A stretch of DNA of 64,000 nt from a virus. The position numbers and the translations under genes are program-made. The stretch is from IMG/VR virus record IMGVR_UViG_3300020207_000012, positions 1-64,000 of that record; one strand, given 5' to 3'. This document shows positions 1 to 64,000 of this stretch, piece after piece. Numbering within the stretch: the first letter of the stretch is position 1; every line of letters begins with the position of its first letter. The notes under the pieces are model-generated. The model searched no databases and was not told the DNA's origin. It was given only the letters and a program-made list of their open reading frames with translations.

Positions 1-299
1 GTCTCCGTATTTGGACTTTTGATACACAAGTATACGCAGATTCATTTAAAGAATTCACTCCTATGAATGCTGAGGAAATCAAAGAATACGAAATTATCGG
101 CTGTGGTGGTACTGACTTTGAATGTAATTGGAACTTCATGGAAGAAAACGATATTCAACCTGACAAGTTCATCATGTTCACAGATGGTTATCCGTTTGGT
201 TCATGGGGTAATCCAAACTATTGTGACACATTGTTTGTTATTCATGGATCAGATCATATCATCCCACCGTTTGGAGAGCATACTTACTACTCCAAATAA
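1..299 (+). CDS. VWA-like domain protein, C-terminal end only (5' truncated by window edge)
   Basis: The frame ending at 299 is open to the left edge (first full codon at position 3), so this is the tail of a longer gene and the ATG at 63 is internal. The visible ~98 residues carry GGTDF followed by FTDGYPFGSWG, which resemble the later metal-binding (MIDAS) loops of von Willebrand factor A-like domains found in phage and bacterial VWA/metallopeptidase-like proteins. It ends with FVIHG and a short polar tail. In such proteins the VWA-like domain is C-terminal to a zinc-peptidase-like region, but that part lies outside the window, so peptidase activity is inference. The next gene follows after 15 bases. 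Confidence 0.6.
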   Translation, partial: LRIWTFDTQVYADSFKEFTPMNAEEIKEYEIIGCGGTDFECNWNFMEENDIQPDKFIMFTDGYPFGSWGNPNYCDTLFVIHGSDHIIPPFGEHTYYSK

Positions 300-301
300 A
301 G

Positions 302-309
302 AATAAATA
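302..309 (+). promoter_or_regulatory. T4-type late promoter octamer (AATAAATA) 5 nt before the HNH start
   Basis: AATAAATA matches the T4 late consensus TATAAATA at 7 of 8 positions and ends exactly 5 nt before the ATG at 315. No Shine-Dalgarno sequence lies in between. The same 5-nt spacing recurs at four other genes in the window, which supports a real signal. Confidence 0.5.
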
Positions 310-314
310 ACTAT

Positions 315-857
315 ATGAGTAATGACACCTTATTGCTAAATGCCAATGGGTCACCACTCAGTGTGACTCCGCTTTCCACGCTAACGTGGCAGGAAAGTAT
401 CAAACTCATTTGGCTCGATAAAATCAATGTATTAGAATGGCATGATGAATGGGAAGTACATAGTGTTAACCATACACTACAAGTACCATCTGTTGTATCT
501 GTAAAAGAATATGTGCCACAGACAGGTGCAGTGAACTTTACAAGAAACAATATTTTTATACGTGATAAATGGACATGTCAGTACTGTCATACCCAGTTTA
601 AAAACTCAGAATTAACATTAGACCATGTACTACCAAAATCAAAAGGTGGTAAAACAACATGGGAAAATATTGTAACAGCATGTAAAAAATGCAATCACAG
701 TAAAGGAAATAAAACACATATTCTTCCAAAGAAAATGCCTAGTAAACCAAACTTCTATCAATTGTATAATAATAAAAACTTTATGATACATATTAGATAT
801 GAGATTTGGTTAAAATACCTAAACTGGCCAGAAGAATATGTACAAATGGCAGTGTAA
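315..857 (+). CDS. HNH endonuclease
   Basis: This 180-residue protein has a clear HNH nuclease motif in its second half (about residues 90-140): CQYC, then LDHVLPKSKGG with the central Asp-His, then a second CxxC in TACKKCNHSKGNKT. The two CxxC pairs would bind a structural zinc and the His-Asn-His set a catalytic metal. The first ~80 residues are unassigned and may recognise DNA. Small freestanding HNH proteins of this type are common in T4-like and marine phages, where they act as homing-type or packaging-associated nucleases; which applies here cannot be told. It has no Shine-Dalgarno but a late octamer directly upstream, suggesting late and possibly leaderless expression. Confidence 0.85.
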   Translation: MSNDTLLLNANGSPLSVTPLSTLTWQESIKLIWLDKINVLEWHDEWEVHSVNHTLQVPSVVSVKEYVPQTGAVNFTRNNIFIRDKWTCQYCHTQFKNSELTLDHVLPKSKGGKTTWENIVTACKKCNHSKGNKTHILPKKMPSKPNFYQLYNNKNFMIHIRYEIWLKYLNWPEEYVQMAV

Positions 858-863
858 AAACAC

Positions 864-892
864 TTGACACTCATCCCAAAATAAGATATAAT
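864..892 (+). promoter_or_regulatory. Consensus sigma70-type promoter
   Basis: TTGACA (864-869) and TATAAT (887-892) are separated by 17 nt, a perfect match to the bacterial housekeeping consensus. It precedes the gene at 959, whose AAGGAG Shine-Dalgarno lies near 948-953. It is the likely early promoter for the run of plus-strand genes to 4448. Confidence 0.85.
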
Positions 893-958
893 AGTAGGTA
901 TGAATAACTGTTTATTCATATTATATATAATATGACATAAGAAATAAAGGAGTTTTAA

Positions 959-1210
959 ATGTCAGAAGAAACCCAAGCTGTAGAAGAGGCAGCTACAACA
1001 GAACAACCTAGCGTCACAGTAAATGACCTAGCGAATGTTTATGCTATTATCGATCTAGCATCAAAACGAGGAGCATTTCAAGCATCAGAACTTTCTGCTG
1101 TAGGTAATGTTGCTAACAGAGTTAAAGCATTTGTTGACTTTGTACAAGCACAAAACGCAGAAAATGCTGAAGCAGAAGGCGAAGCAACTGAAGAGGCTTC
1201 GGAGTCATAA
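959..1210 (+). CDS. Small acidic protein of unknown function
   Basis: The 83-residue product is rich in Glu and Ala at both ends, with a short central region (VNDLANVYAIIDLASKRGAF) that could form helices. No catalytic motif is visible. It starts after a good Shine-Dalgarno and is first behind a consensus promoter, so it is probably expressed early and strongly. Its TAA is followed immediately by the ATG of the next gene, implying translational coupling. Similar small acidic proteins of unknown role are seen in T4-like marine phages, but I do not assign a function. Confidence 0.7.
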   Translation: MSEETQAVEEAATTEQPSVTVNDLANVYAIIDLASKRGAFQASELSAVGNVANRVKAFVDFVQAQNAENAEAEGEATEEASES

Positions 1211-1849
1211 ATGGCTAAGTTTCTTAAACATGTAGGTAGACATGATGGAACTGGACAACGTTTAAGTACAGTGTTCATGCAACTACCTGATGAAAAAGAC
1301 TATGCTTTAGTTGTTTATAGTGATTCATTACCAGATCGATACCATGATGCTTACATGGAAGCTATTGAATCACCAGAAGGGCAAGCAACAAATAACTTGT
1401 ATGAAGTTCTTACACGTAAAGTATTTTGGCATGGTACACCTATGCTAGAAACACTTCACAAAGAAGGCCATCTTAAAAAACTTCCAACAAATTCTATTAT
1501 TATGACACCTAATTCAAATACTAACGTTAGGCTATCAGAAATTTTAGAACAAATGGATCAGGTTGATTCAGATACCCCGGCGCCAGTAGAAGAGGTACCA
1601 GCATCAGCACCATCACAGGTAGATGCTAATGTAGAAGATTCAAAAAAGGACGAAAATCGTGCTATTGCTCAAAATCTAATGGTTCAAGCTAATTTACTTG
1701 AACAGGATGCAATCGCAAAACGTGAAGAAGCATACAAATATGATCCTTCATTGCGTCCATCTGAAGCAAAGCCTAAGGTTCGTGTAACAACAAAAGCAAA
1801 AACAGACGCACCAAAGAAACGTGGTCGTCCAAAGAAGTCGGAGGCTTAA
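1211..1849 (+). CDS. Unknown protein with AT-hook-like basic tail
   Basis: This 212-residue protein has an N-terminal globular part (about 1-115) beginning MAKFLKHVGRHDGTGQRL and containing RKVFWHGTPMLETLHKEG. An acidic, Pro/Ala-rich linker follows, then a basic C-terminus with KKRGRPKKSEA. GRP flanked by basic residues is the core of AT-hook motifs that bind the minor groove of AT-rich DNA, so DNA binding is a reasonable inference in this AT-rich genome. It abuts both neighbours (ATG directly after the upstream stop; its own stop at 1849 directly before the next ATG), so it belongs to the early operon from the promoter at 864. Confidence 0.7.
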   Translation: MAKFLKHVGRHDGTGQRLSTVFMQLPDEKDYALVVYSDSLPDRYHDAYMEAIESPEGQATNNLYEVLTRKVFWHGTPMLETLHKEGHLKKLPTNSIIMTPNSNTNVRLSEILEQMDQVDSDTPAPVEEVPASAPSQVDANVEDSKKDENRAIAQNLMVQANLLEQDAIAKREEAYKYDPSLRPSEAKPKVRVTTKAKTDAPKKRGRPKKSEA

Positions 1850-2122
1850 ATGTCAAGTAAGCGTAGTAGTATATTAAGTAGAATTGAACAGGAGCGTATA
1901 CGCCAGGCAGATATCCCTGGTAGTGAATGGGATGCTAAAAACAAACCAAATGATTGGATTGCAATCGCTTCTTATTATCTTGTACAAGAAACTAAACGTG
2001 CTACTATGCTTACTCCTCCATCCACAACCGATTTTGAAAGTGAACTTATTAAGTCGGCAGCAGTTATTCTAGCAGCGTTAGAACACGTTGAAGTAATGAA
2101 AGAAAATGGTGATCTAAGCTGA
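1850..2122 (+). CDS. Small helical protein, possibly MazG-like
   Basis: The 90-residue product starts with a basic helix (SILSRIEQERIRQADIPGSEW), then NKPNDWIAIASYYL, and ends with a helix containing ELIKSAAVILAALEHVEVM. The order ER-Q / W / helix / A-AA--E is reminiscent of a small phage and bacterial family annotated as MazG-like, in which acidic residues would bind a nucleoside triphosphate and metal. The similarity is by eye only and weak, so function is left open. Its stop overlaps the next start by one base (TGATG), consistent with coupling. Confidence 0.6.
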   Translation: MSSKRSSILSRIEQERIRQADIPGSEWDAKNKPNDWIAIASYYLVQETKRATMLTPPSTTDFESELIKSAAVILAALEHVEVMKENGDLS

Positions 2123-2439
2123 TGAAGTTTGATAGAGAAAATGAGTTTGATAGAATTATGGAAGAAATACTTCCTCTTAGTATACCAGCATCATATGTAA
2201 AAACTATCGTAGTTAAAATGAGAAATGGTTCGGTAATCTATCTATCGGGAGAAGAGTTACTAAATCCGCTCCCAATGTCAGGAGACTTTAGTTGGTCAGA
2301 AGTTGCTAAAAACTTTGAAGCAATTGATGATGTTGAAGTATTAGTAGACATACCAGAATTACGTGATAGCGTAATTAAAAATGTTAAAAATATTTTAAAG
2401 AAACATTTTGACAGTTATAAAGGCGATGATAATGATTAG
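2122..2439 (+). CDS. Unknown conserved-type phage protein
   Basis: The 105-residue product has mixed alpha/beta character: a short helix, a beta segment (TIVVKMRNGSVIYLSGEELL), then an acidic region and a C-terminal helix ending in a basic/acidic tail. No recognised motif. It overlaps the upstream stop by one base and the downstream DHFR start by 8 bases, placing it in the same early nucleotide-metabolism operon. Confidence 0.65.
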   Translation: MKFDRENEFDRIMEEILPLSIPASYVKTIVVKMRNGSVIYLSGEELLNPLPMSGDFSWSEVAKNFEAIDDVEVLVDIPELRDSVIKNVKNILKKHFDSYKGDDND

Positions 2440-2944
2440 TATGTTGTTGTCTGTTGACAAGAACAACGGTATAGGATATAAAAATGGGATGCCATGGCCT
2501 ATCAGTGATTCATACCAACACTACTTAAATTCAACATTAAAAGATAATGTTGTTATTATGGGATCTAAATCTTGGCAAAGATTTAGATCAATCCCAAAGA
2601 CACAATCATATGTAATAACAACAAAAGATATATCCAACTTCCCTGGAGTATTCGATTGCTATGATTATACGGCACATACTATGCGTGATATATTAGATGC
2701 GATTGATTTTAGACATCCAGGCAAATCTAAAATAATAGTTGGCGGAGCAACATTATTCGAACAATGTCATAATATGTGTGATATAATTTATTATTGTAAA
2801 GTACAAGGTTCCTATAAATGTGACAGAACATTAGATACTGGTAACTATTTTCATGGATACAGAAAAGAGTACGAAAGAGTATTATACGGTAATAGACACA
2901 ATCCAACAGTTAACGCAGAAAGATGGAGTAGAAAAAAAGTATGA
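2432..2944 (+). CDS. frd: Dihydrofolate reductase
   Basis: DHFR reduces dihydrofolate to tetrahydrofolate with NADPH, regenerating the cofactor consumed by the adjacent thymidylate synthase. The N-terminus MISMLLSVDKNNGIGYKNGMPW is a classic DHFR start with the GIG substrate loop and the MPW motif; VVIMGSKSWQRF matches the cofactor-binding G-[RK]-x-[ST]-[WF] region, and IIVGGATLFEQ the late GG-x-x-[LIV] motif. The product is ~170 residues, typical for the family. I chose ATG 2432 over upstream TTG 2408 or ATG 2426 because it fits family N-termini and has a purine-rich aaaggcg about 7 nt upstream. Its TGA overlaps the thyA ATG (ATGA). The symbol follows T4 usage. Confidence 0.92.
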   Translation: MISMLLSVDKNNGIGYKNGMPWPISDSYQHYLNSTLKDNVVIMGSKSWQRFRSIPKTQSYVITTKDISNFPGVFDCYDYTAHTMRDILDAIDFRHPGKSKIIVGGATLFEQCHNMCDIIYYCKVQGSYKCDRTLDTGNYFHGYRKEYERVLYGNRHNPTVNAERWSRKKV

Positions 2945-3822
2945 ACACTTCTGAAGAAATGTATTTAGACTTACTTCACACAGTGATGGAAAAAGGCGAA
3001 GAACGTGACAAGGAGCGAACTGGCGTAGGCACAAAATCTATTTTTATGTCAATGCTAAACTTTGATTTTAAAGATGGATTCCCACTTTTAACTACAAAGA
3101 AAGTCCCATTCAAATCTGTACTAAGTGAACTGCTTTGGTTCATTGAAGGATCCACAGATGAACGCAGATTAGCAGAAATACATTATGGTACAACATCTGG
3201 TAACATAATGGACAAAAAAACTATCTGGACAGCCAATGCTGATAATCAAGGTAAAGAATTAGGTTACATCAATACAGCATTAACAAAGCATCTAGGACCT
3301 GTGTACGGAAAGCAATGGAGACGCTGGGAGAAGCCAGAGGGCGGGCATATAGATCAACTAGCTAACTTGATTGAGAATATAAAAACCAATCCACAATCAC
3401 GTAGACATATTCTTTCTGCTTGGAATGTAGCAGATATCGACAAGATGGCATTACCACCATGTCACACATTCTCACAATTTTATGTTAATAATAATGGAGA
3501 ACTAAGCTGCAATCTGTATCAACGTAGTGCTGATTTATTCTTGGGCGTGCCGTTCAACATTGCGTCATACTCACTATTAACACATATGATTGCACAAGTA
3601 TGTGAACTTAAAGTGGGAGAGTTTTTTCACACTATCGGTGATGCTCACATTTATATGAACCATATAGATGCGGTTAAGGAGCAATTAGAAAGAGAACCAA
3701 ATGATTATCCAAATTTGGTAATCAATCCAGATATTAAATCAATTGACGATTTCAAAATGAATGATTTTGAAATTAAAGACTATAACAGTCATGGGACTAT
3801 CAAAGCGGATATGGCAGTATGA
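2941..3822 (+). CDS. td: Thymidylate synthase (ThyA type)
   Basis: This enzyme methylates dUMP to dTMP using methylene-tetrahydrofolate. The 293-residue protein has all landmark motifs: ERTGVGTKS and FPLLTTKKVPFKSVLSELLW near the N-terminus, the active-site Cys in LPPCHTFSQFYV, the phosphate-binding QSRRHILSAWN, the conserved YQRSADLFLGVPFNIASYSL, and HIYMNHIDAVKEQL. It forms the standard frd-td pair with the preceding DHFR through an ATGA overlap, and its own TGA overlaps the next ATG in the same way. The role is deoxynucleotide supply for phage replication. No intron is visible, unlike T4 td. Confidence 0.96.
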   Translation: MNTSEEMYLDLLHTVMEKGEERDKERTGVGTKSIFMSMLNFDFKDGFPLLTTKKVPFKSVLSELLWFIEGSTDERRLAEIHYGTTSGNIMDKKTIWTANADNQGKELGYINTALTKHLGPVYGKQWRRWEKPEGGHIDQLANLIENIKTNPQSRRHILSAWNVADIDKMALPPCHTFSQFYVNNNGELSCNLYQRSADLFLGVPFNIASYSLLTHMIAQVCELKVGEFFHTIGDAHIYMNHIDAVKEQLEREPNDYPNLVINPDIKSIDDFKMNDFEIKDYNSHGTIKADMAV

Positions 3823-4448
3823 GTTTTGACTTCTTAACATTAACAGCATATGGTGATCAAATAGAATTAAAGCCAACTATAGATGGAAAGAAGTTTGTTC
3901 GCTGGTCAGAAGACAACTTCAAGTATGTTAGATATAATCCAAGACACGATGTTAATCGTTGGGGGTTAAGTATAACTAGTTTAGATGGTGGGCTTAGTGG
4001 TGTACCAGATTTAGATAGCCTACATCAATATAATATAGAAAACAATACTAGTCATGCTGAAACAGACTTTGATGTAGTCACACCAGTTTACGAACAATAT
4101 AAAGAACTTCAACAAATTATTGAACCATGGAAAAATTACATGTTTCGTTCACATGTAATCAGATTAGGCCCGGGAGGTTTTTTCCCACCACACCGTGACA
4201 CATATCATTATGATATCAATACTTTTAGATTAATTGTTCCATTACACAATTGTAACCCACCAAATGTTTTCTTCAACTTAGAAGAAAACGCAATGCATTG
4301 GGAACAGGGACGTATGTACTTTCTTAATACAACTAAAGTACATACCCTTTTTAATGCTAGTTTTGATAATAGTTACTGGATTGTTTTTAACATAAAATGT
4401 AATAAAGATTCGGTAAACGCTGTTTTGAGAAACTTAAAACAAAATTAG
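3819..4448 (+). CDS. 2OG-Fe(II) oxygenase-like (aspartyl/asparaginyl hydroxylase type)
   Basis: The 209-residue protein contains FRSHVIRLGPGGFFPPHRD (about residues 107-127), which supplies an HxD iron-binding pair, and further on VHTLFNASFDNSYWIVFNI, which supplies the distal His. RLIVPLHNC between them resembles the beta strands of the double-stranded beta-helix. This is the arrangement of Asp/Asn beta-hydroxylase-like and other 2-oxoglutarate oxygenases; substrate is unknown and could be protein, nucleotide or small molecule. It is coupled to thymidylate synthase by an ATGA overlap, so a role near nucleotide metabolism is possible but unproven. It converges with the rSAM operon, its last 4 bases overlapping the end of rSAM-1. 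Confidence 0.7.
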   Translation: MSFDFLTLTAYGDQIELKPTIDGKKFVRWSEDNFKYVRYNPRHDVNRWGLSITSLDGGLSGVPDLDSLHQYNIENNTSHAETDFDVVTPVYEQYKELQQIIEPWKNYMFRSHVIRLGPGGFFPPHRDTYHYDINTFRLIVPLHNCNPPNVFFNLEENAMHWEQGRMYFLNTTKVHTLFNASFDNSYWIVFNIKCNKDSVNAVLRNLKQN

Positions 4449-5557
4449 ACTTTTCTCTTTGGTATTTTACTATCGGCTGAACTTACACAACTTTTGCTAA
4501 TACAAGGCATCGGTTTATCAAATAGTTTAAATCCACTCTCAATATATCCTAATGGTTGATCTGCACAACTATATGAACGTTTGATGGATCCGTCAGGTTC
4601 ACGTATAATAATTCCTTGATATCCACTGTTACAACTCCATCCTTCAAAATTATTAAAGTTAAAAGCATTGAAACGTTCTGCTTGGTCCATATACCACTTC
4701 TTACCTTTTGAATCAGTGAACTCTACCTGCATATGCCATGGAACGCTTTTATCATTTTCACCAATAGCGTACTGTGGCATTTCAAATGTAGGCTTCGGTC
4801 TACCCTCCCATTTTCTTTTTACTTCAGTATAAGCCATTTGAGGCATACCATTCCACAAACGCTTCATTTGTTCTTCTGTATATCCTTCAACAACTTTTGA
4901 CGCTGTTGGGTCACTTTGGGGTTTGAGGGTAACGTTGATTCCTTGCTCGTGGAAGAAAAGAGCATTTTCCCAATCTTTTTCAAACCACTCGGGAACCATG
5001 ACCATGTTGATTGTAATCTGTACATCGTGTTCCTGACACAGGATTAATTTGTCTGCAAATTCCTGCATCTTCTCCTTCGTGTCTAAATGCTCTGTATGTA
5101 AACTTGCTGTAATACTTGCTCTATGAAAAGGTTTCGCTCTTTCCACATAATCCTCAAACCACTTAAGTGGGCGAGAACAATTACTAGTCATATGTATACT
5201 AGTATAGTTAGTATTAGGAACATCATCAGCCAAATGGCCCAGTATGTCCAAGTATCCAGGGTGGAAGGTAGGCTCGCCCCCACTAAGACTAAAGTGAAAA
5301 CTATTAAATCCATTATCACGTGCTTGCCTCTTTATTTCATCTACTGTTGCTAGACACAACTCTGTTGGTCTGTGATCTTTTCTGTCACTTCTGGCATAGG
5401 GCCAGCAATAACTACATCTATAGTTACAGAAGCGTCCAAGTAACCATGACACTGTAAATAAGTCACGGTAAAGTAATGTACGCTGTCCTACTTGTACTAA
5501 ATCATCAAAAGGTATTTTAGTAAAGTCATACTCACTCCATTTTAAGTCTTCACTCAT
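4445..5557 (-). CDS. rSAM-1: radical SAM protein with C-terminal auxiliary-cluster domain
   Basis: Radical SAM enzymes use a [4Fe-4S] cluster on CxxxCxxC to split S-adenosylmethionine into a 5'-deoxyadenosyl radical. Here the motif is CNYRCSYC (first Cys ~44), followed by the SAM-binding FSLSGGEPTFHPG. The C-terminal third has extra cysteines (WSCNSGYQG, YSCADQ, CISKSC) laid out like a SPASM/twitch domain holding one or two further clusters, typical of enzymes acting on peptides or other large substrates. I start at ATG 5557, which forms an ATGA overlap with the upstream PP-loop gene; an ATG at 5575 would overlap more. It is the last gene of the operon that begins at 14050. It resembles rSAM-3, -14 and -15. 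Substrate unknown. Confidence 0.85.
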   Translation of the reverse strand: MSEDLKWSEYDFTKIPFDDLVQVGQRTLLYRDLFTVSWLLGRFCNYRCSYCWPYARSDRKDHRPTELCLATVDEIKRQARDNGFNSFHFSLSGGEPTFHPGYLDILGHLADDVPNTNYTSIHMTSNCSRPLKWFEDYVERAKPFHRASITASLHTEHLDTKEKMQEFADKLILCQEHDVQITINMVMVPEWFEKDWENALFFHEQGINVTLKPQSDPTASKVVEGYTEEQMKRLWNGMPQMAYTEVKRKWEGRPKPTFEMPQYAIGENDKSVPWHMQVEFTDSKGKKWYMDQAERFNAFNFNNFEGWSCNSGYQGIIIREPDGSIKRSYSCADQPLGYIESGFKLFDKPMPCISKSCVSSADSKIPKRKV

Positions 5558-6180
5558 AGTCGTCCAAATCCCCATTGTCTTTCTTCACACCACCAACAAT
5601 AACCACACTGTTCTACTGTAGGATCAATGTCTGGTAGATGTTTCATCGTGTCATCCATCCATTCACAACTACTAGTTAACTCAAACAAATCTAATAAGTT
5701 ATGTTTTCTATATAAATTAGCAATACCACGTTTATCTATATTAGCAAATGGTAATCTAACTTTACCATCAAACAGAATTTCAGGGCGATTACCGTCTGGT
5801 GTTCTATCATCTACTGGACCATCTTTACTAATGAAACTCTCAACGACATCTGCCGGCGGATTAGCTGTAGCACCATTATAAAAACAACTTATAGTATTAC
5901 TATCTAATAATGAACTAAGATCCTCGTTCAAGTTTTCTAATGTCTGATGTGGTATATGTCTTAATCTATGGTCATAGTTTGTAAATCCAGTAGCATTGCT
6001 ACAGTACTCTATGATAGAAGGAGTTCTTTTTGCATTACGTTCAAATTTATCTGCTGCTGCTACTGTACATATGTACATTTTATTTTTATGTACAGACATC
6101 AGTAAGTACAATAGAAGTGCGCTATCTGCACCTCCACTGACTGATACTCCTATAGGTTCATTCGGTGTTTCTATAATCAT
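5554..6180 (-). CDS. PP-loop ATP pyrophosphatase, QueC-like (copy 1)
   Basis: The 208-residue protein begins with the PP-loop SVSGGADSALLLYLL (about residues 12-26), the ATP-binding signature of N-type ATP pyrophosphatases that adenylate a substrate carbonyl. Its C-terminus has SSCEW, then CGYCWWCEERQWGF, a four-cysteine zinc site spaced as in QueC (7-cyano-7-deazaguanine synthase). QueC turns carboxy-deazaguanine to preQ0 using ammonia. No QueD, QueE or GTP cyclohydrolase homologue is evident in the window, so activation or amidation of another carboxylate is equally possible. It lies between two rSAM genes with short overlaps on both sides. A second, diverged copy is at 10418-11296. Confidence 0.78.
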   Translation of the reverse strand: MIIETPNEPIGVSVSGGADSALLLYLLMSVHKNKMYICTVAAADKFERNAKRTPSIIEYCSNATGFTNYDHRLRHIPHQTLENLNEDLSSLLDSNTISCFYNGATANPPADVVESFISKDGPVDDRTPDGNRPEILFDGKVRLPFANIDKRGIANLYRKHNLLDLFELTSSCEWMDDTMKHLPDIDPTVEQCGYCWWCEERQWGFGRL

Positions 6181-7130
6181 AATTCTTCTTTTATAAATGT
6201 ATCACGCTTCATTTGCTTACATACTTGCATACAGCGAGGAACAGGATTATCCCCATCCCAACTATCAATAATGCCCTTCCACACTTTACTGTTTATGGCA
6301 TCTTCAATACTTGCGTTTTCTAAATTTATCGTATTTTTATAATCGTTTTCTTCTAGTAGTGTTTCAAATTCATCTTTGTGAATACCTGTTACATTATATT
6401 CCATCATTTTACTATTTAAATGACAACAAGGTATTACGTTACCAGTATGATTAATAAAGATACGCTTTTGATTTCCATATTTACAACTCACATATGGTAT
6501 CTCTACTGCGTTATCTATGTCTTCAGTCTTTGCCGCTTTCACACCTTTAGTGTCTTTACGATGACTAATAATAGTTTTAAAATTTTTAAACCCTTCGTCA
6601 GATGCTTTTTGTTTTGCTTCTTCCATCTGATGTTCGTTATGTTCAAAAACAATGAACTGCCAATTACTTCGACCACCTGCTGCGTTAAATGCTTTATAGT
6701 TTTGTTCTACTTTTTTAAAGCTACTGCCTTCTCTATAAACTTCACTTAGTTCATCACTTCCATCGATTCCCCAGGTAACTGCGTGGCTCTCTGGTAGTAG
6801 TCCTGCTAAGTCTGTCCACCATTGTGGGTGACGCAAACTGCCATTAGTAGCAATGTTAATATGCGCACCCCAATCAGCAAAGTGTCTTATGATATCAAAG
6901 AATTGTGGGTGCGATGTGGGTTCGTCTACACTGCCACAAAAATTTATAATCTTAATACTTGGAAACATATCTTTTTGAAATCGTTCACGTATTGTATCAA
7001 TTGTAATATATTCTTTGTTTAATATTTTATCAGCATGTTTAGATATAACTCTAAAACATCCTTTACATTGGATGTTACAAAAACTTGTTAGTTCTATATC
7101 TAACCATTCTATTGTTTTCATATCCCACAT
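6177..7130 (-). CDS. rSAM-2: radical SAM/SPASM-like, HNEH subgroup
   Basis: The cluster motif CNIQCKGC is at residues 18-25, very near the N-terminus. In place of the usual GGEP it has FCGSVDEPTSHPQ. A central IVFEHNEHQMEEA motif is shared with rSAM-9 and rSAM-11. The C-terminal part has CKYG, IPCCHLNS and CMQVCKQ, a cysteine set like SPASM domains. The length of 317 residues is compact for the group because the charged linker present in the relatives is short. It sits 12 bases after the nitroreductase and overlaps the PP-loop gene by 4 bases. An alternative start is the internal ATG at 7121. Its substrate is unknown. Confidence 0.83.
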   Translation of the reverse strand: MWDMKTIEWLDIELTSFCNIQCKGCFRVISKHADKILNKEYITIDTIRERFQKDMFPSIKIINFCGSVDEPTSHPQFFDIIRHFADWGAHINIATNGSLRHPQWWTDLAGLLPESHAVTWGIDGSDELSEVYREGSSFKKVEQNYKAFNAAGGRSNWQFIVFEHNEHQMEEAKQKASDEGFKNFKTIISHRKDTKGVKAAKTEDIDNAVEIPYVSCKYGNQKRIFINHTGNVIPCCHLNSKMMEYNVTGIHKDEFETLLEENDYKNTINLENASIEDAINSKVWKGIIDSWDGDNPVPRCMQVCKQMKRDTFIKEEL

Positions 7131-7142
7131 TATGTATTCTCT

Positions 7143-7772
7143 TTATATTACATATGTTTTTATAGATTTACTATGAGAAACTATATTTCTAAAAACAGTA
7201 CCATCATCATTTAGTACAGTATTCCACGTATGTTCTTTATTAGGAAAACCTATACCCAATTGATAGTGTGGTTTTGAAAAAAATTCAATATCTGTTTCGC
7301 CTGTAACTTCTGTTACTAATTCAGCAATATCTTTTGAATCAAAACATTGATTGTATCCGGTACGGTATCCTAAAGCATTCGCTGCAAATGCTACAGCGCC
7401 ACTGCTAATTCCCATAGCAGTTCTGGCATTTAATAACCATGGATCAAAAAATCCTTGAGTGTTTTTCCAATCTCCAATGCCTTCTTTTTTAAGTTCAAAC
7501 CAAGTAAACACCACAGGTGCATCAACTTGTGCGTTTCTACCTACAGTTTGTTGATTATCTGGATCTTCTGCCAATTCATAAAATTTACGATTTAAATCTC
7601 TATCGGTTGATACTACTAATCTGTAAAATTCATCATTAGATTTAGTAGGCATGTTTATTGCTATATCAATTAGCGCATGTACATGTTCTTCTGGAACCGA
7701 TTGTGTATGATCCCAGTTACGTTGGCAATGTTCAGCGTTTTTGCTTGCTTCAATTAATTCATTTACATTCAT
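7143..7772 (-). CDS. Nitroreductase-family FMN oxidoreductase
   Basis: The 209-residue protein has the nitroreductase fold pattern: an N-terminal RNWDHTQSVPEEHVHALIDIA with the basic FMN-contact region, PTKSNDEFYRLVV, then NARTAMGISSGAVAFAANALGYRTGYNQCFD, which corresponds to the helix and loop near the flavin, and a final GIGFPNKEH segment like the conserved xGxP[ND] motif. Members reduce or oxidise small molecules with NAD(P)H and FMN, including BluB-like ring cleavage and flavin dehydrogenases in natural-product pathways. Within an rSAM operon it most likely performs a redox tailoring step. It overlaps rSAM-3 by 4 bases (ATGA). Physiological substrate is not predictable. Confidence 0.78.
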   Translation of the reverse strand: MNVNELIEASKNAEHCQRNWDHTQSVPEEHVHALIDIAINMPTKSNDEFYRLVVSTDRDLNRKFYELAEDPDNQQTVGRNAQVDAPVVFTWFELKKEGIGDWKNTQGFFDPWLLNARTAMGISSGAVAFAANALGYRTGYNQCFDSKDIAELVTEVTGETDIEFFSKPHYQLGIGFPNKEHTWNTVLNDDGTVFRNIVSHSKSIKTYVI

Positions 7773-8983
7773 TTTGTGTTCTCAAATATACTCATGTCTT
7801 CAATGTGTTGAGGTAAAATACTCATTAGTTCATCACGTTCAATACTCTTAGGTGTACACATACCGCATCCACAATGCTTTCCAGGACCTAGAGGGCATGT
7901 TATAATAGGCATTGTTTTATTTTCTATATTAGTACGGAACTCTTCTATAATCTTATCGCATTCTGAAATAGATCCAATTGGACCACGTGTACCATCAAAA
8001 CGTGCTTGACAAGTTTGGTGATGCCAGATAGTATCTGTTTGTTGTTCAATATGTAAAAAGAACCAGTTGACACTACATTGCCAGTTTCGAAACTTAGCAA
8101 ACTCTAAAAATGTGCTTTTACTCCAGCAACCATCTGTACCGCAAGTTTCCATTGTGCGACTACCACAACACGGTCTACCCAACTGTCTAGCAAATTTCTT
8201 TTCTTCTGTTTTTTCGACTTGTACAGCACCAGCTTCGTGTCCTACTTCTGCTTCTGCTTCTTCCGTAGTTTTATCTTTATTAAGTGCTGCATTTTTATCT
8301 GCCCAATAATCTTTCATCCACTGTAATTGTTCTTCAGTATATTTATGGGCATAACTATTTTTACTATCTTCGTGTTCACCAATCATACGCGGAACGTAAC
8401 CGATACCATCACGTTCGAAACGCATACATAATTCTTTACATTCATCCCAATATTCAGCATGGAACATAACATTAATTTTGATTGGGAATCCTTTTTCAGT
8501 TAGATAGTAAATGTTATTAACAACTTGCTTTTTTAAACTTGAATGTGCTTCCGCATGGTAACTGATAGTCATAAAGCCATAGTTTTCGCAAACACTGTCT
8601 GCCATCTTTTTACCGAAAGCACCGTTACTAGTAATAGTCAAGTTTAGTCTATAATCATCTTTATAATTTTCACGCCATGTTTGCTGTAGCCATTCGCCAA
8701 ACTCTAAAAAGTTTGGATTGTTTGTAGGTTCACCACCAGTAAAATTGATGTTTATACCTTTATTTTTTTTATAAGGCATCATTAAATTTGCGTAATCAAA
8801 AATAAATCTGCCAGTCTTTTTTAAAGTTTCTAAATTAGCATGTGGTGAAAAGTTATCGTGTCTATGTGGTGGACAATATGTACAGTCATAGTTACAACGT
8901 CTACCCACATCCCACGTTACAGTAAGATTGTCACCATCCAGCAAATTGATTGCTGTAAAATCAGTGTATTCTAAATCTTTCAT
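7769..8983 (-). CDS. rSAM-3: radical SAM protein with cysteine-rich C-terminus
   Basis: CNYDCTYC lies at residues 30-37, preceded by TVTWDVGRR as in rSAM-14, and followed by INFTGGEPTNNPNF for SAM binding. A glutamate-rich charged insert (around residues 238-265) separates the core from a cysteine-rich tail: RPCCGSR, ETCGTDGCW, WQCS, HQTCQARFDG and finally CPLGPGKHCGCGMCTP, the likely auxiliary Fe-S site. At 404 residues it is longer than rSAM-1 because of the insert. It starts with an ATGA overlap with rSAM-4 and ends with another into the nitroreductase, so the operon is tightly coupled. Substrate unknown. Confidence 0.85.
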   Translation of the reverse strand: MKDLEYTDFTAINLLDGDNLTVTWDVGRRCNYDCTYCPPHRHDNFSPHANLETLKKTGRFIFDYANLMMPYKKNKGININFTGGEPTNNPNFLEFGEWLQQTWRENYKDDYRLNLTITSNGAFGKKMADSVCENYGFMTISYHAEAHSSLKKQVVNNIYYLTEKGFPIKINVMFHAEYWDECKELCMRFERDGIGYVPRMIGEHEDSKNSYAHKYTEEQLQWMKDYWADKNAALNKDKTTEEAEAEVGHEAGAVQVEKTEEKKFARQLGRPCCGSRTMETCGTDGCWSKSTFLEFAKFRNWQCSVNWFFLHIEQQTDTIWHHQTCQARFDGTRGPIGSISECDKIIEEFRTNIENKTMPIITCPLGPGKHCGCGMCTPKSIERDELMSILPQHIEDMSIFENTK

Positions 8984-10431
8984 TTTATTGGAGTCTCCAA
9001 AAATTCTATTATGTCCGGATGAATGTAATCATTATAACATTGATTTCTACTCATGTCAAACACTTTTATTTCTTTTAGCATATTCAATCTATGTTGTTCT
9101 GTTATTTCTAAATCTAAGTTTGCTTCTAAGAAAGAAATACCACTTATCATATTAGTATGATAATAATCATTATTATGACTATAATTTTCTTTGATATTTT
9201 TAAATTTTTCTATCAAGTCTAACTTTATATGTTTAGGTAAAAACTTAACATTTATGTATTTTTCTTCGGGCCAAAGCAAGTCTAAAAAGAATACAGCAAA
9301 TTCATTTGATTTTCTACCATACTCTTTATGTAAACTATAATGAAACTCTACTAAATCCTCTAAGTAATGTGCATTTAGCACACTAAGAACGACATTGAAA
9401 CTAAAGTTTTTTATGAATCCATATGGTGTTCTTTTATAATTAATATCTTTGACAGATTCTAAAATATTTCTTAAACTCTTTTCTAATACTGAAAATTTCA
9501 TAGGGTATCTTATATATTCATAATTTTTCCCATATCCATCGATACTACAATTTAATACAAGACCGTCAAACTTTTTTAACTTTTCTATATTTTCATTTGA
9601 AAACTTAGTAGCATTAGTATGGAACTCTAACATAATATTTTTTGAGGCTCCAGTTTCAATAGCCGTATCTAAAAACTGTATAAAAGGTTTACTCATAAGA
9701 GTTTCACCACCAGTTGCTTTTATATGTTTTAAATTATGTATATTGTCTAATATATTTTCCCACTGTTTTCCGTCTTTCCAGTTGTATACTTGGTATTCGC
9801 CACCTATGTATAATTCTTGATCCGTTCTCTTTTGTTCTTCTAACGATAATTCAGTAAGAGAATTTTCTTTTATGATAGTATCTCTGCGTTTCTGCCAATC
9901 AAATCCTTGAATACCACTTGTGTCCACATTGTTATCGGCAAAATATTGATAGTCTAATCTAAGTTTATTACTTAAACCTGGTTGACACATACGACATCTC
10001 AAATTACAGTTTTCACCAAACGCAAAATCAATAGAACTTAATTTTGGATTTTCTATAAGATCATCTAATTCGTCTTCGTCTGTTATTTTTAATAAGCCAG
10101 GAGGCATGCTGTCTAATCTATAACTATAAACGTCATCTCCATTTCCGTTTTCTTCCATCTTCCAACACGTAGCACATGAAGGATGTCTTCTGTTAGTTAA
10201 CGCATACTCTCTTATTTCATTCATCGTCTTGCCATGAAATATTTCTTCTGCGGTAATAGTATCAGGATTAGATATCAGTTCTATGTGGTTATTTAACGGA
10301 TCAGGCATATCAGGACGTATCGAATTACAGCACGGCGCAGCATTCGTAATGCCATACTTGTAATGCCAAGTCTTTAACGCCAGTAATGAAAATGGAAACC
10401 AGCAAAAAGTATTATCTTTAGTTGGTTTCAC
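8980..10431 (-). CDS. rSAM-4: radical SAM with N-terminal twitch-like domain
   Basis: In this group the auxiliary cysteines precede the core: FCWFPF (Cys10), APCCNS (34-35) and SCATCWKMEE (86-89), then the radical SAM motif CNLRCRMC at 142-149. IKATGGETLMSKPF is the SAM-binding strand, with Glu kept but Pro replaced. A subgroup hallmark YEYIRYP follows. The C-terminus is long and helical. The order twitch then rSAM matches the known family called twitch domain-containing radical SAM proteins. The start is GTG at 10431, overlapping the PP-loop gene by 14 bases, with AAGGAAAA just upstream. Substrate unknown; seven proteins of this subgroup occur in the window. Confidence 0.82.
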   Translation of the reverse strand: MKPTKDNTFCWFPFSLLALKTWHYKYGITNAAPCCNSIRPDMPDPLNNHIELISNPDTITAEEIFHGKTMNEIREYALTNRRHPSCATCWKMEENGNGDDVYSYRLDSMPPGLLKITDEDELDDLIENPKLSSIDFAFGENCNLRCRMCQPGLSNKLRLDYQYFADNNVDTSGIQGFDWQKRRDTIIKENSLTELSLEEQKRTDQELYIGGEYQVYNWKDGKQWENILDNIHNLKHIKATGGETLMSKPFIQFLDTAIETGASKNIMLEFHTNATKFSNENIEKLKKFDGLVLNCSIDGYGKNYEYIRYPMKFSVLEKSLRNILESVKDINYKRTPYGFIKNFSFNVVLSVLNAHYLEDLVEFHYSLHKEYGRKSNEFAVFFLDLLWPEEKYINVKFLPKHIKLDLIEKFKNIKENYSHNNDYYHTNMISGISFLEANLDLEITEQHRLNMLKEIKVFDMSRNQCYNDYIHPDIIEFLETPIK

Positions 10432-11296
10432 CTAACTTTTCCTTTGCTGTTGCTTTTGCCCATTCACGTTCGGCACACCAATAACAGCCTCTATTAGGAT
10501 CATCTGATAACTGATCGCACGTGGGTAGTGGTGTTTCGCCATGTACATATTTGGTGTGATCCACAAAATCATCTGGGAATATAACTTTATCACCTTCACA
10601 ACTACGAGTAGTGTTAAGTAAATCTTCCCAACCACGTCTATAATATTGTGCCATAATAAAGTCTTTGGTGATAAGTTTCCAAGGATGAACCAGTACTGGA
10701 TCTCTGAAGGCTGTATCATCTTTTTCAATATATTGTGGACATACGCTGGTAGTTGATAATCTTTCTTCATTCCATACTCTATCCCATGGACCTTTGGTAT
10801 GATTTACCACATCAGGTGCTGGATTATTTGTAATAAAATTATATACAGCATCTAACTTATATGTGTGAACAGCAAAACTATTGAAACTCTGTGTACATTG
10901 CCTATCACCGGTTGTCCCTAGTTTCTCTATAATACCAATAGCGCCTTCTTCTAACTCTGGTGGAATAAAATTCTGAATACGTTCCATACAAACATTTGGG
11001 AACATTTCACGTATTTTATTATATACTTCTACACTAATAGGTGCTGCCCAAGGTCTATTATTCCAAACTCTTACGTTTGTTAAAAAATAGATTGCTGTGT
11101 TGTTTCCATGTTTTTCAATTAACTCTGCTAGTATCGCTGTGCCAACAGCACTATCTGCGCCGCCACTAACATTTACACCAACACGTTTCCAAGTCGGATC
11201 ATACGGATATAATGCCTCGTCTACTTGATGTAATACATCAGTACTGATATTGTGCATTTCATAACTTTTATTACTTAAACTAACATCAAATGCCAT
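10418..11296 (-). CDS. PP-loop ATP pyrophosphatase, QueC-like (copy 2)
   Basis: VNVSGGADSAVGTAIL (about residues 42-57) is the ATP-binding PP-loop. Downstream, HPWKLITKDFIMAQYYRRGW resembles the QueC region that follows the active site, and the C-terminus has TRSCEGD, LPTCDQL and RGCYWCAEREWA, giving four cysteines in a zinc-site-like order. At 292 residues it is longer than copy 1, with an insert around residues 80-150. The two are clearly diverged, suggesting different substrates or sequential steps rather than a recent duplication. It overlaps rSAM-5 upstream by 11 bases and rSAM-4 downstream by 14. Adenylation of a carboxylate or carbonyl in the rSAM pathway product is the simplest inference. 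Confidence 0.78.
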   Translation of the reverse strand: MAFDVSLSNKSYEMHNISTDVLHQVDEALYPYDPTWKRVGVNVSGGADSAVGTAILAELIEKHGNNTAIYFLTNVRVWNNRPWAAPISVEVYNKIREMFPNVCMERIQNFIPPELEEGAIGIIEKLGTTGDRQCTQSFNSFAVHTYKLDAVYNFITNNPAPDVVNHTKGPWDRVWNEERLSTTSVCPQYIEKDDTAFRDPVLVHPWKLITKDFIMAQYYRRGWEDLLNTTRSCEGDKVIFPDDFVDHTKYVHGETPLPTCDQLSDDPNRGCYWCAEREWAKATAKEKLGETN

Positions 11297-12686
11297 CGAA
11301 TATTCCTTTCATATCTTTAAATACTTCGTAAAAATTTAAGTTTCTTTGTTTGTCACACAGCATTAAATATTCTTTTAATTCGGGAAGGCGAATACTCCAA
11401 TCCTCACTCTCCATAAATTTGAGCATCCCTTCTAATCTATCAATACCATAACTTGCGCTACGCCATTCATCATAATTTACTTTACCCTTGTGCCAGCCAG
11501 GAATACCTTTTTCCCAGTTAGCCTCCCACCATGGATAAAACTCTTCGTATTTTTTTCTACATTTTTCTTTAAATTCAGTAGGTAGAACTTTAACATTTAA
11601 ATGTGGTGGATGGTATACAAAGTGATAATTAATACCACCAGCTCCAAACGGCCACATATTAATCTTTTTAAATCCTTGTTCTAATTTCCAACGAATAAAG
11701 TCTGGCAAATAGTAGATATTAAGTGCTTGTACAGCACACGCAACTGTAATCTCAACATTATCAGTTGTTTCATTATCTAGTATATGAAAAACTTCTTCAG
11801 TACGCTTCCACTCACTAGGATAACGAATATAACTATTCATTTCACCAATACTATCTACACTATAATGGAAACGAACTAGTTTAAATTCTTTCCACAAGTC
11901 AAATAAGTCATCACGCCACTCAACTCCGTTTGAATTATAACGTAGTTCTAAGTTTTTAGCATGACCCTGACGTATGCATTCTTCTAATATCTCATAGTGT
12001 TCTTCAATAATAAGACTTTCGCCACCAGCAAAATAAATCTGCTGCATATTCGGTATCTGTGAATAGAATTGTTCCCAAAATACTGGATTTTGTTTATGCC
12101 AGTTGTAAGAACTACCATTTGTGCTGCCCTTATCAGCCCATTGCATTGTTTCCTTCAATGAATTATTCTGAACAAGTGGGAATATCTTTGAATGGTCTTT
12201 AATCCAACCTGAACTATCGTGTGGCGAACACATAACACATGCTAACTGACATTTTGTACCAAATCGCAAATCAATATACGTCAACTCTGGTGGGACTTCA
12301 CCATCTTCAGTTGTATTATCTAGTAATCTGTCAACATCTACACGTTGACTCCAGTAATTAGTCTCCCACATACGTTTTGAATTGTGTCCAGCAGCCTCTT
12401 CTTTAAAACATTTTACACAACTCGGTGGGACTTCACTGTTCATCATCTGTCTGCGTACATTCTTCATGTACTTACTATTCCAAGCAGTTTGAAAATCAGT
12501 TACATTCAGATTGTTGGGTCTACCTTCATCATCTTTTAGAATACCTACCATACCACCGTGTTCTTTATCATTAGTTGGTCCAACACTGGATGCATTAGCA
12601 GTACAACATACACGCATTGAACCATCTGGTCTTGTACTCAGATGTACCCACGGTAAAATACAGAATGTATCACTTTTCTTTGTCAT
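11286..12686 (-). CDS. rSAM-5: radical SAM with N-terminal twitch-like domain
   Basis: N-terminal auxiliary cysteines are seen in TFCILPWVHLSTRPDG (Cys9), RVCCTAN (27-28) and SCVKCFKEE (90-93). The core motif is CQLACVMC at 146-153, an unusual Gln after the first Cys. YFAGGESLIIEEH keeps the GGE but not the Pro of GGEP. NSYIRYPSEW is the subgroup hallmark. The protein has 466 residues and a Trp-rich C-terminal region. It lies second in the operon starting at 14050; its start overlaps the rSAM-6 stop by 4 bases. The N-terminal [FTC]-C-x-[LF]-PW/F-xH pattern is shared with rSAM-6 and rSAM-13, so these three form a closer set. Confidence 0.82.
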   Translation of the reverse strand: MTKKSDTFCILPWVHLSTRPDGSMRVCCTANASSVGPTNDKEHGGMVGILKDDEGRPNNLNVTDFQTAWNSKYMKNVRRQMMNSEVPPSCVKCFKEEAAGHNSKRMWETNYWSQRVDVDRLLDNTTEDGEVPPELTYIDLRFGTKCQLACVMCSPHDSSGWIKDHSKIFPLVQNNSLKETMQWADKGSTNGSSYNWHKQNPVFWEQFYSQIPNMQQIYFAGGESLIIEEHYEILEECIRQGHAKNLELRYNSNGVEWRDDLFDLWKEFKLVRFHYSVDSIGEMNSYIRYPSEWKRTEEVFHILDNETTDNVEITVACAVQALNIYYLPDFIRWKLEQGFKKINMWPFGAGGINYHFVYHPPHLNVKVLPTEFKEKCRKKYEEFYPWWEANWEKGIPGWHKGKVNYDEWRSASYGIDRLEGMLKFMESEDWSIRLPELKEYLMLCDKQRNLNFYEVFKDMKGIFDGI

Positions 12687-14050
12687 AATATATGTCTTTC
12701 TATTTGTATTATGTCTTTAATATTTTCTTTTCTATGCCTATCCAGTTGTTTTGTATAAGCAATAAATTCATCTTTTAATGTTTGTTCAGCATATTTTATA
12801 TCATCAGACCAATCTAACTCTGGATTATGTATTTCTTTTTTTGATTTGCTATTAACGTATACTAACCCAAGCTCTTTAGCAATACTTAATATTCTAAGTC
12901 TGACTTCTTCGATTTCTTTCCATTTCCATCTATCATTTTCATCATAGTCTTCTATGTTGTCTATGATACTTTTTAGTTTTGTATTAGTTGGCACAAACAC
13001 ATCATAGTACCATTCTTTTCTAGCACTCTTATTTATTAAATACATACTTAAGTAATTTGGATCATATAATTTGTTAAGCATCAACTGTACGTTATTCAGC
13101 CCTGATGTATTTTGTGTTAATTTTTCAATATACCAATCAACTAAGTTACCCAAATCAAATAAGTTATATACTTGAACAACTGTACTAATATTTAAAAGTA
13201 TGGTATCACTATTCAATTCTAGTATTCGATTCATATTTCTACCAATCGTTTCCCAGTCACTTGGATTTCTTATATACTCTTGTACTTTACCAACACCATC
13301 AATACTACAATCTAATGTTACCTTTTTAAATTGAGGTAGATACTCTAATAATCGTTCTTGTAGATTTGTTAGATTTGTAGTAATCTTTAATCTTATATTT
13401 TTTGATGTACCATCATCAGTAACTTGTTTTAAAAAATCATACATTTCTTCGTGTAGAGTAGGTTCACCTCCAACAAATGTAATCTCTTCTATATCAACTC
13501 TGTTTTTACTTATAAAATCCCAAAACTCTTGTGTTGCCCAATTTTCATTTATATCTTTAAAATTACTGTACCAAAGTTTATCACCACTCTGTTCAAACTT
13601 AGTATGCTCTTTTACAATTTGACTGCTAAACTGAGGCCAGCACATACGACATTTTAAATTACATAGATTACCAAGTCTTATGTCATAGTATTTTATTTTT
13701 GGATTGTTTATTACAGTATCATCAAACTCATTTTTCTGTACCCATTTTTGATTTTCTCTACGTCTTTTGCTGGGATAAATTTCAGAACCAGATGTATAAT
13801 ATTTGTCTTCCTCATCAAAACATATATCACATTCAGGTAATCTCTCATCATTTAAAATACGCTGTCTTCTATTTTTCATATGTGTACTATTCCATATTTC
13901 ATCTACACTATGTGTATTGATGTTATATGGAATCCCATCGTTATCACGTATGACATTATGCTTTGATACTTTACAACACAGACGGCAATTACCTTCTGTT
14001 GTAGTCGCAAGATGTATGAAAGGTAGAATACAAAAGTTTTTATGTGACAT
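12683..14050 (-). CDS. rSAM-6: radical SAM with N-terminal twitch-like domain; first gene of a nine-gene operon
   Basis: The true start is ATG 14050: the next residues MSHKNFCILPFIHLATT align with rSAM-5, whereas the longer open frame up to 14281 crosses a promoter and lies antisense to rSAM-7. Cys7, CRLCC (22-26) and CDICFDEE (74-77) form the N-terminal auxiliary set; the core motif is CNLKCRMC (130-137), then TFVGGEPTLHEE and VQEYIRNPSDW. The protein has 455 residues. A late octamer ends 5 nt before the start codon with no Shine-Dalgarno, so this gene and the coupled genes down to 4445 are probably transcribed late from a leaderless message. Confidence 0.83.
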   Translation of the reverse strand: MSHKNFCILPFIHLATTTEGNCRLCCKVSKHNVIRDNDGIPYNINTHSVDEIWNSTHMKNRRQRILNDERLPECDICFDEEDKYYTSGSEIYPSKRRRENQKWVQKNEFDDTVINNPKIKYYDIRLGNLCNLKCRMCWPQFSSQIVKEHTKFEQSGDKLWYSNFKDINENWATQEFWDFISKNRVDIEEITFVGGEPTLHEEMYDFLKQVTDDGTSKNIRLKITTNLTNLQERLLEYLPQFKKVTLDCSIDGVGKVQEYIRNPSDWETIGRNMNRILELNSDTILLNISTVVQVYNLFDLGNLVDWYIEKLTQNTSGLNNVQLMLNKLYDPNYLSMYLINKSARKEWYYDVFVPTNTKLKSIIDNIEDYDENDRWKWKEIEEVRLRILSIAKELGLVYVNSKSKKEIHNPELDWSDDIKYAEQTLKDEFIAYTKQLDRHRKENIKDIIQIERHIL

Positions 14051-14055
14051 GCTTA

Positions 14056-14063
14056 TATTTATC
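14056..14063 (-). promoter_or_regulatory. Late promoter octamer GATAAATA, 5 nt before rSAM-6
   Basis: On the minus strand the sequence reads GATAAATA-TAAGC-ATG. It matches the T4 late consensus at 7 of 8 bases. T4 late transcription starts about 6 bases after the octamer, which here is the A of the ATG. It forms a back-to-back pair with the octamer at 14078. Confidence 0.6.
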
Positions 14064-14077
14064 TTATTAACTACGAA

Positions 14078-14085
14078 CATAAATA
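14078..14085 (+). promoter_or_regulatory. Late promoter octamer CATAAATA, 5 nt before rSAM-7
   Basis: The plus strand reads CATAAATA-ACAGT-ATG. The match to TATAAATA is 7 of 8 and the spacing to the start codon is the same 5 nt as at rSAM-6, rSAM-10, the HNH gene and SGNH-4. The whole divergent region between the two start codons is only 40 bp. Confidence 0.6.
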
Positions 14086-14090
14086 ACAGT

Positions 14091-15365
14091 ATGAAACACA
14101 GAACATATTGCACTTTCCCATTTGATAGTATTGCACCCAAGTCTTGGTACAAAGGAAAACCACACCGTATAACCCCATGCTGTAATATGAAAACTAATGA
14201 TGATGACCCAATGGGAGTATCAGAACTGATATCAGAAGGCAAATCATTAAAAGATATATTTTTAAGTGAACAGTTTGACAATCTACGTTCCGATATTTTA
14301 AATGGTATTAAAAATGAAGCGTGTAACTATTGCTGGAACTTAGAAGACAAAACAGGACATAGTCCTCGTATTACTGCTATAGAGGCAATAGAGAAACCTA
14401 TCGATACTAAACTCACTAGAATAGATTCTATGTTAGATGAAAATTGTAATTTACGTTGTCGTATGTGTTCTCCCAGTGTCAGTAACAGTCTAAGACAAGA
14501 CTACAATAAGATATTAGAACTTGGCTTACCTTTACCAGAGTATTATAACATAAAAGAAGAAGAAAGTAAAGATGACACAAATGGAACACAAACTTTCTTT
14601 GGAATAGGTGAGCAATATGTAAACGAAATTATAGAATTGTCTGATGAAATAACAGAATTAAAATTTACCGGCGGTGAACCTACTACTAGTAAAATATTCT
14701 GGGATATCGTTGATAATATTAATCCAGAAAATATAAAACTACACCTTACAACAAACGGAACTAAGTTCAACAATAGATTGTTTGAAACAATTAATAAGTT
14801 CAATAAAACTCACTTTACTATTTCAGTTGATGCGACCCGTAGTACATATGAATATATAAGATATCCATTTAGTTGGAGAAAATTAGAGAAGAACATTGAA
14901 GATTTATGTGAGAATACAGATCCAGAAAAATTAGAAATACACGTGTGTTCTGTTTTAACAATATATAATATGATTAATATTCGTAATCTAGTAGATTGGG
15001 TACACCAACATAACTGGTTTGCAGAGCATAAAATTACTTGGAAATGTATACCAGACCCTCATCCATATGAAAGCTGTTTAGATGTCAAATGGGCATCACA
15101 AGAGTTATTAGAAACTGCATGGATGAATATGTGTGTTGCCTTAGAAGATGCTAACTCATATACAAGACCAGCATTGCAAAAGACATGTGCGTATCTCAGA
15201 GATTGTATAGACGCTGAGATGGATGAAGAGATGGTGCTTAAAAAGCGGGCAAAACTAAAACTAGATACGCTAACACTAGATAAAGTAAGAGAACAAGATT
15301 ACACTGAAATGCTATATCCACAAATAGCAGATTTTATTTCAGATATTCAAATGAAGGATCAATAG
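14091..15365 (+). CDS. rSAM-7: radical SAM with N-terminal twitch-like domain, flipped orientation
   Basis: The start is ATG 14091 (MKHRTYCTFPFDSIAPK); the open frame reaching back to 13803 runs antisense through rSAM-6 and is ignored. Auxiliary cysteines: Cys7, TPCCNMK (30-31), CNYCWNLED (78-81). The core motif is CNLRCRMC at 119-126, followed by LKFTGGEPTTSKIF and YEYIRYPFSWRKLEKN. Of 424 residues, the N-terminal WYKGKPHRITPCCN section resembles rSAM-4 and rSAM-8 more than rSAM-5. It is a single-gene plus-strand unit in a minus-strand island, with its last 32 bases overlapping the end of rSAM-8 tail to tail, which suggests insertion or inversion of a gene cassette. Confidence 0.83.
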   Translation: MKHRTYCTFPFDSIAPKSWYKGKPHRITPCCNMKTNDDDPMGVSELISEGKSLKDIFLSEQFDNLRSDILNGIKNEACNYCWNLEDKTGHSPRITAIEAIEKPIDTKLTRIDSMLDENCNLRCRMCSPSVSNSLRQDYNKILELGLPLPEYYNIKEEESKDDTNGTQTFFGIGEQYVNEIIELSDEITELKFTGGEPTTSKIFWDIVDNINPENIKLHLTTNGTKFNNRLFETINKFNKTHFTISVDATRSTYEYIRYPFSWRKLEKNIEDLCENTDPEKLEIHVCSVLTIYNMINIRNLVDWVHQHNWFAEHKITWKCIPDPHPYESCLDVKWASQELLETAWMNMCVALEDANSYTRPALQKTCAYLRDCIDAEMDEEMVLKKRAKLKLDTLTLDKVREQDYTEMLYPQIADFISDIQMKDQ

Positions 15366-16443
15366 ACCAAACATCGATGTTTCTTATTCGACCTATGTCT
15401 TCTGTATACTTAATTAACTTTTTATGATATTTTACATCATAAGTTTTACCTGTTACAATTTTATAAAGTTCATCACACTTATCTTGTAAATTACTATAGT
15501 TGCTTCTTATATAGTCTATACCTTCTACAGAACGCTCTCTGGCTCTCTCAGACATTGCCCTGGTACTAAAGTGTTTTGGGTTACTACATTCTAAAAATAC
15601 TATTTTAGTTCTAGGCACACGTTCTTTAAATTCAGAGAACCATGGTGCCCAACTACTAAATGATATTAAATTATAAGGTTGTGTAACTATATTGATATTC
15701 ATATCATCACATAATTCTTCTTCGATAGCCGAGTCTATATTTGATTGTATAATATTCCAATCTGCAGGATAACGTATAAATTCAACAATAGGACCAGACG
15801 CATCTAAACTTAGTGTAACACATAATCTTTTAAATAATGGTTTATATTTGCGTAAGAACGGTAACATGCGTGTAGCATTTGTTGTAACCCACAATTCAAC
15901 ATTACTAGCGTCATGTTCTGCTATAAAGCTATCTAAAAATTCTATACATTTTGGATCAATTGTAGGTTCACCACCTGCAACTTTAAGAACTCTTAATTTT
16001 CCTAAATCTGCTACTGGAACATTCACTGTACTATTTTGATATCCCGGTGAAACGTCTTTGAAATACTCTTCCATTTCTGGATTAGTTTTAATAAAACTTT
16101 CTATCTTACTACTGTCTAATGGTGAACACATATTACATTGTAGATTACAATAATTACTTGTGCGTATATCCGCATATACTGGCATAAAACTGTGACCATC
16201 CCAATCACTTGCGAATGATTCACGGTATCGATCAAAACTTTTTCTTAGTGTACTCTTACCATAACGTTCACGTTCCCAACATGTTTCACAGTTAGGCGTT
16301 TGTTCTTGTTCTTCTATATCCTGTACAGCGTCTTTATAATCATACTCCATTGGATCATATGTTGTTCTATATTGACAACACGGAGAGATACGATTATTAT
16401 TAGTACGATAGAATATACCTATATATGGCGCGGCACATTTCAT
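15334..16443 (-). CDS. rSAM-8: radical SAM with N-terminal twitch-like domain
   Basis: The 369-residue protein has a shortened N-terminus: CAAPYIGIFY (Cys3), SPCCQYR (22-23) and CETCWERERYG (52-55), then CNLQCNMC (99-106), VLKVAGGEPTIDPKC, and VEFIRYPADWNIIQSN. It is the smallest of the twitch-first group. It ends the three-gene set rSAM-9, SGNH-1, rSAM-8, with a 4-base overlap at its start. The C-terminus overlaps the plus-strand rSAM-7 by 32 bases, so the ends of both proteins are encoded by opposite strands of the same DNA. Substrate unknown. Confidence 0.82.
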   Translation of the reverse strand: MKCAAPYIGIFYRTNNNRISPCCQYRTTYDPMEYDYKDAVQDIEEQEQTPNCETCWERERYGKSTLRKSFDRYRESFASDWDGHSFMPVYADIRTSNYCNLQCNMCSPLDSSKIESFIKTNPEMEEYFKDVSPGYQNSTVNVPVADLGKLRVLKVAGGEPTIDPKCIEFLDSFIAEHDASNVELWVTTNATRMLPFLRKYKPLFKRLCVTLSLDASGPIVEFIRYPADWNIIQSNIDSAIEEELCDDMNINIVTQPYNLISFSSWAPWFSEFKERVPRTKIVFLECSNPKHFSTRAMSERARERSVEGIDYIRSNYSNLQDKCDELYKIVTGKTYDVKYHKKLIKYTEDIGRIRNIDVWSIDPSFEYLK

Positions 16444-17156
16444 ACTAGACCTCTAGGTTTTAAAAAATCCTTTTCGATCCAATCTGCTACTCGTAAACAA
16501 CCTTCTACTGTAAAGTGACTAGCTGAATCAGCAGAATATTTTTTAAAGTCATCACCAAACATTGTTTCTATACAATGTATTGGCTCTGCACTGTTATATT
16601 GATGTTCTGCTCCGCTTACACTGTCTTTGTGTTCAAAGCATAAATCTACTTCACGGTTAATTCTATCTGCTAGTGGTTGAAAATTAATCTTATGCTGATG
16701 ACTATTTACATTTTCAAAATATGATTGTACCCATTCTATATAATCAGGAGCGATACCAGGTAAGTTTGTTAAGTCTTTTGGTCTATTACCCGTAAATATA
16801 CCATGAGTAGTTAACCAGGCGCTACTAGCAAATACACAATCTTTTTCTAATAAATCGTTATCAAAGAATGTATAGTTATCTGAACGTTTTACAGTATACT
16901 TTTTCCAGTCAAACACTTCTGGCCATAAAGTAATTCTGAATGGAGTAGTAAGTTGAAATATCACAGCGTCTGGATTCATTTCTTGTAATAATATACTGTA
17001 TAAGAAATATTGAAATTGTACACTACTACCGCCTTTACTCAAATCTATAAAATTTAAGTGTGGATGTCTTTTGCTTAGTTGCCAACTCCAGCTTTCTTCG
17101 TATGGAGCTTTAAACCCTTGTGTGTAGCTACAGCCAAAAACTAATATATCAGGCAT
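16440..17156 (-). CDS. SGNH-1: SGNH/GDSL-hydrolase-like protein
   Basis: The 238-residue protein begins DILVFGCSYTQGFKAP. GCSYTxG is a variant of the GDS block I carrying the nucleophilic Ser of SGNH hydrolases, and LSKGGSSVQFQYF provides a block II-like Gly. Near the C-terminus SADSASHFTVEG gives a DxxH-like pair (block V) for the catalytic dyad. SGNH enzymes hydrolyse or transfer acyl groups on lipids, glycans and peptides. Four proteins with the GCS[FY]xxG start occur in this window, all beside rSAM or sugar genes, suggesting related acyl-handling steps. It overlaps rSAM-9 by 8 bases and rSAM-8 by 4. No signal peptide, so it acts in the cytoplasm. Confidence 0.65.
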   Translation of the reverse strand: MPDILVFGCSYTQGFKAPYEESWSWQLSKRHPHLNFIDLSKGGSSVQFQYFLYSILLQEMNPDAVIFQLTTPFRITLWPEVFDWKKYTVKRSDNYTFFDNDLLEKDCVFASSAWLTTHGIFTGNRPKDLTNLPGIAPDYIEWVQSYFENVNSHQHKINFQPLADRINREVDLCFEHKDSVSGAEHQYNSAEPIHCIETMFGDDFKKYSADSASHFTVEGCLRVADWIEKDFLKPRGLV

Positions 17157-18243
17157 AATTTATCTCATTATGATACGCACGATTTTTGGCACAAGTTCTA
17201 ATACAACGACTAATATGTTTATTATGTCTTGGATCAAAACTGTCTGCTAGTGTCTGTAGATAGTAATCAGTGTTTAATACTTCTTCAATACTATGTTTAT
17301 TTAAATCGTTCCAACCTTCAGGGAAAGAACTATACTTATCTAGTATACCATCTTTATTTTTAAAAGCACTATCCCACAAGAAACAACAAGGCCATAGAGT
17401 ACTATTAGCACTTACAAATATTTCTTTATCATGGTAAAACTTACAGTTAATACTATCAACAACTTCTTTTAGTTTTTGTTCATCTATACTCTTTGGTTCT
17501 TCTGTATACGCTTCAATAAATTTGTCAAGTTCTTTTACAACAGCCACTTTACTGTGTTCTTTAGCACCAGTAGTCGTAATTGTCTTTTCTTCTGTAACAA
17601 CTTTCTTTTTTTCATGGTCTTTCTTTTTAATTTTTGCAACCCAATCATGGTAAGTATTTCTCATACCTGTACGAGTGGCAAATCTAAAGTCAAGTTCTTC
17701 AGCACGTTTCTTTGCTGCTTCTACTTCATGTTCATTGTGGTCAAATACGATATAGATCCAACTAGCTTCAGCACGACCACCCGTACTGTGTCCACCATCG
17801 CTATATGCCTGCATATTTCTATCTATAACATCGTAGACTGTATTGACACGATAGATGTAATTTGTTTCCATTCCGTCTACACAGAAATGAACCTTAAGCC
17901 TGTCTCGGTCATACGTACCACCTAGCACACCTAGCTCATACCACCAGTCTGCGCTATTACGCCCACCGTTTGTAGAATAGTGTACATAACCGCCATTTTC
18001 TAATAACCATTTAGTTATAGCCATACAATCTGGGTTTACAATAGGATCACCCAATACACCGCACAATTTAAATATCTTGTTTTCAATATGTCTACGATCT
18101 GGAAACCAAGTTTTAATTTGTTCAATTGACAGATTTCGCGGTTGTAATATATCTAAGTTTTGTGTTCTAGCACAACCCGGACATGCTGCGTTACAGTCAC
18201 TAGTAATCTCTAACTCAACTCTTTTTATTTCATCTATATTCAT
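17149..18243 (-). CDS. rSAM-9: radical SAM/SPASM-like, HNEH subgroup
   Basis: CNAACPGC is at residues 17-24. FKLCGVLGDPIVNPDC replaces the GGEP strand, and YIVFDHNEHEVEAAKKRA carries the subgroup HNEH motif. A lysine/glutamate-rich linker with TTTGAKEHSK (about residues 205-250) precedes the SPASM-like part: CKFYHDKEIFVSANSTLWPC, then CFLW, ending SRCIRTCAKN. The protein has 364 residues. rSAM-11 shares every one of these features, rSAM-2 most. It is the first gene of the set running to rSAM-8. The start has no Shine-Dalgarno and only a poor late-octamer match; its promoter must lie in the 37-bp gap shared with rSAM-10. Confidence 0.84.
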   Translation of the reverse strand: MNIDEIKRVELEITSDCNAACPGCARTQNLDILQPRNLSIEQIKTWFPDRRHIENKIFKLCGVLGDPIVNPDCMAITKWLLENGGYVHYSTNGGRNSADWWYELGVLGGTYDRDRLKVHFCVDGMETNYIYRVNTVYDVIDRNMQAYSDGGHSTGGRAEASWIYIVFDHNEHEVEAAKKRAEELDFRFATRTGMRNTYHDWVAKIKKKDHEKKKVVTEEKTITTTGAKEHSKVAVVKELDKFIEAYTEEPKSIDEQKLKEVVDSINCKFYHDKEIFVSANSTLWPCCFLWDSAFKNKDGILDKYSSFPEGWNDLNKHSIEEVLNTDYYLQTLADSFDPRHNKHISRCIRTCAKNRAYHNEINYA

Positions 18244-18267
18244 TGTATTATATACTCACTTAATTAT

Positions 18268-18275
18268 GATAAATA
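18268..18275 (+). promoter_or_regulatory. Late promoter octamer GATAAATA, 5 nt before rSAM-10
   Basis: The plus strand reads GATAAATA-TATTT-ATG, matching the late consensus at 7 of 8 bases with the same 5-nt gap seen at four other genes. The sequence is partly palindromic (the reverse strand reads CATAAATA at 18274-18281), so it might also fire toward rSAM-9, though then with a longer leader. Confidence 0.55.
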
Positions 18276-18280
18276 TATTT

Positions 18281-19606
18281 ATGCAAAAGTCAATTGATAA
18301 AAGATACGAACAGCACGTAGAAGTAACAAAAAAGTACGGTAGTAATTTTTGTGCTAGTCCTTGGAATAGTTTCCACGAGGGACCACAAGGATTGGTTAGT
18401 ACATGCTGTAAATCAAGGGTTCCAATAGGTTGGAGTACAAAAGAGACATTTGAAGAAATGTACAATAGTGACCACGCTAAAAGTGTACGTGCTGCATTCT
18501 TACAAAACAAAAGACATCCACAATGCAAAGCATGTTGGTTACAAGAACAAAAAGGCGATCCAGCTCTTAACAGAATAATGGGCAATGCTAACGCAGAGTT
18601 AGATGATTTAGAAACTCTAATTAATGCGACAGATGAGGATGGCACACTACATGAGCATAAGCCGTATTGGTTAGATTTTTTATGGACAAATAAATGTAAC
18701 TTTGCGTGTTTAGGTTGTACACCGGAACTTAGTACTACTATTAACAACAACTACAAAAAAGAATTTGCTATCTTAAACGGTAATGATCCAGAAAACTATT
18801 TTAGTCATATGGACAATTGGAAAAATGACGGTAAAAAGAAAGTACAGTATGTACTGGATCATGCTGATACTATAAAAGATATACACTTAAATGGCGGTGA
18901 ACCATGGTTAGCTGAAGAAACATATGAATTATTGGATGCTCTTCTAAAACGTGGACTACACAAGAAAATATTCATATGGAGTCATACAAACGGTAGTATT
19001 ACAAAAAGCTACAAAGGTGTTGATATTATTTCAGAATACTTAGTACATTGGGGCGATAACGCCAAAGTTATAATGAGTAGTGATGGCCACGGAGAAAAGG
19101 GTGAATATATTCGTTGGGGATATAAAGACAATAAATGGTTAGAAACCTATAATAAAGTCCGTGATGCAGGTTTAGTACTCAATATACAAACATGTTGGAA
19201 TGTATATAATGCTCTTACAATAGATGAATTAGGCGAATGGTATATAGATAATTGCCCACCAGACGATAATGAAAATAGACTTAAAATTGTTGATGGTAGT
19301 TTAACTATATGGAATAACTTAACAACATCACCCGACATGCTTTTATACATTCCTGAATTGGCAGAGAAGGCAAAGGATGCCGCCGAAAGATCATTGAAAT
19401 CAGGTAAACATCCATCATCATGGAAGTATACATTGCCTAGATGGATTGATTGGCTTAATAAAGATGACCCCGAACACACAACTAATACAAAAAATCTTAA
19501 ATCTTGGTATGATGGTACAGTATTAATAGATAATAAACGTAGAACAGATTTGTGTAAAACATTCCCTGAATTAACTCCGCTTTATGATAAAGCAAAGTCT
19601 ATTTAA
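18281..19606 (+). CDS. rSAM-10: radical SAM with N-terminal twitch-like domain, flipped orientation
   Basis: I choose ATG 18281 (MQKSIDKRYEQHVEVTKKYG) because it lies 5 nt after a late octamer; ATG 18266 would add five residues. Auxiliary cysteines: NFCASPW (Cys24), STCCKSR (42-43), CKACWLQEQ (82-85). The core motif CNFACLGC at 139-146 differs from the CNLxCxMC of its relatives, followed by IHLNGGEPWLAEE and EYIRWGYK in place of EYIRYP. The 441-residue protein is therefore the most diverged member of the group. It is a single plus-strand gene between minus-strand operons and overlaps rSAM-11 tail to tail by 8 bases. Substrate unknown. Confidence 0.82.
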   Translation: MQKSIDKRYEQHVEVTKKYGSNFCASPWNSFHEGPQGLVSTCCKSRVPIGWSTKETFEEMYNSDHAKSVRAAFLQNKRHPQCKACWLQEQKGDPALNRIMGNANAELDDLETLINATDEDGTLHEHKPYWLDFLWTNKCNFACLGCTPELSTTINNNYKKEFAILNGNDPENYFSHMDNWKNDGKKKVQYVLDHADTIKDIHLNGGEPWLAEETYELLDALLKRGLHKKIFIWSHTNGSITKSYKGVDIISEYLVHWGDNAKVIMSSDGHGEKGEYIRWGYKDNKWLETYNKVRDAGLVLNIQTCWNVYNALTIDELGEWYIDNCPPDDNENRLKIVDGSLTIWNNLTTSPDMLLYIPELAEKAKDAAERSLKSGKHPSSWKYTLPRWIDWLNKDDPEHTTNTKNLKSWYDGTVLIDNKRRTDLCKTFPELTPLYDKAKSI

Positions 19607-20684
19607 ATTGCTCACCAAATGGATCAAATTCACTTCCACATTTCATAGAACATACACCCAGTTTACCATCTGATAAGCTGGGTTTATTCCAACTGTCTAC
19701 GATACCATCAAGTAATTTACCGTTCATTACTTCTTCTATAGAATTATCTAGTAAACTGATAGCATCTTTACCTCCAGATGCATCAATATGATCCCAAATT
19801 TGTTCTACACGATAGTCTTTATGCCACCACTTGTACATACGCCCAGCAGTCCAACAACAAGGCATCAGTAAGCCTTCCGCAGTGACAAAGATTTCTTTCT
19901 TTTCAATTGCTTTACAATTTATACTACACTTATCATAGTAATCACGCATACTGCCGTATGACTTTTCTATTTCTTTTTGTTTTAGAAGTGCTAGATTCTG
20001 ATTTTCTTCGCTAGTAGGTTTTTTGATTTCAGTAGTTTTTTCACCTTTACGATTTTGTGCTTGATGTGAATCTTTTTGTGTTTCACCACTTGCTACAATA
20101 AATCTACCAGACTTTTTCTTTTGAAATCTTTCACATCCCCACTCATTAGCAAGTGCTTCAGCTTCTTCTACTTGATGTTCATTGTGAGCAAATATTATAT
20201 AGTCCCATCTTGCTCTACCTCCGGCGTCTATGAACGCCTTCATGTTGCGTTCTACGTTAGGCCAGACAACATTCTGCCTGTATAGATGATTAGTGTCACT
20301 AAGACCATCCACGCTGAAAATAACAGTGCCCATTCTACCAAAGACTTGGGCAAGTTCACGCCACCACGTTTCATCTTTTGCTCCCGCATTTGTATTCATT
20401 GAGAGCCACATGTCTTTGTTGTGTTCTCTAAAGTATTTAAATATTTCAAGTGTATCTCTAGCAACAATAGGATCTCCTAAGTTGCCACACATATACATAG
20501 TATCTAATTGTTGAATAAATTCAACTGGAAAAATACGCTTACAATCTTCTAAACTTAGTTCAGCATTAGTGATGTGTTTATTATCAGGTCCGCCGTTTTC
20601 GTTACGGTCACACATAGGACATGCTGCTTGACAACGTTGTGTAACTTCTAAGTGTACCATTTTTATATCATCATAGTTATACAT
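19599..20684 (-). CDS. rSAM-11: radical SAM/SPASM-like, HNEH subgroup
   Basis: CQAACPMC is at residues 18-25; MYMCGNLGDPIVARD replaces the GGEP strand and matches rSAM-9 closely. YIIFAHNEHQVEEAEALA carries the HNEH motif. A Gln/Lys-rich linker around residues 195-240 leads to the C-terminal cysteine set: CSINCKAIEKKEIFVTAEG, LMPCCWTAGR and CSMKCGSEF. The final region is SPASM-like with probably one or two clusters. It has 361 residues. It is the last gene of the operon that starts with SGNH-3 at 27258, joined to SGNH-2 by a one-base overlap. rSAM-9 is likely its paralogue acting on a related substrate. Confidence 0.84.
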   Translation of the reverse strand: MYNYDDIKMVHLEVTQRCQAACPMCDRNENGGPDNKHITNAELSLEDCKRIFPVEFIQQLDTMYMCGNLGDPIVARDTLEIFKYFREHNKDMWLSMNTNAGAKDETWWRELAQVFGRMGTVIFSVDGLSDTNHLYRQNVVWPNVERNMKAFIDAGGRARWDYIIFAHNEHQVEEAEALANEWGCERFQKKKSGRFIVASGETQKDSHQAQNRKGEKTTEIKKPTSEENQNLALLKQKEIEKSYGSMRDYYDKCSINCKAIEKKEIFVTAEGLLMPCCWTAGRMYKWWHKDYRVEQIWDHIDASGGKDAISLLDNSIEEVMNGKLLDGIVDSWNKPSLSDGKLGVCSMKCGSEFDPFGEQFK

Positions 20685-21493
20685 TATGTTAATACTTTCA
20701 TTATATCATCTACTAAGTAATTATCAATTATATTCTTCTGACCGGTAATACCTAAATGACAACCATCATCTGTCCAATGGTTATCTAATATTCCTTCTTT
20801 TTTTACAGAAAAATCAAAAGTATCAAGTGTTTCACAATCATCATATCCAAACCATTCAAAGATTTTAAAAGGCACTTTACTTTTTTCTAATAACTTACGA
20901 GAATATAATAATAACGATAAATTAGATTGTACAGAATACCAATTTCCGATGTCTCCGACATGACATGACATATATTCTGAATATGTTTCTGTCACCCATT
21001 TAAGCAAATTATTATTGTTTTCAATCATGTGATATATCATTCCTGCATTTAGCCAAACACCGCCCAAATCTTTATCTATTTTTCCGAAAACATCTTCACC
21101 GTTATTTTTTCCTCTTAGTGTAAAGTAGTTTCTTTTAGTTCTATCATCTCCCCTAGTAAGATTTTCATCAATTATCATTCCAATATTAGATATTGCATAC
21201 ATAAACTTTTCAATATCTGTTATTAAACCAATTCTATTTGGTACAGTTGCTTGAAAAACTACATAATCTACTCTTTCGTGTTTTAGATGTTGTTCTATCA
21301 TCATACACTGTGTAGGTACACTATTACAGAAAAAAGATGTATCATATATATTAAAATCTTTTAATCCTCTTTCTGTCAATGTATCATACAACAAATGACC
21401 AAATCTCAAGTCTAATATATTTGGATCTAGTTCATCGTCTGAATATACTCCTCTAATAAAACTACATCCAACGAGTAGTATATTTTTATTCAT
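20684..21493 (-). CDS. SGNH-2: SGNH-hydrolase-like protein
   Basis: The 269-residue product starts MNKNILLVGCSFIRGVYSDD, giving the GCSF block I with its Ser, and YVVFQATVPNRIGLI as a central strand like that of SGNH-1 (VIFQLTTPFRI). The end has WTDDGCHLGITGQKNI, a DxxH block V. It therefore resembles an intact SGNH fold with a plausible Ser-Asp-His set. It touches MT-1 upstream and rSAM-11 downstream by single-base overlaps, so all three are co-translated. Acyl transfer or deacylation of the pathway product is a possibility, not a demonstrated role. Confidence 0.62.
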   Translation of the reverse strand: MNKNILLVGCSFIRGVYSDDELDPNILDLRFGHLLYDTLTERGLKDFNIYDTSFFCNSVPTQCMMIEQHLKHERVDYVVFQATVPNRIGLITDIEKFMYAISNIGMIIDENLTRGDDRTKRNYFTLRGKNNGEDVFGKIDKDLGGVWLNAGMIYHMIENNNNLLKWVTETYSEYMSCHVGDIGNWYSVQSNLSLLLYSRKLLEKSKVPFKIFEWFGYDDCETLDTFDFSVKKEGILDNHWTDDGCHLGITGQKNIIDNYLVDDIMKVLT

Positions 21494-22800
21494 TACTTGT
21501 AACCTATTTTCATAAATCTCTTATATTGTGGTAATACTAATTCACCTTCGAATAGAGTTTCTTTCATTTTTACGCTTTTACTAAACTGCTTTAGTGTTTT
21601 AAAAGAATTTACATGTTCTTCAATATCTACAAAATTATTATTCTGAAGTATAATTAATTTTCCATCTGGTATATTATTATACCATTCATCAAAGTTTTCA
21701 ATATGTTCACTACTTGTGTTAATTATAGTATCAGGATTGTCTTTAAGTTTTACAACAGCATCATTTGCAATCGTTTCATAATACATATTACCGATAGAAC
21801 CGTCGCTAGGTGCTGGGTTTTTTGACCATTTGAATTTCATAATATCTAATGTACTTGCCTTAAAACGCCAATCTTCTAATAACCATTTCTTATTAAATGT
21901 CTCTGCTATGTTAGCACAAGTAGGATCAATATCAAAACTTCTTATCTTTTCAATCTTAATTCCGCTTTCAAATAACATTGTAGCAAGCGTACCATACCAT
22001 CCTGCGCATAGGAATACTATTCCTAAATCTACATCTAATTTAGAAACTTCTTCAACTAACCACATCTTACTTTTTATCTGACCTCTACTCAAACAATCAG
22101 TATTGATTTCTATATCATTCAAATAAAAATATTTTAAAGCATCCACAAATTGTACGTCTTTATATCTTTTGATAATATCCCACAATTTGTTGGTATTATC
22201 TTCTAAAAGTAATTTACGCAAATCATGGTCTTCTAATAATCTAAAGACACTATGTAAGTTTTTTTCTAATACTGCTTTTCTTAAATCATCTGTTTTTCTA
22301 TCATCAGTATCTACAAATCTAAAAATACTATGTACATTCTTATCACACACGCTGTTTTTTAAACCAGAATAATAGTCAGGTAATAATCTAAACAAACTAT
22401 ATAAATTGTCCTCTGCCACCGCCTTTTTTAAATCTTCTAGTTTATTATAATGTTTTTCTTCTTCTAATAGTCTGAAAATACTTCTTATATTTTTTTCAAT
22501 AACTGCTTTTCTAAGTTCATCGAACTGCGCAGGTAATAGTCTAAAAATACTGTGTCTATTTTCTTCTACAACTGCTTTACGCAGGTCATCATAATCATCT
22601 GGAAGTAATCTAAAAATACTATGCAGATTTTCTTCAATAACAGCTTTGCGCAATTCGTCTGCATATAAGTTAGTTTTTTCTAATAGTTTGAATATACTAG
22701 ACATATCTTTATCAATATATGCCCGTCTAAGTAGAGGAAATTCTTCTACTTCAGGATATAGTATTTCAAATCTATCTAATAATTCAAAAGTTTCTAACAT
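21493..22800 (-). CDS. MT-1: eight-repeat helical protein fused to a methyltransferase-like domain
   Basis: Residues ~23-225 hold about eight imperfect 22-28-residue repeats of the form LRKAV-EEN-HSIFRLL followed by a short acidic spacer; these would form paired helices. Residues ~245-435 form a Rossmann-like domain with GIVFLCAGWYGTLATML as a probable nucleotide-loop (motif I), IRSFDIDPTC as the acidic strand, and LLEDWRFKASTLDIMKF. The C-terminus ends FMKIGYK. The same C-terminal domain and the same ending occur in MT-2, showing paralogy. SAM-dependent methyl transfer is suggested by the fold but the motif is unusual. The repeats could bind a partner or itself be a substrate; that is speculation. 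Confidence 0.62.
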   Translation of the reverse strand: MLETFELLDRFEILYPEVEEFPLLRRAYIDKDMSSIFKLLEKTNLYADELRKAVIEENLHSIFRLLPDDYDDLRKAVVEENRHSIFRLLPAQFDELRKAVIEKNIRSIFRLLEEEKHYNKLEDLKKAVAEDNLYSLFRLLPDYYSGLKNSVCDKNVHSIFRFVDTDDRKTDDLRKAVLEKNLHSVFRLLEDHDLRKLLLEDNTNKLWDIIKRYKDVQFVDALKYFYLNDIEINTDCLSRGQIKSKMWLVEEVSKLDVDLGIVFLCAGWYGTLATMLFESGIKIEKIRSFDIDPTCANIAETFNKKWLLEDWRFKASTLDIMKFKWSKNPAPSDGSIGNMYYETIANDAVVKLKDNPDTIINTSSEHIENFDEWYNNIPDGKLIILQNNNFVDIEEHVNSFKTLKQFSKSVKMKETLFEGELVLPQYKRFMKIGYK

Positions 22801-23741
22801 TATTTGTATCCTATTTTCATAAAGTAATATTTTTTATCGACTTGTATAACACCAGTATATACTTCGTAGTTCATTTCAAACTTACGATTGAATGCTTGTG
22901 AGCTGGAGAATGGTCTTGGTACATCACCAGTTTCACCGACTACAACTACTCTGCGCATATCTGGTATCATATCCCACCATGCTTCATATTTTTCTAAGTA
23001 ACTAATATTAGGATTGATCAAAGTTCCAGGTATTTCTTTGAATGGGTTAGATATAGTACCGTCTGGAAGAACAGTAGAGAATACATTTTCATCATAACCA
23101 ATATTAAATATATCTTGTGTTGTTGCCTTAAATCTCCAATCTTGTAATAATTCATTTGACATCATTTCATCAGCCAAAAACTGTCCAGATCCGTGAATAT
23201 CAAAAGAACGAATATTTTCAAACCTAAGTTTCGTGTCTAGCATCATGGCACCCAGTAACCCCATGCCGCCGCCTAATAGATACACAGTACCGATATACTT
23301 TTCTCCAAATGAATGGAACAAATGTTGAATAATCCATGTGTTAATTCTAGCACTTTCTTTTGTTAAGAAAGAACCCATATCGACATTGGGGAAGTGATAG
23401 ATAATCTTTTTTAATCTATCCGAAAGATTATCTTTATCTTGTGGCGTATAATAAGTTAAAAAGTCCATAGCACTACGATAGTTACCTAATTGTTGAGCAA
23501 CATTAACTTGTGAATACTGTTCTACCATTTCTTGGTAATTATAATGTTCTAAAAGCGGAGTACCGATAACTTCAGGAAAATTTTCTGCTATAGTTATTGT
23601 AGCTCCTGCTGCTGCACTCTCTGTTTCATCTTCTATAGTAAGCGTTGGATCTACTCCTACACTATCATATAGGTCTTGATTTGATTTGACTGATGTTTTT
23701 CTACGTCTGTTTTTATCAATCATTCTAATTTTTTTAACCAT
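22800..23741 (-). CDS. MT-2: methyltransferase-like paralogue without the repeats
   Basis: This 313-residue protein shares the second half of MT-1: TVYLLGGGMGLLGAMMLD (glycine-rich loop), IRSFDIHGSGQFLADEM, LLQDWRFKATTQDIFNIGY and the terminal FMKIGYK. The glycine-rich loop is closer to standard class I methyltransferase motif I than that of MT-1. The N-terminal ~100 residues lack the 23-residue repeats and instead have a basic start (KKIRMIDKNRRRKTSVKS). It touches MT-1 by a one-base overlap and overlaps the glycosyltransferase upstream by 8 bases. The pair may act as a heterodimer; methyl transfer is inferred only. Confidence 0.6.
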   Translation of the reverse strand: MVKKIRMIDKNRRRKTSVKSNQDLYDSVGVDPTLTIEDETESAAAGATITIAENFPEVIGTPLLEHYNYQEMVEQYSQVNVAQQLGNYRSAMDFLTYYTPQDKDNLSDRLKKIIYHFPNVDMGSFLTKESARINTWIIQHLFHSFGEKYIGTVYLLGGGMGLLGAMMLDTKLRFENIRSFDIHGSGQFLADEMMSNELLQDWRFKATTQDIFNIGYDENVFSTVLPDGTISNPFKEIPGTLINPNISYLEKYEAWWDMIPDMRRVVVVGETGDVPRPFSSSQAFNRKFEMNYEVYTGVIQVDKKYYFMKIGYK

Positions 23742-24834
23742 TGTTTTCTTCCTTGAACTTTGTTTTTAACCAATCAAAATCATTTATAAGATTTAATTTA
23801 TCTTGTTGGTTGTGAAATTTCTCACCATATTGTTTTCCAGAGTTTGCTCCCAATAAAGCAAATTCGCCCATGTGTCTGTCTTTTCCCACAGTACACCAAG
23901 TATCTAATCTAGTATTATTTTCTTCTTCTACACTACGATTAATAATATTACTACTTAGCTTAACACATTCTCTAAAAGCACTCTTCCAAGTATTAAACGG
24001 ATCAGTGTTAAATGTAGTATAGTTGGATACTGCATCCATAATTCTGAATTTATCTGATATTGACGTAGTAAAATCTATGTTCCAATGGGTTGCTTGACGT
24101 AACAATTTAGTTGGAAATAGTTTCACGCCGCCATAACCATATTCTAAATCATTGATCGGATTACGAGATTTCCAAACATGTACTGTTTCTCTATCCCATG
24201 GATCAGCATAATAATCAAATTCAAAATCCTCTACTATCTCAGCGTCTGCATCTACGACATAAAACATATCAGTTTCTACTATCTCAGATGCTACCTTGTG
24301 AGCATTAAAAATACCCTTAACACCACGAACTCTTTTTGCGTCTGGTTCCTTTTCTAAAAGTTTATGGTAATTTTCATCAGCAAAAGGTTCATTATAACTC
24401 AAATAAACAATATCATATTTTTTATCAACTGTAACATAATGAACATTACTTTTGTGTTCTTTGTAATGTCCTTTTTTAAAATACAAACTGTTATCAAAAT
24501 CATCTAAGTCATAATTTTTGTGTATAAGTTTAACCCCAATAGACATTGAATAGTTATTTCTTAGATCCGTATACCAAACATGTGATAACTTATTATCCCA
24601 AACTTCAGGGATCATGTTCCAATTAAAATCATCGTTGACTTGTGTTTCAGGATCAATCACCCACATATATTCTGTATTACTCAACTTTTGTATTTTGGTC
24701 ACTGCTTCTTTTATTTGATTGTTATCTGAAATTTTAACCATGCGAACATTAGGCATTTTTTCCCTAATACGTTTGTACTTTGAAAATTCTTCTTTGCAAT
24801 AATCAAGTGTTATAAAAAAACAATCGTAAGCCAT
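23734..24834 (-). CDS. Glycosyltransferase-like protein (GT-A, DxD), family shared with 38802-39779
   Basis: The second half contains DIVYLSYNEPFADENYHKLL, AKRVRGVKGIFNAHK, and MFYVVDADAEIVEDF, where DADAE provides the DxD-type metal and nucleotide-sugar site of GT-A transferases. YGYGGVKLFP follows. The first ~130 residues look like a degenerate copy of the same module (MWVIDPETQVNDDFNW in the DxD position), suggesting an internal duplication. Its closest relative in the window is at 38802-39779, with matching LSYDEP, GVKGFDNAHK, IDGDNIV and YGNGGIK. It has 366 residues. A sigma70-like promoter precedes it inside the carbamoyltransferase end. Donor and acceptor are unknown. Confidence 0.68.
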   Translation of the reverse strand: MAYDCFFITLDYCKEEFSKYKRIREKMPNVRMVKISDNNQIKEAVTKIQKLSNTEYMWVIDPETQVNDDFNWNMIPEVWDNKLSHVWYTDLRNNYSMSIGVKLIHKNYDLDDFDNSLYFKKGHYKEHKSNVHYVTVDKKYDIVYLSYNEPFADENYHKLLEKEPDAKRVRGVKGIFNAHKVASEIVETDMFYVVDADAEIVEDFEFDYYADPWDRETVHVWKSRNPINDLEYGYGGVKLFPTKLLRQATHWNIDFTTSISDKFRIMDAVSNYTTFNTDPFNTWKSAFRECVKLSSNIINRSVEEENNTRLDTWCTVGKDRHMGEFALLGANSGKQYGEKFHNQQDKLNLINDFDWLKTKFKEENNG

Positions 24835-24857
24835 AATTATCCATATATCTTTAACGT

Positions 24858-24886
24858 ATTATAACATATTAATCGTCACTTGTAAA
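24858..24886 (-). promoter_or_regulatory. Sigma70-type promoter inside the 3' end of the carbamoyltransferase gene
   Basis: On the minus strand TTTACA (24881-24886) is followed after 17 nt by TATAAT (24858-24863). The -10 is a perfect match and the -35 is 5 of 6. It would drive the genes from 24834 down to rSAM-11 independently of the late promoter at 27285. Confidence 0.65.
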
Positions 24887-26404
24887 CACCGAAATACCAT
24901 AATGTTTGGCAAAATCTTCAGCATCCTTTTCATCATTTACTATTGGTTGTCCCTTTATGTTTAATGATGTATTGACTAACATCGGACATCCTGTTTCTTT
25001 TTTGAACTTATATAGTAATTCATATAGCTCAGGATGTTGGTCATGTCTTACAGTCTGTACACGTGATGTTCCGTCTTTGTGAATGATAGCAGGTAATTCA
25101 TCAGGATATTTACATTCAGCAACAAACTGCATATATGGGCTTTCTGTCACATTTTTTGGCATGTAAAAATAATCATTTACGTCTTCTTCTAAAATCATCG
25201 GTGCAAAAGGTCTAAACTTTTGTCTGCGTTTGATTTCATTCATACGGTCTTTAATATCATCACCACGTGGGTCTGCTGTTAATGTACGATTGCCTAGCGC
25301 ACGTGGACCGAACTCTGCTCTTCCGTTTGCTATACCAACAATCTCACCACGTAATAATGCTGCTAATGCTTTCTCTACTGGATATGATCCTTTAATCTCA
25401 TGTCCTAAATAAGGTGTTTCCCAATGAATACGATTATTAAAATATTTTTGTGTAGCGCCGATACAAGAACCTGCATCACCTGGGTTAGGCATGATCCATA
25501 TATTTCTAAATGCTGCTGTGATTTTAGAGTTAGCACTACAGTTTAGCGCACAGCCTCCCATAATTATTATGTTTGTACTAAGAGACATATTTCTAGCTGT
25601 ATATACAATACGCTCCAACATATGTTCATACACCAATTGAGTTGCGGCAGCTATATCAAACAAGTCTTGTTCTTCTTGTAGTTCTTCTAAAAACCAACGA
25701 CAACCTCTATGTAGATTTTCTTTAAATGATATTAATTTGAATACTTCTCCGCTGCGGTCTTCTAACTTAATACCAAAATCATCCATTAAATGTTGTACTA
25801 AAGTTTTTCCATTATGTCTGCGATACGGATCACCATACGCTGCCATACCCATAAGAATGTATTCGTCTTCTTGTGGCTTTAGTCCTAGTCGCTGTGTCAT
25901 AGCTGAATAGAAAAGACCTACACTGTTAGGATAATCCTGAGAATATAGTTTTTCCAGTTTGTCTCCTCGACCACGCCAGATACTAAGAGTTTCAAATTCA
26001 CCTATAGAATCAATAACAACGACAGCCGCTTCCGCAAGTTTACTTGTGTAATAACCAGAGGCAGCATGTGTGTAATGATGCGATTGATATTCAATTTTGA
26101 TACCTGCTAACTGTGGGAACTTTTTCTTAATATAACGCTTGGGCATTTCGTCCCAATCAAATACAAAATCCCATTGTTGTGCTGTTGCTTGTCTAAATTT
26201 CTTTAGTAGAGGTTTTTCATACCAAGCAATAACATCTGGTTTACCATACGATAACGCAGCATTTATAATCGCATCATTTAGCAGTGGATCGTTTTTAATC
26301 TTACTGTAGCGTTCACTATGTGAAGCATATAATATGCGACCATCTTCAACAACTGATACTGCCGCATCGTGGTTTAACGCACCGCTAATTCCCATAACTC
26401 TCAT
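24869..26404 (-). CDS. NodU/TobZ-family carbamoyltransferase
   Basis: This family transfers a carbamoyl group from carbamoyl phosphate to sugar or antibiotic hydroxyls via carbamoyl-AMP. The 511-residue protein has the N-terminal Kae1-like part: VMGISGALNHDAAVSVVEDG, HSERYSKIKND, the metal-ligand histidines in HHYTHAASGYYTS, DSIGEFETLSIW and GGCALNCSANSKI. The C-terminal YrdC-like part has EFGPRALGNRTLTADPR and KFRPFAPMILEED. All motifs look intact and length is typical. A good Shine-Dalgarno (taggag) precedes the ATG. It follows a 37-residue microprotein, an association seen with such enzymes in phages. Likely role: O-carbamoylation of a sugar or of the rSAM-pathway product. Confidence 0.92.
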   Translation of the reverse strand: MRVMGISGALNHDAAVSVVEDGRILYASHSERYSKIKNDPLLNDAIINAALSYGKPDVIAWYEKPLLKKFRQATAQQWDFVFDWDEMPKRYIKKKFPQLAGIKIEYQSHHYTHAASGYYTSKLAEAAVVVIDSIGEFETLSIWRGRGDKLEKLYSQDYPNSVGLFYSAMTQRLGLKPQEDEYILMGMAAYGDPYRRHNGKTLVQHLMDDFGIKLEDRSGEVFKLISFKENLHRGCRWFLEELQEEQDLFDIAAATQLVYEHMLERIVYTARNMSLSTNIIIMGGCALNCSANSKITAAFRNIWIMPNPGDAGSCIGATQKYFNNRIHWETPYLGHEIKGSYPVEKALAALLRGEIVGIANGRAEFGPRALGNRTLTADPRGDDIKDRMNEIKRRQKFRPFAPMILEEDVNDYFYMPKNVTESPYMQFVAECKYPDELPAIIHKDGTSRVQTVRHDQHPELYELLYKFKKETGCPMLVNTSLNIKGQPIVNDEKDAEDFAKHYGISVFTSDD

Positions 26405-26413
26405 AGGTAACTC

Positions 26414-26527
26414 CTATTTGTAAATGAAAGGATCTCTCTTACGAAGTTCTTCCATTTTCTTCTTTAGCTGCTTTTTTCTTTTATACTCGACAAAAGGCCA
26501 AGTTATGATTTCCCAAAGTGTTTTCAT
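26414..26527 (-). CDS. 37-residue basic microprotein upstream of the carbamoyltransferase
   Basis: This small frame starts MKTLWEIITWPFVEYKRKKQ and ends KKRDPFIYK. It begins with a hydrophobic, possibly membrane-associating stretch rich in Trp and Phe followed by a strongly basic helix. Its ATG overlaps the stop of SGNH-3 by one base (TAATG) and it ends 9 bases before the carbamoyltransferase start, so it is translated between them. The tidy placement and the Trp-Pro-Phe pattern argue for a real gene. Similar short proteins are recalled next to phage carbamoyltransferases, but no function is known to me. A role as a membrane anchor or partner peptide is possible. Confidence 0.7.
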   Translation of the reverse strand: MKTLWEIITWPFVEYKRKKQLKKKMEELRKRDPFIYK

Positions 26528-27258
26528 TATCCGTTTCCTGATCTTGTTCTTTCTATATCATCAAATAATATTTTTGCCCAACCATTATGTGCTTCTTTGT
26601 TTGGATGCATATACCTTTCGTCGCCCTCTTTATCATAGTATAACTCATTATCATACATATATGTAAAGAATGTTTGTTGTTCATATAATCTAGTCATATC
26701 TATTTGCGCCATAACATTTGTCATTTCTGTTTGCTCACAAATTTCTGAAAAGATTGTAGGATCAATCAAGTTAGGTGTAAGATTTAGTGAATTAAAAATT
26801 ACATATTCTAAATCAGCATTCTTAAAAAAGTTTTGAAGTGTTAAAACATTTATAAGATATTGATGGAAGTCATATGTTGGACTCCAAAAATGCTTCATGT
26901 ATAAAGAATTTAACAATGCCAATTCTTTATTAGTTTCTTCTTCGAGTCTAATGTTACCATGATATTCCGGTGACGGTATATTATGAACTAGTAGATTTTT
27001 ATCTTCTATAAAATGCTCTCTTCTGCTAGGAGCAGTCATACCTATAGCACAAAAAGGCTTCTTACCTTCTTGTAGAAAATCACTCACAGTTTTAATTGTT
27101 GTTCTTACAATATATGTATTAGAAACGCCTCTGTCTGCTTCTGTGACAGTTTCATCTCTATCAAACCCTAACATCTCTGCTAGTTCATAAGGCCATGCAG
27201 TTTCTTTATCTGCTAGTCCAGTTCCATATGTAAAGCTACATCCATTTGCGTATAACAT
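26527..27258 (-). CDS. SGNH-3: SGNH-hydrolase-like protein
   Basis: The 243-residue protein starts MLYANGCSFTYGTGL, a clear GCSxTxG block I. VSNTYIVRTTIKT supplies a block II-like Asn, and DERYMHPNKEAHNGWAKIL near the end gives a His-Pro block V, though the Asp is one residue further from the His than the standard DxxH. It heads the operon with the microprotein and the carbamoyltransferase, behind a late octamer and a Shine-Dalgarno (aaagga). Proteins with this GCSFTYG start are frequent in marine phages. Acyl-ester chemistry on a sugar is a plausible role given the neighbours. Confidence 0.65.
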   Translation of the reverse strand: MLYANGCSFTYGTGLADKETAWPYELAEMLGFDRDETVTEADRGVSNTYIVRTTIKTVSDFLQEGKKPFCAIGMTAPSRREHFIEDKNLLVHNIPSPEYHGNIRLEEETNKELALLNSLYMKHFWSPTYDFHQYLINVLTLQNFFKNADLEYVIFNSLNLTPNLIDPTIFSEICEQTEMTNVMAQIDMTRLYEQQTFFTYMYDNELYYDKEGDERYMHPNKEAHNGWAKILFDDIERTRSGNG

Positions 27259-27284
27259 TCAAGTATCCTTTTTAACTTCGTACT

Positions 27285-27292
27285 TATTTATC
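27285..27292 (-). promoter_or_regulatory. Late promoter octamer GATAAATA upstream of SGNH-3
   Basis: GATAAATA on the minus strand ends 26 nt before the ATG at 27258, leaving room for a short leader with a Shine-Dalgarno. It stands back to back with the sigma70-type promoter at 27302, so the 100-bp gap carries one late and one early signal. Confidence 0.55.
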
Positions 27293-27301
27293 TTTAAAAA
27301 C

Positions 27302-27329
27302 TTGACATATCCACGAATCATGCTATATT
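27302..27329 (+). promoter_or_regulatory. Early-type promoter module 1 (TTGACA / TATATT with GAATC spacer motif)
   Basis: TTGACA (27302-27307) and TATATT (27324-27329) are 16 nt apart. The spacer holds CGAATC and the downstream leader reads GTAATCA-AGAGA-GGACTTA. The same elements recur at 28640 and 29349, defining a repeated promoter/leader cassette. Confidence 0.8.
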
Positions 27330-27359
27330 AATTATGTAATCAAAGAGAAGGACTTAGTT

Positions 27360-27659
27360 ATGCAAGCAGTAGAACATAAAACATATGAAGCATATGTAGC
27401 GTACAATACAGCACGTGGTTACGGTTATATTCCCGAAAACTTATACAATGCCATTAAAGAGCAAGAGTTAAGCACATTCAATCAGTTCTATAACGATATG
27501 ATCTGGACTGCTACTGAGCCTGCTAACAAGAACAAAGACGGTACTATTAACTGGAACTTTGTTGATAGCGATATGTACATGAAATGGGGAGTGTTGCTTG
27601 ACGGTGAACTGTATACTGAATACTTTGAAAAAGCTGCAGACATTATAGAAGGTAAATAA
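27360..27659 (+). CDS. Unknown small protein (early module)
   Basis: The 99-residue product is acidic and rich in aromatic residues (Tyr, Trp), with YEAYVAYNTARGYGYIPENL near the start and a C-terminal helix ending AADIIEGK. No known motif. It lies immediately behind promoter module 1 and is followed after two bases by the lipoprotein gene, so the two form an early transcript. Small proteins in this position in T4-like phages often take over host functions, but nothing here identifies a target. Confidence 0.65.
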   Translation: MQAVEHKTYEAYVAYNTARGYGYIPENLYNAIKEQELSTFNQFYNDMIWTATEPANKNKDGTINWNFVDSDMYMKWGVLLDGELYTEYFEKAADIIEGK

Positions 27660-27661
27660 AC

Positions 27662-28636
27662 ATGAAAAAATTCGTAGCATTAAGTTTATTAAGTCTTAGT
27701 GTATTAGGTTGTTCGCCTGATACTTCTACCATACAACAAGAAAAGCCAACAGGTGTTAATCAAAATATAGGACAAATACTTATGGCAGATAGCAAGTATG
27801 GCAACATATTTGTTGAGAGAAATGTTGCCAAAAGTAAAGCATTTAAAATGGTAGAACATCAGGGTGAAATTGCTGCTAGAATACATCTTAGTACCTCTAT
27901 GGGAGGTGCACGTGATGATTGGTATCGTAATGGTGTAGGCGGTTTTGGACAACGTTTTGAATATGGACAACGAAAAGAAACGGCACAGCGTTTTAATAAA
28001 GAGATTTGGACACGAATTGTTTTTTGGTTACCCAAAGGTACTGTAGCAGACGCACCTGCTACAATCTTTGATTTAAAAGAAATACGAAATAATCAAACAT
28101 TCGGTCCCCTATTAAATCTTTCAGTTCGAGGTGAAGGTCTTACTATAAAACATCAGTTTAAAGAAAATGACTGTATTATTGGACGTGACGGTGACGGCGA
28201 GAATTCATTCTGTGATAAGACAGATACAATGGTATTCTTGGGTGGAACACAGCGTTATACTGGACGTTGGGTAGAATATGTAAGCCGTGCTGTTTGGTCA
28301 AATGATACTAATGGTGTATACGATGCTTGGATAGATGGTAGAAAGGTTATCGGTTATCGTGGCAATACATCATTTGGTGCTGATAGAATTGCATTTAAGT
28401 TTGGTCTATATCGTATTCGTATGAATGAATTTAATACCGTAAGAGACCTAGAAATATACTTTAGCAAAGTAGGCACAGCAGGTACATGTGAAACATTAGA
28501 AATAACAAACTGTGACTCATTATATAGAACTCAAAATGTAATGGGATACCCATCAGCTACTAAAGTTTTTGAATTCGAAATGAACCAAAAAACAGATTTC
28601 ATTAACAGTGGCGGGCGTGTATTAAAACGGTTTTAA
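27662..28636 (+). CDS. Lipoprotein with polysaccharide-lyase-like domain
   Basis: The N-terminus MKKFVALSLLSLSVLGCSP is a signal peptide with an LGC lipobox, so the mature protein should be lipid-anchored at Cys17, in the periplasm or on the outer membrane of a Gram-negative host. The remaining ~300 residues resemble a jelly-roll polysaccharide lyase of the heparin-lyase-like type: EIAARIHLST, EIWTRIVFWLPKG, GRWVEYVSRAVWS and GVYDAWIDGRKVIGYRG, then KFGLYRIRM. The strand pattern W-x-x-[YF]-x-x-x-x-x-WS...DG-x-x-x-x-W-x-[DN]G is characteristic. Its function may be to alter host surface polysaccharide during infection or to block superinfection. It shares an early promoter with the preceding gene. 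Confidence 0.75.
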   Translation: MKKFVALSLLSLSVLGCSPDTSTIQQEKPTGVNQNIGQILMADSKYGNIFVERNVAKSKAFKMVEHQGEIAARIHLSTSMGGARDDWYRNGVGGFGQRFEYGQRKETAQRFNKEIWTRIVFWLPKGTVADAPATIFDLKEIRNNQTFGPLLNLSVRGEGLTIKHQFKENDCIIGRDGDGENSFCDKTDTMVFLGGTQRYTGRWVEYVSRAVWSNDTNGVYDAWIDGRKVIGYRGNTSFGADRIAFKFGLYRIRMNEFNTVRDLEIYFSKVGTAGTCETLEITNCDSLYRTQNVMGYPSATKVFEFEMNQKTDFINSGGRVLKRF

Positions 28637-28639
28637 AAC

Positions 28640-28668
28640 TTGACAGATCCTGCGAATCACTATATATT
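28640..28668 (+). promoter_or_regulatory. Early-type promoter module 2
   Basis: TTGACA (28640-28645) and TATATT (28663-28668) are 17 nt apart, with GCGAATC in the spacer (28652-28658) and ATGTAATT-GAGAGAAAGG downstream. It matches modules 1 and 3 and drives three small genes. Confidence 0.78.
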
Positions 28669-28697
28669 ATATATGTAATTGAGAGAAAGGTGACAAT

Positions 28698-28949
28698 ATG
28701 TTTCGTATCCCAGCTTTTAACAAATTTGATATGACTTTTGAAGAAGCAAAAGTGACTATGACACATTATGGTCGTGGCGACTTGCTTGAAGGCATGATGG
28801 CTATGGATCGTGTTTGGGAAGAACACTGCGCAAGTTATGGCAGTGACAATGCTCGTTTTGATAGTGACAGTGACTTCTACGAATGGTATGAAGCAGAAGT
28901 GAATGCTTACAACAAAGTGTTCGAAACAATGAAACCTTTATTCGCATAA
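28698..28949 (+). CDS. Unknown small acidic protein (early module)
   Basis: The 83-residue protein is acidic and probably mainly helical, starting MFRIPAFNKFDMTFEEAKVT and containing ASYGSDNARFDSDSDFYEWY. It starts 8 nt after a strong Shine-Dalgarno region (gagaaaggtg) in promoter module 2. No homologue is recognised by eye. It is followed by two more small genes with good Shine-Dalgarno or overlapping starts, so all three are one transcript. Confidence 0.65.
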   Translation: MFRIPAFNKFDMTFEEAKVTMTHYGRGDLLEGMMAMDRVWEEHCASYGSDNARFDSDSDFYEWYEAEVNAYNKVFETMKPLFA

Positions 28950-28959
28950 GGAGAGAGAT

Positions 28960-29154
28960 ATGCAGACAATTTATCGGGATTCACCAAACGGAAACGCTTT
29001 CTACATCTTAGGTGTAGCAGTTCAGTTGATGAAAGATTTAGGTTATGCTTCGCAAGATGCCGAAGCTGTGCTTGACGAAATGAAGTCAGGTGACTATGAG
29101 GATCTTGTTTCTGTTTTTAATCAAACATTCTGTGACTATGCGGAGGTAGTGTAA
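28960..29154 (+). CDS. Unknown small protein (early module)
   Basis: The 64-residue product starts MQTIYRDSPNGNAFYILGVA and continues with a helical segment DLGYASQDAEAVLDEMKSGD. A Shine-Dalgarno (aaggagag) ends a few bases before the ATG. Its stop overlaps the next ATG by one base (TAATG). The opening resembles small phage proteins of unknown role; no function assigned. Confidence 0.65.
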   Translation: MQTIYRDSPNGNAFYILGVAVQLMKDLGYASQDAEAVLDEMKSGDYEDLVSVFNQTFCDYAEVV

Positions 29155-29345
29155 TGAATATAGACTTTAATAAAATTGATAATGTAGAAGTAGCATGTAT
29201 TGACATGGCAGACTATCCTGACTTCTGCGATGCGTATATCGAAAGCTGTGACATTGATGGTGTTCCTGCTACTGAGGAAGAACTAGATGCTATCAATGAT
29301 AATGGTGACTTTGTTGCTGAGTGTGTATGGGATGCAATCTACTAA
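29154..29345 (+). CDS. Unknown small acidic protein (early module)
   Basis: The 63-residue product is very acidic (many Asp and Glu) and starts MNIDFNKIDNVEVACIDMAD, with DYPDFCDAYIESCDIDG in the middle. It overlaps the preceding gene by one base and ends just before promoter module 3. The strong negative charge could mimic DNA or bind a basic host protein, but this is only a possibility. Three Cys are present without a metal-binding spacing. Confidence 0.65.
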   Translation: MNIDFNKIDNVEVACIDMADYPDFCDAYIESCDIDGVPATEEELDAINDNGDFVAECVWDAIY

Positions 29346-29348
29346 AAC

Positions 29349-29376
29349 TTGACAAGATAGCGAATCGTGCTATATT
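29349..29376 (+). promoter_or_regulatory. Early-type promoter module 3
   Basis: TTGACA (29349-29354) and TATATT (29371-29376) are 16 nt apart, with GCGAATC in the spacer and GAGTAATCACAGAGAGGACT downstream. The stretch from CGAATC to GGACTTA is nearly identical to module 1. Confidence 0.8.
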
Positions 29377-29405
29377 AATAGAGTAATCACAGAGAGGACT
29401 TAAAC

Positions 29406-30146
29406 ATGATTAATGCTCGTTCATTTGCTGATGAAACTTTAAAACTAAAACCATCAGTTTTCTACGATAATCCTGTTACTAAAACTGAGTTACTTGCGCT
29501 TGCTATCGTTGCTCAAAAGATTAACGGTGAGTATATCAAACGTGGCGGCCATTCGGACTTCATAGAAGATGAAGACGGAAACAGTCAATATGTATTAGTC
29601 AAGCAAAGTAACCGCTTTGTTATGGAAACCATCCAACAGTTAGACGGCGATGCTCTTTCTACTGATGTTATGATAGAAGCTGAAGAAATGATGAAGAATC
29701 TAGAACTTGACTACATGTTCAAAGTTTTAGGAGATCAATTGAATGACTTTGAAACAAGCATTCAGCAGTTTCTTTCCGATGATGAAGAACTTTCTCCTCG
29801 CCATCATATTGGTGTTGTTGCTTACATCCCAGCATATGTTGAGCGTGAAGAAACACAGAAGCGTTTGGCAGAACGTTCAGTTGGTTCTGAGCATATCGGT
29901 TCTAAAGGTGATACTGTGTCTACTGAAATTGAAATTATTTCTAAGCGTCCAGCAACAGCATGGGCAGGATATAATATTAATGCTATTACGACTGATGGTA
30001 ATCGTGTTTCATTCTTTACTACAAAAGATTATATAGCAAATAAAAAAGGTTCTTTTAAAATTACAGGAAAAGTAAAAGATTTGGGACGTGTTTGGAACAA
30101 TGAGACAATCAAAGAGACTCGACTGAACTACGTTAAGATTGTCTAA
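29406..30146 (+). CDS. Unknown protein with possible C-terminal OB-like fold
   Basis: This 246-residue protein has an N-terminal region of helices (ELLALAIVAQKINGEYIKRG), an acidic middle (EAEEMMKNLELDYMF), and a beta-rich C-terminus: VSTEIEIISKRP, GYNINAITTDGNRVSFFTTK, GSFKITGKVKDLGR and TRLNYVKIV. The strand pattern of the last ~80 residues recalls OB-fold nucleic-acid-binding domains, but no binding residues can be named. It sits behind promoter module 3 with its own Shine-Dalgarno and converges with SGNH-4, overlapping by 14 bases. Probably early and possibly nucleic-acid related. Confidence 0.6.
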   Translation: MINARSFADETLKLKPSVFYDNPVTKTELLALAIVAQKINGEYIKRGGHSDFIEDEDGNSQYVLVKQSNRFVMETIQQLDGDALSTDVMIEAEEMMKNLELDYMFKVLGDQLNDFETSIQQFLSDDEELSPRHHIGVVAYIPAYVEREETQKRLAERSVGSEHIGSKGDTVSTEIEIISKRPATAWAGYNINAITTDGNRVSFFTTKDYIANKKGSFKITGKVKDLGRVWNNETIKETRLNYVKIV

Positions 30147-31128
30147 GAAAGTTATTATACATGTGTTCTCCTACTTTTTTATGAAATATAGGGCTAGGAT
30201 GGCTGATAAATTTCTTATAAAAGTTTTGTTGAAAATTTTCTGGACTGTGAACGTGTTCATTAAAGATTAAATCACTATCTAAAATATCAAGGGATTTACT
30301 TATATCAGCTGGCTGTAAATCCCTTGCAAAACCATATGTATGTGTAGTTATTTTTGGTAAATCTAAAAACCATGGTTCTTCAAAATAATATTTTATGTTA
30401 TATTCTTTACAGATATCTAATATACTATTCTTATAAAAATCGTATCTCAATATTTCATCATAAAAAAACTTTTCTATTTGTTTAAGAGTATAACCGTGTT
30501 CCATTTCTTTGAACCTCTCTACACCCATATTTTTGTTTCTGTTTTTTAAATCATCTAATATAGTCAACATTAAGGGCCTGTAAAAAGTATTACCTTCAAA
30601 TGTTCTTTTCTGTTCTGCTCTACCTTCAAAAAAACCAAGCATTATAATATGGCTAGGAGGATGTTCTACAAACTTTACCCAATTCAAAAAAATTCTATAG
30701 GCTGTGTTTATACCAGTACCACTAAGTCCATAGTTGATAATTTTTTGATCTGTGAAATTTTGTAGAATACTGGTCCATCTTCGACTCTCTGGGACTCCTA
30801 TCCCTTCAGTATAGCTACAACCAAAACACCAGATTTCATTTTTAGTATTTTTATCAGTATAGTTGTGTTTGCTTCTAAAATCGTAATTGTTATATTTGTA
30901 CGTCCAATTACAGAATTCTTCTATAGTATAATCATCTATACCAATGGTAAAAAGTTTACTTAATAGTTCTGGTTGTGATTTACTATATTTTTTTACTATT
31001 TCGACGGTTCTATCTTCAGCACAATTGTCATTGCCAAACTTTCCATGGTCAGTAAATTCTTCTACTAACTTACTTTTTATTTCTCTACCGTAAGATGGAT
31101 AAATTCCACGCCCATATAATTCTATCAT
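30133..31128 (-). CDS. SGNH-4: SGNH-hydrolase-like protein with N-terminal extension
   Basis: The 331-residue protein has ~95 extra residues before EIWCFGCSYTEGIGVPESRR, the GCSYTxG block I. LSGTGINTAYRIFL follows as block II with Gly and Asn, and HIIMLGFFEGRAEQKR as a central strand. Near the C-terminus SHPSPIFHKKVGEHMY carries candidate block V histidines. It is the last gene of the 42-kb operon but has its own late promoter with a perfect TATAAATA octamer exactly 5 nt before the ATG. That second promoter suggests it is needed late even when the rest of the operon is early. Confidence 0.65.
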   Translation of the reverse strand: MIELYGRGIYPSYGREIKSKLVEEFTDHGKFGNDNCAEDRTVEIVKKYSKSQPELLSKLFTIGIDDYTIEEFCNWTYKYNNYDFRSKHNYTDKNTKNEIWCFGCSYTEGIGVPESRRWTSILQNFTDQKIINYGLSGTGINTAYRIFLNWVKFVEHPPSHIIMLGFFEGRAEQKRTFEGNTFYRPLMLTILDDLKNRNKNMGVERFKEMEHGYTLKQIEKFFYDEILRYDFYKNSILDICKEYNIKYYFEEPWFLDLPKITTHTYGFARDLQPADISKSLDILDSDLIFNEHVHSPENFQQNFYKKFISHPSPIFHKKVGEHMYNNFLRQS

Positions 31129-31132
31129 AGGA

Positions 31133-31777
31133 TTATTTATAATGACTATACAATGCCTGTGCTAATTCAAACTCTTCCAATTCATCAATATCGATAGCTT
31201 CGAATTGATTCATATTAAAATATTCGAACTCCATTGGTATCATGTATTTTGCTTCTCTTAAATCTTTCATCTTACAGACTGTACCTGCATATGGAAACAT
31301 ATATACTGGATCTATTCCTTGACTGTATGGATGCCAAAGACCGAATGTAAAATTAATAGGTCTTTTATTAACATCCAAATAATAATGTGAACTATTGTGT
31401 ACAGCAATATGGTTCTTTCCTGTATTCTTATATACATTATATAATTCATCATATCTTTTAAACAGAGGACAACAAACAAATGTATAAATTACATCTTGGT
31501 CATCTTCAACTGGTACACCGTTATATATCTGTTCTAATACATATGTAAATCTAGTTACATTGTTACAATATTCAGAATCACGTTGAACATACGTGACATT
31601 TTCTGTATTAGATACTTCTGTATCATCTGTGCTAATATAAACGTGTTCTGCTCCGGCTGCAAACAATTGTTCTAGTTTTACATCTACAAGAGATTTACCA
31701 TCGTAAAACTCCATATGATGTTTACCGGGTAATCTTTCACTACTCTTTTTATAATTAGTTACACCTACAAATCCCAT
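31133..31777 (-). CDS. CMP-sugar cytidylyltransferase-like protein (NeuA/KdsB type)
   Basis: The 214-residue protein starts GFVGVTNYKKSSERLPGKH, matching the nucleotide-binding signature [RK]xxSxRxPGK of CMP-sialic acid and CMP-Kdo synthetases. VDVKLEQLFAAGAEHVYIST is the following helix-strand. YVQRDSEYCNNVTRF occupies the place of the conserved R-x-x-x-x-a-x-D segment. DVIYTFVCCPLFKRYDELYN matches the region where the CTP/sugar aspartate and Pro lie. Such enzymes activate an acidic sugar with CTP. It fits with the glycosyltransferases upstream and with a phage-modified surface glycan. The specific sugar cannot be told. Confidence 0.75.
   Translation of the reverse strand: MGFVGVTNYKKSSERLPGKHHMEFYDGKSLVDVKLEQLFAAGAEHVYISTDDTEVSNTENVTYVQRDSEYCNNVTRFTYVLEQIYNGVPVEDDQDVIYTFVCCPLFKRYDELYNVYKNTGKNHIAVHNSSHYYLDVNKRPINFTFGLWHPYSQGIDPVYMFPYAGTVCKMKDLREAKYMIPMEFEYFNMNQFEAIDIDELEEFELAQALYSHYK
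31134..31141 (-). promoter_or_regulatory. Perfect T4 late octamer TATAAATA, 5 nt before SGNH-4
   Basis: The minus strand reads TATAAATA-ATCCT-ATG. This is an 8 of 8 match to the T4 late promoter, embedded in the stop-codon end of the cytidylyltransferase gene, with the same 5-nt gap seen at four other genes and no Shine-Dalgarno. Confidence 0.7.
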
Positions 31778-31789
31778 ATTATACCTTTC

Positions 31790-32665
31790 TTAAATGAAAC
31801 ATTCTTTCTTTCCGTAAATGAATGCTTGTTTTATTAAATCTGAATCGTTTGTTACTTTAAATGTTAAATCTGTTGTCATCCTTGGTAATCGTACGGTTAC
31901 ACTTTCACATGTATCTGGAAAGTTATCATTACAATATTTTAAAAATTTCACAGCATCAAACTTTGGGTATTCTACATAACCTCTATCATCAGGTTTTTCC
32001 CAAGATGAATGATAACTGTAAAGATGTAAATGTTTTATTCTTCCTGCTATTCTTTCTATGAAGCCAAGAAGATTTCCTTCATATGATTTTTCTAAATCTT
32101 CTAAAGTTGAAATATACTTGTTTACTTTTAATATGTTAACAGGGATTTCAATTCTACTTTCATCTTTAGGTTTCATTAAGATTATACGCAGAGGCTTATC
32201 GATTATTTGATGAGATTGGCTTATTGTACTTCCTGGATGAATTGTATTTCTATGAACGTTGCTTAATACAGGAGGCGACTTAACATCTCCTTCTATCAAA
32301 TCACTACATAATACTAGCATACGATAGAATCTTGCGAATAGATTATCAAAGTCTGCTTCATCGTTTTTGTCTATAAGCTGTAAGTCTTTTAAAAAATCTA
32401 GACCTTTTAAAACGCCACTACCATATGGTATACTATGATATTTTTCTGAAAGGTTGCCATCTAACCACAGTTGACTCATGTTATGTTCCCTTGTGTCTAT
32501 AAAACAATCTATCAAACTAAATTCTTTTAATACGTCTTTCCAATCTTCGTATGTTGGTTGTGCTATCGTACGCCATGAGTGAGATGGATGAGTCAATAAC
32601 GCATAGTTTACATCATCATCTCTATTATCTAAAAATATCTTTTTAAATAATTCATGTTCATTCAT
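31790..32665 (-). CDS. Unknown protein between cytidylyltransferase and B12-type rSAM
   Basis: The 291-residue product has no motif I can assign. It starts MNEHELFKKIFLDNRDDDV and has a segment SNVHRNTIHPGSTISQSHQI (about 137-156) rich in His, Ser and Thr that could be an active site, followed by beta strands (LRIILMKP, ESVTVRLP). It overlaps rSAM-12 by 8 bases upstream and ends 12 bases before the cytidylyltransferase start, so it is a member of this pathway by position. It might be a partner or transferase for the sugar route. Confidence 0.6.
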   Translation of the reverse strand: MNEHELFKKIFLDNRDDDVNYALLTHPSHSWRTIAQPTYEDWKDVLKEFSLIDCFIDTREHNMSQLWLDGNLSEKYHSIPYGSGVLKGLDFLKDLQLIDKNDEADFDNLFARFYRMLVLCSDLIEGDVKSPPVLSNVHRNTIHPGSTISQSHQIIDKPLRIILMKPKDESRIEIPVNILKVNKYISTLEDLEKSYEGNLLGFIERIAGRIKHLHLYSYHSSWEKPDDRGYVEYPKFDAVKFLKYCNDNFPDTCESVTVRLPRMTTDLTFKVTNDSDLIKQAFIYGKKECFI

Positions 32666-34796
32666 TTATAAATTCAACTCCATCGAACTCTGATACGTTT
32701 CCTGTTAGTTCAAAATACTGTTTATCAAAAGACATATCTTCTCTTTTTAGTTCATGTTCTTCTACTGACCTGTCTTCGTTTTGTGCTACATGCTCAAATT
32801 CATACCAGCATTTAAAGCTATAGTCGCCGTTGTCATCAACTTCCCACTCTGCTTCGCCTGATAGCATAGTGGCAAGGCTCACACCAAACTCCTGCATATC
32901 TAGTTCCGGATCCCAAGTCATTTTAAATTTATGTCCACTGAACGCTTGATACATAATCCACATATGTGGTAAGTTTTCATTTGCCAATGTAGCAGCTAAA
33001 TTATTTTGGGCGGTATCACCACTAAAAATATTAAAATTTTGATTTGAACGTTGTGGTATGTAATCCTTATATTCTCCGGGATTATTCTGTTCAAATTCTA
33101 CAAATTTACTCATTCCCGGACGACTCTGAGAATTAATTATAGTTCCTTCTGCTTCGTTGATACACATAGACAACCATTGATTCATGTACTTCAATCGTAA
33201 TGCCCTATGTAGAATAGTATTCTCATAATTTTCTGTATACCAATTACTCATAAACTTATTATCCCATGGAGTTTCACTCCATTGAATTTTATAGTTTTTC
33301 CAGTTCTTGTTCATATCACTCAGTGGAGCATCACCGCATGTCATGCCCGGCGAGATAACCGTGGCCCAATTTCGTATATTATACAAAACGTGTAAACTAT
33401 GACACCATTCAGCAGGTCCTTCAGTTGGGAATCCGACGACCCAGTTAATATGATTTTCTATTCCTGCTATTTTAGCATCACGTAAGTTGTCTTCTATTTC
33501 CCAAACTTTAATTTTCTTTTTCATATCAAGTAGAACCTTTTCACTTCCACTTTCAACTCCAAAACTTAACAAGCTACAACCACTCGCTTTGATTTTATGA
33601 AAGAATTCTAAATCCATACGTCCATCACATCTAGCATAGCTATTCCATCTGATGTCCATACTACGTTCAATTATCTGATCTACTAAATCTCTAAACGCTT
33701 TTATATTACCATTTACTAAACTATCAACAAACCAAAATCGTCTTGTACCATAAGTATCAATCTGATGCTGCATTTCATCTATAACATTTGTACTTTCACG
33801 GGATCTAAACTTCCAAAAGTGTGTCTCGGAACAGAAACTACATAGAGCAATACAACCTCTACTAGTTTCAATACTAACACCGCCTTGGTGAGAATATAGA
33901 GACAAATCATAATCTGAATAATCTGGAAAAGGCATTTGGTTTAAATCAAGTCTGCTATTTGCTCCTCCGAAAACATGAGGACCATCTTCTTTTGAATATT
34001 CACTATAGTTTTCCAAGTAACCCAATAACATTTCTTCGCCTTCACCTATAATTCTAACATCATAGTTTTCTATTATATCTGCCAAAGGATATGGATGTCT
34101 TTTATGAGGATTGGGTTCTTCATAATCATCTAACCAGTCTTGGAACGCTTCTGGGCCACCTATTAATATTGTGATATCGGGCGCAAGACGCTTTAATTCT
34201 TTTATCATATACGCACTAGGAACAGTATTTGTAGCATACAAACTGAAGCCAACAAATCTAGCACCATCGTTAATAATACGCTGTACTGTTTCGTCTAATA
34301 GTGGAGTTAACGCAGGTTTTATTTTAGTATCATAGTTTGGAACAATCCAATGATCCCAGTATATTGCGTCCCATGGATCATAATCTAACTTATCTTTAAG
34401 ATAATGATAAGATTCAATATTAGTATCATATACTGTTACTTCATAACCATTTTCTCTCAGCAATGATGATATACGTGCTGCGTTATATGGAGGAAATATA
34501 ATACCCCAACTAGGACAAACAACAAAAGATATTTTATCATTTTTTCTAGGAGGATTTAAACTAGACCAATACTCATATCCAGTATCCTCTCTTTGACTCC
34601 AATATGTATAATTTTTAGAAACAGAAGAAACAGGATCTGTTCCTAAATGACTGTTGGCATGACGCATTTCTTCTTCATGCTGAATAACAGTTAGAACAAT
34701 TTGATCTCTGTCTTCGCTTTTAAAATCATACTTTGGTTTTGACTTTTTTTGAGAGGTCAGCGAGTTTTGTTCTTTGCTTTCGTTTCTCTGCGTCAT
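32658..34796 (-). CDS. rSAM-12: B12-binding-domain radical SAM protein
   Basis: This 712-residue protein is built as N-terminal extension (~1-85), a cobalamin-binding-like Rossmann domain (ISFVVCPSWGIIFPPYNAAR, ARFVGFSLYATNT, ITILIGGPEA), then a radical SAM core with CIALCSFC near residue 314 in SIETSRGCIALCSFC. SGCSLLSFGVESGSEKVLLD is typical of the Elp3/MiaB-type core. Class B rSAM methylases of this architecture transfer methyl groups from methylcobalamin to unreactive carbons or phosphinates. The C-terminal ~200 residues are unassigned. The gene starts 71 bases inside rSAM-13 with AGGAAG before the ATG; ATG 34667 is an alternative that removes the overlap. Confidence 0.85.
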   Translation of the reverse strand: MTQRNESKEQNSLTSQKKSKPKYDFKSEDRDQIVLTVIQHEEEMRHANSHLGTDPVSSVSKNYTYWSQREDTGYEYWSSLNPPRKNDKISFVVCPSWGIIFPPYNAARISSLLRENGYEVTVYDTNIESYHYLKDKLDYDPWDAIYWDHWIVPNYDTKIKPALTPLLDETVQRIINDGARFVGFSLYATNTVPSAYMIKELKRLAPDITILIGGPEAFQDWLDDYEEPNPHKRHPYPLADIIENYDVRIIGEGEEMLLGYLENYSEYSKEDGPHVFGGANSRLDLNQMPFPDYSDYDLSLYSHQGGVSIETSRGCIALCSFCSETHFWKFRSRESTNVIDEMQHQIDTYGTRRFWFVDSLVNGNIKAFRDLVDQIIERSMDIRWNSYARCDGRMDLEFFHKIKASGCSLLSFGVESGSEKVLLDMKKKIKVWEIEDNLRDAKIAGIENHINWVVGFPTEGPAEWCHSLHVLYNIRNWATVISPGMTCGDAPLSDMNKNWKNYKIQWSETPWDNKFMSNWYTENYENTILHRALRLKYMNQWLSMCINEAEGTIINSQSRPGMSKFVEFEQNNPGEYKDYIPQRSNQNFNIFSGDTAQNNLAATLANENLPHMWIMYQAFSGHKFKMTWDPELDMQEFGVSLATMLSGEAEWEVDDNGDYSFKCWYEFEHVAQNEDRSVEEHELKREDMSFDKQYFELTGNVSEFDGVEFINE

Positions 34797-36414
34797 TCAT
34801 TCTTCCTATTGCTGCCGCTAAATCTGGTAGACTTTCTTTCCAGTCTTCTTTTCTTATTTTATCAAGTCTAATTGTGTCTCTTTTAAATTTTTCCCACATA
34901 TTAGGGTCTTGTTCTTTTGCCCACATTTGTCCTAACGCTTGCTTTAAAGCAGTTTCAGTAATACCTGCCCATATCATATCATGTTGTGTACAAGTGTCGA
35001 TTGGCCATCTTTTCCAGATATGAGTTATAAATCTATTATATAGATCCTCTACTTCTTTTTTAAGATATGTAGGTAAATTTTGTATACAATATTGCTCTGG
35101 ACCAAATACTAAATGTATATGCATTTCATTACTAAGACGCTTAAAGTTTTGTTCTTTTATCCAATACATAAAGTCTGGTACATGAAACACATTCATAATA
35201 CTAAGAGTTAAAGTAACTTTAGCTTCTAAATTATCAAGTCTGGGATCAGTATCTAATTCTTTTAGTAATCTTTCAGTCTTACTCCATTTTCCAGGATTTC
35301 GTATGTATTCAAAATGACTATCCATACCATCAAGACTCATCCCTATTACTACTTTTTTGAATTGTGCCCAAAGATCGAAAAAGCTCTTACTACTCGCAGC
35401 CATATTACTATTATATTCTAACTCTATATTTTTCGATAAACCTTTTTCAACAATCATTTCTAACAATTCTCTATGCTTATGATTGATAGTAGGTTCACCT
35501 CCTGTAAAATATAATCTTTCTATATACTTTAAGTTTTTTGTAATATCAGTCCATAGTTGTGAACCTTCATACCAACTTTTCATATGAGGTATCTCAACCT
35601 GACCTTTAGAATTTGTTATGATTTCAGCATGTTCTCCGTCTAAATCAATTGTAAATGGTTTATCAGATTTTTTACTGTCTACCATTTCCATATAATCTTT
35701 ATACCACAAATCACTATTTGATGGACCACAAGACCTGCATTTTAAATTACATTTATTACCAAAACGTAGATCCCACCATCTAATAGGAAAATCTTTGTTT
35801 TTAATTTTTCCATCTTTTTTAGTTTTTTCATATGCATTTAGTACTACATCTGGAAAATGTTTATTGGCATATTTTCTTCTTGACATGCCATACGGCACAG
35901 CATCTTCTTCGTCAAAACATAATTTACACGCAGATGGTCTTTTACCTTTCAACATATCACTTCGCAACATCTTCCAAAATTTTGCGTTTCTGTTTCTGCT
36001 TATCTTATCATTATAATTCAATAACGTACCATCATCTTTTTCAATAAGTCCTACATTAGATGACTCATCCGTGTATATCATTTGACAACAAGCACGAATA
36101 CTACCATTCGCATTAGTACCAGCATGGATCCATGGAATAGTACAGAATGAACTTTGGTCTGCTTCTCTTAGTAATTTAGATTCTAATAAATCATTGTAAA
36201 CCTCACCGAGTCTATCTTTTACAATATCTATTATATCATCATCTATTATTGGTGATCTAAGTACGCTAAGTAATACATCTTGGTCTTCATCAAATGTTGC
36301 TACAATTTCAAGTACCTCACGTGGACAATCTGGATCTAGAATCATGTCTATACGTTGCTCAGGCGTTCTGTATATGTCTGGATTCAGATCAAATCTACTA
36401 TCTACATCACTCAT
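34726..36414 (-). CDS. rSAM-13: radical SAM with N-terminal helical and twitch-like domains
   Basis: The first ~85 residues are a helical, HEAT-like segment (ILDPDCPREVLEIVATFDED) not seen in the other twitch-first proteins. Then come SFCTIPWIHAGTNANG (Cys91), RACCQM (109-110), CKLCFDEED (163-166) and the core motif CNLKCRSC (222-229). YFTGGEPTINHKH and HFEYIRNPGKW are the SAM-binding and subgroup motifs. At 562 residues it is the longest of the twitch-first group, with a basic C-terminus. It resembles rSAM-5 most (FC-x-x-PW-x-H). It starts 2 bases after rSAM-14 ends. Substrate unknown. Confidence 0.82.
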   Translation of the reverse strand: MSDVDSRFDLNPDIYRTPEQRIDMILDPDCPREVLEIVATFDEDQDVLLSVLRSPIIDDDIIDIVKDRLGEVYNDLLESKLLREADQSSFCTIPWIHAGTNANGSIRACCQMIYTDESSNVGLIEKDDGTLLNYNDKISRNRNAKFWKMLRSDMLKGKRPSACKLCFDEEDAVPYGMSRRKYANKHFPDVVLNAYEKTKKDGKIKNKDFPIRWWDLRFGNKCNLKCRSCGPSNSDLWYKDYMEMVDSKKSDKPFTIDLDGEHAEIITNSKGQVEIPHMKSWYEGSQLWTDITKNLKYIERLYFTGGEPTINHKHRELLEMIVEKGLSKNIELEYNSNMAASSKSFFDLWAQFKKVVIGMSLDGMDSHFEYIRNPGKWSKTERLLKELDTDPRLDNLEAKVTLTLSIMNVFHVPDFMYWIKEQNFKRLSNEMHIHLVFGPEQYCIQNLPTYLKKEVEDLYNRFITHIWKRWPIDTCTQHDMIWAGITETALKQALGQMWAKEQDPNMWEKFKRDTIRLDKIRKEDWKESLPDLAAAIGRMNDAEKRKQRTKLADLSKKVKTKV

Positions 36415-36416
36415 TC

Positions 36417-37811
36417 TTACTGTTCCTTAAAAAATTCTATTTCGTTATCACTATATTTTACAAGACTACTAGCATCATTTATATCTCTGATTGGTACCAA
36501 ACTAAGAGTACCTTTCATTCTTCCATTTGCACCATTGGTATGCCATTGTGGTATGTTTAAAATTCTATCTCTTAGTTTTTGCGCTCTATCTAAAAATCCT
36601 GGAGGGGTCATAAGTTTAATTTCTAACCATAGATCATCATCAACATCATCATGGTGCTGCATGATTATTTTACAATTTTCGATAAATCTGTCTTCGTTTC
36701 CACGGTATAAATCCATACTAGCAAAATGTGCGCTCATATTGACACTATTTATATACTGTGTTGCCTCACGCCAAAACTTAGTACTGCGACTACCATTTGT
36801 AGTTACCAGCGTCCATTGATTTTTAGATTTCAAATGCTTTAAGATATCAATAAATTGAGGATGCATTGTAGGCTCTCCTCCACCAAAGTTCCATCTGATT
36901 TGATCTCCGCCGCTCCAATGTTCAATAATCATATCTATCGTTTCGATAACTGATTCATATGTAGGAAATCTTTCTGTGTTACTATGAACTGCTGGCCAGC
37001 AATAATCACAAGCATAATTACATCTTCTACCAATATCCCATAATATCTGATATGGTATAGGAAAGTTCATTTCTACAGCGACTCCTTTGTCAATAGATTG
37101 TGCTGTGTAATCATCGCCACCTCGTTCCGTTCCAGAATAACCGTTATGAGTCACATCTAAAAACTTTATATGCTTTTTTGTTTTTGCTTTACTTAATATA
37201 ACATCAGCACCGCAGCCACAATTATTAAATGGACATACTACATACTCTTCGGGTATATCTATACCTTCACGGATATTACCTAATAGACCCCAATTGTCTG
37301 GTATATCATCTAGTGTACTTTCCCATTTCCAAGCACTAGCAGTTGTATCTATTTTTTCTTTTATCATATTTCTACCTAAATTACTAAAGAATGCTTCTTC
37401 AGTTTCTTTTAGGGTCTGCTGTAATTTTACGTGTTGTTCACAAGTTTCCCAGCCTATTTTTGGAAGAGGCCAACCCCCTTCTGTATTTTCATTATACCAT
37501 TCAATATGAGGATATGGACCAAAAACACGTTCACGTTCAAGTCTCCATTCTTCTACAACTGTATTATAATGTGCGCTACTATTTCTGTGGCTACTAGCAC
37601 AGTTTGCATTCCATATGTTACCGTCGTAATCAATATAAAGTCCTCGGACACCCGCACTACACTTCCATCCCTTCCAAGAGTTATGACCTCTAGCAATCGC
37701 TTCGTCTACACTCATTCTAATGAACTTGCCATCCGAACCATACAAACGCAATTGCTTATTGTCTAGTGGGATGCTTGGATCTTCTTTAATCGGCATCTTC
37801 CAAAACCTCAT
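36417..37811 (-). CDS. rSAM-14: radical SAM with domains in permuted order
   Basis: Residues 1-~215 look like the auxiliary C-terminal domain of rSAM-15: WKGWKCSAGVRGLYIDYDG (Cys51), WNANCASSHRNSSAH (Cys71) and CPFNNCGCGADVILSKAK (193-200) match the WEGWYCWSG, FDGSVMIGWC and CTKSMCHCNFDIMSKK of rSAM-15. The radical SAM core follows at ~250-464 with RRCNYACDYCWP (264-271) and WNFGGGEPTMHPQF, and then the protein stops where an auxiliary domain would be expected. It could be a true circular permutation or a fusion left by deletion between two tandem rSAM genes. An alternative start is ATG 37796. It overlaps rSAM-15 at its start. Confidence 0.78.
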   Translation of the reverse strand: MRFWKMPIKEDPSIPLDNKQLRLYGSDGKFIRMSVDEAIARGHNSWKGWKCSAGVRGLYIDYDGNIWNANCASSHRNSSAHYNTVVEEWRLERERVFGPYPHIEWYNENTEGGWPLPKIGWETCEQHVKLQQTLKETEEAFFSNLGRNMIKEKIDTTASAWKWESTLDDIPDNWGLLGNIREGIDIPEEYVVCPFNNCGCGADVILSKAKTKKHIKFLDVTHNGYSGTERGGDDYTAQSIDKGVAVEMNFPIPYQILWDIGRRCNYACDYCWPAVHSNTERFPTYESVIETIDMIIEHWSGGDQIRWNFGGGEPTMHPQFIDILKHLKSKNQWTLVTTNGSRSTKFWREATQYINSVNMSAHFASMDLYRGNEDRFIENCKIIMQHHDDVDDDLWLEIKLMTPPGFLDRAQKLRDRILNIPQWHTNGANGRMKGTLSLVPIRDINDASSLVKYSDNEIEFFKEQ

Positions 37812-38793
37812 AACAATCAGCAGGTAATACTTTTTTACTCATAATGTCAAAGTTACAATGACACATACTTTTTGTACACATAGTAGGTTTTCTAGGCCAC
37901 TTGATATTCTTAGGGTCTTTCATATTACCAAATGCACCACCAACTCTACACCAGCCGATCATAACACTTCCGTCAAAATCTACAACAATCTGTTCTATGC
38001 CACTCCAGCAATACCAGCCTTCCCAGTCATTTGTTTTATCGTTAATAAATCTATGTGCGCTGCTGTTCTGCTTTAAATCATTCACATCGTCACACATATC
38101 CATACTACCGCGGTATATCTTCCACTGCTTATCATACTTGATTTTACTACCCAACAGTTTCCATTGGTCATCGATATATTTGATTTGTTCTTCACTGTAA
38201 GAGTAAAGAGTTTCACCAAAATCAATAATCAACGGCTGTAGTGCTAATGAGATATTAGGTATTTCAATAACTTTTTCGGCAACGTCTACACAAGTAGGCC
38301 AGATTTCAGGATTGTAATGCATCATAATATTAACATGTGTTCTACACTGTTGACTCATAATTTTAACAACTTCTAAAAAGTGTTCTGGATTTCCTTCTTC
38401 TGGATGAAAACTTAAACACACGTGGTCGAACTTTTCTTTATTCTTCTCCCACCATCTTATAGTTCTACTACTGTTACTGATAAATCCTATATCATGTCCT
38501 ATTTCTTTAATGTATTCAGCACACTTAACAAAGTCTTTCCATAGTGTAACTTCACCGCCTGTAAATTCAAAATATACAGTTCTAGGAGAGTAATGCTCAA
38601 CAACTTCATCGATAAAACCTTTAACTACGTCAAAATCATTCCATCCAAAGCTACCGTCGTTAAGAATACTAGGACAATAAGAACATGTAAAGTTACACAT
38701 GTTGCCTAAATTCCAATTAACTACGACCCAATCTTTACATTCTTCATGGTGATGATCTAGTCTATTATAAAAGTTCTGTGGTCCTAATGGCAT
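37786..38793 (-). CDS. rSAM-15: radical SAM with C-terminal auxiliary-cluster domain
   Basis: The 335-residue protein has VNWNLGNMCNFTCSYCPS (core Cys at 33, 37, 40), YFEFTGGEVTLWKDF (the Pro of GGEP is replaced), then a C-terminal part WEGWYCWSGIEQIVVDFDG, MIGWCRVGG and CTKSMCHCNFDIM, probably one or two extra clusters. It has the usual core-then-auxiliary order, in contrast to rSAM-14 next to it. A Shine-Dalgarno (taggag) precedes the ATG. It sits between a glycosyltransferase-like gene and rSAM-14 in the operon from 42477. Its substrate is unknown. Confidence 0.85.
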   Translation of the reverse strand: MPLGPQNFYNRLDHHHEECKDWVVVNWNLGNMCNFTCSYCPSILNDGSFGWNDFDVVKGFIDEVVEHYSPRTVYFEFTGGEVTLWKDFVKCAEYIKEIGHDIGFISNSSRTIRWWEKNKEKFDHVCLSFHPEEGNPEHFLEVVKIMSQQCRTHVNIMMHYNPEIWPTCVDVAEKVIEIPNISLALQPLIIDFGETLYSYSEEQIKYIDDQWKLLGSKIKYDKQWKIYRGSMDMCDDVNDLKQNSSAHRFINDKTNDWEGWYCWSGIEQIVVDFDGSVMIGWCRVGGAFGNMKDPKNIKWPRKPTMCTKSMCHCNFDIMSKKVLPADCYEVLEDAD

Positions 38794-38801
38794 AATAGCT
38801 C

Positions 38802-39779
38802 CTATCTATCCCAACCAGTCGATTTTTCTGTTGCTAGTGGATTAGCAACACGTTTTGGATTTGTATATACCTTCTTAAAGAATTGAGCAACCTCTGGGGT
38901 TGGATCACAAATCTCCATACCGATATCGTCTGCTAGTGTATCGCCTACTCTTAATACATCTTCGTATAATGTATCATAGTCCCATGTTAATCTAGTTGAA
39001 GTGCAAATCTCATCTCCACCTTCATACTGTGGGAATATCTCATTATAAAAATAATCATTAAACCAATCATAGCTAGATATACATTCTAACACAAAGTCAT
39101 CTTTAAAACAAACATCATGACATCCCAATCTAGCACCATATAAAGCCCAAAGCCCGTTTTCAACATCGGCGCCTATATTACACCATGTCAAAAGACGTTC
39201 ATAATTCTTTGGCCATAACCTGTCTTTGAACTCTTCTGGCTTTACACGATTACCTTCATCAAGTGACATTTTAACACCTTCACGGAAACCGGCACGAAAT
39301 GCTTGGAAAGGTGAACCTGCGTTAAACACCATTGAATATACGTTGTTCATATGAACATAATCTAAGTCCCAACAGAAGTCAACTTTCTTTGTTTCGTCTT
39401 CTGCGTTTTCGTGGGTTTTCATTTCTAGTACCAAGTCTACTGGCCAACATTTGATTCCGCCGTTACCGTAAACTAAACCATTAACAACATTCTTCGCACC
39501 CCAAGAAATAATAGAACGTGAAATATTTGTTTTTTCAGGAAAGACTAGTTCTAAATCAAAGAACTTTTTGTCAACTATATTATCACCATCAATTGTGATA
39601 AATCTATCGGTTTCGCTTGCCCTAGCACATGCTTTATGTGCGTTATCAAATCCTTTAACGCCATCTACTCTTTTTGCCCATGGGCATTTACGCAAAACAT
39701 CTGCCCAATGTTCTTCTTTGTTGGGTTCATCATAGCTTAGATAAAAAACATCTGTCTCAGCTACCCGCAAAATTGTCAT
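38802..39779 (-). CDS. Glycosyltransferase-like protein (GT-A, DxD), family shared with 23734-24834
   Basis: The 325-residue product starts ILRVAETDVFYLSYDEPNKE and contains AKRVDGVKGFDNAHKACARA and FITIDGDNIVDKKFFDLEL, where DGDN is the DxD-like metal and nucleotide-sugar site. VYGNGGIKCWP follows. The C-terminal WFNDYFYNEIF is shared in outline with the paralogue. It lacks the degenerate first module of that paralogue. The two copies lie in separate operons, each with rSAM genes. A nucleotide-sugar dependent transfer to glycan, protein or modified base is the likely chemistry. Confidence 0.68.
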   Translation of the reverse strand: MTILRVAETDVFYLSYDEPNKEEHWADVLRKCPWAKRVDGVKGFDNAHKACARASETDRFITIDGDNIVDKKFFDLELVFPEKTNISRSIISWGAKNVVNGLVYGNGGIKCWPVDLVLEMKTHENAEDETKKVDFCWDLDYVHMNNVYSMVFNAGSPFQAFRAGFREGVKMSLDEGNRVKPEEFKDRLWPKNYERLLTWCNIGADVENGLWALYGARLGCHDVCFKDDFVLECISSYDWFNDYFYNEIFPQYEGGDEICTSTRLTWDYDTLYEDVLRVGDTLADDIGMEICDPTPEVAQFFKKVYTNPKRVANPLATEKSTGWDR

Positions 39780-39780
39780 T

Positions 39781-40365
39781 TTAATCTCCTAATGAATATG
39801 TACTGAAAACATAACGTGTATAAACACTTATGTCATATTTATGTTCGTAGTTAATGTGTATCTCTTTGCCTGTTAGAATCTCTGAAAACTTAATTTTCAA
39901 ATCTTCTACTATAAACTCAGGTTCGTCTTTTAATGTGATGTAAAAACGGTGATCTAATTTACCACCTATTTTTACTTTTTCAGAAGCGTCTGGTACAAAA
40001 TAATCACGCAATAAATCTGTGGCACGTATTGTTATGCCGTCATCCACAATCTTTACGATTACTTCTGGATTGTCAGTACGTTCTATCTTCTTAACATATG
40101 TTGTCAAGTTATTAGACTTGTATTCTTCACTTGTTAATTTTTTTAGATGATGATTCAAAGTTTTACTATCGTAGAATACTTTATAGTCACGCAATCTTTC
40201 CGTGCCTACAACTAACCCCATAATATCTTTAATTTCAAAATATGCGTGTTGTACACCAGGTTCTTCTGAAATTCTATTATCGATTGAAAGTATAACCCCT
40301 CGGTCATCAAAGTGGATGATTTTGAACTCAGTATTCCAATCTATTTCTTTAATACTCTTAATCAT
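39781..40365 (-). CDS. Unknown protein in the sugar/rSAM operon
   Basis: The 194-residue product is beta-rich (FKIIHFDDRGVILSID, HAYFEIKDIMGLVVG, PEVIVKIVDDGITIRATDLL, HRFYITLKDEPEFIV) with no motif I recognise. It begins MIKSIKEIDWNTEFKI. It overlaps the upstream glycosyltransferase by 4 bases and ends one base before the next start region, so it is co-translated with the transferases. It might be a structural or accessory protein; no signal peptide or membrane segment is present. Confidence 0.6.
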   Translation of the reverse strand: MIKSIKEIDWNTEFKIIHFDDRGVILSIDNRISEEPGVQHAYFEIKDIMGLVVGTERLRDYKVFYDSKTLNHHLKKLTSEEYKSNNLTTYVKKIERTDNPEVIVKIVDDGITIRATDLLRDYFVPDASEKVKIGGKLDHRFYITLKDEPEFIVEDLKIKFSEILTGKEIHINYEHKYDISVYTRYVFSTYSLGD

Positions 40366-41219
40366 AGTACCACACCTTCATACTTTTTTATGATACTATG
40401 TGTTAGCCAATCTTTTTCAACATAATGAAATGGATAAATTTGTTCAAAATTTCCAACAGTTAATGTTAAATCGTCTGCTACGTTAGAAAATATATCAGTA
40501 TTCCAAATGTTAGATATTTTATGCTTGGGTATATTTTGTATATGACTCTTCATATGCACAAATGTTGGGTATGATTTAATACTGTAGTCGCACACTAACT
40601 CTTCAATATCCATAAACTTTACTGCTAACGCATATGCGATATCAGCACTCATCCAATCTTGTCCGCTTCCACGTAGATGCTGTTCATACACATCTTCCCA
40701 GTTTGTCATAATTTTTTCTACAGTTTTGAAAAAATCATATGCAAACTCTGATTTATTGAAGTATGAGAAATTACTGTAAACATTTGGCAAATCAAGTGAC
40801 GTAAACTTTTTTCTATAGAAGTCGCTTGTTACTTCTTCATTTCTAAATGTCTTTACATTTGTACACAACCAAACATCTTTTTGCGCTAGATAATCCCACC
40901 AATGATCAACACTATGAGTGAATATCATATCACTATCTAGTATAATAGTTTCATCATATGGAGACATGTGAATATACTTCCACTTGTTTTCTATCTTCCA
41001 AGTAGATTCATCTGCTTCATCTTCCCACGGAATATCTACAATATGGTCAAACACTTTTCTATGTTTATCAGTAATTAAAGTTTTTGTGTATTCATCTACA
41101 CATACACAAATAGAGTTTTCACGTTGTGTTGCTTTAAGACTTAATGCTAACGCATATGTCATTCTTAGATAGTCATGCTTTTTGTTATTTTGAACTATAA
41201 CAATATACCCTCTACTCAT
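40362..41219 (-). CDS. Glycosyltransferase-like protein (GT8/GT-A type), copy 1
   Basis: The 285-residue protein has KWKYIHMSPYDETIILDSDM, where DSD forms the metal and nucleotide-sugar site of GT-A enzymes of the GT8 (glycogenin-like) kind. YIVIVQNNKKHDYLRMTYAL at the start is the Rossmann-like first strand. SYFNKSEFAYDFFKTVEK and DWMSADIAYALAVKF lie in the region that usually shapes the acceptor site. The paralogue upstream shows the same pattern. The start gives a 4-base overlap with that neighbour. Sugar identity is unknown; with the CMP-sugar enzyme it may build a surface glycan. Confidence 0.7.
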   Translation of the reverse strand: MSRGYIVIVQNNKKHDYLRMTYALALSLKATQRENSICVCVDEYTKTLITDKHRKVFDHIVDIPWEDEADESTWKIENKWKYIHMSPYDETIILDSDMIFTHSVDHWWDYLAQKDVWLCTNVKTFRNEEVTSDFYRKKFTSLDLPNVYSNFSYFNKSEFAYDFFKTVEKIMTNWEDVYEQHLRGSGQDWMSADIAYALAVKFMDIEELVCDYSIKSYPTFVHMKSHIQNIPKHKISNIWNTDIFSNVADDLTLTVGNFEQIYPFHYVEKDWLTHSIIKKYEGVVL

Positions 41220-42085
41220 GCCAAGCCTCCAAATTCCAATAAGCTATCCATATGTCTTTCAATAGAACGCTTATTCATAATATGAAGGTCACAATTTTTA
41301 AATCTACTTAGTACACATTCTTTAGACTTCTTAAGAGTAGATGTTGTAAGAACCATTTCCTTTTCGCTGCTAACCTTGTATATGTCATTTGTATCATAGC
41401 TATTCATAAGATATTTTATAGGTAGTTCTGGAACTGTATACTTTACATTACCATTTAAAATATGAAGAGCAATTGAAAACGCATAATCATTTCTGAATAG
41501 TGCGCCTTCACAATTGTATAAGTTGTAGTAATACATATAATGTTCTTTAACATTATGTATCATACTGAATAGACTTTCAGTAAATACTGTTTTTCTAAAA
41601 TAGAACACAGTCGCCCAATACATATCAATTGAATAATCGTCTATTTTTACCACGTTATTATCTTTATCTTCTCCGCCGGATATATCCCTATAACTTTTTG
41701 TAATCATAAAATCATTATGACTATCCCAAACACCGTCTAGTGCGTTACTCATTACAAAATAATCACAATCTATTACTAGTGTTTGTGCGTATGGAGAGAT
41801 ATCAAAAACAGAACTTCTACTTGCGTTTATAAATTTAGCATATTCTGTATCATCTGCTGTATCACGGTATAGTCTATTTGTATAAAACCCACGATTGTCT
41901 AATGTGATAACTCTATCAAACGCACGACTTACCAATTCTTCATCATACTCAGAATGTACATCAGTGACTAAGCAAATTTCATCAAATCCAGACAAATTCT
42001 TTCTAGCATAGCCAGCACTTGCGCAAGCTATCTTTACGTAGTCAACGTAATCATTGTTTTGTGCAAATAATAAAATACCCTTCAT
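41216..42085 (-). CDS. Glycosyltransferase-like protein (GT8/GT-A type), copy 2
   Basis: The 289-residue protein begins MKGILLFAQNNDYVDYVKIA, aligning with the start of copy 1, and has SPYAQTLVIDCDYFVMSNAL, where DCD takes the place of the DSD metal site. FYFRKTVFTESLFSMIHNV parallels the SYFNKSEF segment of copy 1, and NDYAFSIALHIL the DIAYALAV segment. This tandem pair likely arose by duplication. It overlaps the 42085-42477 gene by one base. The changed DxD spacer residue does not exclude activity. Confidence 0.68.
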   Translation of the reverse strand: MKGILLFAQNNDYVDYVKIACASAGYARKNLSGFDEICLVTDVHSEYDEELVSRAFDRVITLDNRGFYTNRLYRDTADDTEYAKFINASRSSVFDISPYAQTLVIDCDYFVMSNALDGVWDSHNDFMITKSYRDISGGEDKDNNVVKIDDYSIDMYWATVFYFRKTVFTESLFSMIHNVKEHYMYYYNLYNCEGALFRNDYAFSIALHILNGNVKYTVPELPIKYLMNSYDTNDIYKVSSEKEMVLTTSTLKKSKECVLSRFKNCDLHIMNKRSIERHMDSLLEFGGLA

Positions 42086-42477
42086 TATAATTCTAGTGCC
42101 ACATCAATCCTTCTGGAGCTTCTTAATTGCTCGTATTCCAAGTAATACTCATTTACAGCAAAAAAGTATACATCTGAAATTTTATCTAAAAATTCTTTTG
42201 TGTTATTAATGATTATAGGTAGTCTATTCTTGTCAAGTATAATAGCCTCTTCTCTACCAGATGAAACTATAAAGTTAACAAAACCTATAAGTTCAGGCGA
42301 TACTTCAAATGTACCTCCATTCATACTGTATGACAATAAATTATCTACTTTAGCTTTGATGTTTTCTTTATTCAAGTTAAAGGTCTTCATAGCGTTTTTC
42401 ATATGAAGAGCATTTTCGATTTTTTCTTTTTGTAAGTTTCTATTTAAATCATCATTCGATGGTTTTCTCTTAGCCAT
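42085..42477 (-). CDS. Unknown helical phage protein, first gene of the 42-kb operon
   Basis: The 130-residue product starts with a basic N-terminus (MAKRKPSNDDLNRNLQKEKI) and helices (MKNAMKTFNLNKENIKAKVD), then FEVSPELIGFVNFIVSSGR and a C-terminal helix ending RRIDVALEL. I do not recognise it, though the layout recalls conserved T4-like virion-region genes. It has a Shine-Dalgarno (aggag) 7 nt before its ATG and a perfect sigma70-type promoter just upstream. Its position between virion genes and the sugar operon leaves its role uncertain. Confidence 0.62.
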   Translation of the reverse strand: MAKRKPSNDDLNRNLQKEKIENALHMKNAMKTFNLNKENIKAKVDNLLSYSMNGGTFEVSPELIGFVNFIVSSGREEAIILDKNRLPIIINNTKEFLDKISDVYFFAVNEYYLEYEQLRSSRRIDVALEL

Positions 42478-42503
42478 ACGTGTACTCCTGATATAATACT
42501 ACA

Positions 42504-42532
42504 ATTATACACTATATGATTTTTGTTGTCAA
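42504..42532 (-). promoter_or_regulatory. Perfect sigma70-type promoter for the 42-kb minus-strand operon
   Basis: On the minus strand TTGACA (42527-42532) and TATAAT (42504-42509) are exactly 17 nt apart, matching the consensus at all twelve positions. It lies in the 58-bp gap after the tail-fibre gene and would drive the genes from 42477 toward 30133. Confidence 0.85.
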
Positions 42533-42535
42533 CTA

Positions 42536-44566
42536 CTATATTACTTCATCGTAAATAGTATAGTCTGTTGTTGGAGAATATGATATAGATGAGTCAGTAA
42601 CACCAGTGATTTGGCCTATTGTACCATTTGCAAATGCTACGACCCCACCCACTAAACTTAATGTAGATATATCTAATCCATTATCACTAAAGTATGTTCC
42701 TGAACCGACATTGTTTGTATTGCTTGAATACGCACTAGTTGTGTTAAGAGTAGGAAGACCGTTTAGTAGATTTGTTTCTTCTATACCAGACTGGAATAGC
42801 CCTACTACTTGAACTCCGCTACCAGCACCTGTACCACCATTAACAGAATTTATGATAATGTTTTGTTCTTCGTTTAGTATTCTAGTAGCATTGAATGTTG
42901 CACCAACGGATGTACCAAGATAAACAATTTCTGTTTCTTTAACAATAAATCTTTGTCCGTTCGCTGGATTTGTAACCTTTCTAGTGTAACCGATTTCGTC
43001 TTGTATTGTTCTGCCGCTATCAACCCAAGAAGACCCATTCCATTCATAAACGATACCAGTCTGTGCGTCAATAAGAATATTAGCATCAAGACCACCTGTA
43101 AAATTAATATCAGCATATGTACTACCACCTTGAGAGTGGCTATAATACCCATATGGGGCTTCGCCTTTAAATACTGCCAATCGTGGATCGCTATCTAAAT
43201 CTACAGTTATCTCTGAAGAGATTTGATAGTTTTCCAGATCGTTCCAATGTGTTGTATAAAACTTAAATGTGTCACCTTGTCTTTGTACTTTTATTCGTGC
43301 TTGATCTGGATACCAAGCATTAGAAACTGTTGAACCAGTTGTAAATGATATATTTGCTATTACATACTGAGGCAACCATGGTCCATTTTCAGTATAAAAT
43401 ACCCCCCAATGCCCAGTTGGTTGTTGACCACCTTTTGTACGAGCAGCAACTAGTGCTTTGTTGGTCGTACCGTCTCTCACAAAAGCAGCAATAAGACCGA
43501 TAGTATCGTCATCCCATGTAGCTACAGAATATACTGTACCTTCAAAAGTAAAATCGCTGTGAGTTGTTGGTGAAATGAACCCGCCACCCAGAGAAGTATT
43601 TGTAGGTTGAACAAAACTTTCAGTATTAGTATCATAATACCAATCAGCAGCTTGCCCTCCAGGAGTTGTACCGCCAGGATAATAATTTCCTCCATCAAAT
43701 CTGTCCCAACTGTTGAAAATGTCTTGTTGTGTTGGTGGAACAAGTGTTTGTGTAGCAGCAGTAGCATCACCGGAATCCCTATAGATATAAGACTCTTGTT
43801 CCGGTAGAGGGGTAATGTTTATATAAACATTTCCTGTTTGTGTTTCTGTTCCATTAGTAACAGTGTATTGAAATCCGGCTGGTTGACCAGAAAGCCCTGT
43901 CGAAACAAACTCAATAGTAGTACCATTTAAACTTAATGTACCATTAGTTGGATTTTGAACAGATGATACACTTAGTGATAAACCCTGTCCATCAATATCG
44001 TTTGATACTAGGTCAGAAGAACTTAGTAAAAGAGTTTCAGCTTGTCTCAAATCATATGTATCAGATACAGCAATAATAGGCGGTATCGCTACAACATTCA
44101 TTGTTACAGTGCCTTGTTTTGTAATATTAGATGAGTTTCTAGCTGTATATGTAAAACTTGCTGCTACACCAACTCCACCAGTACTTGTAAATTCAATGTT
44201 AGAACCACTAAGAACAACCGTACCATTAACTGCGTTAGAAACAGATATGATTGTCAAAGGGTCTTGATTATTACTATATTCATCAACTGCGCCATTTAAA
44301 ATATCTGCGATTGGTATAGTAGCAGTATATGTTGTGTATACTTCAAATGAATTAGTAGGAAGAATAATTTGATAATTAGATAAACCGTAAAAATCACTAA
44401 AAGACACAGGATCACCTGTATTCTTTCCTAATACATCACCGATAGATGCTAAAAATTGTGAAGACGCAATTGCGGTAGCAGAAGGCCTTGCAGCTTCCGG
44501 AAGTCGTGTACTAAATTCTGTTCTGATGTCGGACATAGAAATAGGTCCGGTACTTTGTAGTGGCAA
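42536..44566 (-). CDS. Tail-fibre or adhesin-like virion protein with Ig-like/cadherin-like repeats
   Basis: The 676-residue protein starts at a TTG (MPLQSTGPISMSDIRTEF) preceded by a strong aggagag; this N-terminus is a recurrent virion-attachment start in marine myophages. Residues ~80-170 and ~170-260 are two cadherin-like beta modules with the pattern NGTVVLSGSNIEFTSTG and NGTLSLNGTTIEFVSTG. A central region (~290-500) with DFTFEGTVYSVATWDDDTIG and RIKVQRQGDTFKFYTTHWND looks like a jelly-roll carbohydrate-binding domain. The C-terminus has a short repeat-rich tip. Such a protein would recognise the host surface. A late octamer lies at 44592-44599. Confidence 0.72.
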   Translation of the reverse strand: MPLQSTGPISMSDIRTEFSTRLPEAARPSATAIASSQFLASIGDVLGKNTGDPVSFSDFYGLSNYQIILPTNSFEVYTTYTATIPIADILNGAVDEYSNNQDPLTIISVSNAVNGTVVLSGSNIEFTSTGGVGVAASFTYTARNSSNITKQGTVTMNVVAIPPIIAVSDTYDLRQAETLLLSSSDLVSNDIDGQGLSLSVSSVQNPTNGTLSLNGTTIEFVSTGLSGQPAGFQYTVTNGTETQTGNVYINITPLPEQESYIYRDSGDATAATQTLVPPTQQDIFNSWDRFDGGNYYPGGTTPGGQAADWYYDTNTESFVQPTNTSLGGGFISPTTHSDFTFEGTVYSVATWDDDTIGLIAAFVRDGTTNKALVAARTKGGQQPTGHWGVFYTENGPWLPQYVIANISFTTGSTVSNAWYPDQARIKVQRQGDTFKFYTTHWNDLENYQISSEITVDLDSDPRLAVFKGEAPYGYYSHSQGGSTYADINFTGGLDANILIDAQTGIVYEWNGSSWVDSGRTIQDEIGYTRKVTNPANGQRFIVKETEIVYLGTSVGATFNATRILNEEQNIIINSVNGGTGAGSGVQVVGLFQSGIEETNLLNGLPTLNTTSAYSSNTNNVGSGTYFSDNGLDISTLSLVGGVVAFANGTIGQITGVTDSSISYSPTTDYTIYDEVI

Positions 44567-44591
44567 AGCTCTCTCCTAATATTACTATTAG

Positions 44592-44599
44592 TATTTATT
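44592..44599 (-). promoter_or_regulatory. Late promoter octamer AATAAATA before the fibre-like gene
   Basis: AATAAATA on the minus strand (7 of 8 match) overlaps the stop codon of the upstream virion gene and lies 25 nt before the TTG start, leaving room for the Shine-Dalgarno. It fits late expression of this virion gene. Confidence 0.5.
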
Positions 44600-45671
44600 A
44601 ATTATTAGGACTATTTGGATTATAAAGAGTGCCTTCCATATCGTGTAGAATTTGATATGTTGGAGAAGGTGAAATAACACCTAAGCGTGATGGATGAGGG
44701 TCGTCTGCTCTTTGCTGTGAAACGTTCATACTAAGAACACCTTGGATTTGACCTGTTATATAGTTACTGTATCCACCGTAGCCACCATAACCACTATAAC
44801 CACTGTATCCTGTATAACCACAGTATCCACCATAAGTATTTAAATGTTCATTATTTAAGAAATATACTGCTACATCAATTTGATGATCTGAATGTAGTTT
44901 CGCCCATACTTCATAAGCGTTATTAGGCAGACCTATATAATTGGCTCTTTTTGTGTAAACATTTTGATAGCTACCAATAAGACCGGTATATCCTAAACCA
45001 GGAGTACCTGCGCCCTTACTTGATACTGTTTCGCTGTGTTGAATTTTCACTACCCCAATATCAAACAATAGTCTATGCCATCCTTCAGATGTATCAAAGT
45101 GATAACCTTCAGGTATATCAGGAAGGTTAGGATCTAATTCTGATTCAATTCTAATTTCACCGCCGGCATTAAAGAAGTGTCTCATTGAGTCTGCGTCAAC
45201 AAAATTAACTCTAAATTCGTACCATTGATTTTCTTGTCCCCACTGTTCATCTGTGGGGTCTGGTTCGCATACGACAAATTCATTCATAGAACTTACTAGG
45301 TTACTTTGAATGCTCATTTTAGATAAAGTATAATTTAGTTTGTTTGCTCTTAGCTCTTCTATGTCATCCATAATCTTTGCCATATGAGCAACAACTTCAG
45401 CTTTAGTTCTAAAGTCACCGTTAAGTAATGTCGTAGGAGTAGTTAACAAAGTTCCCTGATGAACTGCTGCAAACTTCATAGCATCAAATAATCTAAGCCA
45501 GTGTCTTCTACTTATTCGTGTCCCACTTGTTATCAAATTCACAAACAATTGATCTTGTCCGTATCCAGCATCTCCTGATCCTAGCGCAACGACTTCGTTA
45601 ATATCGTTAGCTAGTTGGTTATAATCTTTTGCTTTAAAGTAACTTACAATCGGATAACTTTGCGGCGACAT
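44598..45671 (-). CDS. Virion protein with Gly-Tyr-x repeats
   Basis: The 357-residue protein begins with PIVSYFKAKDYNQLANDINE and VVALGSGDAGYGQDQLFVNL, an N-terminal type seen in tail or baseplate-associated proteins of marine T4-like phages. Near the C-terminus GAGTPGLGYTGLIGSYQ is followed ~45 residues later by eight consecutive Gly-Tyr-x triplets (GYCGYTGYSGYSGYGGYGGY). Such low-complexity GYx runs resemble collagen-like phage fibre repeats. The final part is polar. It ends 31 bases before the next gene start and begins 10 bases after the 45682 gene ends, so it is part of the late virion operon. Role probably structural. Confidence 0.68.
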   Translation of the reverse strand: MSPQSYPIVSYFKAKDYNQLANDINEVVALGSGDAGYGQDQLFVNLITSGTRISRRHWLRLFDAMKFAAVHQGTLLTTPTTLLNGDFRTKAEVVAHMAKIMDDIEELRANKLNYTLSKMSIQSNLVSSMNEFVVCEPDPTDEQWGQENQWYEFRVNFVDADSMRHFFNAGGEIRIESELDPNLPDIPEGYHFDTSEGWHRLLFDIGVVKIQHSETVSSKGAGTPGLGYTGLIGSYQNVYTKRANYIGLPNNAYEVWAKLHSDHQIDVAVYFLNNEHLNTYGGYCGYTGYSGYSGYGGYGGYSNYITGQIQGVLSMNVSQQRADDPHPSRLGVISPSPTYQILHDMEGTLYNPNSPNN

Positions 45672-45681
45672 TCACTCTTCC

Positions 45682-46356
45682 TTAGTTTACTTGTATTGTT
45701 ATTGTATAATCTATCACTATCGTTCTATTTGCTGAAAGTAAAACTGGATGGAATGTTACATGTGTCAGCATTATTGTCTTGTCTTCGTCAAGTTCATTGC
45801 CGTTCTTAACACCACTTAATAGTCCAATCTCATCAAATGTAAATGCTCTAACACTATCCATATCAGGTGAACTATCCGATACAGGCAAAGAAAGATTAGG
45901 GTCTACTGCCTGTACAGCAGCCTCATAATCTGTATGAGATATTTCAACTGAACATAGTATCTTTGCTGTATTCGCTGGAACAACTTCACCATTTCCCATG
46001 TCTTGTCCAGCATGAAATACTGTATTTACAGTCTCTTGTTCATATGTTTTAGCATATAATGTTGAGTTACTAGAAGTTATAGGAAGTTGATCGTATGTAC
46101 CAAATACTCTTGGCGCACGATAAGAAAGCGCAGTTGTTGAATTAGAGCCGCCGTTACCGAATGCTAACCAATTAACAACGGGTGGGGCACCATTACTATT
46201 AACGCTTGTTGGATGACCGCCTAAGGCAGAAGCAAGAGCATATGCCATATTACCAGGATGAATGGCATTCTTCTTTTGAAGAAGAACTTTTCCACTATCC
46301 TTGTCATAAATTTTTATTGTCCCTATGATTTGGGACTTTACATCATCTTTAAACAT
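45682..46356 (-). CDS. Virion structural protein, baseplate/fibre-associated
   Basis: The 224-residue product begins MFKDDVKSQIIGTIKIYDKD and has the pattern IHPGNMAYALASALGGHPTS, VVNWLAFGNGGSNSTT and FTFDEIGLLS, typical of a family of T4-like phage proteins located next to the baseplate wedge genes, possibly fibre or tail-plug subunits. The C-terminus has beta strands (HVTFHPVLLSANRTIVIDYT). It is preceded by a late octamer with leader and Shine-Dalgarno (aagagagac). The position between the giant wedge-region protein and fibre-like genes supports a virion role. No enzymatic motif is seen. Confidence 0.65.
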   Translation of the reverse strand: MFKDDVKSQIIGTIKIYDKDSGKVLLQKKNAIHPGNMAYALASALGGHPTSVNSNGAPPVVNWLAFGNGGSNSTTALSYRAPRVFGTYDQLPITSSNSTLYAKTYEQETVNTVFHAGQDMGNGEVVPANTAKILCSVEISHTDYEAAVQAVDPNLSLPVSDSSPDMDSVRAFTFDEIGLLSGVKNGNELDEDKTIMLTHVTFHPVLLSANRTIVIDYTITIQVN

Positions 46357-46388
46357 TCTAGTCTCTCTTAAAAAGTTTTTATTCTATA

Positions 46389-46396
46389 TATTTATC
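46389..46396 (-). promoter_or_regulatory. Late promoter octamer GATAAATA before the 45.7-kb virion gene
   Basis: GATAAATA on the minus strand ends 32 nt before the ATG at 46356, with aagagagac as Shine-Dalgarno in between. This is the usual late-promoter-plus-leader layout, in contrast to the 5-nt cases elsewhere. Confidence 0.6.
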
Positions 46397-46412
46397 ATTT
46401 TAACAAATTATG

Positions 46413-49400
46413 CTATAATAACCTTTTGTCTGGTTCTTCTAACAAGAATACCATAGTCTCAGGAGATGAGAAAATATATATTTTATCTCCTTGTAGCCCG
46501 TTTACAGCTATTCCATTAAACAACGCACGGTCTTTTATTCTAAGTTCAGCGCCTTCTTTTCTGTCATAATGTAAGAATTCAATGTTTCCATTTTGATCTT
46601 CTATACCTATGATTTGTACACTTTCTGCTTTAGCATTTCTAAATTTAGTTTCATCGGTGACGGTCAAAATGTTATTATTCCACGAATCGATACTATCAGT
46701 TTCGACTACATGCATCATATGACCTCTACCAAGATTATCATACACTATAAATGATTTTTTATCAAGTGTTAATCTTGTTTCATCTGTAAAATTATCAAGT
46801 CTGATGATAGCAGAGTCTAGTATACGTGACTCAACTAGTCCAGTATCATATCCACCTTCATCTGCTGTTGTTTGATAAAAACGTCTTAGTAGACCACCTT
46901 GTTCATATGTACCATCTTCCATTTCAGGGAAATCTTCTGGCTCAACTGATGGGTGCATTTCTATTCCACCATCATATGTATTAATTTTGTATCTACTATT
47001 TCTACCAAAGTCAATATGTAAGTTCATGTAGTTTAATGCGTCAACATCTGCTTCCACAATCTCTTCTGGTTCATAAATTCTCTTTATGTCTCGTAACTTA
47101 ACATGATATGGTTTAGCTTCCATTAAGTATTCAATAGTATCATTGTATGAATCACGTTGATATATTGCGTGTTGTCTTAGTGGTTTATTATAAAGATTAA
47201 CATCAATGTAACTTGTTTTAAACAACCAGTCTGGATATGTTTTTTCAGTATACATATAATCTAACATACCAAAGAATAATTCTTTGATGTATGACAAATC
47301 AGAATACTCATATATCATATTAATAAATTCATGTAGTTGAACTTTAATAATGTTTTCATAATATTTTGGAACACCTGTTTCTAGTGTTTGACCAGGTAGT
47401 TCTATGTCGTTAAATGTTAGACTTAGTGCGCCTTTTACTTTGTTCACTAATCTAATTTCTTTTGGTTCACCAAAACCAAAGTAATACTCTTCGTAATTTT
47501 CATTTTTAATTTTGAAACTACGTGTACCATTTTCAAACATTGTTATCATATCAATATTTCTAGTTCTGCTTAAGAATTCATAACTAGTAATATCCTTATA
47601 GTCTTCGTTTATATACCAATTAACTGCTTCAAAAATATAGTGATCCAATTCCACATAATCTTTATAGAATGGATATCTAGCTTCAATAAGAGTTTTATTA
47701 AAGTGGTCGTTGATTATAGATTTAAAGTTGTCTCTCGCCGAGTCTAAATCTGAGAACCAATTATTAGTGATCGCTCCTACTTGATAAACTCTAACAACAT
47801 CACCAACTATAACATCATAGTTGTTATTAATTCTAAGTGAAGTTCCGTCAATTGAGAAATCTTCTAAATCTATAAAATGATTATTAACTGATACTGCGAT
47901 ATCATCTTCAGTTAAATCTGTTAAGAAATCAACTTCTAATAGAATGCCTTCATCATCAATATCATATATACCAGCAGTTAGGTGAACACTATTTTCAATC
48001 TTACTGTCAGCAATACTATTTTGTAAATCACTTAAGTATTCAGGCATGATTGCTACTTTTGATTCACGTGACAACAGTTCCCAATCTGAGTGACGATACT
48101 GTTTATTTTCGTCGGAACTATATTGTGTTGTAACCCACCACCATCTGTTTTTAGCTTGTGTTTTATTAGAAACAACAATAGTATTTTCATCGATAGGTAT
48201 GAACTTATCTTTGATATCGCCAGTTTCAATAATCATTTTTATTTCATCTGTGCTATACTCTTTGTTGTATCTTGGTAATGTACCTAAATCAGTCCAATAG
48301 TAATACTTCGTAACTTCTTTCTGTCTAGCTTCGTCCCAATATATTTCTTGGTTAAACCATGTAATACCATCTGGTAGAACTTCATTTTCAACCCATTGTT
48401 TTATGACAATTTGAGAACCGTCGACTACTTTGCCCCAATGTCTTTTTACATAATCAATTTCGATGTTTCCGTTAGCATCCCCATAATCATTATATCTATA
48501 GAAACGAGCAAGATTAGTATCCCACCAAATCTCACCAAGATGCTCATCTAACCATAAGTCTTGTGAATAGTACTCATCATACTTTGCAGGGTCTTGCCAA
48601 TCCACAAAGTCGATATCTTTCATAATTGTTCCTGGTAATTTTAGATTTAGTGGATCAAATAATTGGTGTTGAATATAATCTGTCCCATCACGTATAATCA
48701 TTCGTTTAACTAAATCTACATTTACTTCACGTGCTTTTCTATTTTTAACAGTTAGGTTTCCGACATTACTTCTGTCAAGTACTGCCCAACCTCTGTCATT
48801 ATGTTCATCTGCCCAAATTGTTGTTTGATCGTTTAGTCCTAGATTTACATAGAAGCTATCAAAGTTATCACCGTTGTATCCAGGTGTGTATCTTACCGAC
48901 TTCCAACGCATAACTTTAAAGTTTGCGTTACTTTGAATACTTGTGTAGTCTCTATACAACCCTAATTTTTCAAGTAGCAGTTCACTTGTTCCGCTGAAAC
49001 TTATAGCAAGTGTAGAACTAGATATAATAAATCTACCATCTGAAGTTATAGATGCTGTATATATAGAAGACTGATCATTTATTTGGTCTCTAAATTCAAT
49101 CAGCGATGTACTTAATGATTGTGTATTAACATATTCACCTGCTGCTATACCAAAGTCATCTAACGGATTACCTGTCAGGTTACTTATAGATACACTACTA
49201 TCATTACCGCTTATAAGTAGTCTTCTGTCAACTTCTGTAGCTGTCATATCTGTATTAGATAGCACTGAGTTTATATCAGAAATGATATTATCTAATGACC
49301 TTGAAACTTCTGTAGTGTTTAAGAAACCTAATCTTCCCATAGCACCAGTAGTTACTTCTGTTACTGTGAGTGTAGGATTCAATGATCCTATTTTTAATCT

Positions 49401-52400
49401 ACCAGACACAGTTGTAGCACTGACACCTGAAATTCCAGCTTGGTTTATCTGTTGTGCTACACTAGAAGATGTAGGCTCTGTAGTAGAGTTATAAGTAGAT
49501 CCTGGGAATCCAAACGAGTTGAAACCGCTGCCACTTAAAATCATTTGTGAACCATTTGCTGCGATTACAAGTCTATTACTTGAATTAATGTAAGATGTAA
49601 CATTAGTTTTTGTATTAACATCAGCAGCAAAATTACTTAACTTAGAATCTGAATATACAGATGATGTACTAATTCCTAAATCTTGTAGAACACCACCTCT
49701 CAATTCTAATTCTGGCAGTGAAGATGTTAATCTTAGCGCACCGCCATTGTTTGAAGCCACAACATCAACTGTTCCATTATTGATTGTATCAATTATTTCT
49801 TGTAGACTTGGAGGTTGAGATACCGGTTGGGCTTCTAAATTAATTATAAATGATACTAAACCGTCTTGGTCAACATCTGGTGTTAGTGGATCTCCGTCAT
49901 CATCAACTTGCCCATCTTGTATTGGACTAGTAAATGTTATAACACCATTAGAGTACGTATACGCAGTTGTAGTAAACGGAGCATCAACTCCATTATCAAC
50001 TGTTATAGCTCCTGGTAAGAAATTTGTCATATCAGTGCTTAAAGTCAGACTTGTCACAGGAGTTGATACGTTTGTTTGTTGTTCTGTTGTATCAGATCCA
50101 GTAATCGAAGGAACTGTAAACTGAATATTTGTTCCATTGATTTGAATTGATTTAGTTTCTGATATCACAGGATTTACAGAACCATCAACAACAATATCTT
50201 CGATAACATGTGTTGTTACATCACCATCTAGGTTAATTCCCAACTGTGTACCAGTAGCAATACTCGTAGATGTTGTTATACTAGATATAGCTTCTATGTT
50301 TTGTGTTGAACTAAAGTCAACTGTAATATTAGTGCCATTGATAGAGAATACATCTCCCTGATTTGATGTAATACTGTTTACAGCTTCGATATTGTTTCCA
50401 CCAAATGTCACAACTGTATTTGCGTTTCTAATCAAACCTGCATCATCATAAACAACTAATCTTATCTGTTCACCCTCTGATACAATTGGATCAGGTGTTG
50501 CTGTTGTGCCACCTATGATAATACCAGAACTAGAACCACCTGTTCCTTCTTCGTACACAAAACTTGTACCATCAATTACAAGAGTTTCACCATCGATTAG
50601 TATTGGATTACTGTTAGAACCGATTGCTTCAACACCAATGTTTTGCGATGTCGGTACATATATAGAATTTGTTGTTGTGCTATCAATCTCAACTGTTACC
50701 GGTTCATAGTCTGTATCAAAAACAAGATACTTGTGAACTGTAACATCATCGAATGCTTCTGTTCCATCATTGACTAGATAATAGTATCCATTAATTTCTG
50801 GATCAATGTCATCATTTGTAATTTTTAAGTAAACTGTATCTGCGATATCCACCTGATTTGTTAATGCCACATATAATTGACTATCACTTGTTTCTCCAAC
50901 GTATGATATTTCAGCAATTTCACTTAGTCTGCGAACATCCCAATCACGTTCACTATCGAACTGAATCCATGCTAAGTCACCTTCATAGTAACTATCACTA
51001 ACTGTAGTTTCAAGTACAGCAGCATTTCTAACAATGTAATTAACATCCTTAGAATCAACATATCCTGTTGTTTTTATAGGTGTAGTTCTTGCTGTCTCTC
51101 TGTATTTGAATGGTGTTTCACCAGTATATTCAACCGAGTATGGATCACTAAAGATTAATTTTGTATCAATACGTTTTGATGATGAAATATCTTTGTTAAA
51201 GTTACCATACTCTCCTAACTTAAATGCCCACATGTCTTCGTGTTTGATATCTTTAAAGTTAGAATTTTTGTTTACAATTCTGTTTACACTTGAGTCTGTG
51301 CCTTTACCTGCTAGGAAGCCTTTGTAGAATTCTAGTTGTGACTCTCTTTCCATAAGGTGATTGTTTAGATATAGACGTTTTGTGTAACCTATTTGATTTG
51401 CTTTTAAGATATTGACATTCTTAAGTGACTGATCTACAATAGTATCTCTGTGATATTTTGTATCAGCTACCATTGTTTCTAAGTTAGGTATCATCACGTT
51501 ATCATACATAATGTAACCATCAGCACTTAGTGTGCCGTCCCAATCACTAGTTCTATTACAGTCAATAATCATTCTTAGATTTCTATTATGGTGTAGTGGA
51601 TCATAAATTACGTCACCATATGAATCTACTCTATCAATCACATAAGCATGTTCTACATCAGTGATATCAATCTTCATTCCGTATACAGGTATCGTTGATT
51701 CCCATGTAATAGCATCACCTTCTGAATAGAATTTGATTGCTGTGTTTGGTATTTGTCTACCTGATGAATCTACTACTCTGTAGAAGTTTTTATTTGTTTC
51801 TTTCTGAACTGTAGCAACACCATATGGTGTAGAGAATCTACCCGATAGCAGGATAGGAGTTAGAGTTATAAACTCTCCTATATCATGTTTTTCAGCAGAC
51901 CAATCTAAGAACTTGATTAGTAAACTTTCAAAGTCTATGTTTTCACCCTCACTGTTTATATCAGTAAAGTCCCATCCAACTGCTCTTAAGTAATCTTGGT
52001 AACCAATAATTAAGTGAGCCACTTCGTCTAAACTATAAAGAACGTCACCGTAGTTATAGGATTTGATTTGGTCTTGTAGAGTCTTCTTATAACCATTTGC
52101 TCTGATTTGATTAACACGTGGCCACTCTTTTAGTAATTTCCAGTTGTCTTGTAAATCATCGTTGAATAAACTAGACGCTGTGTGATCAGACAAAGAAATA
52201 TATGGGCTACCTTCATACATAACATATGTGTCATTCTTATAGAAAGTACCCGGCGTCCAAACGTTTAGTGTTGCTTCGTCGCCTCTTGTTGCCCAATCTT
52301 TTTCACCGCTAGTTCTATCCCAATCCATAGCAAAGAATGTAGGATTAAAATCATCATATCCATAAATTCTGTAACCAAAGTTTCTAATCTTAGGCTGTGA

Positions 52401-55400
52401 TATTAATGTCCAAGCAGTATAGTCAAAGTTTATAGTTCCAGCAGTTTCACGTTCTGTTGGAGTTTCAACTTTTCTTCTATAATATTTTTCATCAGAAGGA
52501 TTAAAGATAACAGTTCCTTGAGTGTAATCAGATACGTTGTTTATCGAATATGTAGGATGCTTATCGTCAAGTGAAACTTTTTCTAGTACGATAGCACTGA
52601 AACTCTCACTGCGATTAGGCTCACCTGTGTGAATGAACAAATCATAATTATCTGTTGGAATTTCAGTATATTGACTGTTAGCTAACGAACTATTTTCACT
52701 TGATAGTTTAAAGTTGTTAACAAAGCCACCTAACTTACTACCTAGCTTAAACTGATAACTATCTTTTTGTCTTCTAATTTCTGTAACATCTGAACTTTCA
52801 CGCTTATGATAGATAGAAATAATAGCATCAAGTTCATCTGACCAGTTATCAATAACTTCAAACGGTTTCATAATCATTGAACATAAGAATTCAATGAATG
52901 GGAATTCACTACTACGTCTCCAAGCCATTTCGATAGGAGATCCGTCACCGAACTCCCAGTCTTGGTCTAAGAATTGAATGTCATCTGTTGATATTTGTGA
53001 TCCAAAGAATAGTTCTTCTACTGTTAACAGATTATTATCAGTGTCTAGTGGAATTGGCCAGTAAGCATTGTAATCTGTTTTTAGCTTCGACCAGAATTCA
53101 TATGTAGTATAACGCTGTTCATCTAGCTCAAACCCCTCAGGAGGTCTACTAAAGCCTACTGTTACCCAAGGTTCTTTTAATGGATTTTCAGTTCTGTAAA
53201 CATAATGCATCAATCCACGCCAATTACCCGGAGTATTATCGTTTACACCTCTATAGTTCCAAGTCTTCCAGTTATCAGGATCAAAATCAGTATTAAAAAT
53301 ATTGTCAATACTATTTCTTACCATCCACTTTTTAAAGAATGGGAACATTGTATATTTTTTCTCATTAAATGAATACTCAATAGTAGCATCACGGTAAATA
53401 CCATACTTGATATTTTTCATTGTTAGATTATCTGTAGTTTTGTCTATACGATTATAGATTAACTTTTCAAACATAAGCATGATACTATCTGTTCTGTCAC
53501 CCCATATAGGCATTTTAGAACCATCGTGCCCAACTAAGAATGTTGTAGCGGTTTCAAACTCTGTATCTTCTTCGAATCTAGGATCATACAACGTATGTAT
53601 ACCTAACTTAGTAGCACTTGGAGGAATAAATGATTCTTTAATAAGTTTATAATATCTTACTTCGATTTCATCATCTGCTGTCATTTCACGTTCAAAACTT
53701 ATTTCAACGCCGTTTAGAACTGTATAGTTTTTCTCAAGTACACCGTTAATGAATACGCTGATATTTTCATCGTAAACCACTTCAGTTGCGATACTATCTG
53801 GAATAAACTGAATTTTAGATCCAACTGATACTGGAGATACATTAGCTGTAATGTAGTGATTTGGTGTATCACCGATATTAATCATATCGCTTCCGCCAAA
53901 CACATTGATACTTTCACGTTTCGCTAACGCAATCTCTGCTATTGCTTGTTCTAAAATTATTTCATCTGTTTTAGAATCAGAGTCTGGATCATTAAGAATT
54001 TCTCTAATGTTCGTTACAAGTTTGTTTTTATAACCGCCATACGCTAATGAAATATATTCTAATGATGCGAAAGGATCATAGTCATCACGTGTGATTGAAA
54101 AATATGCTTTAGTGATATCAATAGAATTCTTAACCATAACACTACCAAACTTGTTAAATCTTAACTTGTCTGTATTATCACCTATTTTTCTATAAGTGTT
54201 TGAAGCGTTAGGGTTACCTTCAATGCCTTCTGTTGTCTCAACAATTCTTAACAAGTGTTCGTACACTGTTGAGAATGACATTTCAACATTGTTATGGTCT
54301 AAATTATCTGGATTAAATTCAATAGATGGATCGATACGCTGCCAAGTTCCATCACCGTCAACGATAACGTTTTCACGTGTTGTGAAGTCAACGTACACAT
54401 AGCCTTCTACTGGCTTATTGAATGTAATGACGTTATCGTTGTAGGTATAATTTCCTATTTGTTTTATACCTTCCAGATAAACGTCAATGGTATAAAAGTT
54501 TTTAGGTTCTTGTAATAACTCTAATTTTTCATGTGTTCCGAAACCATACTCATGTCTTAAGTTTCTATAATCGAACTCAGAAAGAATATAAAGAGGTTGA
54601 TATGTTTCGTCAATTTTATATGACATATTAATTGGCATATCAATGTTAAATAAGAATTCACTTACATAATCACCTGCTTGTAGTTTTGCTTTGATTCCAA
54701 GAAATGGATCTTGTAAAACATCGTCATCTTCTACATAATGAAAAATTTTATAATCTGATTGATACTGTTCTTCATCATTATAAAGTCTAAATGTAGGCAC
54801 AGCAAAATCTGTTGCTGTAGCACTTTCATCACTAAGTTCTAGTCTCTTATCAAATTCAATGATCGGTCTTTTTGCTTGTTCAATAAAGTTTTTATTTTGA
54901 CTTGTGATATATTTTCTAATATCATCATAATGATACCATGAGTTTCTATCACTCCACCAGTTAGTAATCGTGGAGTAGTCAGTATCTTTATCTATAGTAA
55001 TATAATGTATGTCTTCTGAATTACCAAGAATAAAAATATTTTCTAATAATAGATACTGTTCCCAATCCGGAGTTGTAAATTCTGAGTTTGTTTTGTATTC
55101 AATTACATGTAGTATACCTTCATCTGGTTTTACAAAACGTAAAGCATATGGGTTAACTTCTACATTATATGGATCAAATACTTTATCTGTTAACTGATAT
55201 GTATTATTTCCTATATTAAGTGTAACACGTAATTCGTCTGTGTCAACAAATGTATCACCTACTAATGGATTTTTAGGTCTATCAGCTCCTTGTGAGAAAT
55301 CCCTAGCTCTATATTTTCCATCTTCTATTCCCAAGTTAGAAAAACCTGTCAGATTTACAACTGAGTTGATGGAACCATCATTAAATATATTGACATATCC

Positions 55401-56522
55401 ATCGTCTAGTGTTGCTGATATTCCAATAGAAGCACCTAGTAGATTTAATTCATCTACAAACTCTTGTAGGTTAGCATATTTTGAATTTCCAAGACCATCA
55501 ACTGTAGAGAATTCTAGTTCGTCCTGTCTCTCTACAATACCGCCATCTTCATAAGCACTAAATGCCGTACCATCAACAGGAGATGACATTGCTGGATCAT
55601 TATATAATTCATAAACATCTTTAGAAATTTCTTTTACATAAAACATTTGGTCATTAAGTTGTGTTAGCCCACGTGCTAATGTCAGTTTTATTTTATTTCC
55701 ATCTAAAATAATATGGTCATCATGTATATGCGTATCATCATTGTGAACATGCAATCTGACCGGAGATGTTTGTGTTAAATTTGAAATTCTAGCTGTTGCT
55801 TTATTACCCAATGTAAATTTAACATTACCGTCAGGTAATGATGGATTTTGAGTTGATGTTGCGACAGGCCAGTTTTTATGCCAGTCTGGAGAACCTAGAA
55901 CAACCCATTCGTTTTCTAATCTTACCCAATATACGATTTCATTATTAGATATTACAACCGCATAATCACCAGTTGACCCATACGTATCAATAGGCTTTGC
56001 GTTAGCATCAAGTAGCCCCGTGCCCGGTTCATCTCTGATTATAGCAGGTAGTTCTCTTCTCCAATAAACACCATCAATATCCTGATAGAATGAATATAGT
56101 GCGAAATCTGTAGTGAAGCCTGGTTTAACCCAATAGTATAGTTCCCAGTTTATGAACTTATCATTATCTATAGGTAAGTTTACAGTGTAAGTGTCAGACT
56201 TGAATAGTCTTCTATGGTCATTAATTAACGCACCTTTATTATAAAGTGAGTTTAGTAAGTCATCATAAAATATATTGTCACCAATGTCTACATTAGAGAA
56301 AACAGGTTCTAGTCCATAGTTGTCTCGTTGAAAAAGATGTTCAGGGAAAGAAACATAAGCATCGTCTTCTTTATAGATACCTTTTTCTTTTCTACCAATA
56401 AACGCTCTTACTTTATCAACTTGTCCTTTAGAAAATGCCCTGTCTAAAGTACTGTCGAACATAGTCTGCAGTTCTTTATTTCTTAAATGTACCGGTAAAA
56501 GGTCATATATTTTATTCGCCAT
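46413..56522 (-). CDS. Giant 3,369-residue virion protein in the gp7 position of the baseplate wedge
   Basis: The gene lies directly downstream of gp6 in T4 order, where gp7 (1,032 residues in T4) would be, but it is over three times longer. The N-terminus MANKIYDLLPVHLRNKELQT and DSTLDRAFSKGQVDKVRAFI is basic and helical. The rest is mostly beta-rich with many Trp/Tyr-aspartate motifs (WDRTSGEKDWATRGDE). Around residues 2225-2520 five tandem ~60-residue units of the form I-x-x-IN...SGRLKI...LGF resemble flagellar hook-IN-like repeats; a similar unit occurs near residue 350. The C-terminus is ordinary (FLLEEPDKRLL). The role is presumably baseplate architecture and possibly host-surface contact; homology with gp7 is inferred from position. 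Confidence 0.72.
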   Translation of the reverse strand: MANKIYDLLPVHLRNKELQTMFDSTLDRAFSKGQVDKVRAFIGRKEKGIYKEDDAYVSFPEHLFQRDNYGLEPVFSNVDIGDNIFYDDLLNSLYNKGALINDHRRLFKSDTYTVNLPIDNDKFINWELYYWVKPGFTTDFALYSFYQDIDGVYWRRELPAIIRDEPGTGLLDANAKPIDTYGSTGDYAVVISNNEIVYWVRLENEWVVLGSPDWHKNWPVATSTQNPSLPDGNVKFTLGNKATARISNLTQTSPVRLHVHNDDTHIHDDHIILDGNKIKLTLARGLTQLNDQMFYVKEISKDVYELYNDPAMSSPVDGTAFSAYEDGGIVERQDELEFSTVDGLGNSKYANLQEFVDELNLLGASIGISATLDDGYVNIFNDGSINSVVNLTGFSNLGIEDGKYRARDFSQGADRPKNPLVGDTFVDTDELRVTLNIGNNTYQLTDKVFDPYNVEVNPYALRFVKPDEGILHVIEYKTNSEFTTPDWEQYLLLENIFILGNSEDIHYITIDKDTDYSTITNWWSDRNSWYHYDDIRKYITSQNKNFIEQAKRPIIEFDKRLELSDESATATDFAVPTFRLYNDEEQYQSDYKIFHYVEDDDVLQDPFLGIKAKLQAGDYVSEFLFNIDMPINMSYKIDETYQPLYILSEFDYRNLRHEYGFGTHEKLELLQEPKNFYTIDVYLEGIKQIGNYTYNDNVITFNKPVEGYVYVDFTTRENVIVDGDGTWQRIDPSIEFNPDNLDHNNVEMSFSTVYEHLLRIVETTEGIEGNPNASNTYRKIGDNTDKLRFNKFGSVMVKNSIDITKAYFSITRDDYDPFASLEYISLAYGGYKNKLVTNIREILNDPDSDSKTDEIILEQAIAEIALAKRESINVFGGSDMINIGDTPNHYITANVSPVSVGSKIQFIPDSIATEVVYDENISVFINGVLEKNYTVLNGVEISFEREMTADDEIEVRYYKLIKESFIPPSATKLGIHTLYDPRFEEDTEFETATTFLVGHDGSKMPIWGDRTDSIMLMFEKLIYNRIDKTTDNLTMKNIKYGIYRDATIEYSFNEKKYTMFPFFKKWMVRNSIDNIFNTDFDPDNWKTWNYRGVNDNTPGNWRGLMHYVYRTENPLKEPWVTVGFSRPPEGFELDEQRYTTYEFWSKLKTDYNAYWPIPLDTDNNLLTVEELFFGSQISTDDIQFLDQDWEFGDGSPIEMAWRRSSEFPFIEFLCSMIMKPFEVIDNWSDELDAIISIYHKRESSDVTEIRRQKDSYQFKLGSKLGGFVNNFKLSSENSSLANSQYTEIPTDNYDLFIHTGEPNRSESFSAIVLEKVSLDDKHPTYSINNVSDYTQGTVIFNPSDEKYYRRKVETPTERETAGTINFDYTAWTLISQPKIRNFGYRIYGYDDFNPTFFAMDWDRTSGEKDWATRGDEATLNVWTPGTFYKNDTYVMYEGSPYISLSDHTASSLFNDDLQDNWKLLKEWPRVNQIRANGYKKTLQDQIKSYNYGDVLYSLDEVAHLIIGYQDYLRAVGWDFTDINSEGENIDFESLLIKFLDWSAEKHDIGEFITLTPILLSGRFSTPYGVATVQKETNKNFYRVVDSSGRQIPNTAIKFYSEGDAITWESTIPVYGMKIDITDVEHAYVIDRVDSYGDVIYDPLHHNRNLRMIIDCNRTSDWDGTLSADGYIMYDNVMIPNLETMVADTKYHRDTIVDQSLKNVNILKANQIGYTKRLYLNNHLMERESQLEFYKGFLAGKGTDSSVNRIVNKNSNFKDIKHEDMWAFKLGEYGNFNKDISSSKRIDTKLIFSDPYSVEYTGETPFKYRETARTTPIKTTGYVDSKDVNYIVRNAAVLETTVSDSYYEGDLAWIQFDSERDWDVRRLSEIAEISYVGETSDSQLYVALTNQVDIADTVYLKITNDDIDPEINGYYYLVNDGTEAFDDVTVHKYLVFDTDYEPVTVEIDSTTTNSIYVPTSQNIGVEAIGSNSNPILIDGETLVIDGTSFVYEEGTGGSSSGIIIGGTTATPDPIVSEGEQIRLVVYDDAGLIRNANTVVTFGGNNIEAVNSITSNQGDVFSINGTNITVDFSSTQNIEAISSITTSTSIATGTQLGINLDGDVTTHVIEDIVVDGSVNPVISETKSIQINGTNIQFTVPSITGSDTTEQQTNVSTPVTSLTLSTDMTNFLPGAITVDNGVDAPFTTTAYTYSNGVITFTSPIQDGQVDDDGDPLTPDVDQDGLVSFIINLEAQPVSQPPSLQEIIDTINNGTVDVVASNNGGALRLTSSLPELELRGGVLQDLGISTSSVYSDSKLSNFAADVNTKTNVTSYINSSNRLVIAANGSQMILSGSGFNSFGFPGSTYNSTTEPTSSSVAQQINQAGISGVSATTVSGRLKIGSLNPTLTVTEVTTGAMGRLGFLNTTEVSRSLDNIISDINSVLSNTDMTATEVDRRLLISGNDSSVSISNLTGNPLDDFGIAAGEYVNTQSLSTSLIEFRDQINDQSSIYTASITSDGRFIISSSTLAISFSGTSELLLEKLGLYRDYTSIQSNANFKVMRWKSVRYTPGYNGDNFDSFYVNLGLNDQTTIWADEHNDRGWAVLDRSNVGNLTVKNRKAREVNVDLVKRMIIRDGTDYIQHQLFDPLNLKLPGTIMKDIDFVDWQDPAKYDEYYSQDLWLDEHLGEIWWDTNLARFYRYNDYGDANGNIEIDYVKRHWGKVVDGSQIVIKQWVENEVLPDGITWFNQEIYWDEARQKEVTKYYYWTDLGTLPRYNKEYSTDEIKMIIETGDIKDKFIPIDENTIVVSNKTQAKNRWWWVTTQYSSDENKQYRHSDWELLSRESKVAIMPEYLSDLQNSIADSKIENSVHLTAGIYDIDDEGILLEVDFLTDLTEDDIAVSVNNHFIDLEDFSIDGTSLRINNNYDVIVGDVVRVYQVGAITNNWFSDLDSARDNFKSIINDHFNKTLIEARYPFYKDYVELDHYIFEAVNWYINEDYKDITSYEFLSRTRNIDMITMFENGTRSFKIKNENYEEYYFGFGEPKEIRLVNKVKGALSLTFNDIELPGQTLETGVPKYYENIIKVQLHEFINMIYEYSDLSYIKELFFGMLDYMYTEKTYPDWLFKTSYIDVNLYNKPLRQHAIYQRDSYNDTIEYLMEAKPYHVKLRDIKRIYEPEEIVEADVDALNYMNLHIDFGRNSRYKINTYDGGIEMHPSVEPEDFPEMEDGTYEQGGLLRRFYQTTADEGGYDTGLVESRILDSAIIRLDNFTDETRLTLDKKSFIVYDNLGRGHMMHVVETDSIDSWNNNILTVTDETKFRNAKAESVQIIGIEDQNGNIEFLHYDRKEGAELRIKDRALFNGIAVNGLQGDKIYIFSSPETMVFLLEEPDKRLL

Positions 56523-56524
56523 TA

Positions 56525-59500
56525 TTATTCACCTACTAGTTCGTCTGATACGATATTTGAAATGATTTTTACGTCTTCTGATGTTGTGACGCTTAAGAAT
56601 ATTTCTGTTGGTTCACTACTAATACTTAGTAAGTTTGTAAACTGTGTAGTTTCGTATTTAGGAGTGATAACAACTGAACTGATATGATTTGGTAGCTTAT
56701 TATGAATATAAGAAGCTAATTCTGAGTAGTAGAATGTTTCACCAAAGTCCCAGTTGTCAATATCAAAGAATTCGTTAACTGCTGCTGAAACTGCTGTTTT
56801 GATTTCACTATCTGTGAACGCAGTTTCAGGTTTCTTAACTACTTTGAATACAGCTTGATTTTCTGGATGTGCGTACTTACCAAACAGATATTTAAATTTA
56901 ACTGGTATGTAAGATATGTGATCAGAAATCATTGCTTTAGGTTCAATTGATTCCATCATTTTTCTTAGTTCGTAATTGTTTGGTGCTTGTGGTATAACTT
57001 CACTAAAGCCGTTAGAAATCCAAGTATTTACTCTGCGAACATAGTCAGCAGAAAGAACATAGATATCAACAATGTTACTTGTACTTGGATCAATTCTCTT
57101 GTCTTCGTCAGCAAAATGATCCCATCTGAAGCTCATAAATTTGTCTTCTACATATGAACGACCGTTAACTACTCTGTACTTGACACCATCATATTCAATT
57201 TTACCAGGTGCGATATCAACATAATCAAAGTTTGTTGTCCAAACACCTGCGACACGCTTCTGCCAAATACCATCTTCTAAGTCTGTAGCTGTTGGTTCAA
57301 TTAAGAAACGTATTAGTGCTGTTTTTGGTATTTCATCATTTGTATTTTCATCATATGCTATTACAGAATCAGAAACTCTTTCATATGTTTTACCATCGAC
57401 CATATATGTTTCAAGTACAATATGTGTAAATTCTAGTATAGAAACATCACCTATGTCACTTAAAGAATTACTACTATCAACGTTAACAAATACTTGTAGA
57501 ACACCATGAGGATCACGTGATGTGTCAGAAGCATATAGTTTTACTTTATGATAGTCCACATAACCTTCATTTGTTATGAACTCATCGTAGATATAGCTTT
57601 CAATCTCATCATATGTCTCAACTGCTGTTTGTATTGTAGAAACTTCTTCAACTGTTCTTTCGACACGCACCGTGAATGTTGTTAAATCAGCATCACCAGA
57701 ACCTGCTATGAATATATCTAGCACTGATCCGATACCTGGATTAATAGTCCAGAATATAATTTTATGATCGTTACCATTTTTTCTAAATTCGGTATGAGCA
57801 TTGTCTATAATAGTACCGCTAGGATCTTTAATGATGATGTTATCTGCAGTTATTGATTGTGTACTAGAAAAGTTTGCTTCTCCATAAGCAAACTGTTTCC
57901 ATCTAATATCACCGTCTAGGTTGTCGATGGTCCAACCATCTTGTACCATATCTGGGAATGTAAATGTATATACGCCACCGTTGTTTTGAATGAAGTATTC
58001 GGTTTGTACACCAACCATTGGAGCAACTGCGGTGTCTAATGTTTCACCTGTTGGTAGATGGTTTTCATCAATCCAAACAAAATTATTAGATGATTGTGCT
58101 TGATTGAAATACTGTGTACTAACTTTACCTTTGAAAGAGTTATCTGTTAGTTGTACTTCATTATATGTTGTTGTATAACTTTTGGCAGATGTACATGAAT
58201 CGATTTCTTCACTTATTACTGCTGGATTTATAGAATAAACATATTCATTTGTAGTTTCTACAGCAGGATTCTCTCCGGTATCAATAACTGTTCCAACTAT
58301 TTCAGAAGCATTGTCTAACTCATAAGAAACCGTGTAAGATGGCGAGTTACCTATAACTGTAGTACTGCTTGGTGACGTAGGTGTTACTGGATATTCAAGG
58401 CCCACAGGTGACACTAATACATGTCGTGTAGATGTTGGGTTATAACAATTCATATTTTCAACAAAGTCATTTGTCAATTCAGCGCCTGTATTTTTGTATA
58501 CGCCGTCGAATGTTATAGTTCCATTATTATCTACAACATTTGTCACTGGTGCTGTACCGATATTAACTATCATATCTTCGCCGGTAGTTTGTGCTTGACC
58601 ACCAGATGTTATAGTATTATAATAGTTAAAAAGTATAATGTCACGTTCTATTAGATTAGTTTCGTTGTCAACAATAAACTTGTTGTTACTATAGAAGAAC
58701 TTAACTTGGTCTTCACTCTCAAATACAACTTTCTTACCTGTAAACTTAGCAACATACTCTGCTTCATTCTGTCTTGCGCCTGCTTTATATGTGAATGTTA
58801 TAAAAACATCTTCACCATCAATTAATTCAGGTTCTGTAACATCATCATGTACATACCATGCCCATTTATTTGTATCTGGTTCTGGGATGTATTTAATTTT
58901 GAAAGAGTCAACTGATAAGTCTTCAATTTTTTCTTGTTTGATATTCTGAATTTCAATATCTTCAAAGCGTGTTCTGTAACCACGTACAACTTTAGATATA
59001 CTACCAGACATTTCTGGGATAATATCATTAATAATAAATGTGTCAATACTATCACCAGTTTCTGAAACTGTAGTTCCATATATTGTTGTCCAAGTTTCTT
59101 CTAGTTCTTCAGTACCAACTGTAAGAATATGATCTCCAGGATACAATACAGTCTGAGATTCAGTATCAGTTGATATTACTTCGATAACTTTTTTATTTGT
59201 TGGACTTACGTTAAAGTTTAATTTAGGTGTTGTGATAACACTATCAACATTAAACATATAATTGTAAAAGTAAAGATTAATCAAACTAGGATGTTTGATA
59301 ACTTCTGACATGACATTACGAATAAAGTCATCACTGTTACCGTTTGCTCTGTTGAACGGTAAGTTCATTGTAATGATATCATCATCAATATAAACTGATC
59401 CATCTGTACCAGTTACAGAAACATTTGAATGATGTCCTGTTGGATCATCCATTTCAAAGAAACGTGAATTACCTGCAAAACTTGTGTTAATTGCTTTTGC

Positions 59501-60850
59501 TTTTTCTACAACATTTGTACCAAGTGTTAGTGGGAAAATATTATAGTCTTGTGCGTTTACCATTCTGTCTTGTGAATAATAAGCACGTGGAGCAATACGT
59601 CTTACACTTTCAAAAGTTTCGCCGGCATAGTTTTCGGAGAAATCTCTTGTAGTTGTTAGCGTAACTGTAAGTGCATAATTTCTACCATCTGCTCCAATAT
59701 ACGGGATAGTAACACTTGCTTCGGGTACATCATTTCCGTTTACAGTAAAGTTTTCATTGTCTGTTTTACGATACCAAACACGATAGTTACCAAAAGGAGC
59801 ATTACCAAAGATGCCGTCAGGCCAGTTGATTTGAATAGAGTTATCTATGTTAGTTGTGACACTAGCTAGATCACCATTTCCGTTTCTTAGAGAATTATAA
59901 ATTGCTGTTTCTCTACTGTCATTATCTACAACAGATACACTAGAAACATAATTATTTTCATTATCTAATCTTTGAATCCAAACATCTGAGTTACTAATAT
60001 TCGTATCGTTTAAAATCTGAACACGATTAGATAGTCTTTTTGTATAACTTAAATTTTCAAAAGCAAGTTCGCCTAGTTTTGTGAAGATAAAGAAACCTGT
60101 TCTATCAGAAGCTGGACCAAGATTGTCATCTCTATTAACAATTGTAAAGTTTTTAGTAGGAATAGGTTCTGCTTCTATTACGTTGTCTCCGTCAAATTCA
60201 GCACGTACGGATTCAAATCTTCTACTCGCACCTGCTACATTTGCTGAGAATGGGTAAGTAATACTCTTAGCTATTCTGTTTTCATTAATTTCGTATAGAC
60301 TATTCTCTATACCAAACGCTGTCATATTCGCAATAGGGTCTTGAATTTTTGAATTCTTTGTGAAAGAAGCGTCTAAAATTGTAATAAAGTTTTCATACCA
60401 GTTAACGTCATTAGCATCATTCCAGTTAACAGTAGTATTAGCAAGAGAATTCCCTTCATTATCAGTAACATCTTGTGATGTAGTAACACTTGTGATTTTC
60501 ATATAACCACGAGCATTGATAGGTCTTGTTTTAATATAGCCAAGATTTTTTGCTAGTCTTAGTACAGACTCACGGCGTTCTGCTAAATCTAAGAAGTTTT
60601 CACGGGTATTCATATCAAGTCTAAATGATAGTGAATGTCCTAAATACGCAACAATATCTAAGATAGCAATAAATTCTGAACTAGCAATGTAGTCATTATA
60701 TTTGTCAGGATATGTTTCCTGTACATATAATAGTAATGCTTCTCTGATAGTATCAAAGTCATATGCTTTTAAACTAATGTTTGTAAATGCTGTATAAACA
60801 GCACTCCAACTCTCGCCCGCAAATAAATTGTCAACTCTTTCCTGACCCAT
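56525..60850 (-). CDS. gp6: Baseplate wedge protein gp6
   Basis: gp6 homologues form the ring of the baseplate and join wedges together. The 1,441-residue protein starts MGQERVDNLFAGESWSAVYT and has the conserved gp6 N-terminal region with FIAILDIVAYLGHSLSFRLD, RENFLDLAERRESVLRLAKN and LGYIKTRPINARG. A beta-rich middle includes WYRKTDNENFTVNG, and the C-terminus carries ETFYYSELASYIHNKLPNHI, SSVVITPKYE, the gpJ-like end. It is about twice the length of T4 gp6 (660 residues), the extra being inserted beta domains. It begins one base after gp25 ends and ends 2 bases before the giant gene, matching the order 25-6-7. Confidence 0.85.
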   Translation of the reverse strand: MGQERVDNLFAGESWSAVYTAFTNISLKAYDFDTIREALLLYVQETYPDKYNDYIASSEFIAILDIVAYLGHSLSFRLDMNTRENFLDLAERRESVLRLAKNLGYIKTRPINARGYMKITSVTTSQDVTDNEGNSLANTTVNWNDANDVNWYENFITILDASFTKNSKIQDPIANMTAFGIENSLYEINENRIAKSITYPFSANVAGASRRFESVRAEFDGDNVIEAEPIPTKNFTIVNRDDNLGPASDRTGFFIFTKLGELAFENLSYTKRLSNRVQILNDTNISNSDVWIQRLDNENNYVSSVSVVDNDSRETAIYNSLRNGNGDLASVTTNIDNSIQINWPDGIFGNAPFGNYRVWYRKTDNENFTVNGNDVPEASVTIPYIGADGRNYALTVTLTTTRDFSENYAGETFESVRRIAPRAYYSQDRMVNAQDYNIFPLTLGTNVVEKAKAINTSFAGNSRFFEMDDPTGHHSNVSVTGTDGSVYIDDDIITMNLPFNRANGNSDDFIRNVMSEVIKHPSLINLYFYNYMFNVDSVITTPKLNFNVSPTNKKVIEVISTDTESQTVLYPGDHILTVGTEELEETWTTIYGTTVSETGDSIDTFIINDIIPEMSGSISKVVRGYRTRFEDIEIQNIKQEKIEDLSVDSFKIKYIPEPDTNKWAWYVHDDVTEPELIDGEDVFITFTYKAGARQNEAEYVAKFTGKKVVFESEDQVKFFYSNNKFIVDNETNLIERDIILFNYYNTITSGGQAQTTGEDMIVNIGTAPVTNVVDNNGTITFDGVYKNTGAELTNDFVENMNCYNPTSTRHVLVSPVGLEYPVTPTSPSSTTVIGNSPSYTVSYELDNASEIVGTVIDTGENPAVETTNEYVYSINPAVISEEIDSCTSAKSYTTTYNEVQLTDNSFKGKVSTQYFNQAQSSNNFVWIDENHLPTGETLDTAVAPMVGVQTEYFIQNNGGVYTFTFPDMVQDGWTIDNLDGDIRWKQFAYGEANFSSTQSITADNIIIKDPSGTIIDNAHTEFRKNGNDHKIIFWTINPGIGSVLDIFIAGSGDADLTTFTVRVERTVEEVSTIQTAVETYDEIESYIYDEFITNEGYVDYHKVKLYASDTSRDPHGVLQVFVNVDSSNSLSDIGDVSILEFTHIVLETYMVDGKTYERVSDSVIAYDENTNDEIPKTALIRFLIEPTATDLEDGIWQKRVAGVWTTNFDYVDIAPGKIEYDGVKYRVVNGRSYVEDKFMSFRWDHFADEDKRIDPSTSNIVDIYVLSADYVRRVNTWISNGFSEVIPQAPNNYELRKMMESIEPKAMISDHISYIPVKFKYLFGKYAHPENQAVFKVVKKPETAFTDSEIKTAVSAAVNEFFDIDNWDFGETFYYSELASYIHNKLPNHISSVVITPKYETTQFTNLLSISSEPTEIFLSVTTSEDVKIISNIVSDELVGE

Positions 60851-60851
60851 A

Positions 60852-61211
60852 TTATTCTCTTTCTAAATTAACTGTTAATTCAACTTTTTCACTTGTTGGA
60901 ATGATTGAAACAAGTATTTGAATGTTTAATGTATGTTCTGATTCATCTATGATAATACTTTCTAAATTCACTCTAGGATCTTCATTTATAATTTCAGTCA
61001 AATCTTGTCTTATTATACCCTTAACATCTGGTGTTAATGGTTCAAAAATCATATCATGTACAATACTTCCATAAGTAGGCATCATCACACGTTCACCCTT
61101 ACGAGTCATAATATGATTCATTAAGTCTTCGATCACCAAGTCTTTATCAAAAAGACGGTGGTTGATTGCCTTTTTATTTTTTGTACTAAATCCTGTGAAT
61201 CTAATTGCCAT
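60852..61211 (-). CDS. gp25: Baseplate wedge protein gp25
   Basis: gp25 triggers sheath polymerisation and has a lysozyme-like (gpW/gp25) fold. The 119-residue product has DLVIEDLMNHIMTRKGERVM, MPTYGSIVHDMIFEPLTPDV and EIINEDPRVNLESIIIDES, which include the family hallmarks: R-x-G-E-R-x-M-x-P-x-[FY]-G and the EPR-like segment (here EDPR). It is the length expected (T4 gp25 has 132). It begins with a Shine-Dalgarno (agagagaaa) and a late octamer upstream and ends one base before gp6. Confidence 0.92.
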   Translation of the reverse strand: MAIRFTGFSTKNKKAINHRLFDKDLVIEDLMNHIMTRKGERVMMPTYGSIVHDMIFEPLTPDVKGIIRQDLTEIINEDPRVNLESIIIDESEHTLNIQILVSIIPTSEKVELTVNLERE

Positions 61212-61238
61212 AGTTTTCTCTCTATTTTTGATTAAGAG

Positions 61239-61246
61239 TATTTATC
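61239..61246 (-). promoter_or_regulatory. Late promoter octamer GATAAATA for the gp25-gp6 operon
   Basis: GATAAATA on the minus strand is 27 nt before the ATG at 61211 and is followed by a leader with agagagaaa. It is the probable late start for gp25, gp6 and the giant gene. Confidence 0.6.
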
Positions 61247-61280
61247 TGCATATAAACTACGAACTTTTTGAAAAAAGATA

Positions 61281-61309
61281 TTGACAACAAAAGTTTTTTA
61301 GTATAGACT
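61281..61309 (+). promoter_or_regulatory. Probable sigma70-type promoter for the 61.3-kb gene and clpP
   Basis: TTGACA (61281-61286) is perfect; the -10 is less clear, either TAGACT (61304-61309, 17 nt spacing) or TATAGA (61302-61307, 15 nt). It precedes an AAGGAG Shine-Dalgarno at 61325-61330 and stands back to back with the late octamer at 61239. Confidence 0.6.
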
Positions 61310-61336
61310 AAATATATCATCGTGAAGGAGATGAAC

Positions 61337-61678
61337 ATGCATCATAAACAACTTGAACTAGAATTTTTAGAAGAACTAGACTATTCAAACTATGAAGTAG
61401 ATGTACAGTACGAATTTGACTATGACGATTACCCGTCAATATCATTGGAAGAATTCGAATCTAATCTAATAAACTTCGACAAGTATGGAGTTGAGGTTAG
61501 TAGTAATGTTCTTTGGGAACCTTTTGAGGATACATCATCTGAAAAGATCAAAATTCTTGAAAATGAAGTATTCACATTACAGGGTCAGCTACAAACAGCA
61601 TATAAAAGAATAGCAGAACTTAACCAAGAACTAGATACTTTTAAAAGTATGGTAAAACCAAACTCAAGGACTTTTTAA
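61337..61678 (+). CDS. Unknown acidic protein with C-terminal coiled coil
   Basis: The start is ATG 61337 ([20 protein letters not shown]), 6 nt after a good AAGGAG; the longer GTG frame from 61322 would contain that Shine-Dalgarno. The 113-residue product is acidic with many Asp/Tyr ([16 protein letters not shown]) and ends in a likely coiled coil ([36 protein letters not shown]). It shares a stop/start base with clpP (TAATG), so the two are co-translated. It might be an adaptor that feeds or regulates the phage ClpP, but this is inferred from coupling only. Confidence 0.7.
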
Positions 61679-62277
61679 TGCCCAATCTTGTACCAATGGT
61701 CGTTGACCAAACTGCGAACGGTGAACGCAGTTATGATATCTTTTCCCGATTGTTAAAAGAACGTGTCATTTTTTTGACAGGCGAAGTTAATGATTACCAA
61801 GCAGATTTACTATGCGCACAAATGCTATTCTTAGAAAGTGAAAACCCAGATAAGGATATACATTTTTACATCAACTCTCCCGGTGGCGTAGTAACTGCGG
61901 GAATGGCGATCTATGACACTATGCAGTTTGTCAAACCAGATGTGTCAACTACTGTTATGGGGCAAGCATGTTCTATGGGATCGTTACTAGCACAAGCTGG
62001 TGCTGCTGGTAAAAGATATATTTTACCACACGCAAGACATATGATCCATCAACCGAGCGGTGGTGCAGGTGGTCAAGCGACTGACATGGAAATTCAAGTT
62101 AGAGAAATTCTGAAAATGAAACAAAGTTTAACTGAAATCTATGTCAAACATAACAGCACACATAAACAATACCAACAAATATTAGCTGATATGGAACGTG
62201 ATAACTTTATGAGCGCACATGAAGCAGTAGCTTATGGACTAGCAGATAAGGTTATTGACGAAAGACCGACTGATTAA
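61678..62277 (+). CDS. clpP: ClpP-family ATP-dependent protease proteolytic subunit
   Basis: ClpP forms tetradecameric barrels that degrade proteins unfolded by ClpX/A. The 199-residue protein has a typical core: [20 protein letters not shown], the catalytic Ser in [18 protein letters not shown], the His in [15 protein letters not shown], and the C-terminal [20 protein letters not shown]. The start [20 protein letters not shown] resembles the bacterial ClpP processing region. Length is standard, so it should be active. It is on the plus strand inside the minus-strand baseplate cluster and is likely expressed from the promoter at 61281. Phage ClpP may alter host proteolysis, or process a virion protein; no ClpX is seen here. 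Confidence 0.93.
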
Positions 62278-62906
62278 AATCCAGGAACATAACTCCACAT
62301 TTTAGCAGTTTCAATCCTTAGGGCGGCAAGACGTTCATCCGTTTTGTCGCCTCTTTTTATGTTTGTTTGTATTTCATCTGTTATTTCAAACCACTTCTCT
62401 CTATTGATTAATTTTATAATATTGTGATTTTCTATTTTGTCAACCCCCTCGTAGTAGAAGTAATGTATCAAAGCATCGAATTGCGGTTGACCTAACGGTT
62501 GTGTTACGAACTTTTCAAGTACATTTCCAATAGCACGTAATTGTTTTTCTAATATAAATTTTGCGGCATCAATTGTTACTTTTTGTTCTGAAATGTCTAC
62601 ACGCTGTGAAGCAACTGTGATATATCCATACTTAAATTCAACATCAGGTATTTCATAATTGTAACCTATCATACCATTTCTTATTTCAAGTGAAGGTATA
62701 ACATCGTTAACAATAGCATCTTTGCTCATGTTACTGAATACTAGTTCATTTGCTGGGAATGTTTTAACACGTGTATACGAAAGTGTATACGAAGGTTGTT
62801 CATTGATATCATAACCAGTACCTAGATATGTACCGTAAGGTGTTATAACATTCAACGGAAGCTGAATGTAATTTAACAATGATCCTTTTCGTTTATCATA
62901 AATCAT
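62274..62906 (-). CDS. Baseplate-region protein with lysozyme-fold C-terminus
   Basis: Residues ~130-210 carry [40 protein letters not shown] and [17 protein letters not shown], which match the C-terminal lobe of GH24-type (T4-like) lysozymes: [LF]-x-QxQFDAL-x-x-F-x-Y-[NE]-x-G and the final R-R-x-x-E segment. The N-terminal ~125 residues are beta-rich and unlike lysozyme, and I do not see the usual catalytic Glu region. It may be a structural baseplate component derived from lysozyme, comparable to gp53 or gp25-like folds. It ends inside the clpP end with a 4-base overlap and follows the hub gene. Confidence 0.6.
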
Positions 62907-62907
62907 A

Positions 62908-64000
62908 TTACGCTGTCCTTATTTGTCTTAACCAACTTGGCGCTGTTGCTGAAGTATGTGATGATCCCCAAATTGCTGCTGGCGATGATGGAGCGATATC
63001 AACATGAATACCTACATTACCCATATAACCTGGACCTACACCAATACTTGTTGCTCCTGCACTGAAACATGCTTGGCAGAATTTTTTCATAATAGGCAAA
63101 TCAGAGTTACTAGTACAACTTAGTTTTTTACCATTACTATAAATCCAAACATCAGCAGCAAAGCCATTATCATGTCTTATACTACCAGTTCTACGTCCAC
63201 CTGGCGTGCCTTTTGGATCTTGTCCTCCAGAGAAAATATCAACATCGACACCTGCAGATTCTGCTGCTCTTTCTAGTATACTAAACAGTCTATTTTGAAT
63301 TGGTTTGTTTCTTGTTTGATTGGAGAAACCACTGATATATTTAACAGAACCAGAACCGTTACCTGTTTGCTCTTCTATAGATGTATCAGTAGTAAGTTGC
63401 TCTGCTGGCGGTTCAGATTCATCATTTCTAATTTTACTTAGTGGATCTTCTTTTACTGGAGGGATGCTACCAGAGTTTACCGTCGAACCACCATCACTCG
63501 AACTACTGGTATTAGCAGGAGCAGGTTTCTTTCTAAGCATAGGTTCATGTGATACCATTGTAGATAATACAGATTCGTCTATTTTTGTTGTTTCTAAGTT
63601 TTGAATATCAGCATGTGATACAGTAGATATACCAGGAGATATTGCTGCTTTTGGACCATTCAAATGTAAGATACCACCTGTTGTGACATACATATTTGTT
63701 TTTACATTTGTATGATTTGCACCACCACTAGTGAAGAATTGTGTTCCACCGCTTTTTACATGAAACTGGTCATCAGCATTAATGTGATAATCATTGCCTG
63801 CTTTCATGTTAATATTATTTCCTGCTTCAATGTTTATATTTTGGTCAGCACGTAAGTTGAAATCTTTTTCTGCTCTCATAGATATAGAGCCTTGCCCATA
63901 TACCATTACTTCACCTGCGGCGCCAATTTCAACCCAACCTGAACCAGTGGAATTAATCATATAAATCATATCGTTTGTACCATCTAAGATGACACTTGCG
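62908..64000 (-). CDS. gp5: gp5-like baseplate hub/spike protein with M15-like peptidase domain (5' truncated)
   Basis: The frame is open to the right edge, upstream of the ATG at 63969, so this is the C-terminal part. The visible portion begins with a beta-helix spike region with repeats of the form INIEAGNNINMKAGNDYHIN and a spike-tip-like TTGGILHLNGPKAAIS, then a Ser/Pro linker, then a domain with RRTGSIRHDNGFAADVW and VGIHVDI. HxxxxxAxD and HxD are zinc-ligand spacings of M15-type DD-peptidases. In T4 gp5 the lytic domain is a lysozyme; here a peptidase seems to be placed at the C-terminus. It would cut host peptidoglycan during entry. It ends one base before the lysozyme-fold gene. Confidence 0.75.
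   Translation of the reverse strand, partial: ASVILDGTNDMIYMINSTGSGWVEIGAAGEVMVYGQGSISMRAEKDFNLRADQNINIEAGNNINMKAGNDYHINADDQFHVKSGGTQFFTSGGANHTNVKTNMYVTTGGILHLNGPKAAISPGISTVSHADIQNLETTKIDESVLSTMVSHEPMLRKKPAPANTSSSSDGGSTVNSGSIPPVKEDPLSKIRNDESEPPAEQLTTDTSIEEQTGNGSGSVKYISGFSNQTRNKPIQNRLFSILERAAESAGVDVDIFSGGQDPKGTPGGRRTGSIRHDNGFAADVWIYSNGKKLSCTSNSDLPIMKKFCQACFSAGATSIGVGPGYMGNVGIHVDIAPSSPAAIWGSSHTSATAPSWLRQIRTA

Follow-up and report, generated by a model that had tools for sequence, protein, structure and literature searches.

A conserved core with exchangeable cargo in a tail-linked radical SAM gene island of uncultured T4-like phages

Introduction

Why does a single phage carry fifteen radical SAM (rSAM) genes in one block, and do these genes belong together? 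The question is raised by a window of 64,000 bases, the whole stretch of DNA analysed here, taken from a virus record of 92,010 bases. A first-pass annotation, made from the sequence of the window, described these genes, interleaved with putative tailoring enzymes, as a dedicated biosynthetic or tailoring pathway of a density exceptional for a phage. Smaller rSAM precedents in Campylobacter and SAR11 phages are already known from the open-access literature. The T4-like Campylobacter phages CP220 and CPt10 encode 11-12 rSAM proteins and have, close to tail-related genes, an interchangeable block in which five rSAM genes are accompanied by an amidinotransferase gene and nucleotide-sugar-transferase-like genes (Timms 2010, PMC2853527), and pelagimyophages carry rSAM cassettes and glycosyltransferases in a tail-fibre host recognition cluster (Zaragoza-Solas 2020, PMC7029224). 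In this report, we compare the island with its viral relatives and with these systems and weigh what its product might be.

Results

Fifteen rSAM genes in a T4-like myovirus

The record belongs to a T4-like myovirus, as shown by its gp23 major capsid protein (PF07068, 2.2e-81). This protein is closest to those of PA5oct-type jumbo phages (70.7%), and portal-, scaffold- and gp46/47-like proteins were read by eye in its last 28 kb. A PF04055 search of all 92,010 bases returned exactly 15 rSAM genes, all within 4.4-38.8 kb, in agreement with the first count. CxxxCxxC is present in all 15 proteins, which places them in the radical SAM superfamily; 12 score above the Pfam cut-off and three below it (28.6, 26.4 and 18.6 bits). 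The proposed division into at least four groups also held, with seven twitch-first proteins, four of the core/SPASM type, three of an 'HNEH' type that has CGxxxDP in place of the expected GGEP-like motif, and one of the B12 type. Scores against the twitch-domain subfamily NF033640 (N_Twi_rSAM, cut-off 170 bits) are given for g14, g16, g18 and g09; the first three belong to the subfamily (Table 1), and g09, at 40.5 bits, lies outside it. We know of no reaction assigned to this family.

The accompanying enzymes were recovered to different degrees. The carbamoyltransferase g28 is secure (Pfam, 3.6e-54), and the CMP-sugar enzyme was found again, weakly, as the cytidylyltransferase g35 (1.9e-5). 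One of the two QueC-like ATPases, g10, scores just over the PF06508 cut-off, and the other, g15, has the SGGxDS motif and no Pfam match; the nitroreductase g12 falls below the PF00881 cut-off, yet it is a member of an island family of 42 proteins. Among the glycosyltransferases, g43 and g44 are GT8/glycogenin-like (1.5e-5), and g27 and g41 are called GT-like from a DxD motif. The GCSx motif is the whole basis of the four SGNH-like assignments, of which g20, g24 and g34 have no Pfam support and g29 was compared with PHROGs; g34, at 30.1 kb, had been placed just outside the interval and actually lies within it. Neighbouring genes frequently overlap, as first described, by 1-26 rather than 1-14 bases, and the largest overlaps, at 13.8-14.3 and 18.1-18.2 kb, are only apparent and stem from misassigned start codons: homology and promoter position put the true starts at about 14050 (-) for g17, about 14091 (+) for g18 and 18281 (+) for g22. 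A polysaccharide-lyase gene lies inside the 4.4-38.8 kb interval, a thymidylate synthase adjoining the island matches a canonical phage family, and searches for tandem repeats and tRNAs returned nothing relevant. Core genes, tail linkage and late promoters were absent from the first-pass annotation.

Table 1. Genes and promoters of the island and of the adjoining tail region in the window
Feature	Position	Strand	Evidence
g09, core rSAM, C-terminal auxiliary-cluster Cys; last gene of the island	4445..5575	-	PF04055 57.7 bits; alignment A1
g10, QueC-like N-type ATP pyrophosphatase	5554..6180	-	PF06508 23.2 bits, cut-off 22
g11, HNEH-type rSAM/SPASM	6177..7130	-	PF04055, PF13186
g12, nitroreductase-like	7143..7772	-	PF00881 21.0 bits, under cut-off; 42-protein family, 28 loci
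g13, core-first rSAM with auxiliary Cys	7769..8983	-	PF04055
g14, twitch-first rSAM	8980..10431	-	NF033640 233 bits, cut-off 170
g15, second QueC-like ATPase	10418..11296	-	SGGADS motif; g10 family; no Pfam match
g16, core twitch-first rSAM	11286..12686	-	NF033640 412 bits
g17, twitch-first rSAM, start corrected	12683..14050	-	PF04055 46.6 bits; promoter and ATG spacing
Late promoter NATAAATA, 5-base spacer to g17 ATG	14056..14063	-	
Late promoter NATAAATA, 5-base spacer to g18 ATG	14078..14085	+	
g18, twitch-first rSAM, start corrected	14091..15365	+	NF033640 208.7 bits
g19, twitch-first rSAM	15334..16443	-	PF04055 30.1 bits
g20, SGNH-like	16440..17156	-	GCSYTQG motif alone; no Pfam match
g21, HNEH-type rSAM	17149..18243	-	CxxxCxxC; PF04055 under cut-off
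Late promoter NATAAATA, 5-base spacer to g22 ATG	18268..18275	+	
Late promoter NATAAATA, 40 bases ahead of g21	18276..18283	-	
g22, twitch-first rSAM, start corrected	18281..19606	+	PF13186, PF13353; PF04055 18.6 bits
g23, HNEH-type rSAM	19599..20684	-	PF04055 37.2 bits; homologues 58-80% in relatives
g24, SGNH-like	20684..21493	-	Motif alone; no Pfam match
g25, core family A5: LRKAVxEKNLHSIFRLL repeats and methyltransferase-like domain	21493..22800	-	Alignment
g26, second A5-family protein	22800..23741	-	Alignment
g27, core YDEP-family protein (A4), DxD, GT-like; adjoins A5	23734..24834	-	
g28, carbamoyltransferase (TobZ/NodU type)	24869..26404	-	PF16861, PF02543
g29, SGNH-like; own late promoter 27285-27292	26527..27258	-	Motif
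g34, SGNH-like; own late promoter 31134-31141, 5-base spacer	30133..31128	-	Motif
g35, cytidylyltransferase (CMP-sugar type)	31133..31777	-	PF02348 25 bits
g37, B12-type rSAM	32658..34796	-	PF04055 53 bits; closest NCBIfam PhpK and RiPP C-methyltransferase, under cut-off
g38, twitch-first rSAM, N-terminal extension	34726..36414	-	PF04055 29.6 bits
g39, auxiliary-first rSAM, weakly viperin-like core	36417..37811	-	PF04055 51.4 bits; NF038283 55.7, cut-off 180
g40, core-first rSAM with auxiliary Cys	37786..38793	-	PF04055 40.7 bits
g41, core YDEP-family protein (A4), tail-proximal copy	38802..39779	-	Gene order
g43, GT8-like glycosyltransferase	40362..41219	-	A6 profile vs glycogenin 1.5e-5; invariant D95/D97
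g44, GT8-like glycosyltransferase	41216..42085	-	A6 profile vs glycogenin
g46, tail-fibre-like structural protein; late promoter 44592-44599	42536..44566	-	phrog_33406, phrog_21285
g50, baseplate wedge protein; constant landmark on the outer side of the island	56525..60850	-	phrog_10646 6.8e-240

A fixed core in fixed order

Viral contigs contain at least 524 relatives of g09, and the best 80 of these are 82-100% identical to it, with 82-91% across most relatives; a tblastn search of 50,697 phage records with g09 gave no match. Related viral contigs, often longer than 100 kb and with a maximum of 382 kb, have similar islands with 6-22 rSAM genes each; a density first called exceptional for a phage is therefore ordinary in this uncultured lineage of giant T4-like phages, and smaller modules were published in 2010 and 2020. 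Among 30 long records with g09, 29 have 9-26 rSAM genes; the viral maximum is 22, the record with 26 being a 1.2-Mb bacterial MAG record, and the MAG labels on bacterial contigs with g09 are likely binning artefacts. The one exception, G001, has g09 as its sole rSAM gene and lacks g16 and family A5.

The second core rSAM protein, g16, is single copy at E<1e-240 in 26 of 27 g09 records. Conversely, the 25 records selected with g16 contain 6-20 rSAM genes each, and 22 of them contain g09, in single copy at the strictest scores; the other three may have lost it at contig ends. All 28 cluster-bearing records have both A5 (the g25/g26 family) and A4 (YDEP, the g41/g27 family), the latter normally in two copies. 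The order wedge - A4 - A4 - A5 - g16 - g09 on one strand was found in every one of the 26 tabulated records, three of which have no detected wedge gene; the table does not include G019 and G033. The distance from the wedge gene (phrog_10646) to the first YDEP gene is 16.6-27.9 kb, and from there to g09 it is 12-51 kb. In G033 the order is apparently unchanged and runs across the contig ends. In G019, one A4 copy lies about 26-28 kb from the wedge gene and the remainder elsewhere, so that the island is apparently split and G019 is probably an exception to the collinear order. The minimal case (L205), with six rSAM genes in its record, shows the bare arrangement: tail proteins, two GT8 and two YDEP genes, A5, a g23-like gene, g16, an SDR gene and g09.

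Exchangeable cargo between the core genes

The genes between the core genes are shuffled among relatives at 20-50% identity. QueC-like ATPases number 54 proteins in 38 of 73 loci, with SGGxDS in 52 of the 54, and nitroreductases number 42 proteins in 28 loci; SDR-like proteins occur in 30 loci and Asp/Asn-hydroxylase-like proteins in 26, and other 2OG oxygenases, GNATs and amidinotransferase-like enzymes are also found. The 25 families listed, out of 56, in a Pfam census of 94 representatives include a halogenase, an AMP-ligase, a UDP-sugar dehydrogenase and a DegT aminotransferase and no known hypermodification enzyme. A membrane-like segment was predicted in 4 of the 617 proteins that the relatives encode upstream of g09 and in none of g09-g45 of the window. 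No family of short ORFs that might encode a precursor peptide is shared within the island, where about 0.9% of the DNA upstream of g09 is free; this result leaves room for a precursor internal to a larger protein. A RiPP cluster with a short precursor was rejected, since no precursor gene was found. The dedicated pathway proposed at first is well supported by relatives that keep the core and its order and swap the cargo, and the exchangeable enzymes offer radical, redox and group-transfer chemistry that is still untapped.

Constraint on g09 and structure of the core proteins

The alignment of g09 (A1) has C50/C54/C57 and C315/C337/C358/C363 invariant, a median pairwise protein identity of 0.85, and 157 of 376 positions conserved at 99% or more. 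At four-fold degenerate sites the median identity is 0.39 against 0.33 expected from codon usage, which is near saturation and rules out recent horizontal spread as the source of the g09 identity; conservation of the protein at near-saturated synonymous sites indicates long-term purifying selection. In 27 of 36 record pairs g09 is better conserved than gp23, the capsid protein. Such constraint ranks it with the most strongly conserved proteins of these phages and predicts an important, universal substrate or partner.

AlphaFold gave a weak model of g09 (pLDDT 58.6) and a good one of g16 (80.5), and PDB matches of both recover the rSAM core alone (TM about 0.3); the nearest structures are SkfB and CteB for g16 and PqqE, TigE, anSME and SuiB for g09. 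The YDEP and A5 families gave no PDB profile match and no convincing Pfam or PHROG match, so the roles assigned to the YDEP and methyltransferase-like proteins are guesses.

Late promoters at gene starts

The motif NATAAATA is the T4-type late promoter motif of cyanomyoviruses (PMC2984593). It sits ahead of g17, g18, g21, g22, g29 and g34, and of structural genes. Across the relatives, 37.5% of its sites lie 8-60 bases before a gene start, compared with 5-11% for control patterns. Its spacing to the ATG is bimodal, with exactly 5 bases at 45 of 384 sites (controls, 1-13 of 1,014-1,199). The short-spacer genes (n=54) include 23 rSAM genes and have no Shine-Dalgarno-like sequence in the spacer, which is too short for one, whereas 91 of the 121 long-spacer genes have such a sequence and only 11 encode rSAM proteins. 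T4's own form, TATAAATA, is depleted in the window (2 sites against 14 expected) and was rejected as the island promoter, the cyanophage form being the one at gene starts. In T4 the late TATA box precedes the transcription start by about one helical turn (PMC2988020), so the short-spacer genes should give leaderless late mRNAs, with transcription beginning at the start codon. The genes from g45 to g34 are co-directional with the tail genes and may be reached by read-through from them.

Relation to known phage modules

The Campylobacter module resembles the island in its T4-like phage background and its position near tail genes, and amidinotransferase-like genes occur in relatives of the island too. 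However, it has fewer genes, and gene families are not shared: a 30.8-kb stretch of CP220 (L110) has no match to the g16 (A2), A4, A5 or A6 profiles, and g09 gives a weak general match (1.4e-7). In the cultured Pelagibacter phage Mosig EXVC030M, a hypervariable region beside VrlC and tail fibres contains nitroreductases, Asp/Asn hydroxylases, MoaA-like rSAM proteins, a carbamoyltransferase and an aminotransferase, as in the island, and Mosig_00090 matches A5 (6.6e-20). The Mosig stretch compared differs from the island in having three MoaA-like rSAM genes and no match to the g16, YDEP or GT8 profiles, with a weak one to g09 (7e-5). The linkage to the wedge gene, at 16.6-27.9 kb, agrees with the setting of the pelagimyophage host recognition cluster, which is hypervariable and next to VrlC/baseplate and tail-fibre genes. 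Experimental work could start from Mosig, a cultured SAR11 phage whose related cluster is smaller.

The QueC-like proteins g10 and g15 share the SGGxDS ATP-pyrophosphatase motif with QueC, Cap9 and QatC, but they are barely detected by PF06508, have no PADLOC match and lie in another gene context. Members of the QueC family activate a carboxylate, and protein N-termini can be their targets (PMC13279940).

Discussion

What does the island make? We tentatively favour a biosynthetic island that is linked to the tail genes, expressed late and built of a fixed core plus exchangeable cargo; its product would most likely decorate the virion. Decoration of virion proteins fits best with the late timing, the soluble enzymes, the fixed tail linkage, the glycogenin-like GT8 enzymes and the variable cargo. 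We propose that g16 and g09 would carry out common steps on one scaffold, which the radical, redox, amide-forming, amidino-, methyl-, carbamoyl- and glycosyl-transfer enzymes of the cargo would diversify; the soluble GT8 and YDEP proteins might then couple the product, while still in the cytoplasm and ahead of lysis, to an acceptor that is most likely a tail or fibre protein of the phage itself. The decoration would thus differ between phages, as host-recognition genes do. It is possible, if speculative, that this amounts to a new phage system in which a near-invariant g09/g16 pair, two YDEP proteins and a methyltransferase-like protein form a platform, and single-gene cassettes, many of them bringing a leaderless late promoter fused to the start codon, would be exchanged to vary how radical chemistry decorates the virion. 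However, tail adjacency and late expression are not proof that the tail is the target; the conservation of g09 is far higher than a variable decoration would predict and suggests a universal substrate or partner, and G001, with g09 and neither g16 nor A5, and the apparently split G019 also count against this reading.

The GT8 enzymes, cytidylyltransferase, carbamoyltransferase and SGNH-like proteins of the window, the polysaccharide-lyase gene within the interval, and the UDP-sugar dehydrogenase and DegT aminotransferase of the relatives would also suit a late remodelling of the host surface (LPS or capsule) that blocks superinfection or releases progeny, and pelagimyophage glycosyltransferases have been interpreted as modifying the O-chain (PMC7029224). 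We consider this unlikely, as genes for a flippase, polymerase, ligase or other membrane protein are absent from the island and late expression would leave scant time for surface turnover. LPS-core GT8 enzymes can, for their part, be peripheral.

A soluble natural product derived from a peptide or an amino acid, for instance one that inhibits competitors, seems to us improbable to a like degree. The cargo resembles natural-product tailoring sets, down to the halogenase and AMP-ligase of the relatives, and the nearest rSAM structures include peptide maturases; those structural matches are nevertheless weak and confined to the common rSAM core, and the scarcity of free DNA, the lack of a short precursor ORF family and the lack of transporter-like membrane proteins in the island all argue against such a product.

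We regard it as quite unlikely that a nucleic acid or nucleotide is the substrate of the core enzymes, with hypermodified DNA, tRNA or rRNA or viperin-like nucleotide products as the result. The extreme conservation of g09 would suit such a universal substrate, QueC-like proteins are present, g09, g39 and g40 weakly resemble the viperin family, and a QueD-like gene lies close to the rSAM genes of Campylobacter phage CP220. The viperin scores of g09, g39 and g40, on the other hand, stay far under the curated NF038283 cut-off of 180 bits (38, 55.7 and 46.8 bits, respectively), and viperin-like nucleotide enzymes were rejected. In addition, the adjoining thymidylate synthase is of a canonical family, the Pfam families listed (25 of 56) held no known hypermodification enzyme, and QueC-family proteins also include protein-modifying enzymes (PMC13279940).

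Unrelated single acquisitions without a common function, the outcome that the first-pass annotation had named as fatal to its proposal, are very improbable despite the highly variable cargo and already refuted for the core, because core, order and strand are fixed in the relatives. The comparison with related phages suggested there instead found a conserved gene set, and the core profiles are a clear marker of a defined genetic unit in at least several hundred viral contigs.

Late promoters

At two places in the window, and also in many relatives, the T4-type/cyanophage late promoter motif is found in the layout NATAAATA-N5-ATG, which leaves no space for a Shine-Dalgarno sequence; from this spacing, we predict that the late mRNAs of many genes in the rSAM-rich island are leaderless.

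Variation among core genes and additional features

The core rSAM gene g09 is the sole PF04055 match in the whole of record G001 (146 kb); its neighbours there, in stretch L018, encode a nitroreductase as well as a CysC-like kinase and a protein resembling nucleotidyltransferases. Stretch L019 shares these flanks except for the nitroreductase, which it lacks. One in-frame stop codon each was observed in core genes whose reading frames are otherwise intact (g16 of related records G018 and G019, g09 of G032, and the YDEP family gene A4 of G033 and G019), and these stops may represent sequencing error, pseudogenes or recoding. In the core A5 gene g25, ~24-aa repeats (LRKAVxEKNLHSIFRLL) of variable count lie N-terminal of the methyltransferase-like domain, and their number varies widely between relatives.

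Coordinates and characteristics of the features described
Feature	Position	Strand	Characteristics
NATAAATA-N5-ATG layout	14056-14085
NATAAATA-N5-ATG layout	18268-18283
HNEH-type rSAMs	6177-7130, 17149-18243, 19599-20684	-	CGxxxDP in place of GGEP-like motif
g25	21493-22800	-
Polysaccharide lyase	27662-28636	+	PF14099, 4.1e-15; inside rSAM gene interval; signal peptide, lipoprotein-like
SDR-like protein	L094:8162-8758 (record position ~72.2 kb)		Likeness to island SDR family; off-island, adjoins gp46/gp47-like recombination genes

Follow-up and report, generated by a model that had tools for sequence, protein, structure and literature searches.

Is a radical-SAM gene with its auxiliary domain ahead of its core a conserved rearrangement, or the product of a local accident? 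The question is posed by rSAM-14 (P0001), a protein of 464 aa encoded by one unbroken ORF of a marine phage (IMG/VR record IMGVR_UViG_3300020207_000012, of which positions 1 to 64,000, a stretch of 64,000 nucleotides, form the window analysed here). The initial annotation had proposed that the first half of this protein matches the C-terminal auxiliary domain of the neighbouring rSAM-15, that the core follows and ends without an auxiliary domain, and that a natural permutation or a deletion fusion of two tandem genes could each have produced this order. The two genes and their parts are as follows.

36417-37811, minus strand: permuted radical-SAM protein rSAM-14 (P0001), auxiliary domain and then core (ORF, Pfam, profile-profile alignment)
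37596-37754, minus strand: auxiliary domain piece 1, residues ~20-72 (W46-KGW-C51 ... DYDG, C71); aligns to rSAM-15 230-282, and a normal-order HMM matches this piece in permuted relatives
37296-37595, minus strand: insert of ~100 residues (73-172) (AF2 secondary structure, alignments)
37164-37295, minus strand: auxiliary domain piece 2, residues 173-216 (C193-x4-C198-x-C200); aligns to rSAM-15 ~288-329, cysteines invariant in 35 relatives
37062-37163, minus strand: linker, residues 217-250, between auxiliary domain and core (segment-wise pairwise dN and dS)
36420-37061, minus strand: radical-SAM core, residues 251-464 (CX3CX2C at 264-271, GGGEP at 310-314); PF04055 match, aligns to rSAM-15 24-210
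37786-38793, minus strand: rSAM-15 (P0002), normal order (core, then auxiliary), overlapping the permuted gene by 26 bp

The Pfam match to PF04055 (Radical_SAM) is confined to the second half of rSAM-14 (residues 260-381; 49.3 bits against a cut-off of 29.5). It was the only one in a scan with E-values up to 1, in which the SPASM model had no match. The core motif, C264-x3-C268-x2-C271, has all three cysteines invariant among 35 aligned proteins. Profiles of the rSAM-14 family (35 permuted proteins) and the rSAM-15 family (34 normal-order proteins) were then compared, with E-values that are those of single comparisons. Residues 255-464 of rSAM-14 align to the rSAM-15 core (24-210; E 8.4e-36) and residues 20-216 to its auxiliary domain (230-329; E 8.5e-19, probability 99.1%), the latter at E 6.9e-22 when the auxiliary domains are aligned alone. 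The two alignments are non-colinear and complementary, and together they cover both proteins. The C-terminus of rSAM-14 is the last helix of the core, with Q464 paired to Q210 of rSAM-15, and the cut point falls within rSAM-15 residues 210-230, the core-auxiliary linker. Both parts of the domain assignment made in the initial annotation are borne out.

The auxiliary domain of rSAM-14 is interrupted at about residues 73-172 by a mostly helical insert that varies in length and is short or absent in compact relatives. BLASTP of the N-terminal half against rSAM-15 recovers a 23-residue piece only (E 4e-5). An HMM made from normal-order proteins only matches the auxiliary domain of permuted relatives as two pieces on either side of the insert, as in L007 (2.5e-12 and 1.3e-4). 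Except at the insert, the cysteine spacing is identical in rSAM-14 (C51-x19-C71 ... C193-x4-C198-x-C200) and rSAM-15 (C262-x19-C282 ... C306-x4-C311-x-C313). C71 is not conserved, being T in several relatives, while the four putative auxiliary ligands C51, C193, C198 and C200 are invariant among the 35 aligned proteins. At the other end of the gene (window 37796-37811), several relatives start at the residue aligned to M6, and the true start of rSAM-14 may therefore be M6 rather than M1.

To what extent is this order shared? An HMM scan of all ORFs in the fetched loci, with models made from normal-order proteins only, gave 44 distinct auxiliary-then-core proteins and 174 normal-order proteins, counts that describe the fetched loci and not natural frequencies. 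Two further permuted genes have GTG starts. Scans of IMG/VR recovered swapped-order homologues at 100 to about 42% identity to rSAM-14, and compact permuted relatives of 303-356 aa are about 26-37% identical to it. Every swapped-order homologue comes from uncultured-virus contigs. Searches of annotated phages with rSAM-14 and rSAM-15 gave no match, and the compact relative L089 gave core matches only; in cellular genomes, a single narrow-query scan found nothing beyond a core match in Prevotella. Matches on plasmids were at first candidates for permuted cellular proteins, a reading rejected when the sequences themselves were read: the relatives from Nocardia, Photobacterium and Vibrio are in normal order without exception. 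An assembly or frameshift artefact was likewise rejected, because the rSAM-14-type ORF is intact in many independent contigs. The presence of the swapped form in dozens of diverse uncultured phages marks it as an old, conserved protein rather than a broken gene or the result of misassembly.

An independent check of the swapped order comes from NF038073 (STM4011 family), a curated model made elsewhere that contains the same two domains in normal order. Residues 17-85 of compact L089 match positions 187-254 of its 278, which form the C-terminal part of the model. Compact permuted relatives score 53.7 or less against a cut-off of 200, and NF038073 is not among the best 25 families for rSAM-14 itself. 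Two unusual ORFs also came up in these loci. In L033 (5001-5233) the start of an auxiliary-first gene, directly after an NF033640-like gene, is broken by the contig end and could be permuted or free-standing. In L084 (1120-3936) an ORF of 938 aa fuses a normal-order rSAM-15-like protein to another stretch of about 620 residues.

In pairwise comparisons of the permuted proteins, dN lies far below dS for the auxiliary, insert and core segments alike, although the ratios are rough, with many dS values near or past saturation. In the more distant pairs the linker is the fastest-evolving segment. Both halves of the permuted protein are under purifying selection.

With these data the deletion fusion can be weighed. 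The parts of rSAM-14 are obtainable from two tandem genes, and the gene immediately upstream is rSAM-15, whose auxiliary domain faces that of rSAM-14, a layout in which a recent deletion could have joined the auxiliary part of one gene, possibly rSAM-15, to the core of the next, leaving a local accident or a decaying gene. Against this stand the same order and junction in all 44 distinct proteins, which also show that the junction is no scar, the swapped-order homologues that other phage contigs encode at about 30% identity, and the purifying selection on the permuted protein. Dereplication at 70% identity left 25 permuted and 100 normal-order proteins for comparison. By identity to rSAM-14, rSAM-15 ranks only 69th (core) and 87th (auxiliary) of these 100, and its family is the best HMM match for just two of the 25 permuted cores and for none of the auxiliary domains. 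On these ranks and best-family matches we reject a recent fusion of rSAM-15 and rSAM-14, and we regard any recent deletion fusion as extremely improbable.

Instead, both halves of most members best match the same normal-order family, which is not that of rSAM-15, and an ancient circular permutation therefore fits better. That family, X298, comes first for 21 of the 25 permuted cores and 15 of the 25 auxiliary domains. The core and auxiliary trees agree: one clade holds 24 of the 25 permuted proteins in the core tree and 23 in the auxiliary tree (SH-aLRT 96 in each). Of the two origins offered in the initial annotation, the natural permutation is thus the one that the homologues, trees and family matches favour, and rSAM-14 very probably comes from a phage family of radical-SAM enzymes that underwent circular permutation long ago and has been conserved since. 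The core-first order is most likely ancestral, because it is the order in the plasmid relatives from Nocardia, Photobacterium and Vibrio.

The main rival to permutation is an ancient fusion of two paralogues, in which auxiliary domain and core came from different families before the phages diverged and were never one gene. The auxiliary tree, built on a short domain (85 columns), is weak and poorly resolved, and in some proteins the best core and auxiliary families differ; for rSAM-14 itself these are L032 and L028, by small margins. On the other hand, X298 has the highest mean score for both halves (101.5 bits for the core, 64.5 for the auxiliary domain). Core and auxiliary identity matrices are correlated at r 0.92 in the permuted set against 0.68 in the normal set, and this close covariation within the clade also speaks against separate sources, though it proves only joint inheritance since the junction formed. 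We consider such a fusion unlikely; where the two paralogues were close, it counts as one route to permutation.

Did the permutation occur once? Constraining all 25 permuted proteins together gives a likelihood above that of the free quick search in both trees (AU p 0.54 for the core and 0.63 for the auxiliary domain). A single origin of the 25 representatives is thus not rejected, and the trees are compatible with it, short of proof. At least two independent permutations, one in the main clade and a separate one in L171 (perhaps also L169), would be a variant of the ancient permutation. Both halves of the L171 protein best match family L032, in the core tree it clusters with its own normal-order neighbour upstream, and in the unconstrained tree the auxiliary domains of L169 and L171 lie outside the permuted clade. 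Yet the one-clade constraint raises the likelihood in both trees, and the L171 rows are very long branches; we hold repeated permutation to be possible, if doubtful. At the locus itself (L171, 3338-5193), the very divergent permuted gene adjoins a normal-order gene, and a second permutation could explain it.

The route from a normal-order ancestor can be sketched from the position of the junction. A rearrangement of an ancestral core-auxiliary gene would have put the auxiliary iron-sulfur domain at the N-terminus and the core at the C-terminus, with both new termini within the old core-auxiliary linker and the old C-tail and N-terminal extension probably forming the new linker. The permutation may have arisen by tandem duplication with loss of the outer parts, or by fission at the linker and subsequent fusion, and the data are equally compatible with the two. 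Two loci point to the linker as a possible cutting site of the gene, in keeping with the fission-then-fusion route. In L169, the one contig from which this split arrangement is known, a core gene of 231 aa ends at the junction and is followed by a PP-loop ATPase gene and an auxiliary gene of 122 aa. In L208 (3953-5121) core and auxiliary domain sit in two ORFs, which share an ATGA overlap at that junction; this may be a true split, or possibly a sequence error, because close relatives of L208 are fused. The window has a member of the family to which L208 belongs:

7769-8983, minus strand: relative in normal order, with a longer linker (from the family whose member L208 is split at that junction)

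Seen whole, the L169 locus (4001-6617) carries in a row a permuted gene, the core-only gene, the PP-loop ATPase gene and the free-standing auxiliary-domain gene.

Would a permuted enzyme need a new architecture? AF2 with the permuted family predicts rSAM-14 with a pLDDT of 85.4 and a pTM of 0.79, against 91.7 and 0.88 for rSAM-15. The predicted auxiliary secondary-structure elements come in the same order in both proteins, the first five of them displaced by close to 211 residues. A circular permutation can keep the fold, as this shared order suggests, and a new topology for packing the auxiliary cluster against the core, which the initial annotation gave as one of two alternatives for a functional protein, need not follow. 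The best Foldseek matches of rSAM-14 span little more than one domain; Foldseek follows chain order, so permuted and normal forms are not comparable over both domains.

An auxiliary cluster ahead of the core is also known from other radical-SAM enzymes, which again removes the need for a new topology. TYW1, LipA and MiaB/RimO have their auxiliary cluster N-terminal to the core (PMC5352715), as rSAM-14 does, but with different cluster motifs; that review describes no homologue of them with the same domain at the C-terminus. The same order is found in NF033640 (N-terminal twitch radical SAM), to which the next gene belongs:

34726-36414, minus strand: P0003, NF033640 member (N-terminal twitch before core), next gene downstream of rSAM-14; 332 bits against a cut-off of 170

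The N-terminal domain of NF033640, however, is not detectably homologous to that of rSAM-14. As a control, hhalign aligned the N-terminal cluster domain of P0003 with the rSAM-14 auxiliary domain at E 0.11 and probability 0.5. Membership of rSAM-14 in NF033640 was rejected, with 34.8 bits against a cut-off of 170, from the core only. SPASM/twitch auxiliary domains have been described as C-terminal extensions of the radical-SAM core (PMC9012708). Enzymes of this kind (BlsE, SpeY, anSME, PqqE) are among the top structural matches of both rSAM-14 and rSAM-15, but their auxiliary domain is C-terminal, in contrast to that of rSAM-14, which is N-terminal (20-216) and lacks a Pfam SPASM match. In the rSAM-15-type phage proteins and the plasmid relatives, core and auxiliary domain are both homologous to those of rSAM-14 and stand in the opposite order.

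We found no description of permuted radical-SAM enzymes in the open-access literature searched, and open-access searches on N-terminal SPASM and on STM4011 likewise returned nothing. That a homologous auxiliary domain on either side of the core within one family was not found described is weak evidence of novelty, the search having been confined to open-access papers. With its relocated auxiliary domain, its normal-order sisters and the naturally split forms, this conserved family offers a natural test case for three questions: does it matter where in the chain the auxiliary cluster sits, is the domain able to act in trans, and how do the domain orders of radical-SAM enzymes change in evolution?

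By its motifs, the rSAM-14 core would carry a [4Fe-4S] cluster on C264/268/271 that cleaves SAM. By analogy with the normal-order relatives, an auxiliary cluster on C51/193/198/200 would lie near the active site and could serve in electron transfer or substrate binding. The substrate may be a peptide or a glycoconjugate, perhaps a virion component, and rSAM-14 may act on it together with its normal-order neighbour.

A relative of rSAM-15 lies upstream of most permuted genes: 20 of the 25 representatives have a same-strand normal-order gene upstream, 16 of them within 133 bp, a count inflated by loci that were fetched through the family of the neighbour. This adjacency suggests a further reading, compatible with the ancient permutation, in which rSAM-14 needs a complex with normal-order rSAM-15 in order to work, whether for domain exchange or for electron relay. 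The naturally split core and auxiliary genes also suggest that the auxiliary domain is able to act in trans. However, rSAM-14 itself keeps the core and auxiliary cysteines for two clusters, and around several permuted genes the fetched DNA contains no normal-order gene; an obligate partnership is therefore a tentative proposal with the chances against it. A broader version, a little less probable still, is that the auxiliary domain is a separable module, C-terminal, N-terminal or free-standing within one family, and that adjacent permuted and normal proteins would form complexes in which it acts in cis or in trans.

Other genes accompany the pair. Several phages have homologues of the window genes 42085, 41216, 40362, 38802, 37786, 34726 and 32658 near their permuted gene, and two of the genes in the window can be described as follows.

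38802-39779, minus strand: gene without a known family or Pfam match, a conserved neighbour often upstream of the rSAM-15/rSAM-14 pair
4445-5575, minus strand: a further relative in normal order, its auxiliary domain of the same type; HMM scores of 251 bits (core) and 101 bits (auxiliary), from a model whose building sequences included this protein

Window genes 41216, 40362 and 38802 have no Pfam match, and a glycosyltransferase-like label for them would thus be a mere impression from the sequence.

Normal-order relatives on plasmids offer a hint about substrates. In Photobacterium and Vibrio, rSAM-15 relatives adjoin a small protein rich in glycine, with VDGGG at the end of its N-terminal part, and the same loci carry an HlyD/peptidase-ABC exporter; these neighbours suggest a peptide substrate for the plasmid relatives, which might by analogy extend to rSAM-14. 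In both plasmid loci (L239, 3252-8374; L240, 1347-4591) the normal-order relative lies between a protein with a double-glycine-like leader and the HlyD/peptidase-domain ABC exporter, as is typical of peptides that are modified and exported.

The family enlarges the little-studied radical-SAM repertoire of marine phages; 12 radical-SAM genes have been reported in one T4-like viral genome (PMC5332604). Within the window, radical-SAM genes are unusually dense at 4445-24834 and 32658-38793, near long tail genes. Among them are apparent PP-loop ATPases at 5554-6180 and 10418-11296 (the latter without a Pfam match), and a carbamoyltransferase lies beside them at 24869-26404.
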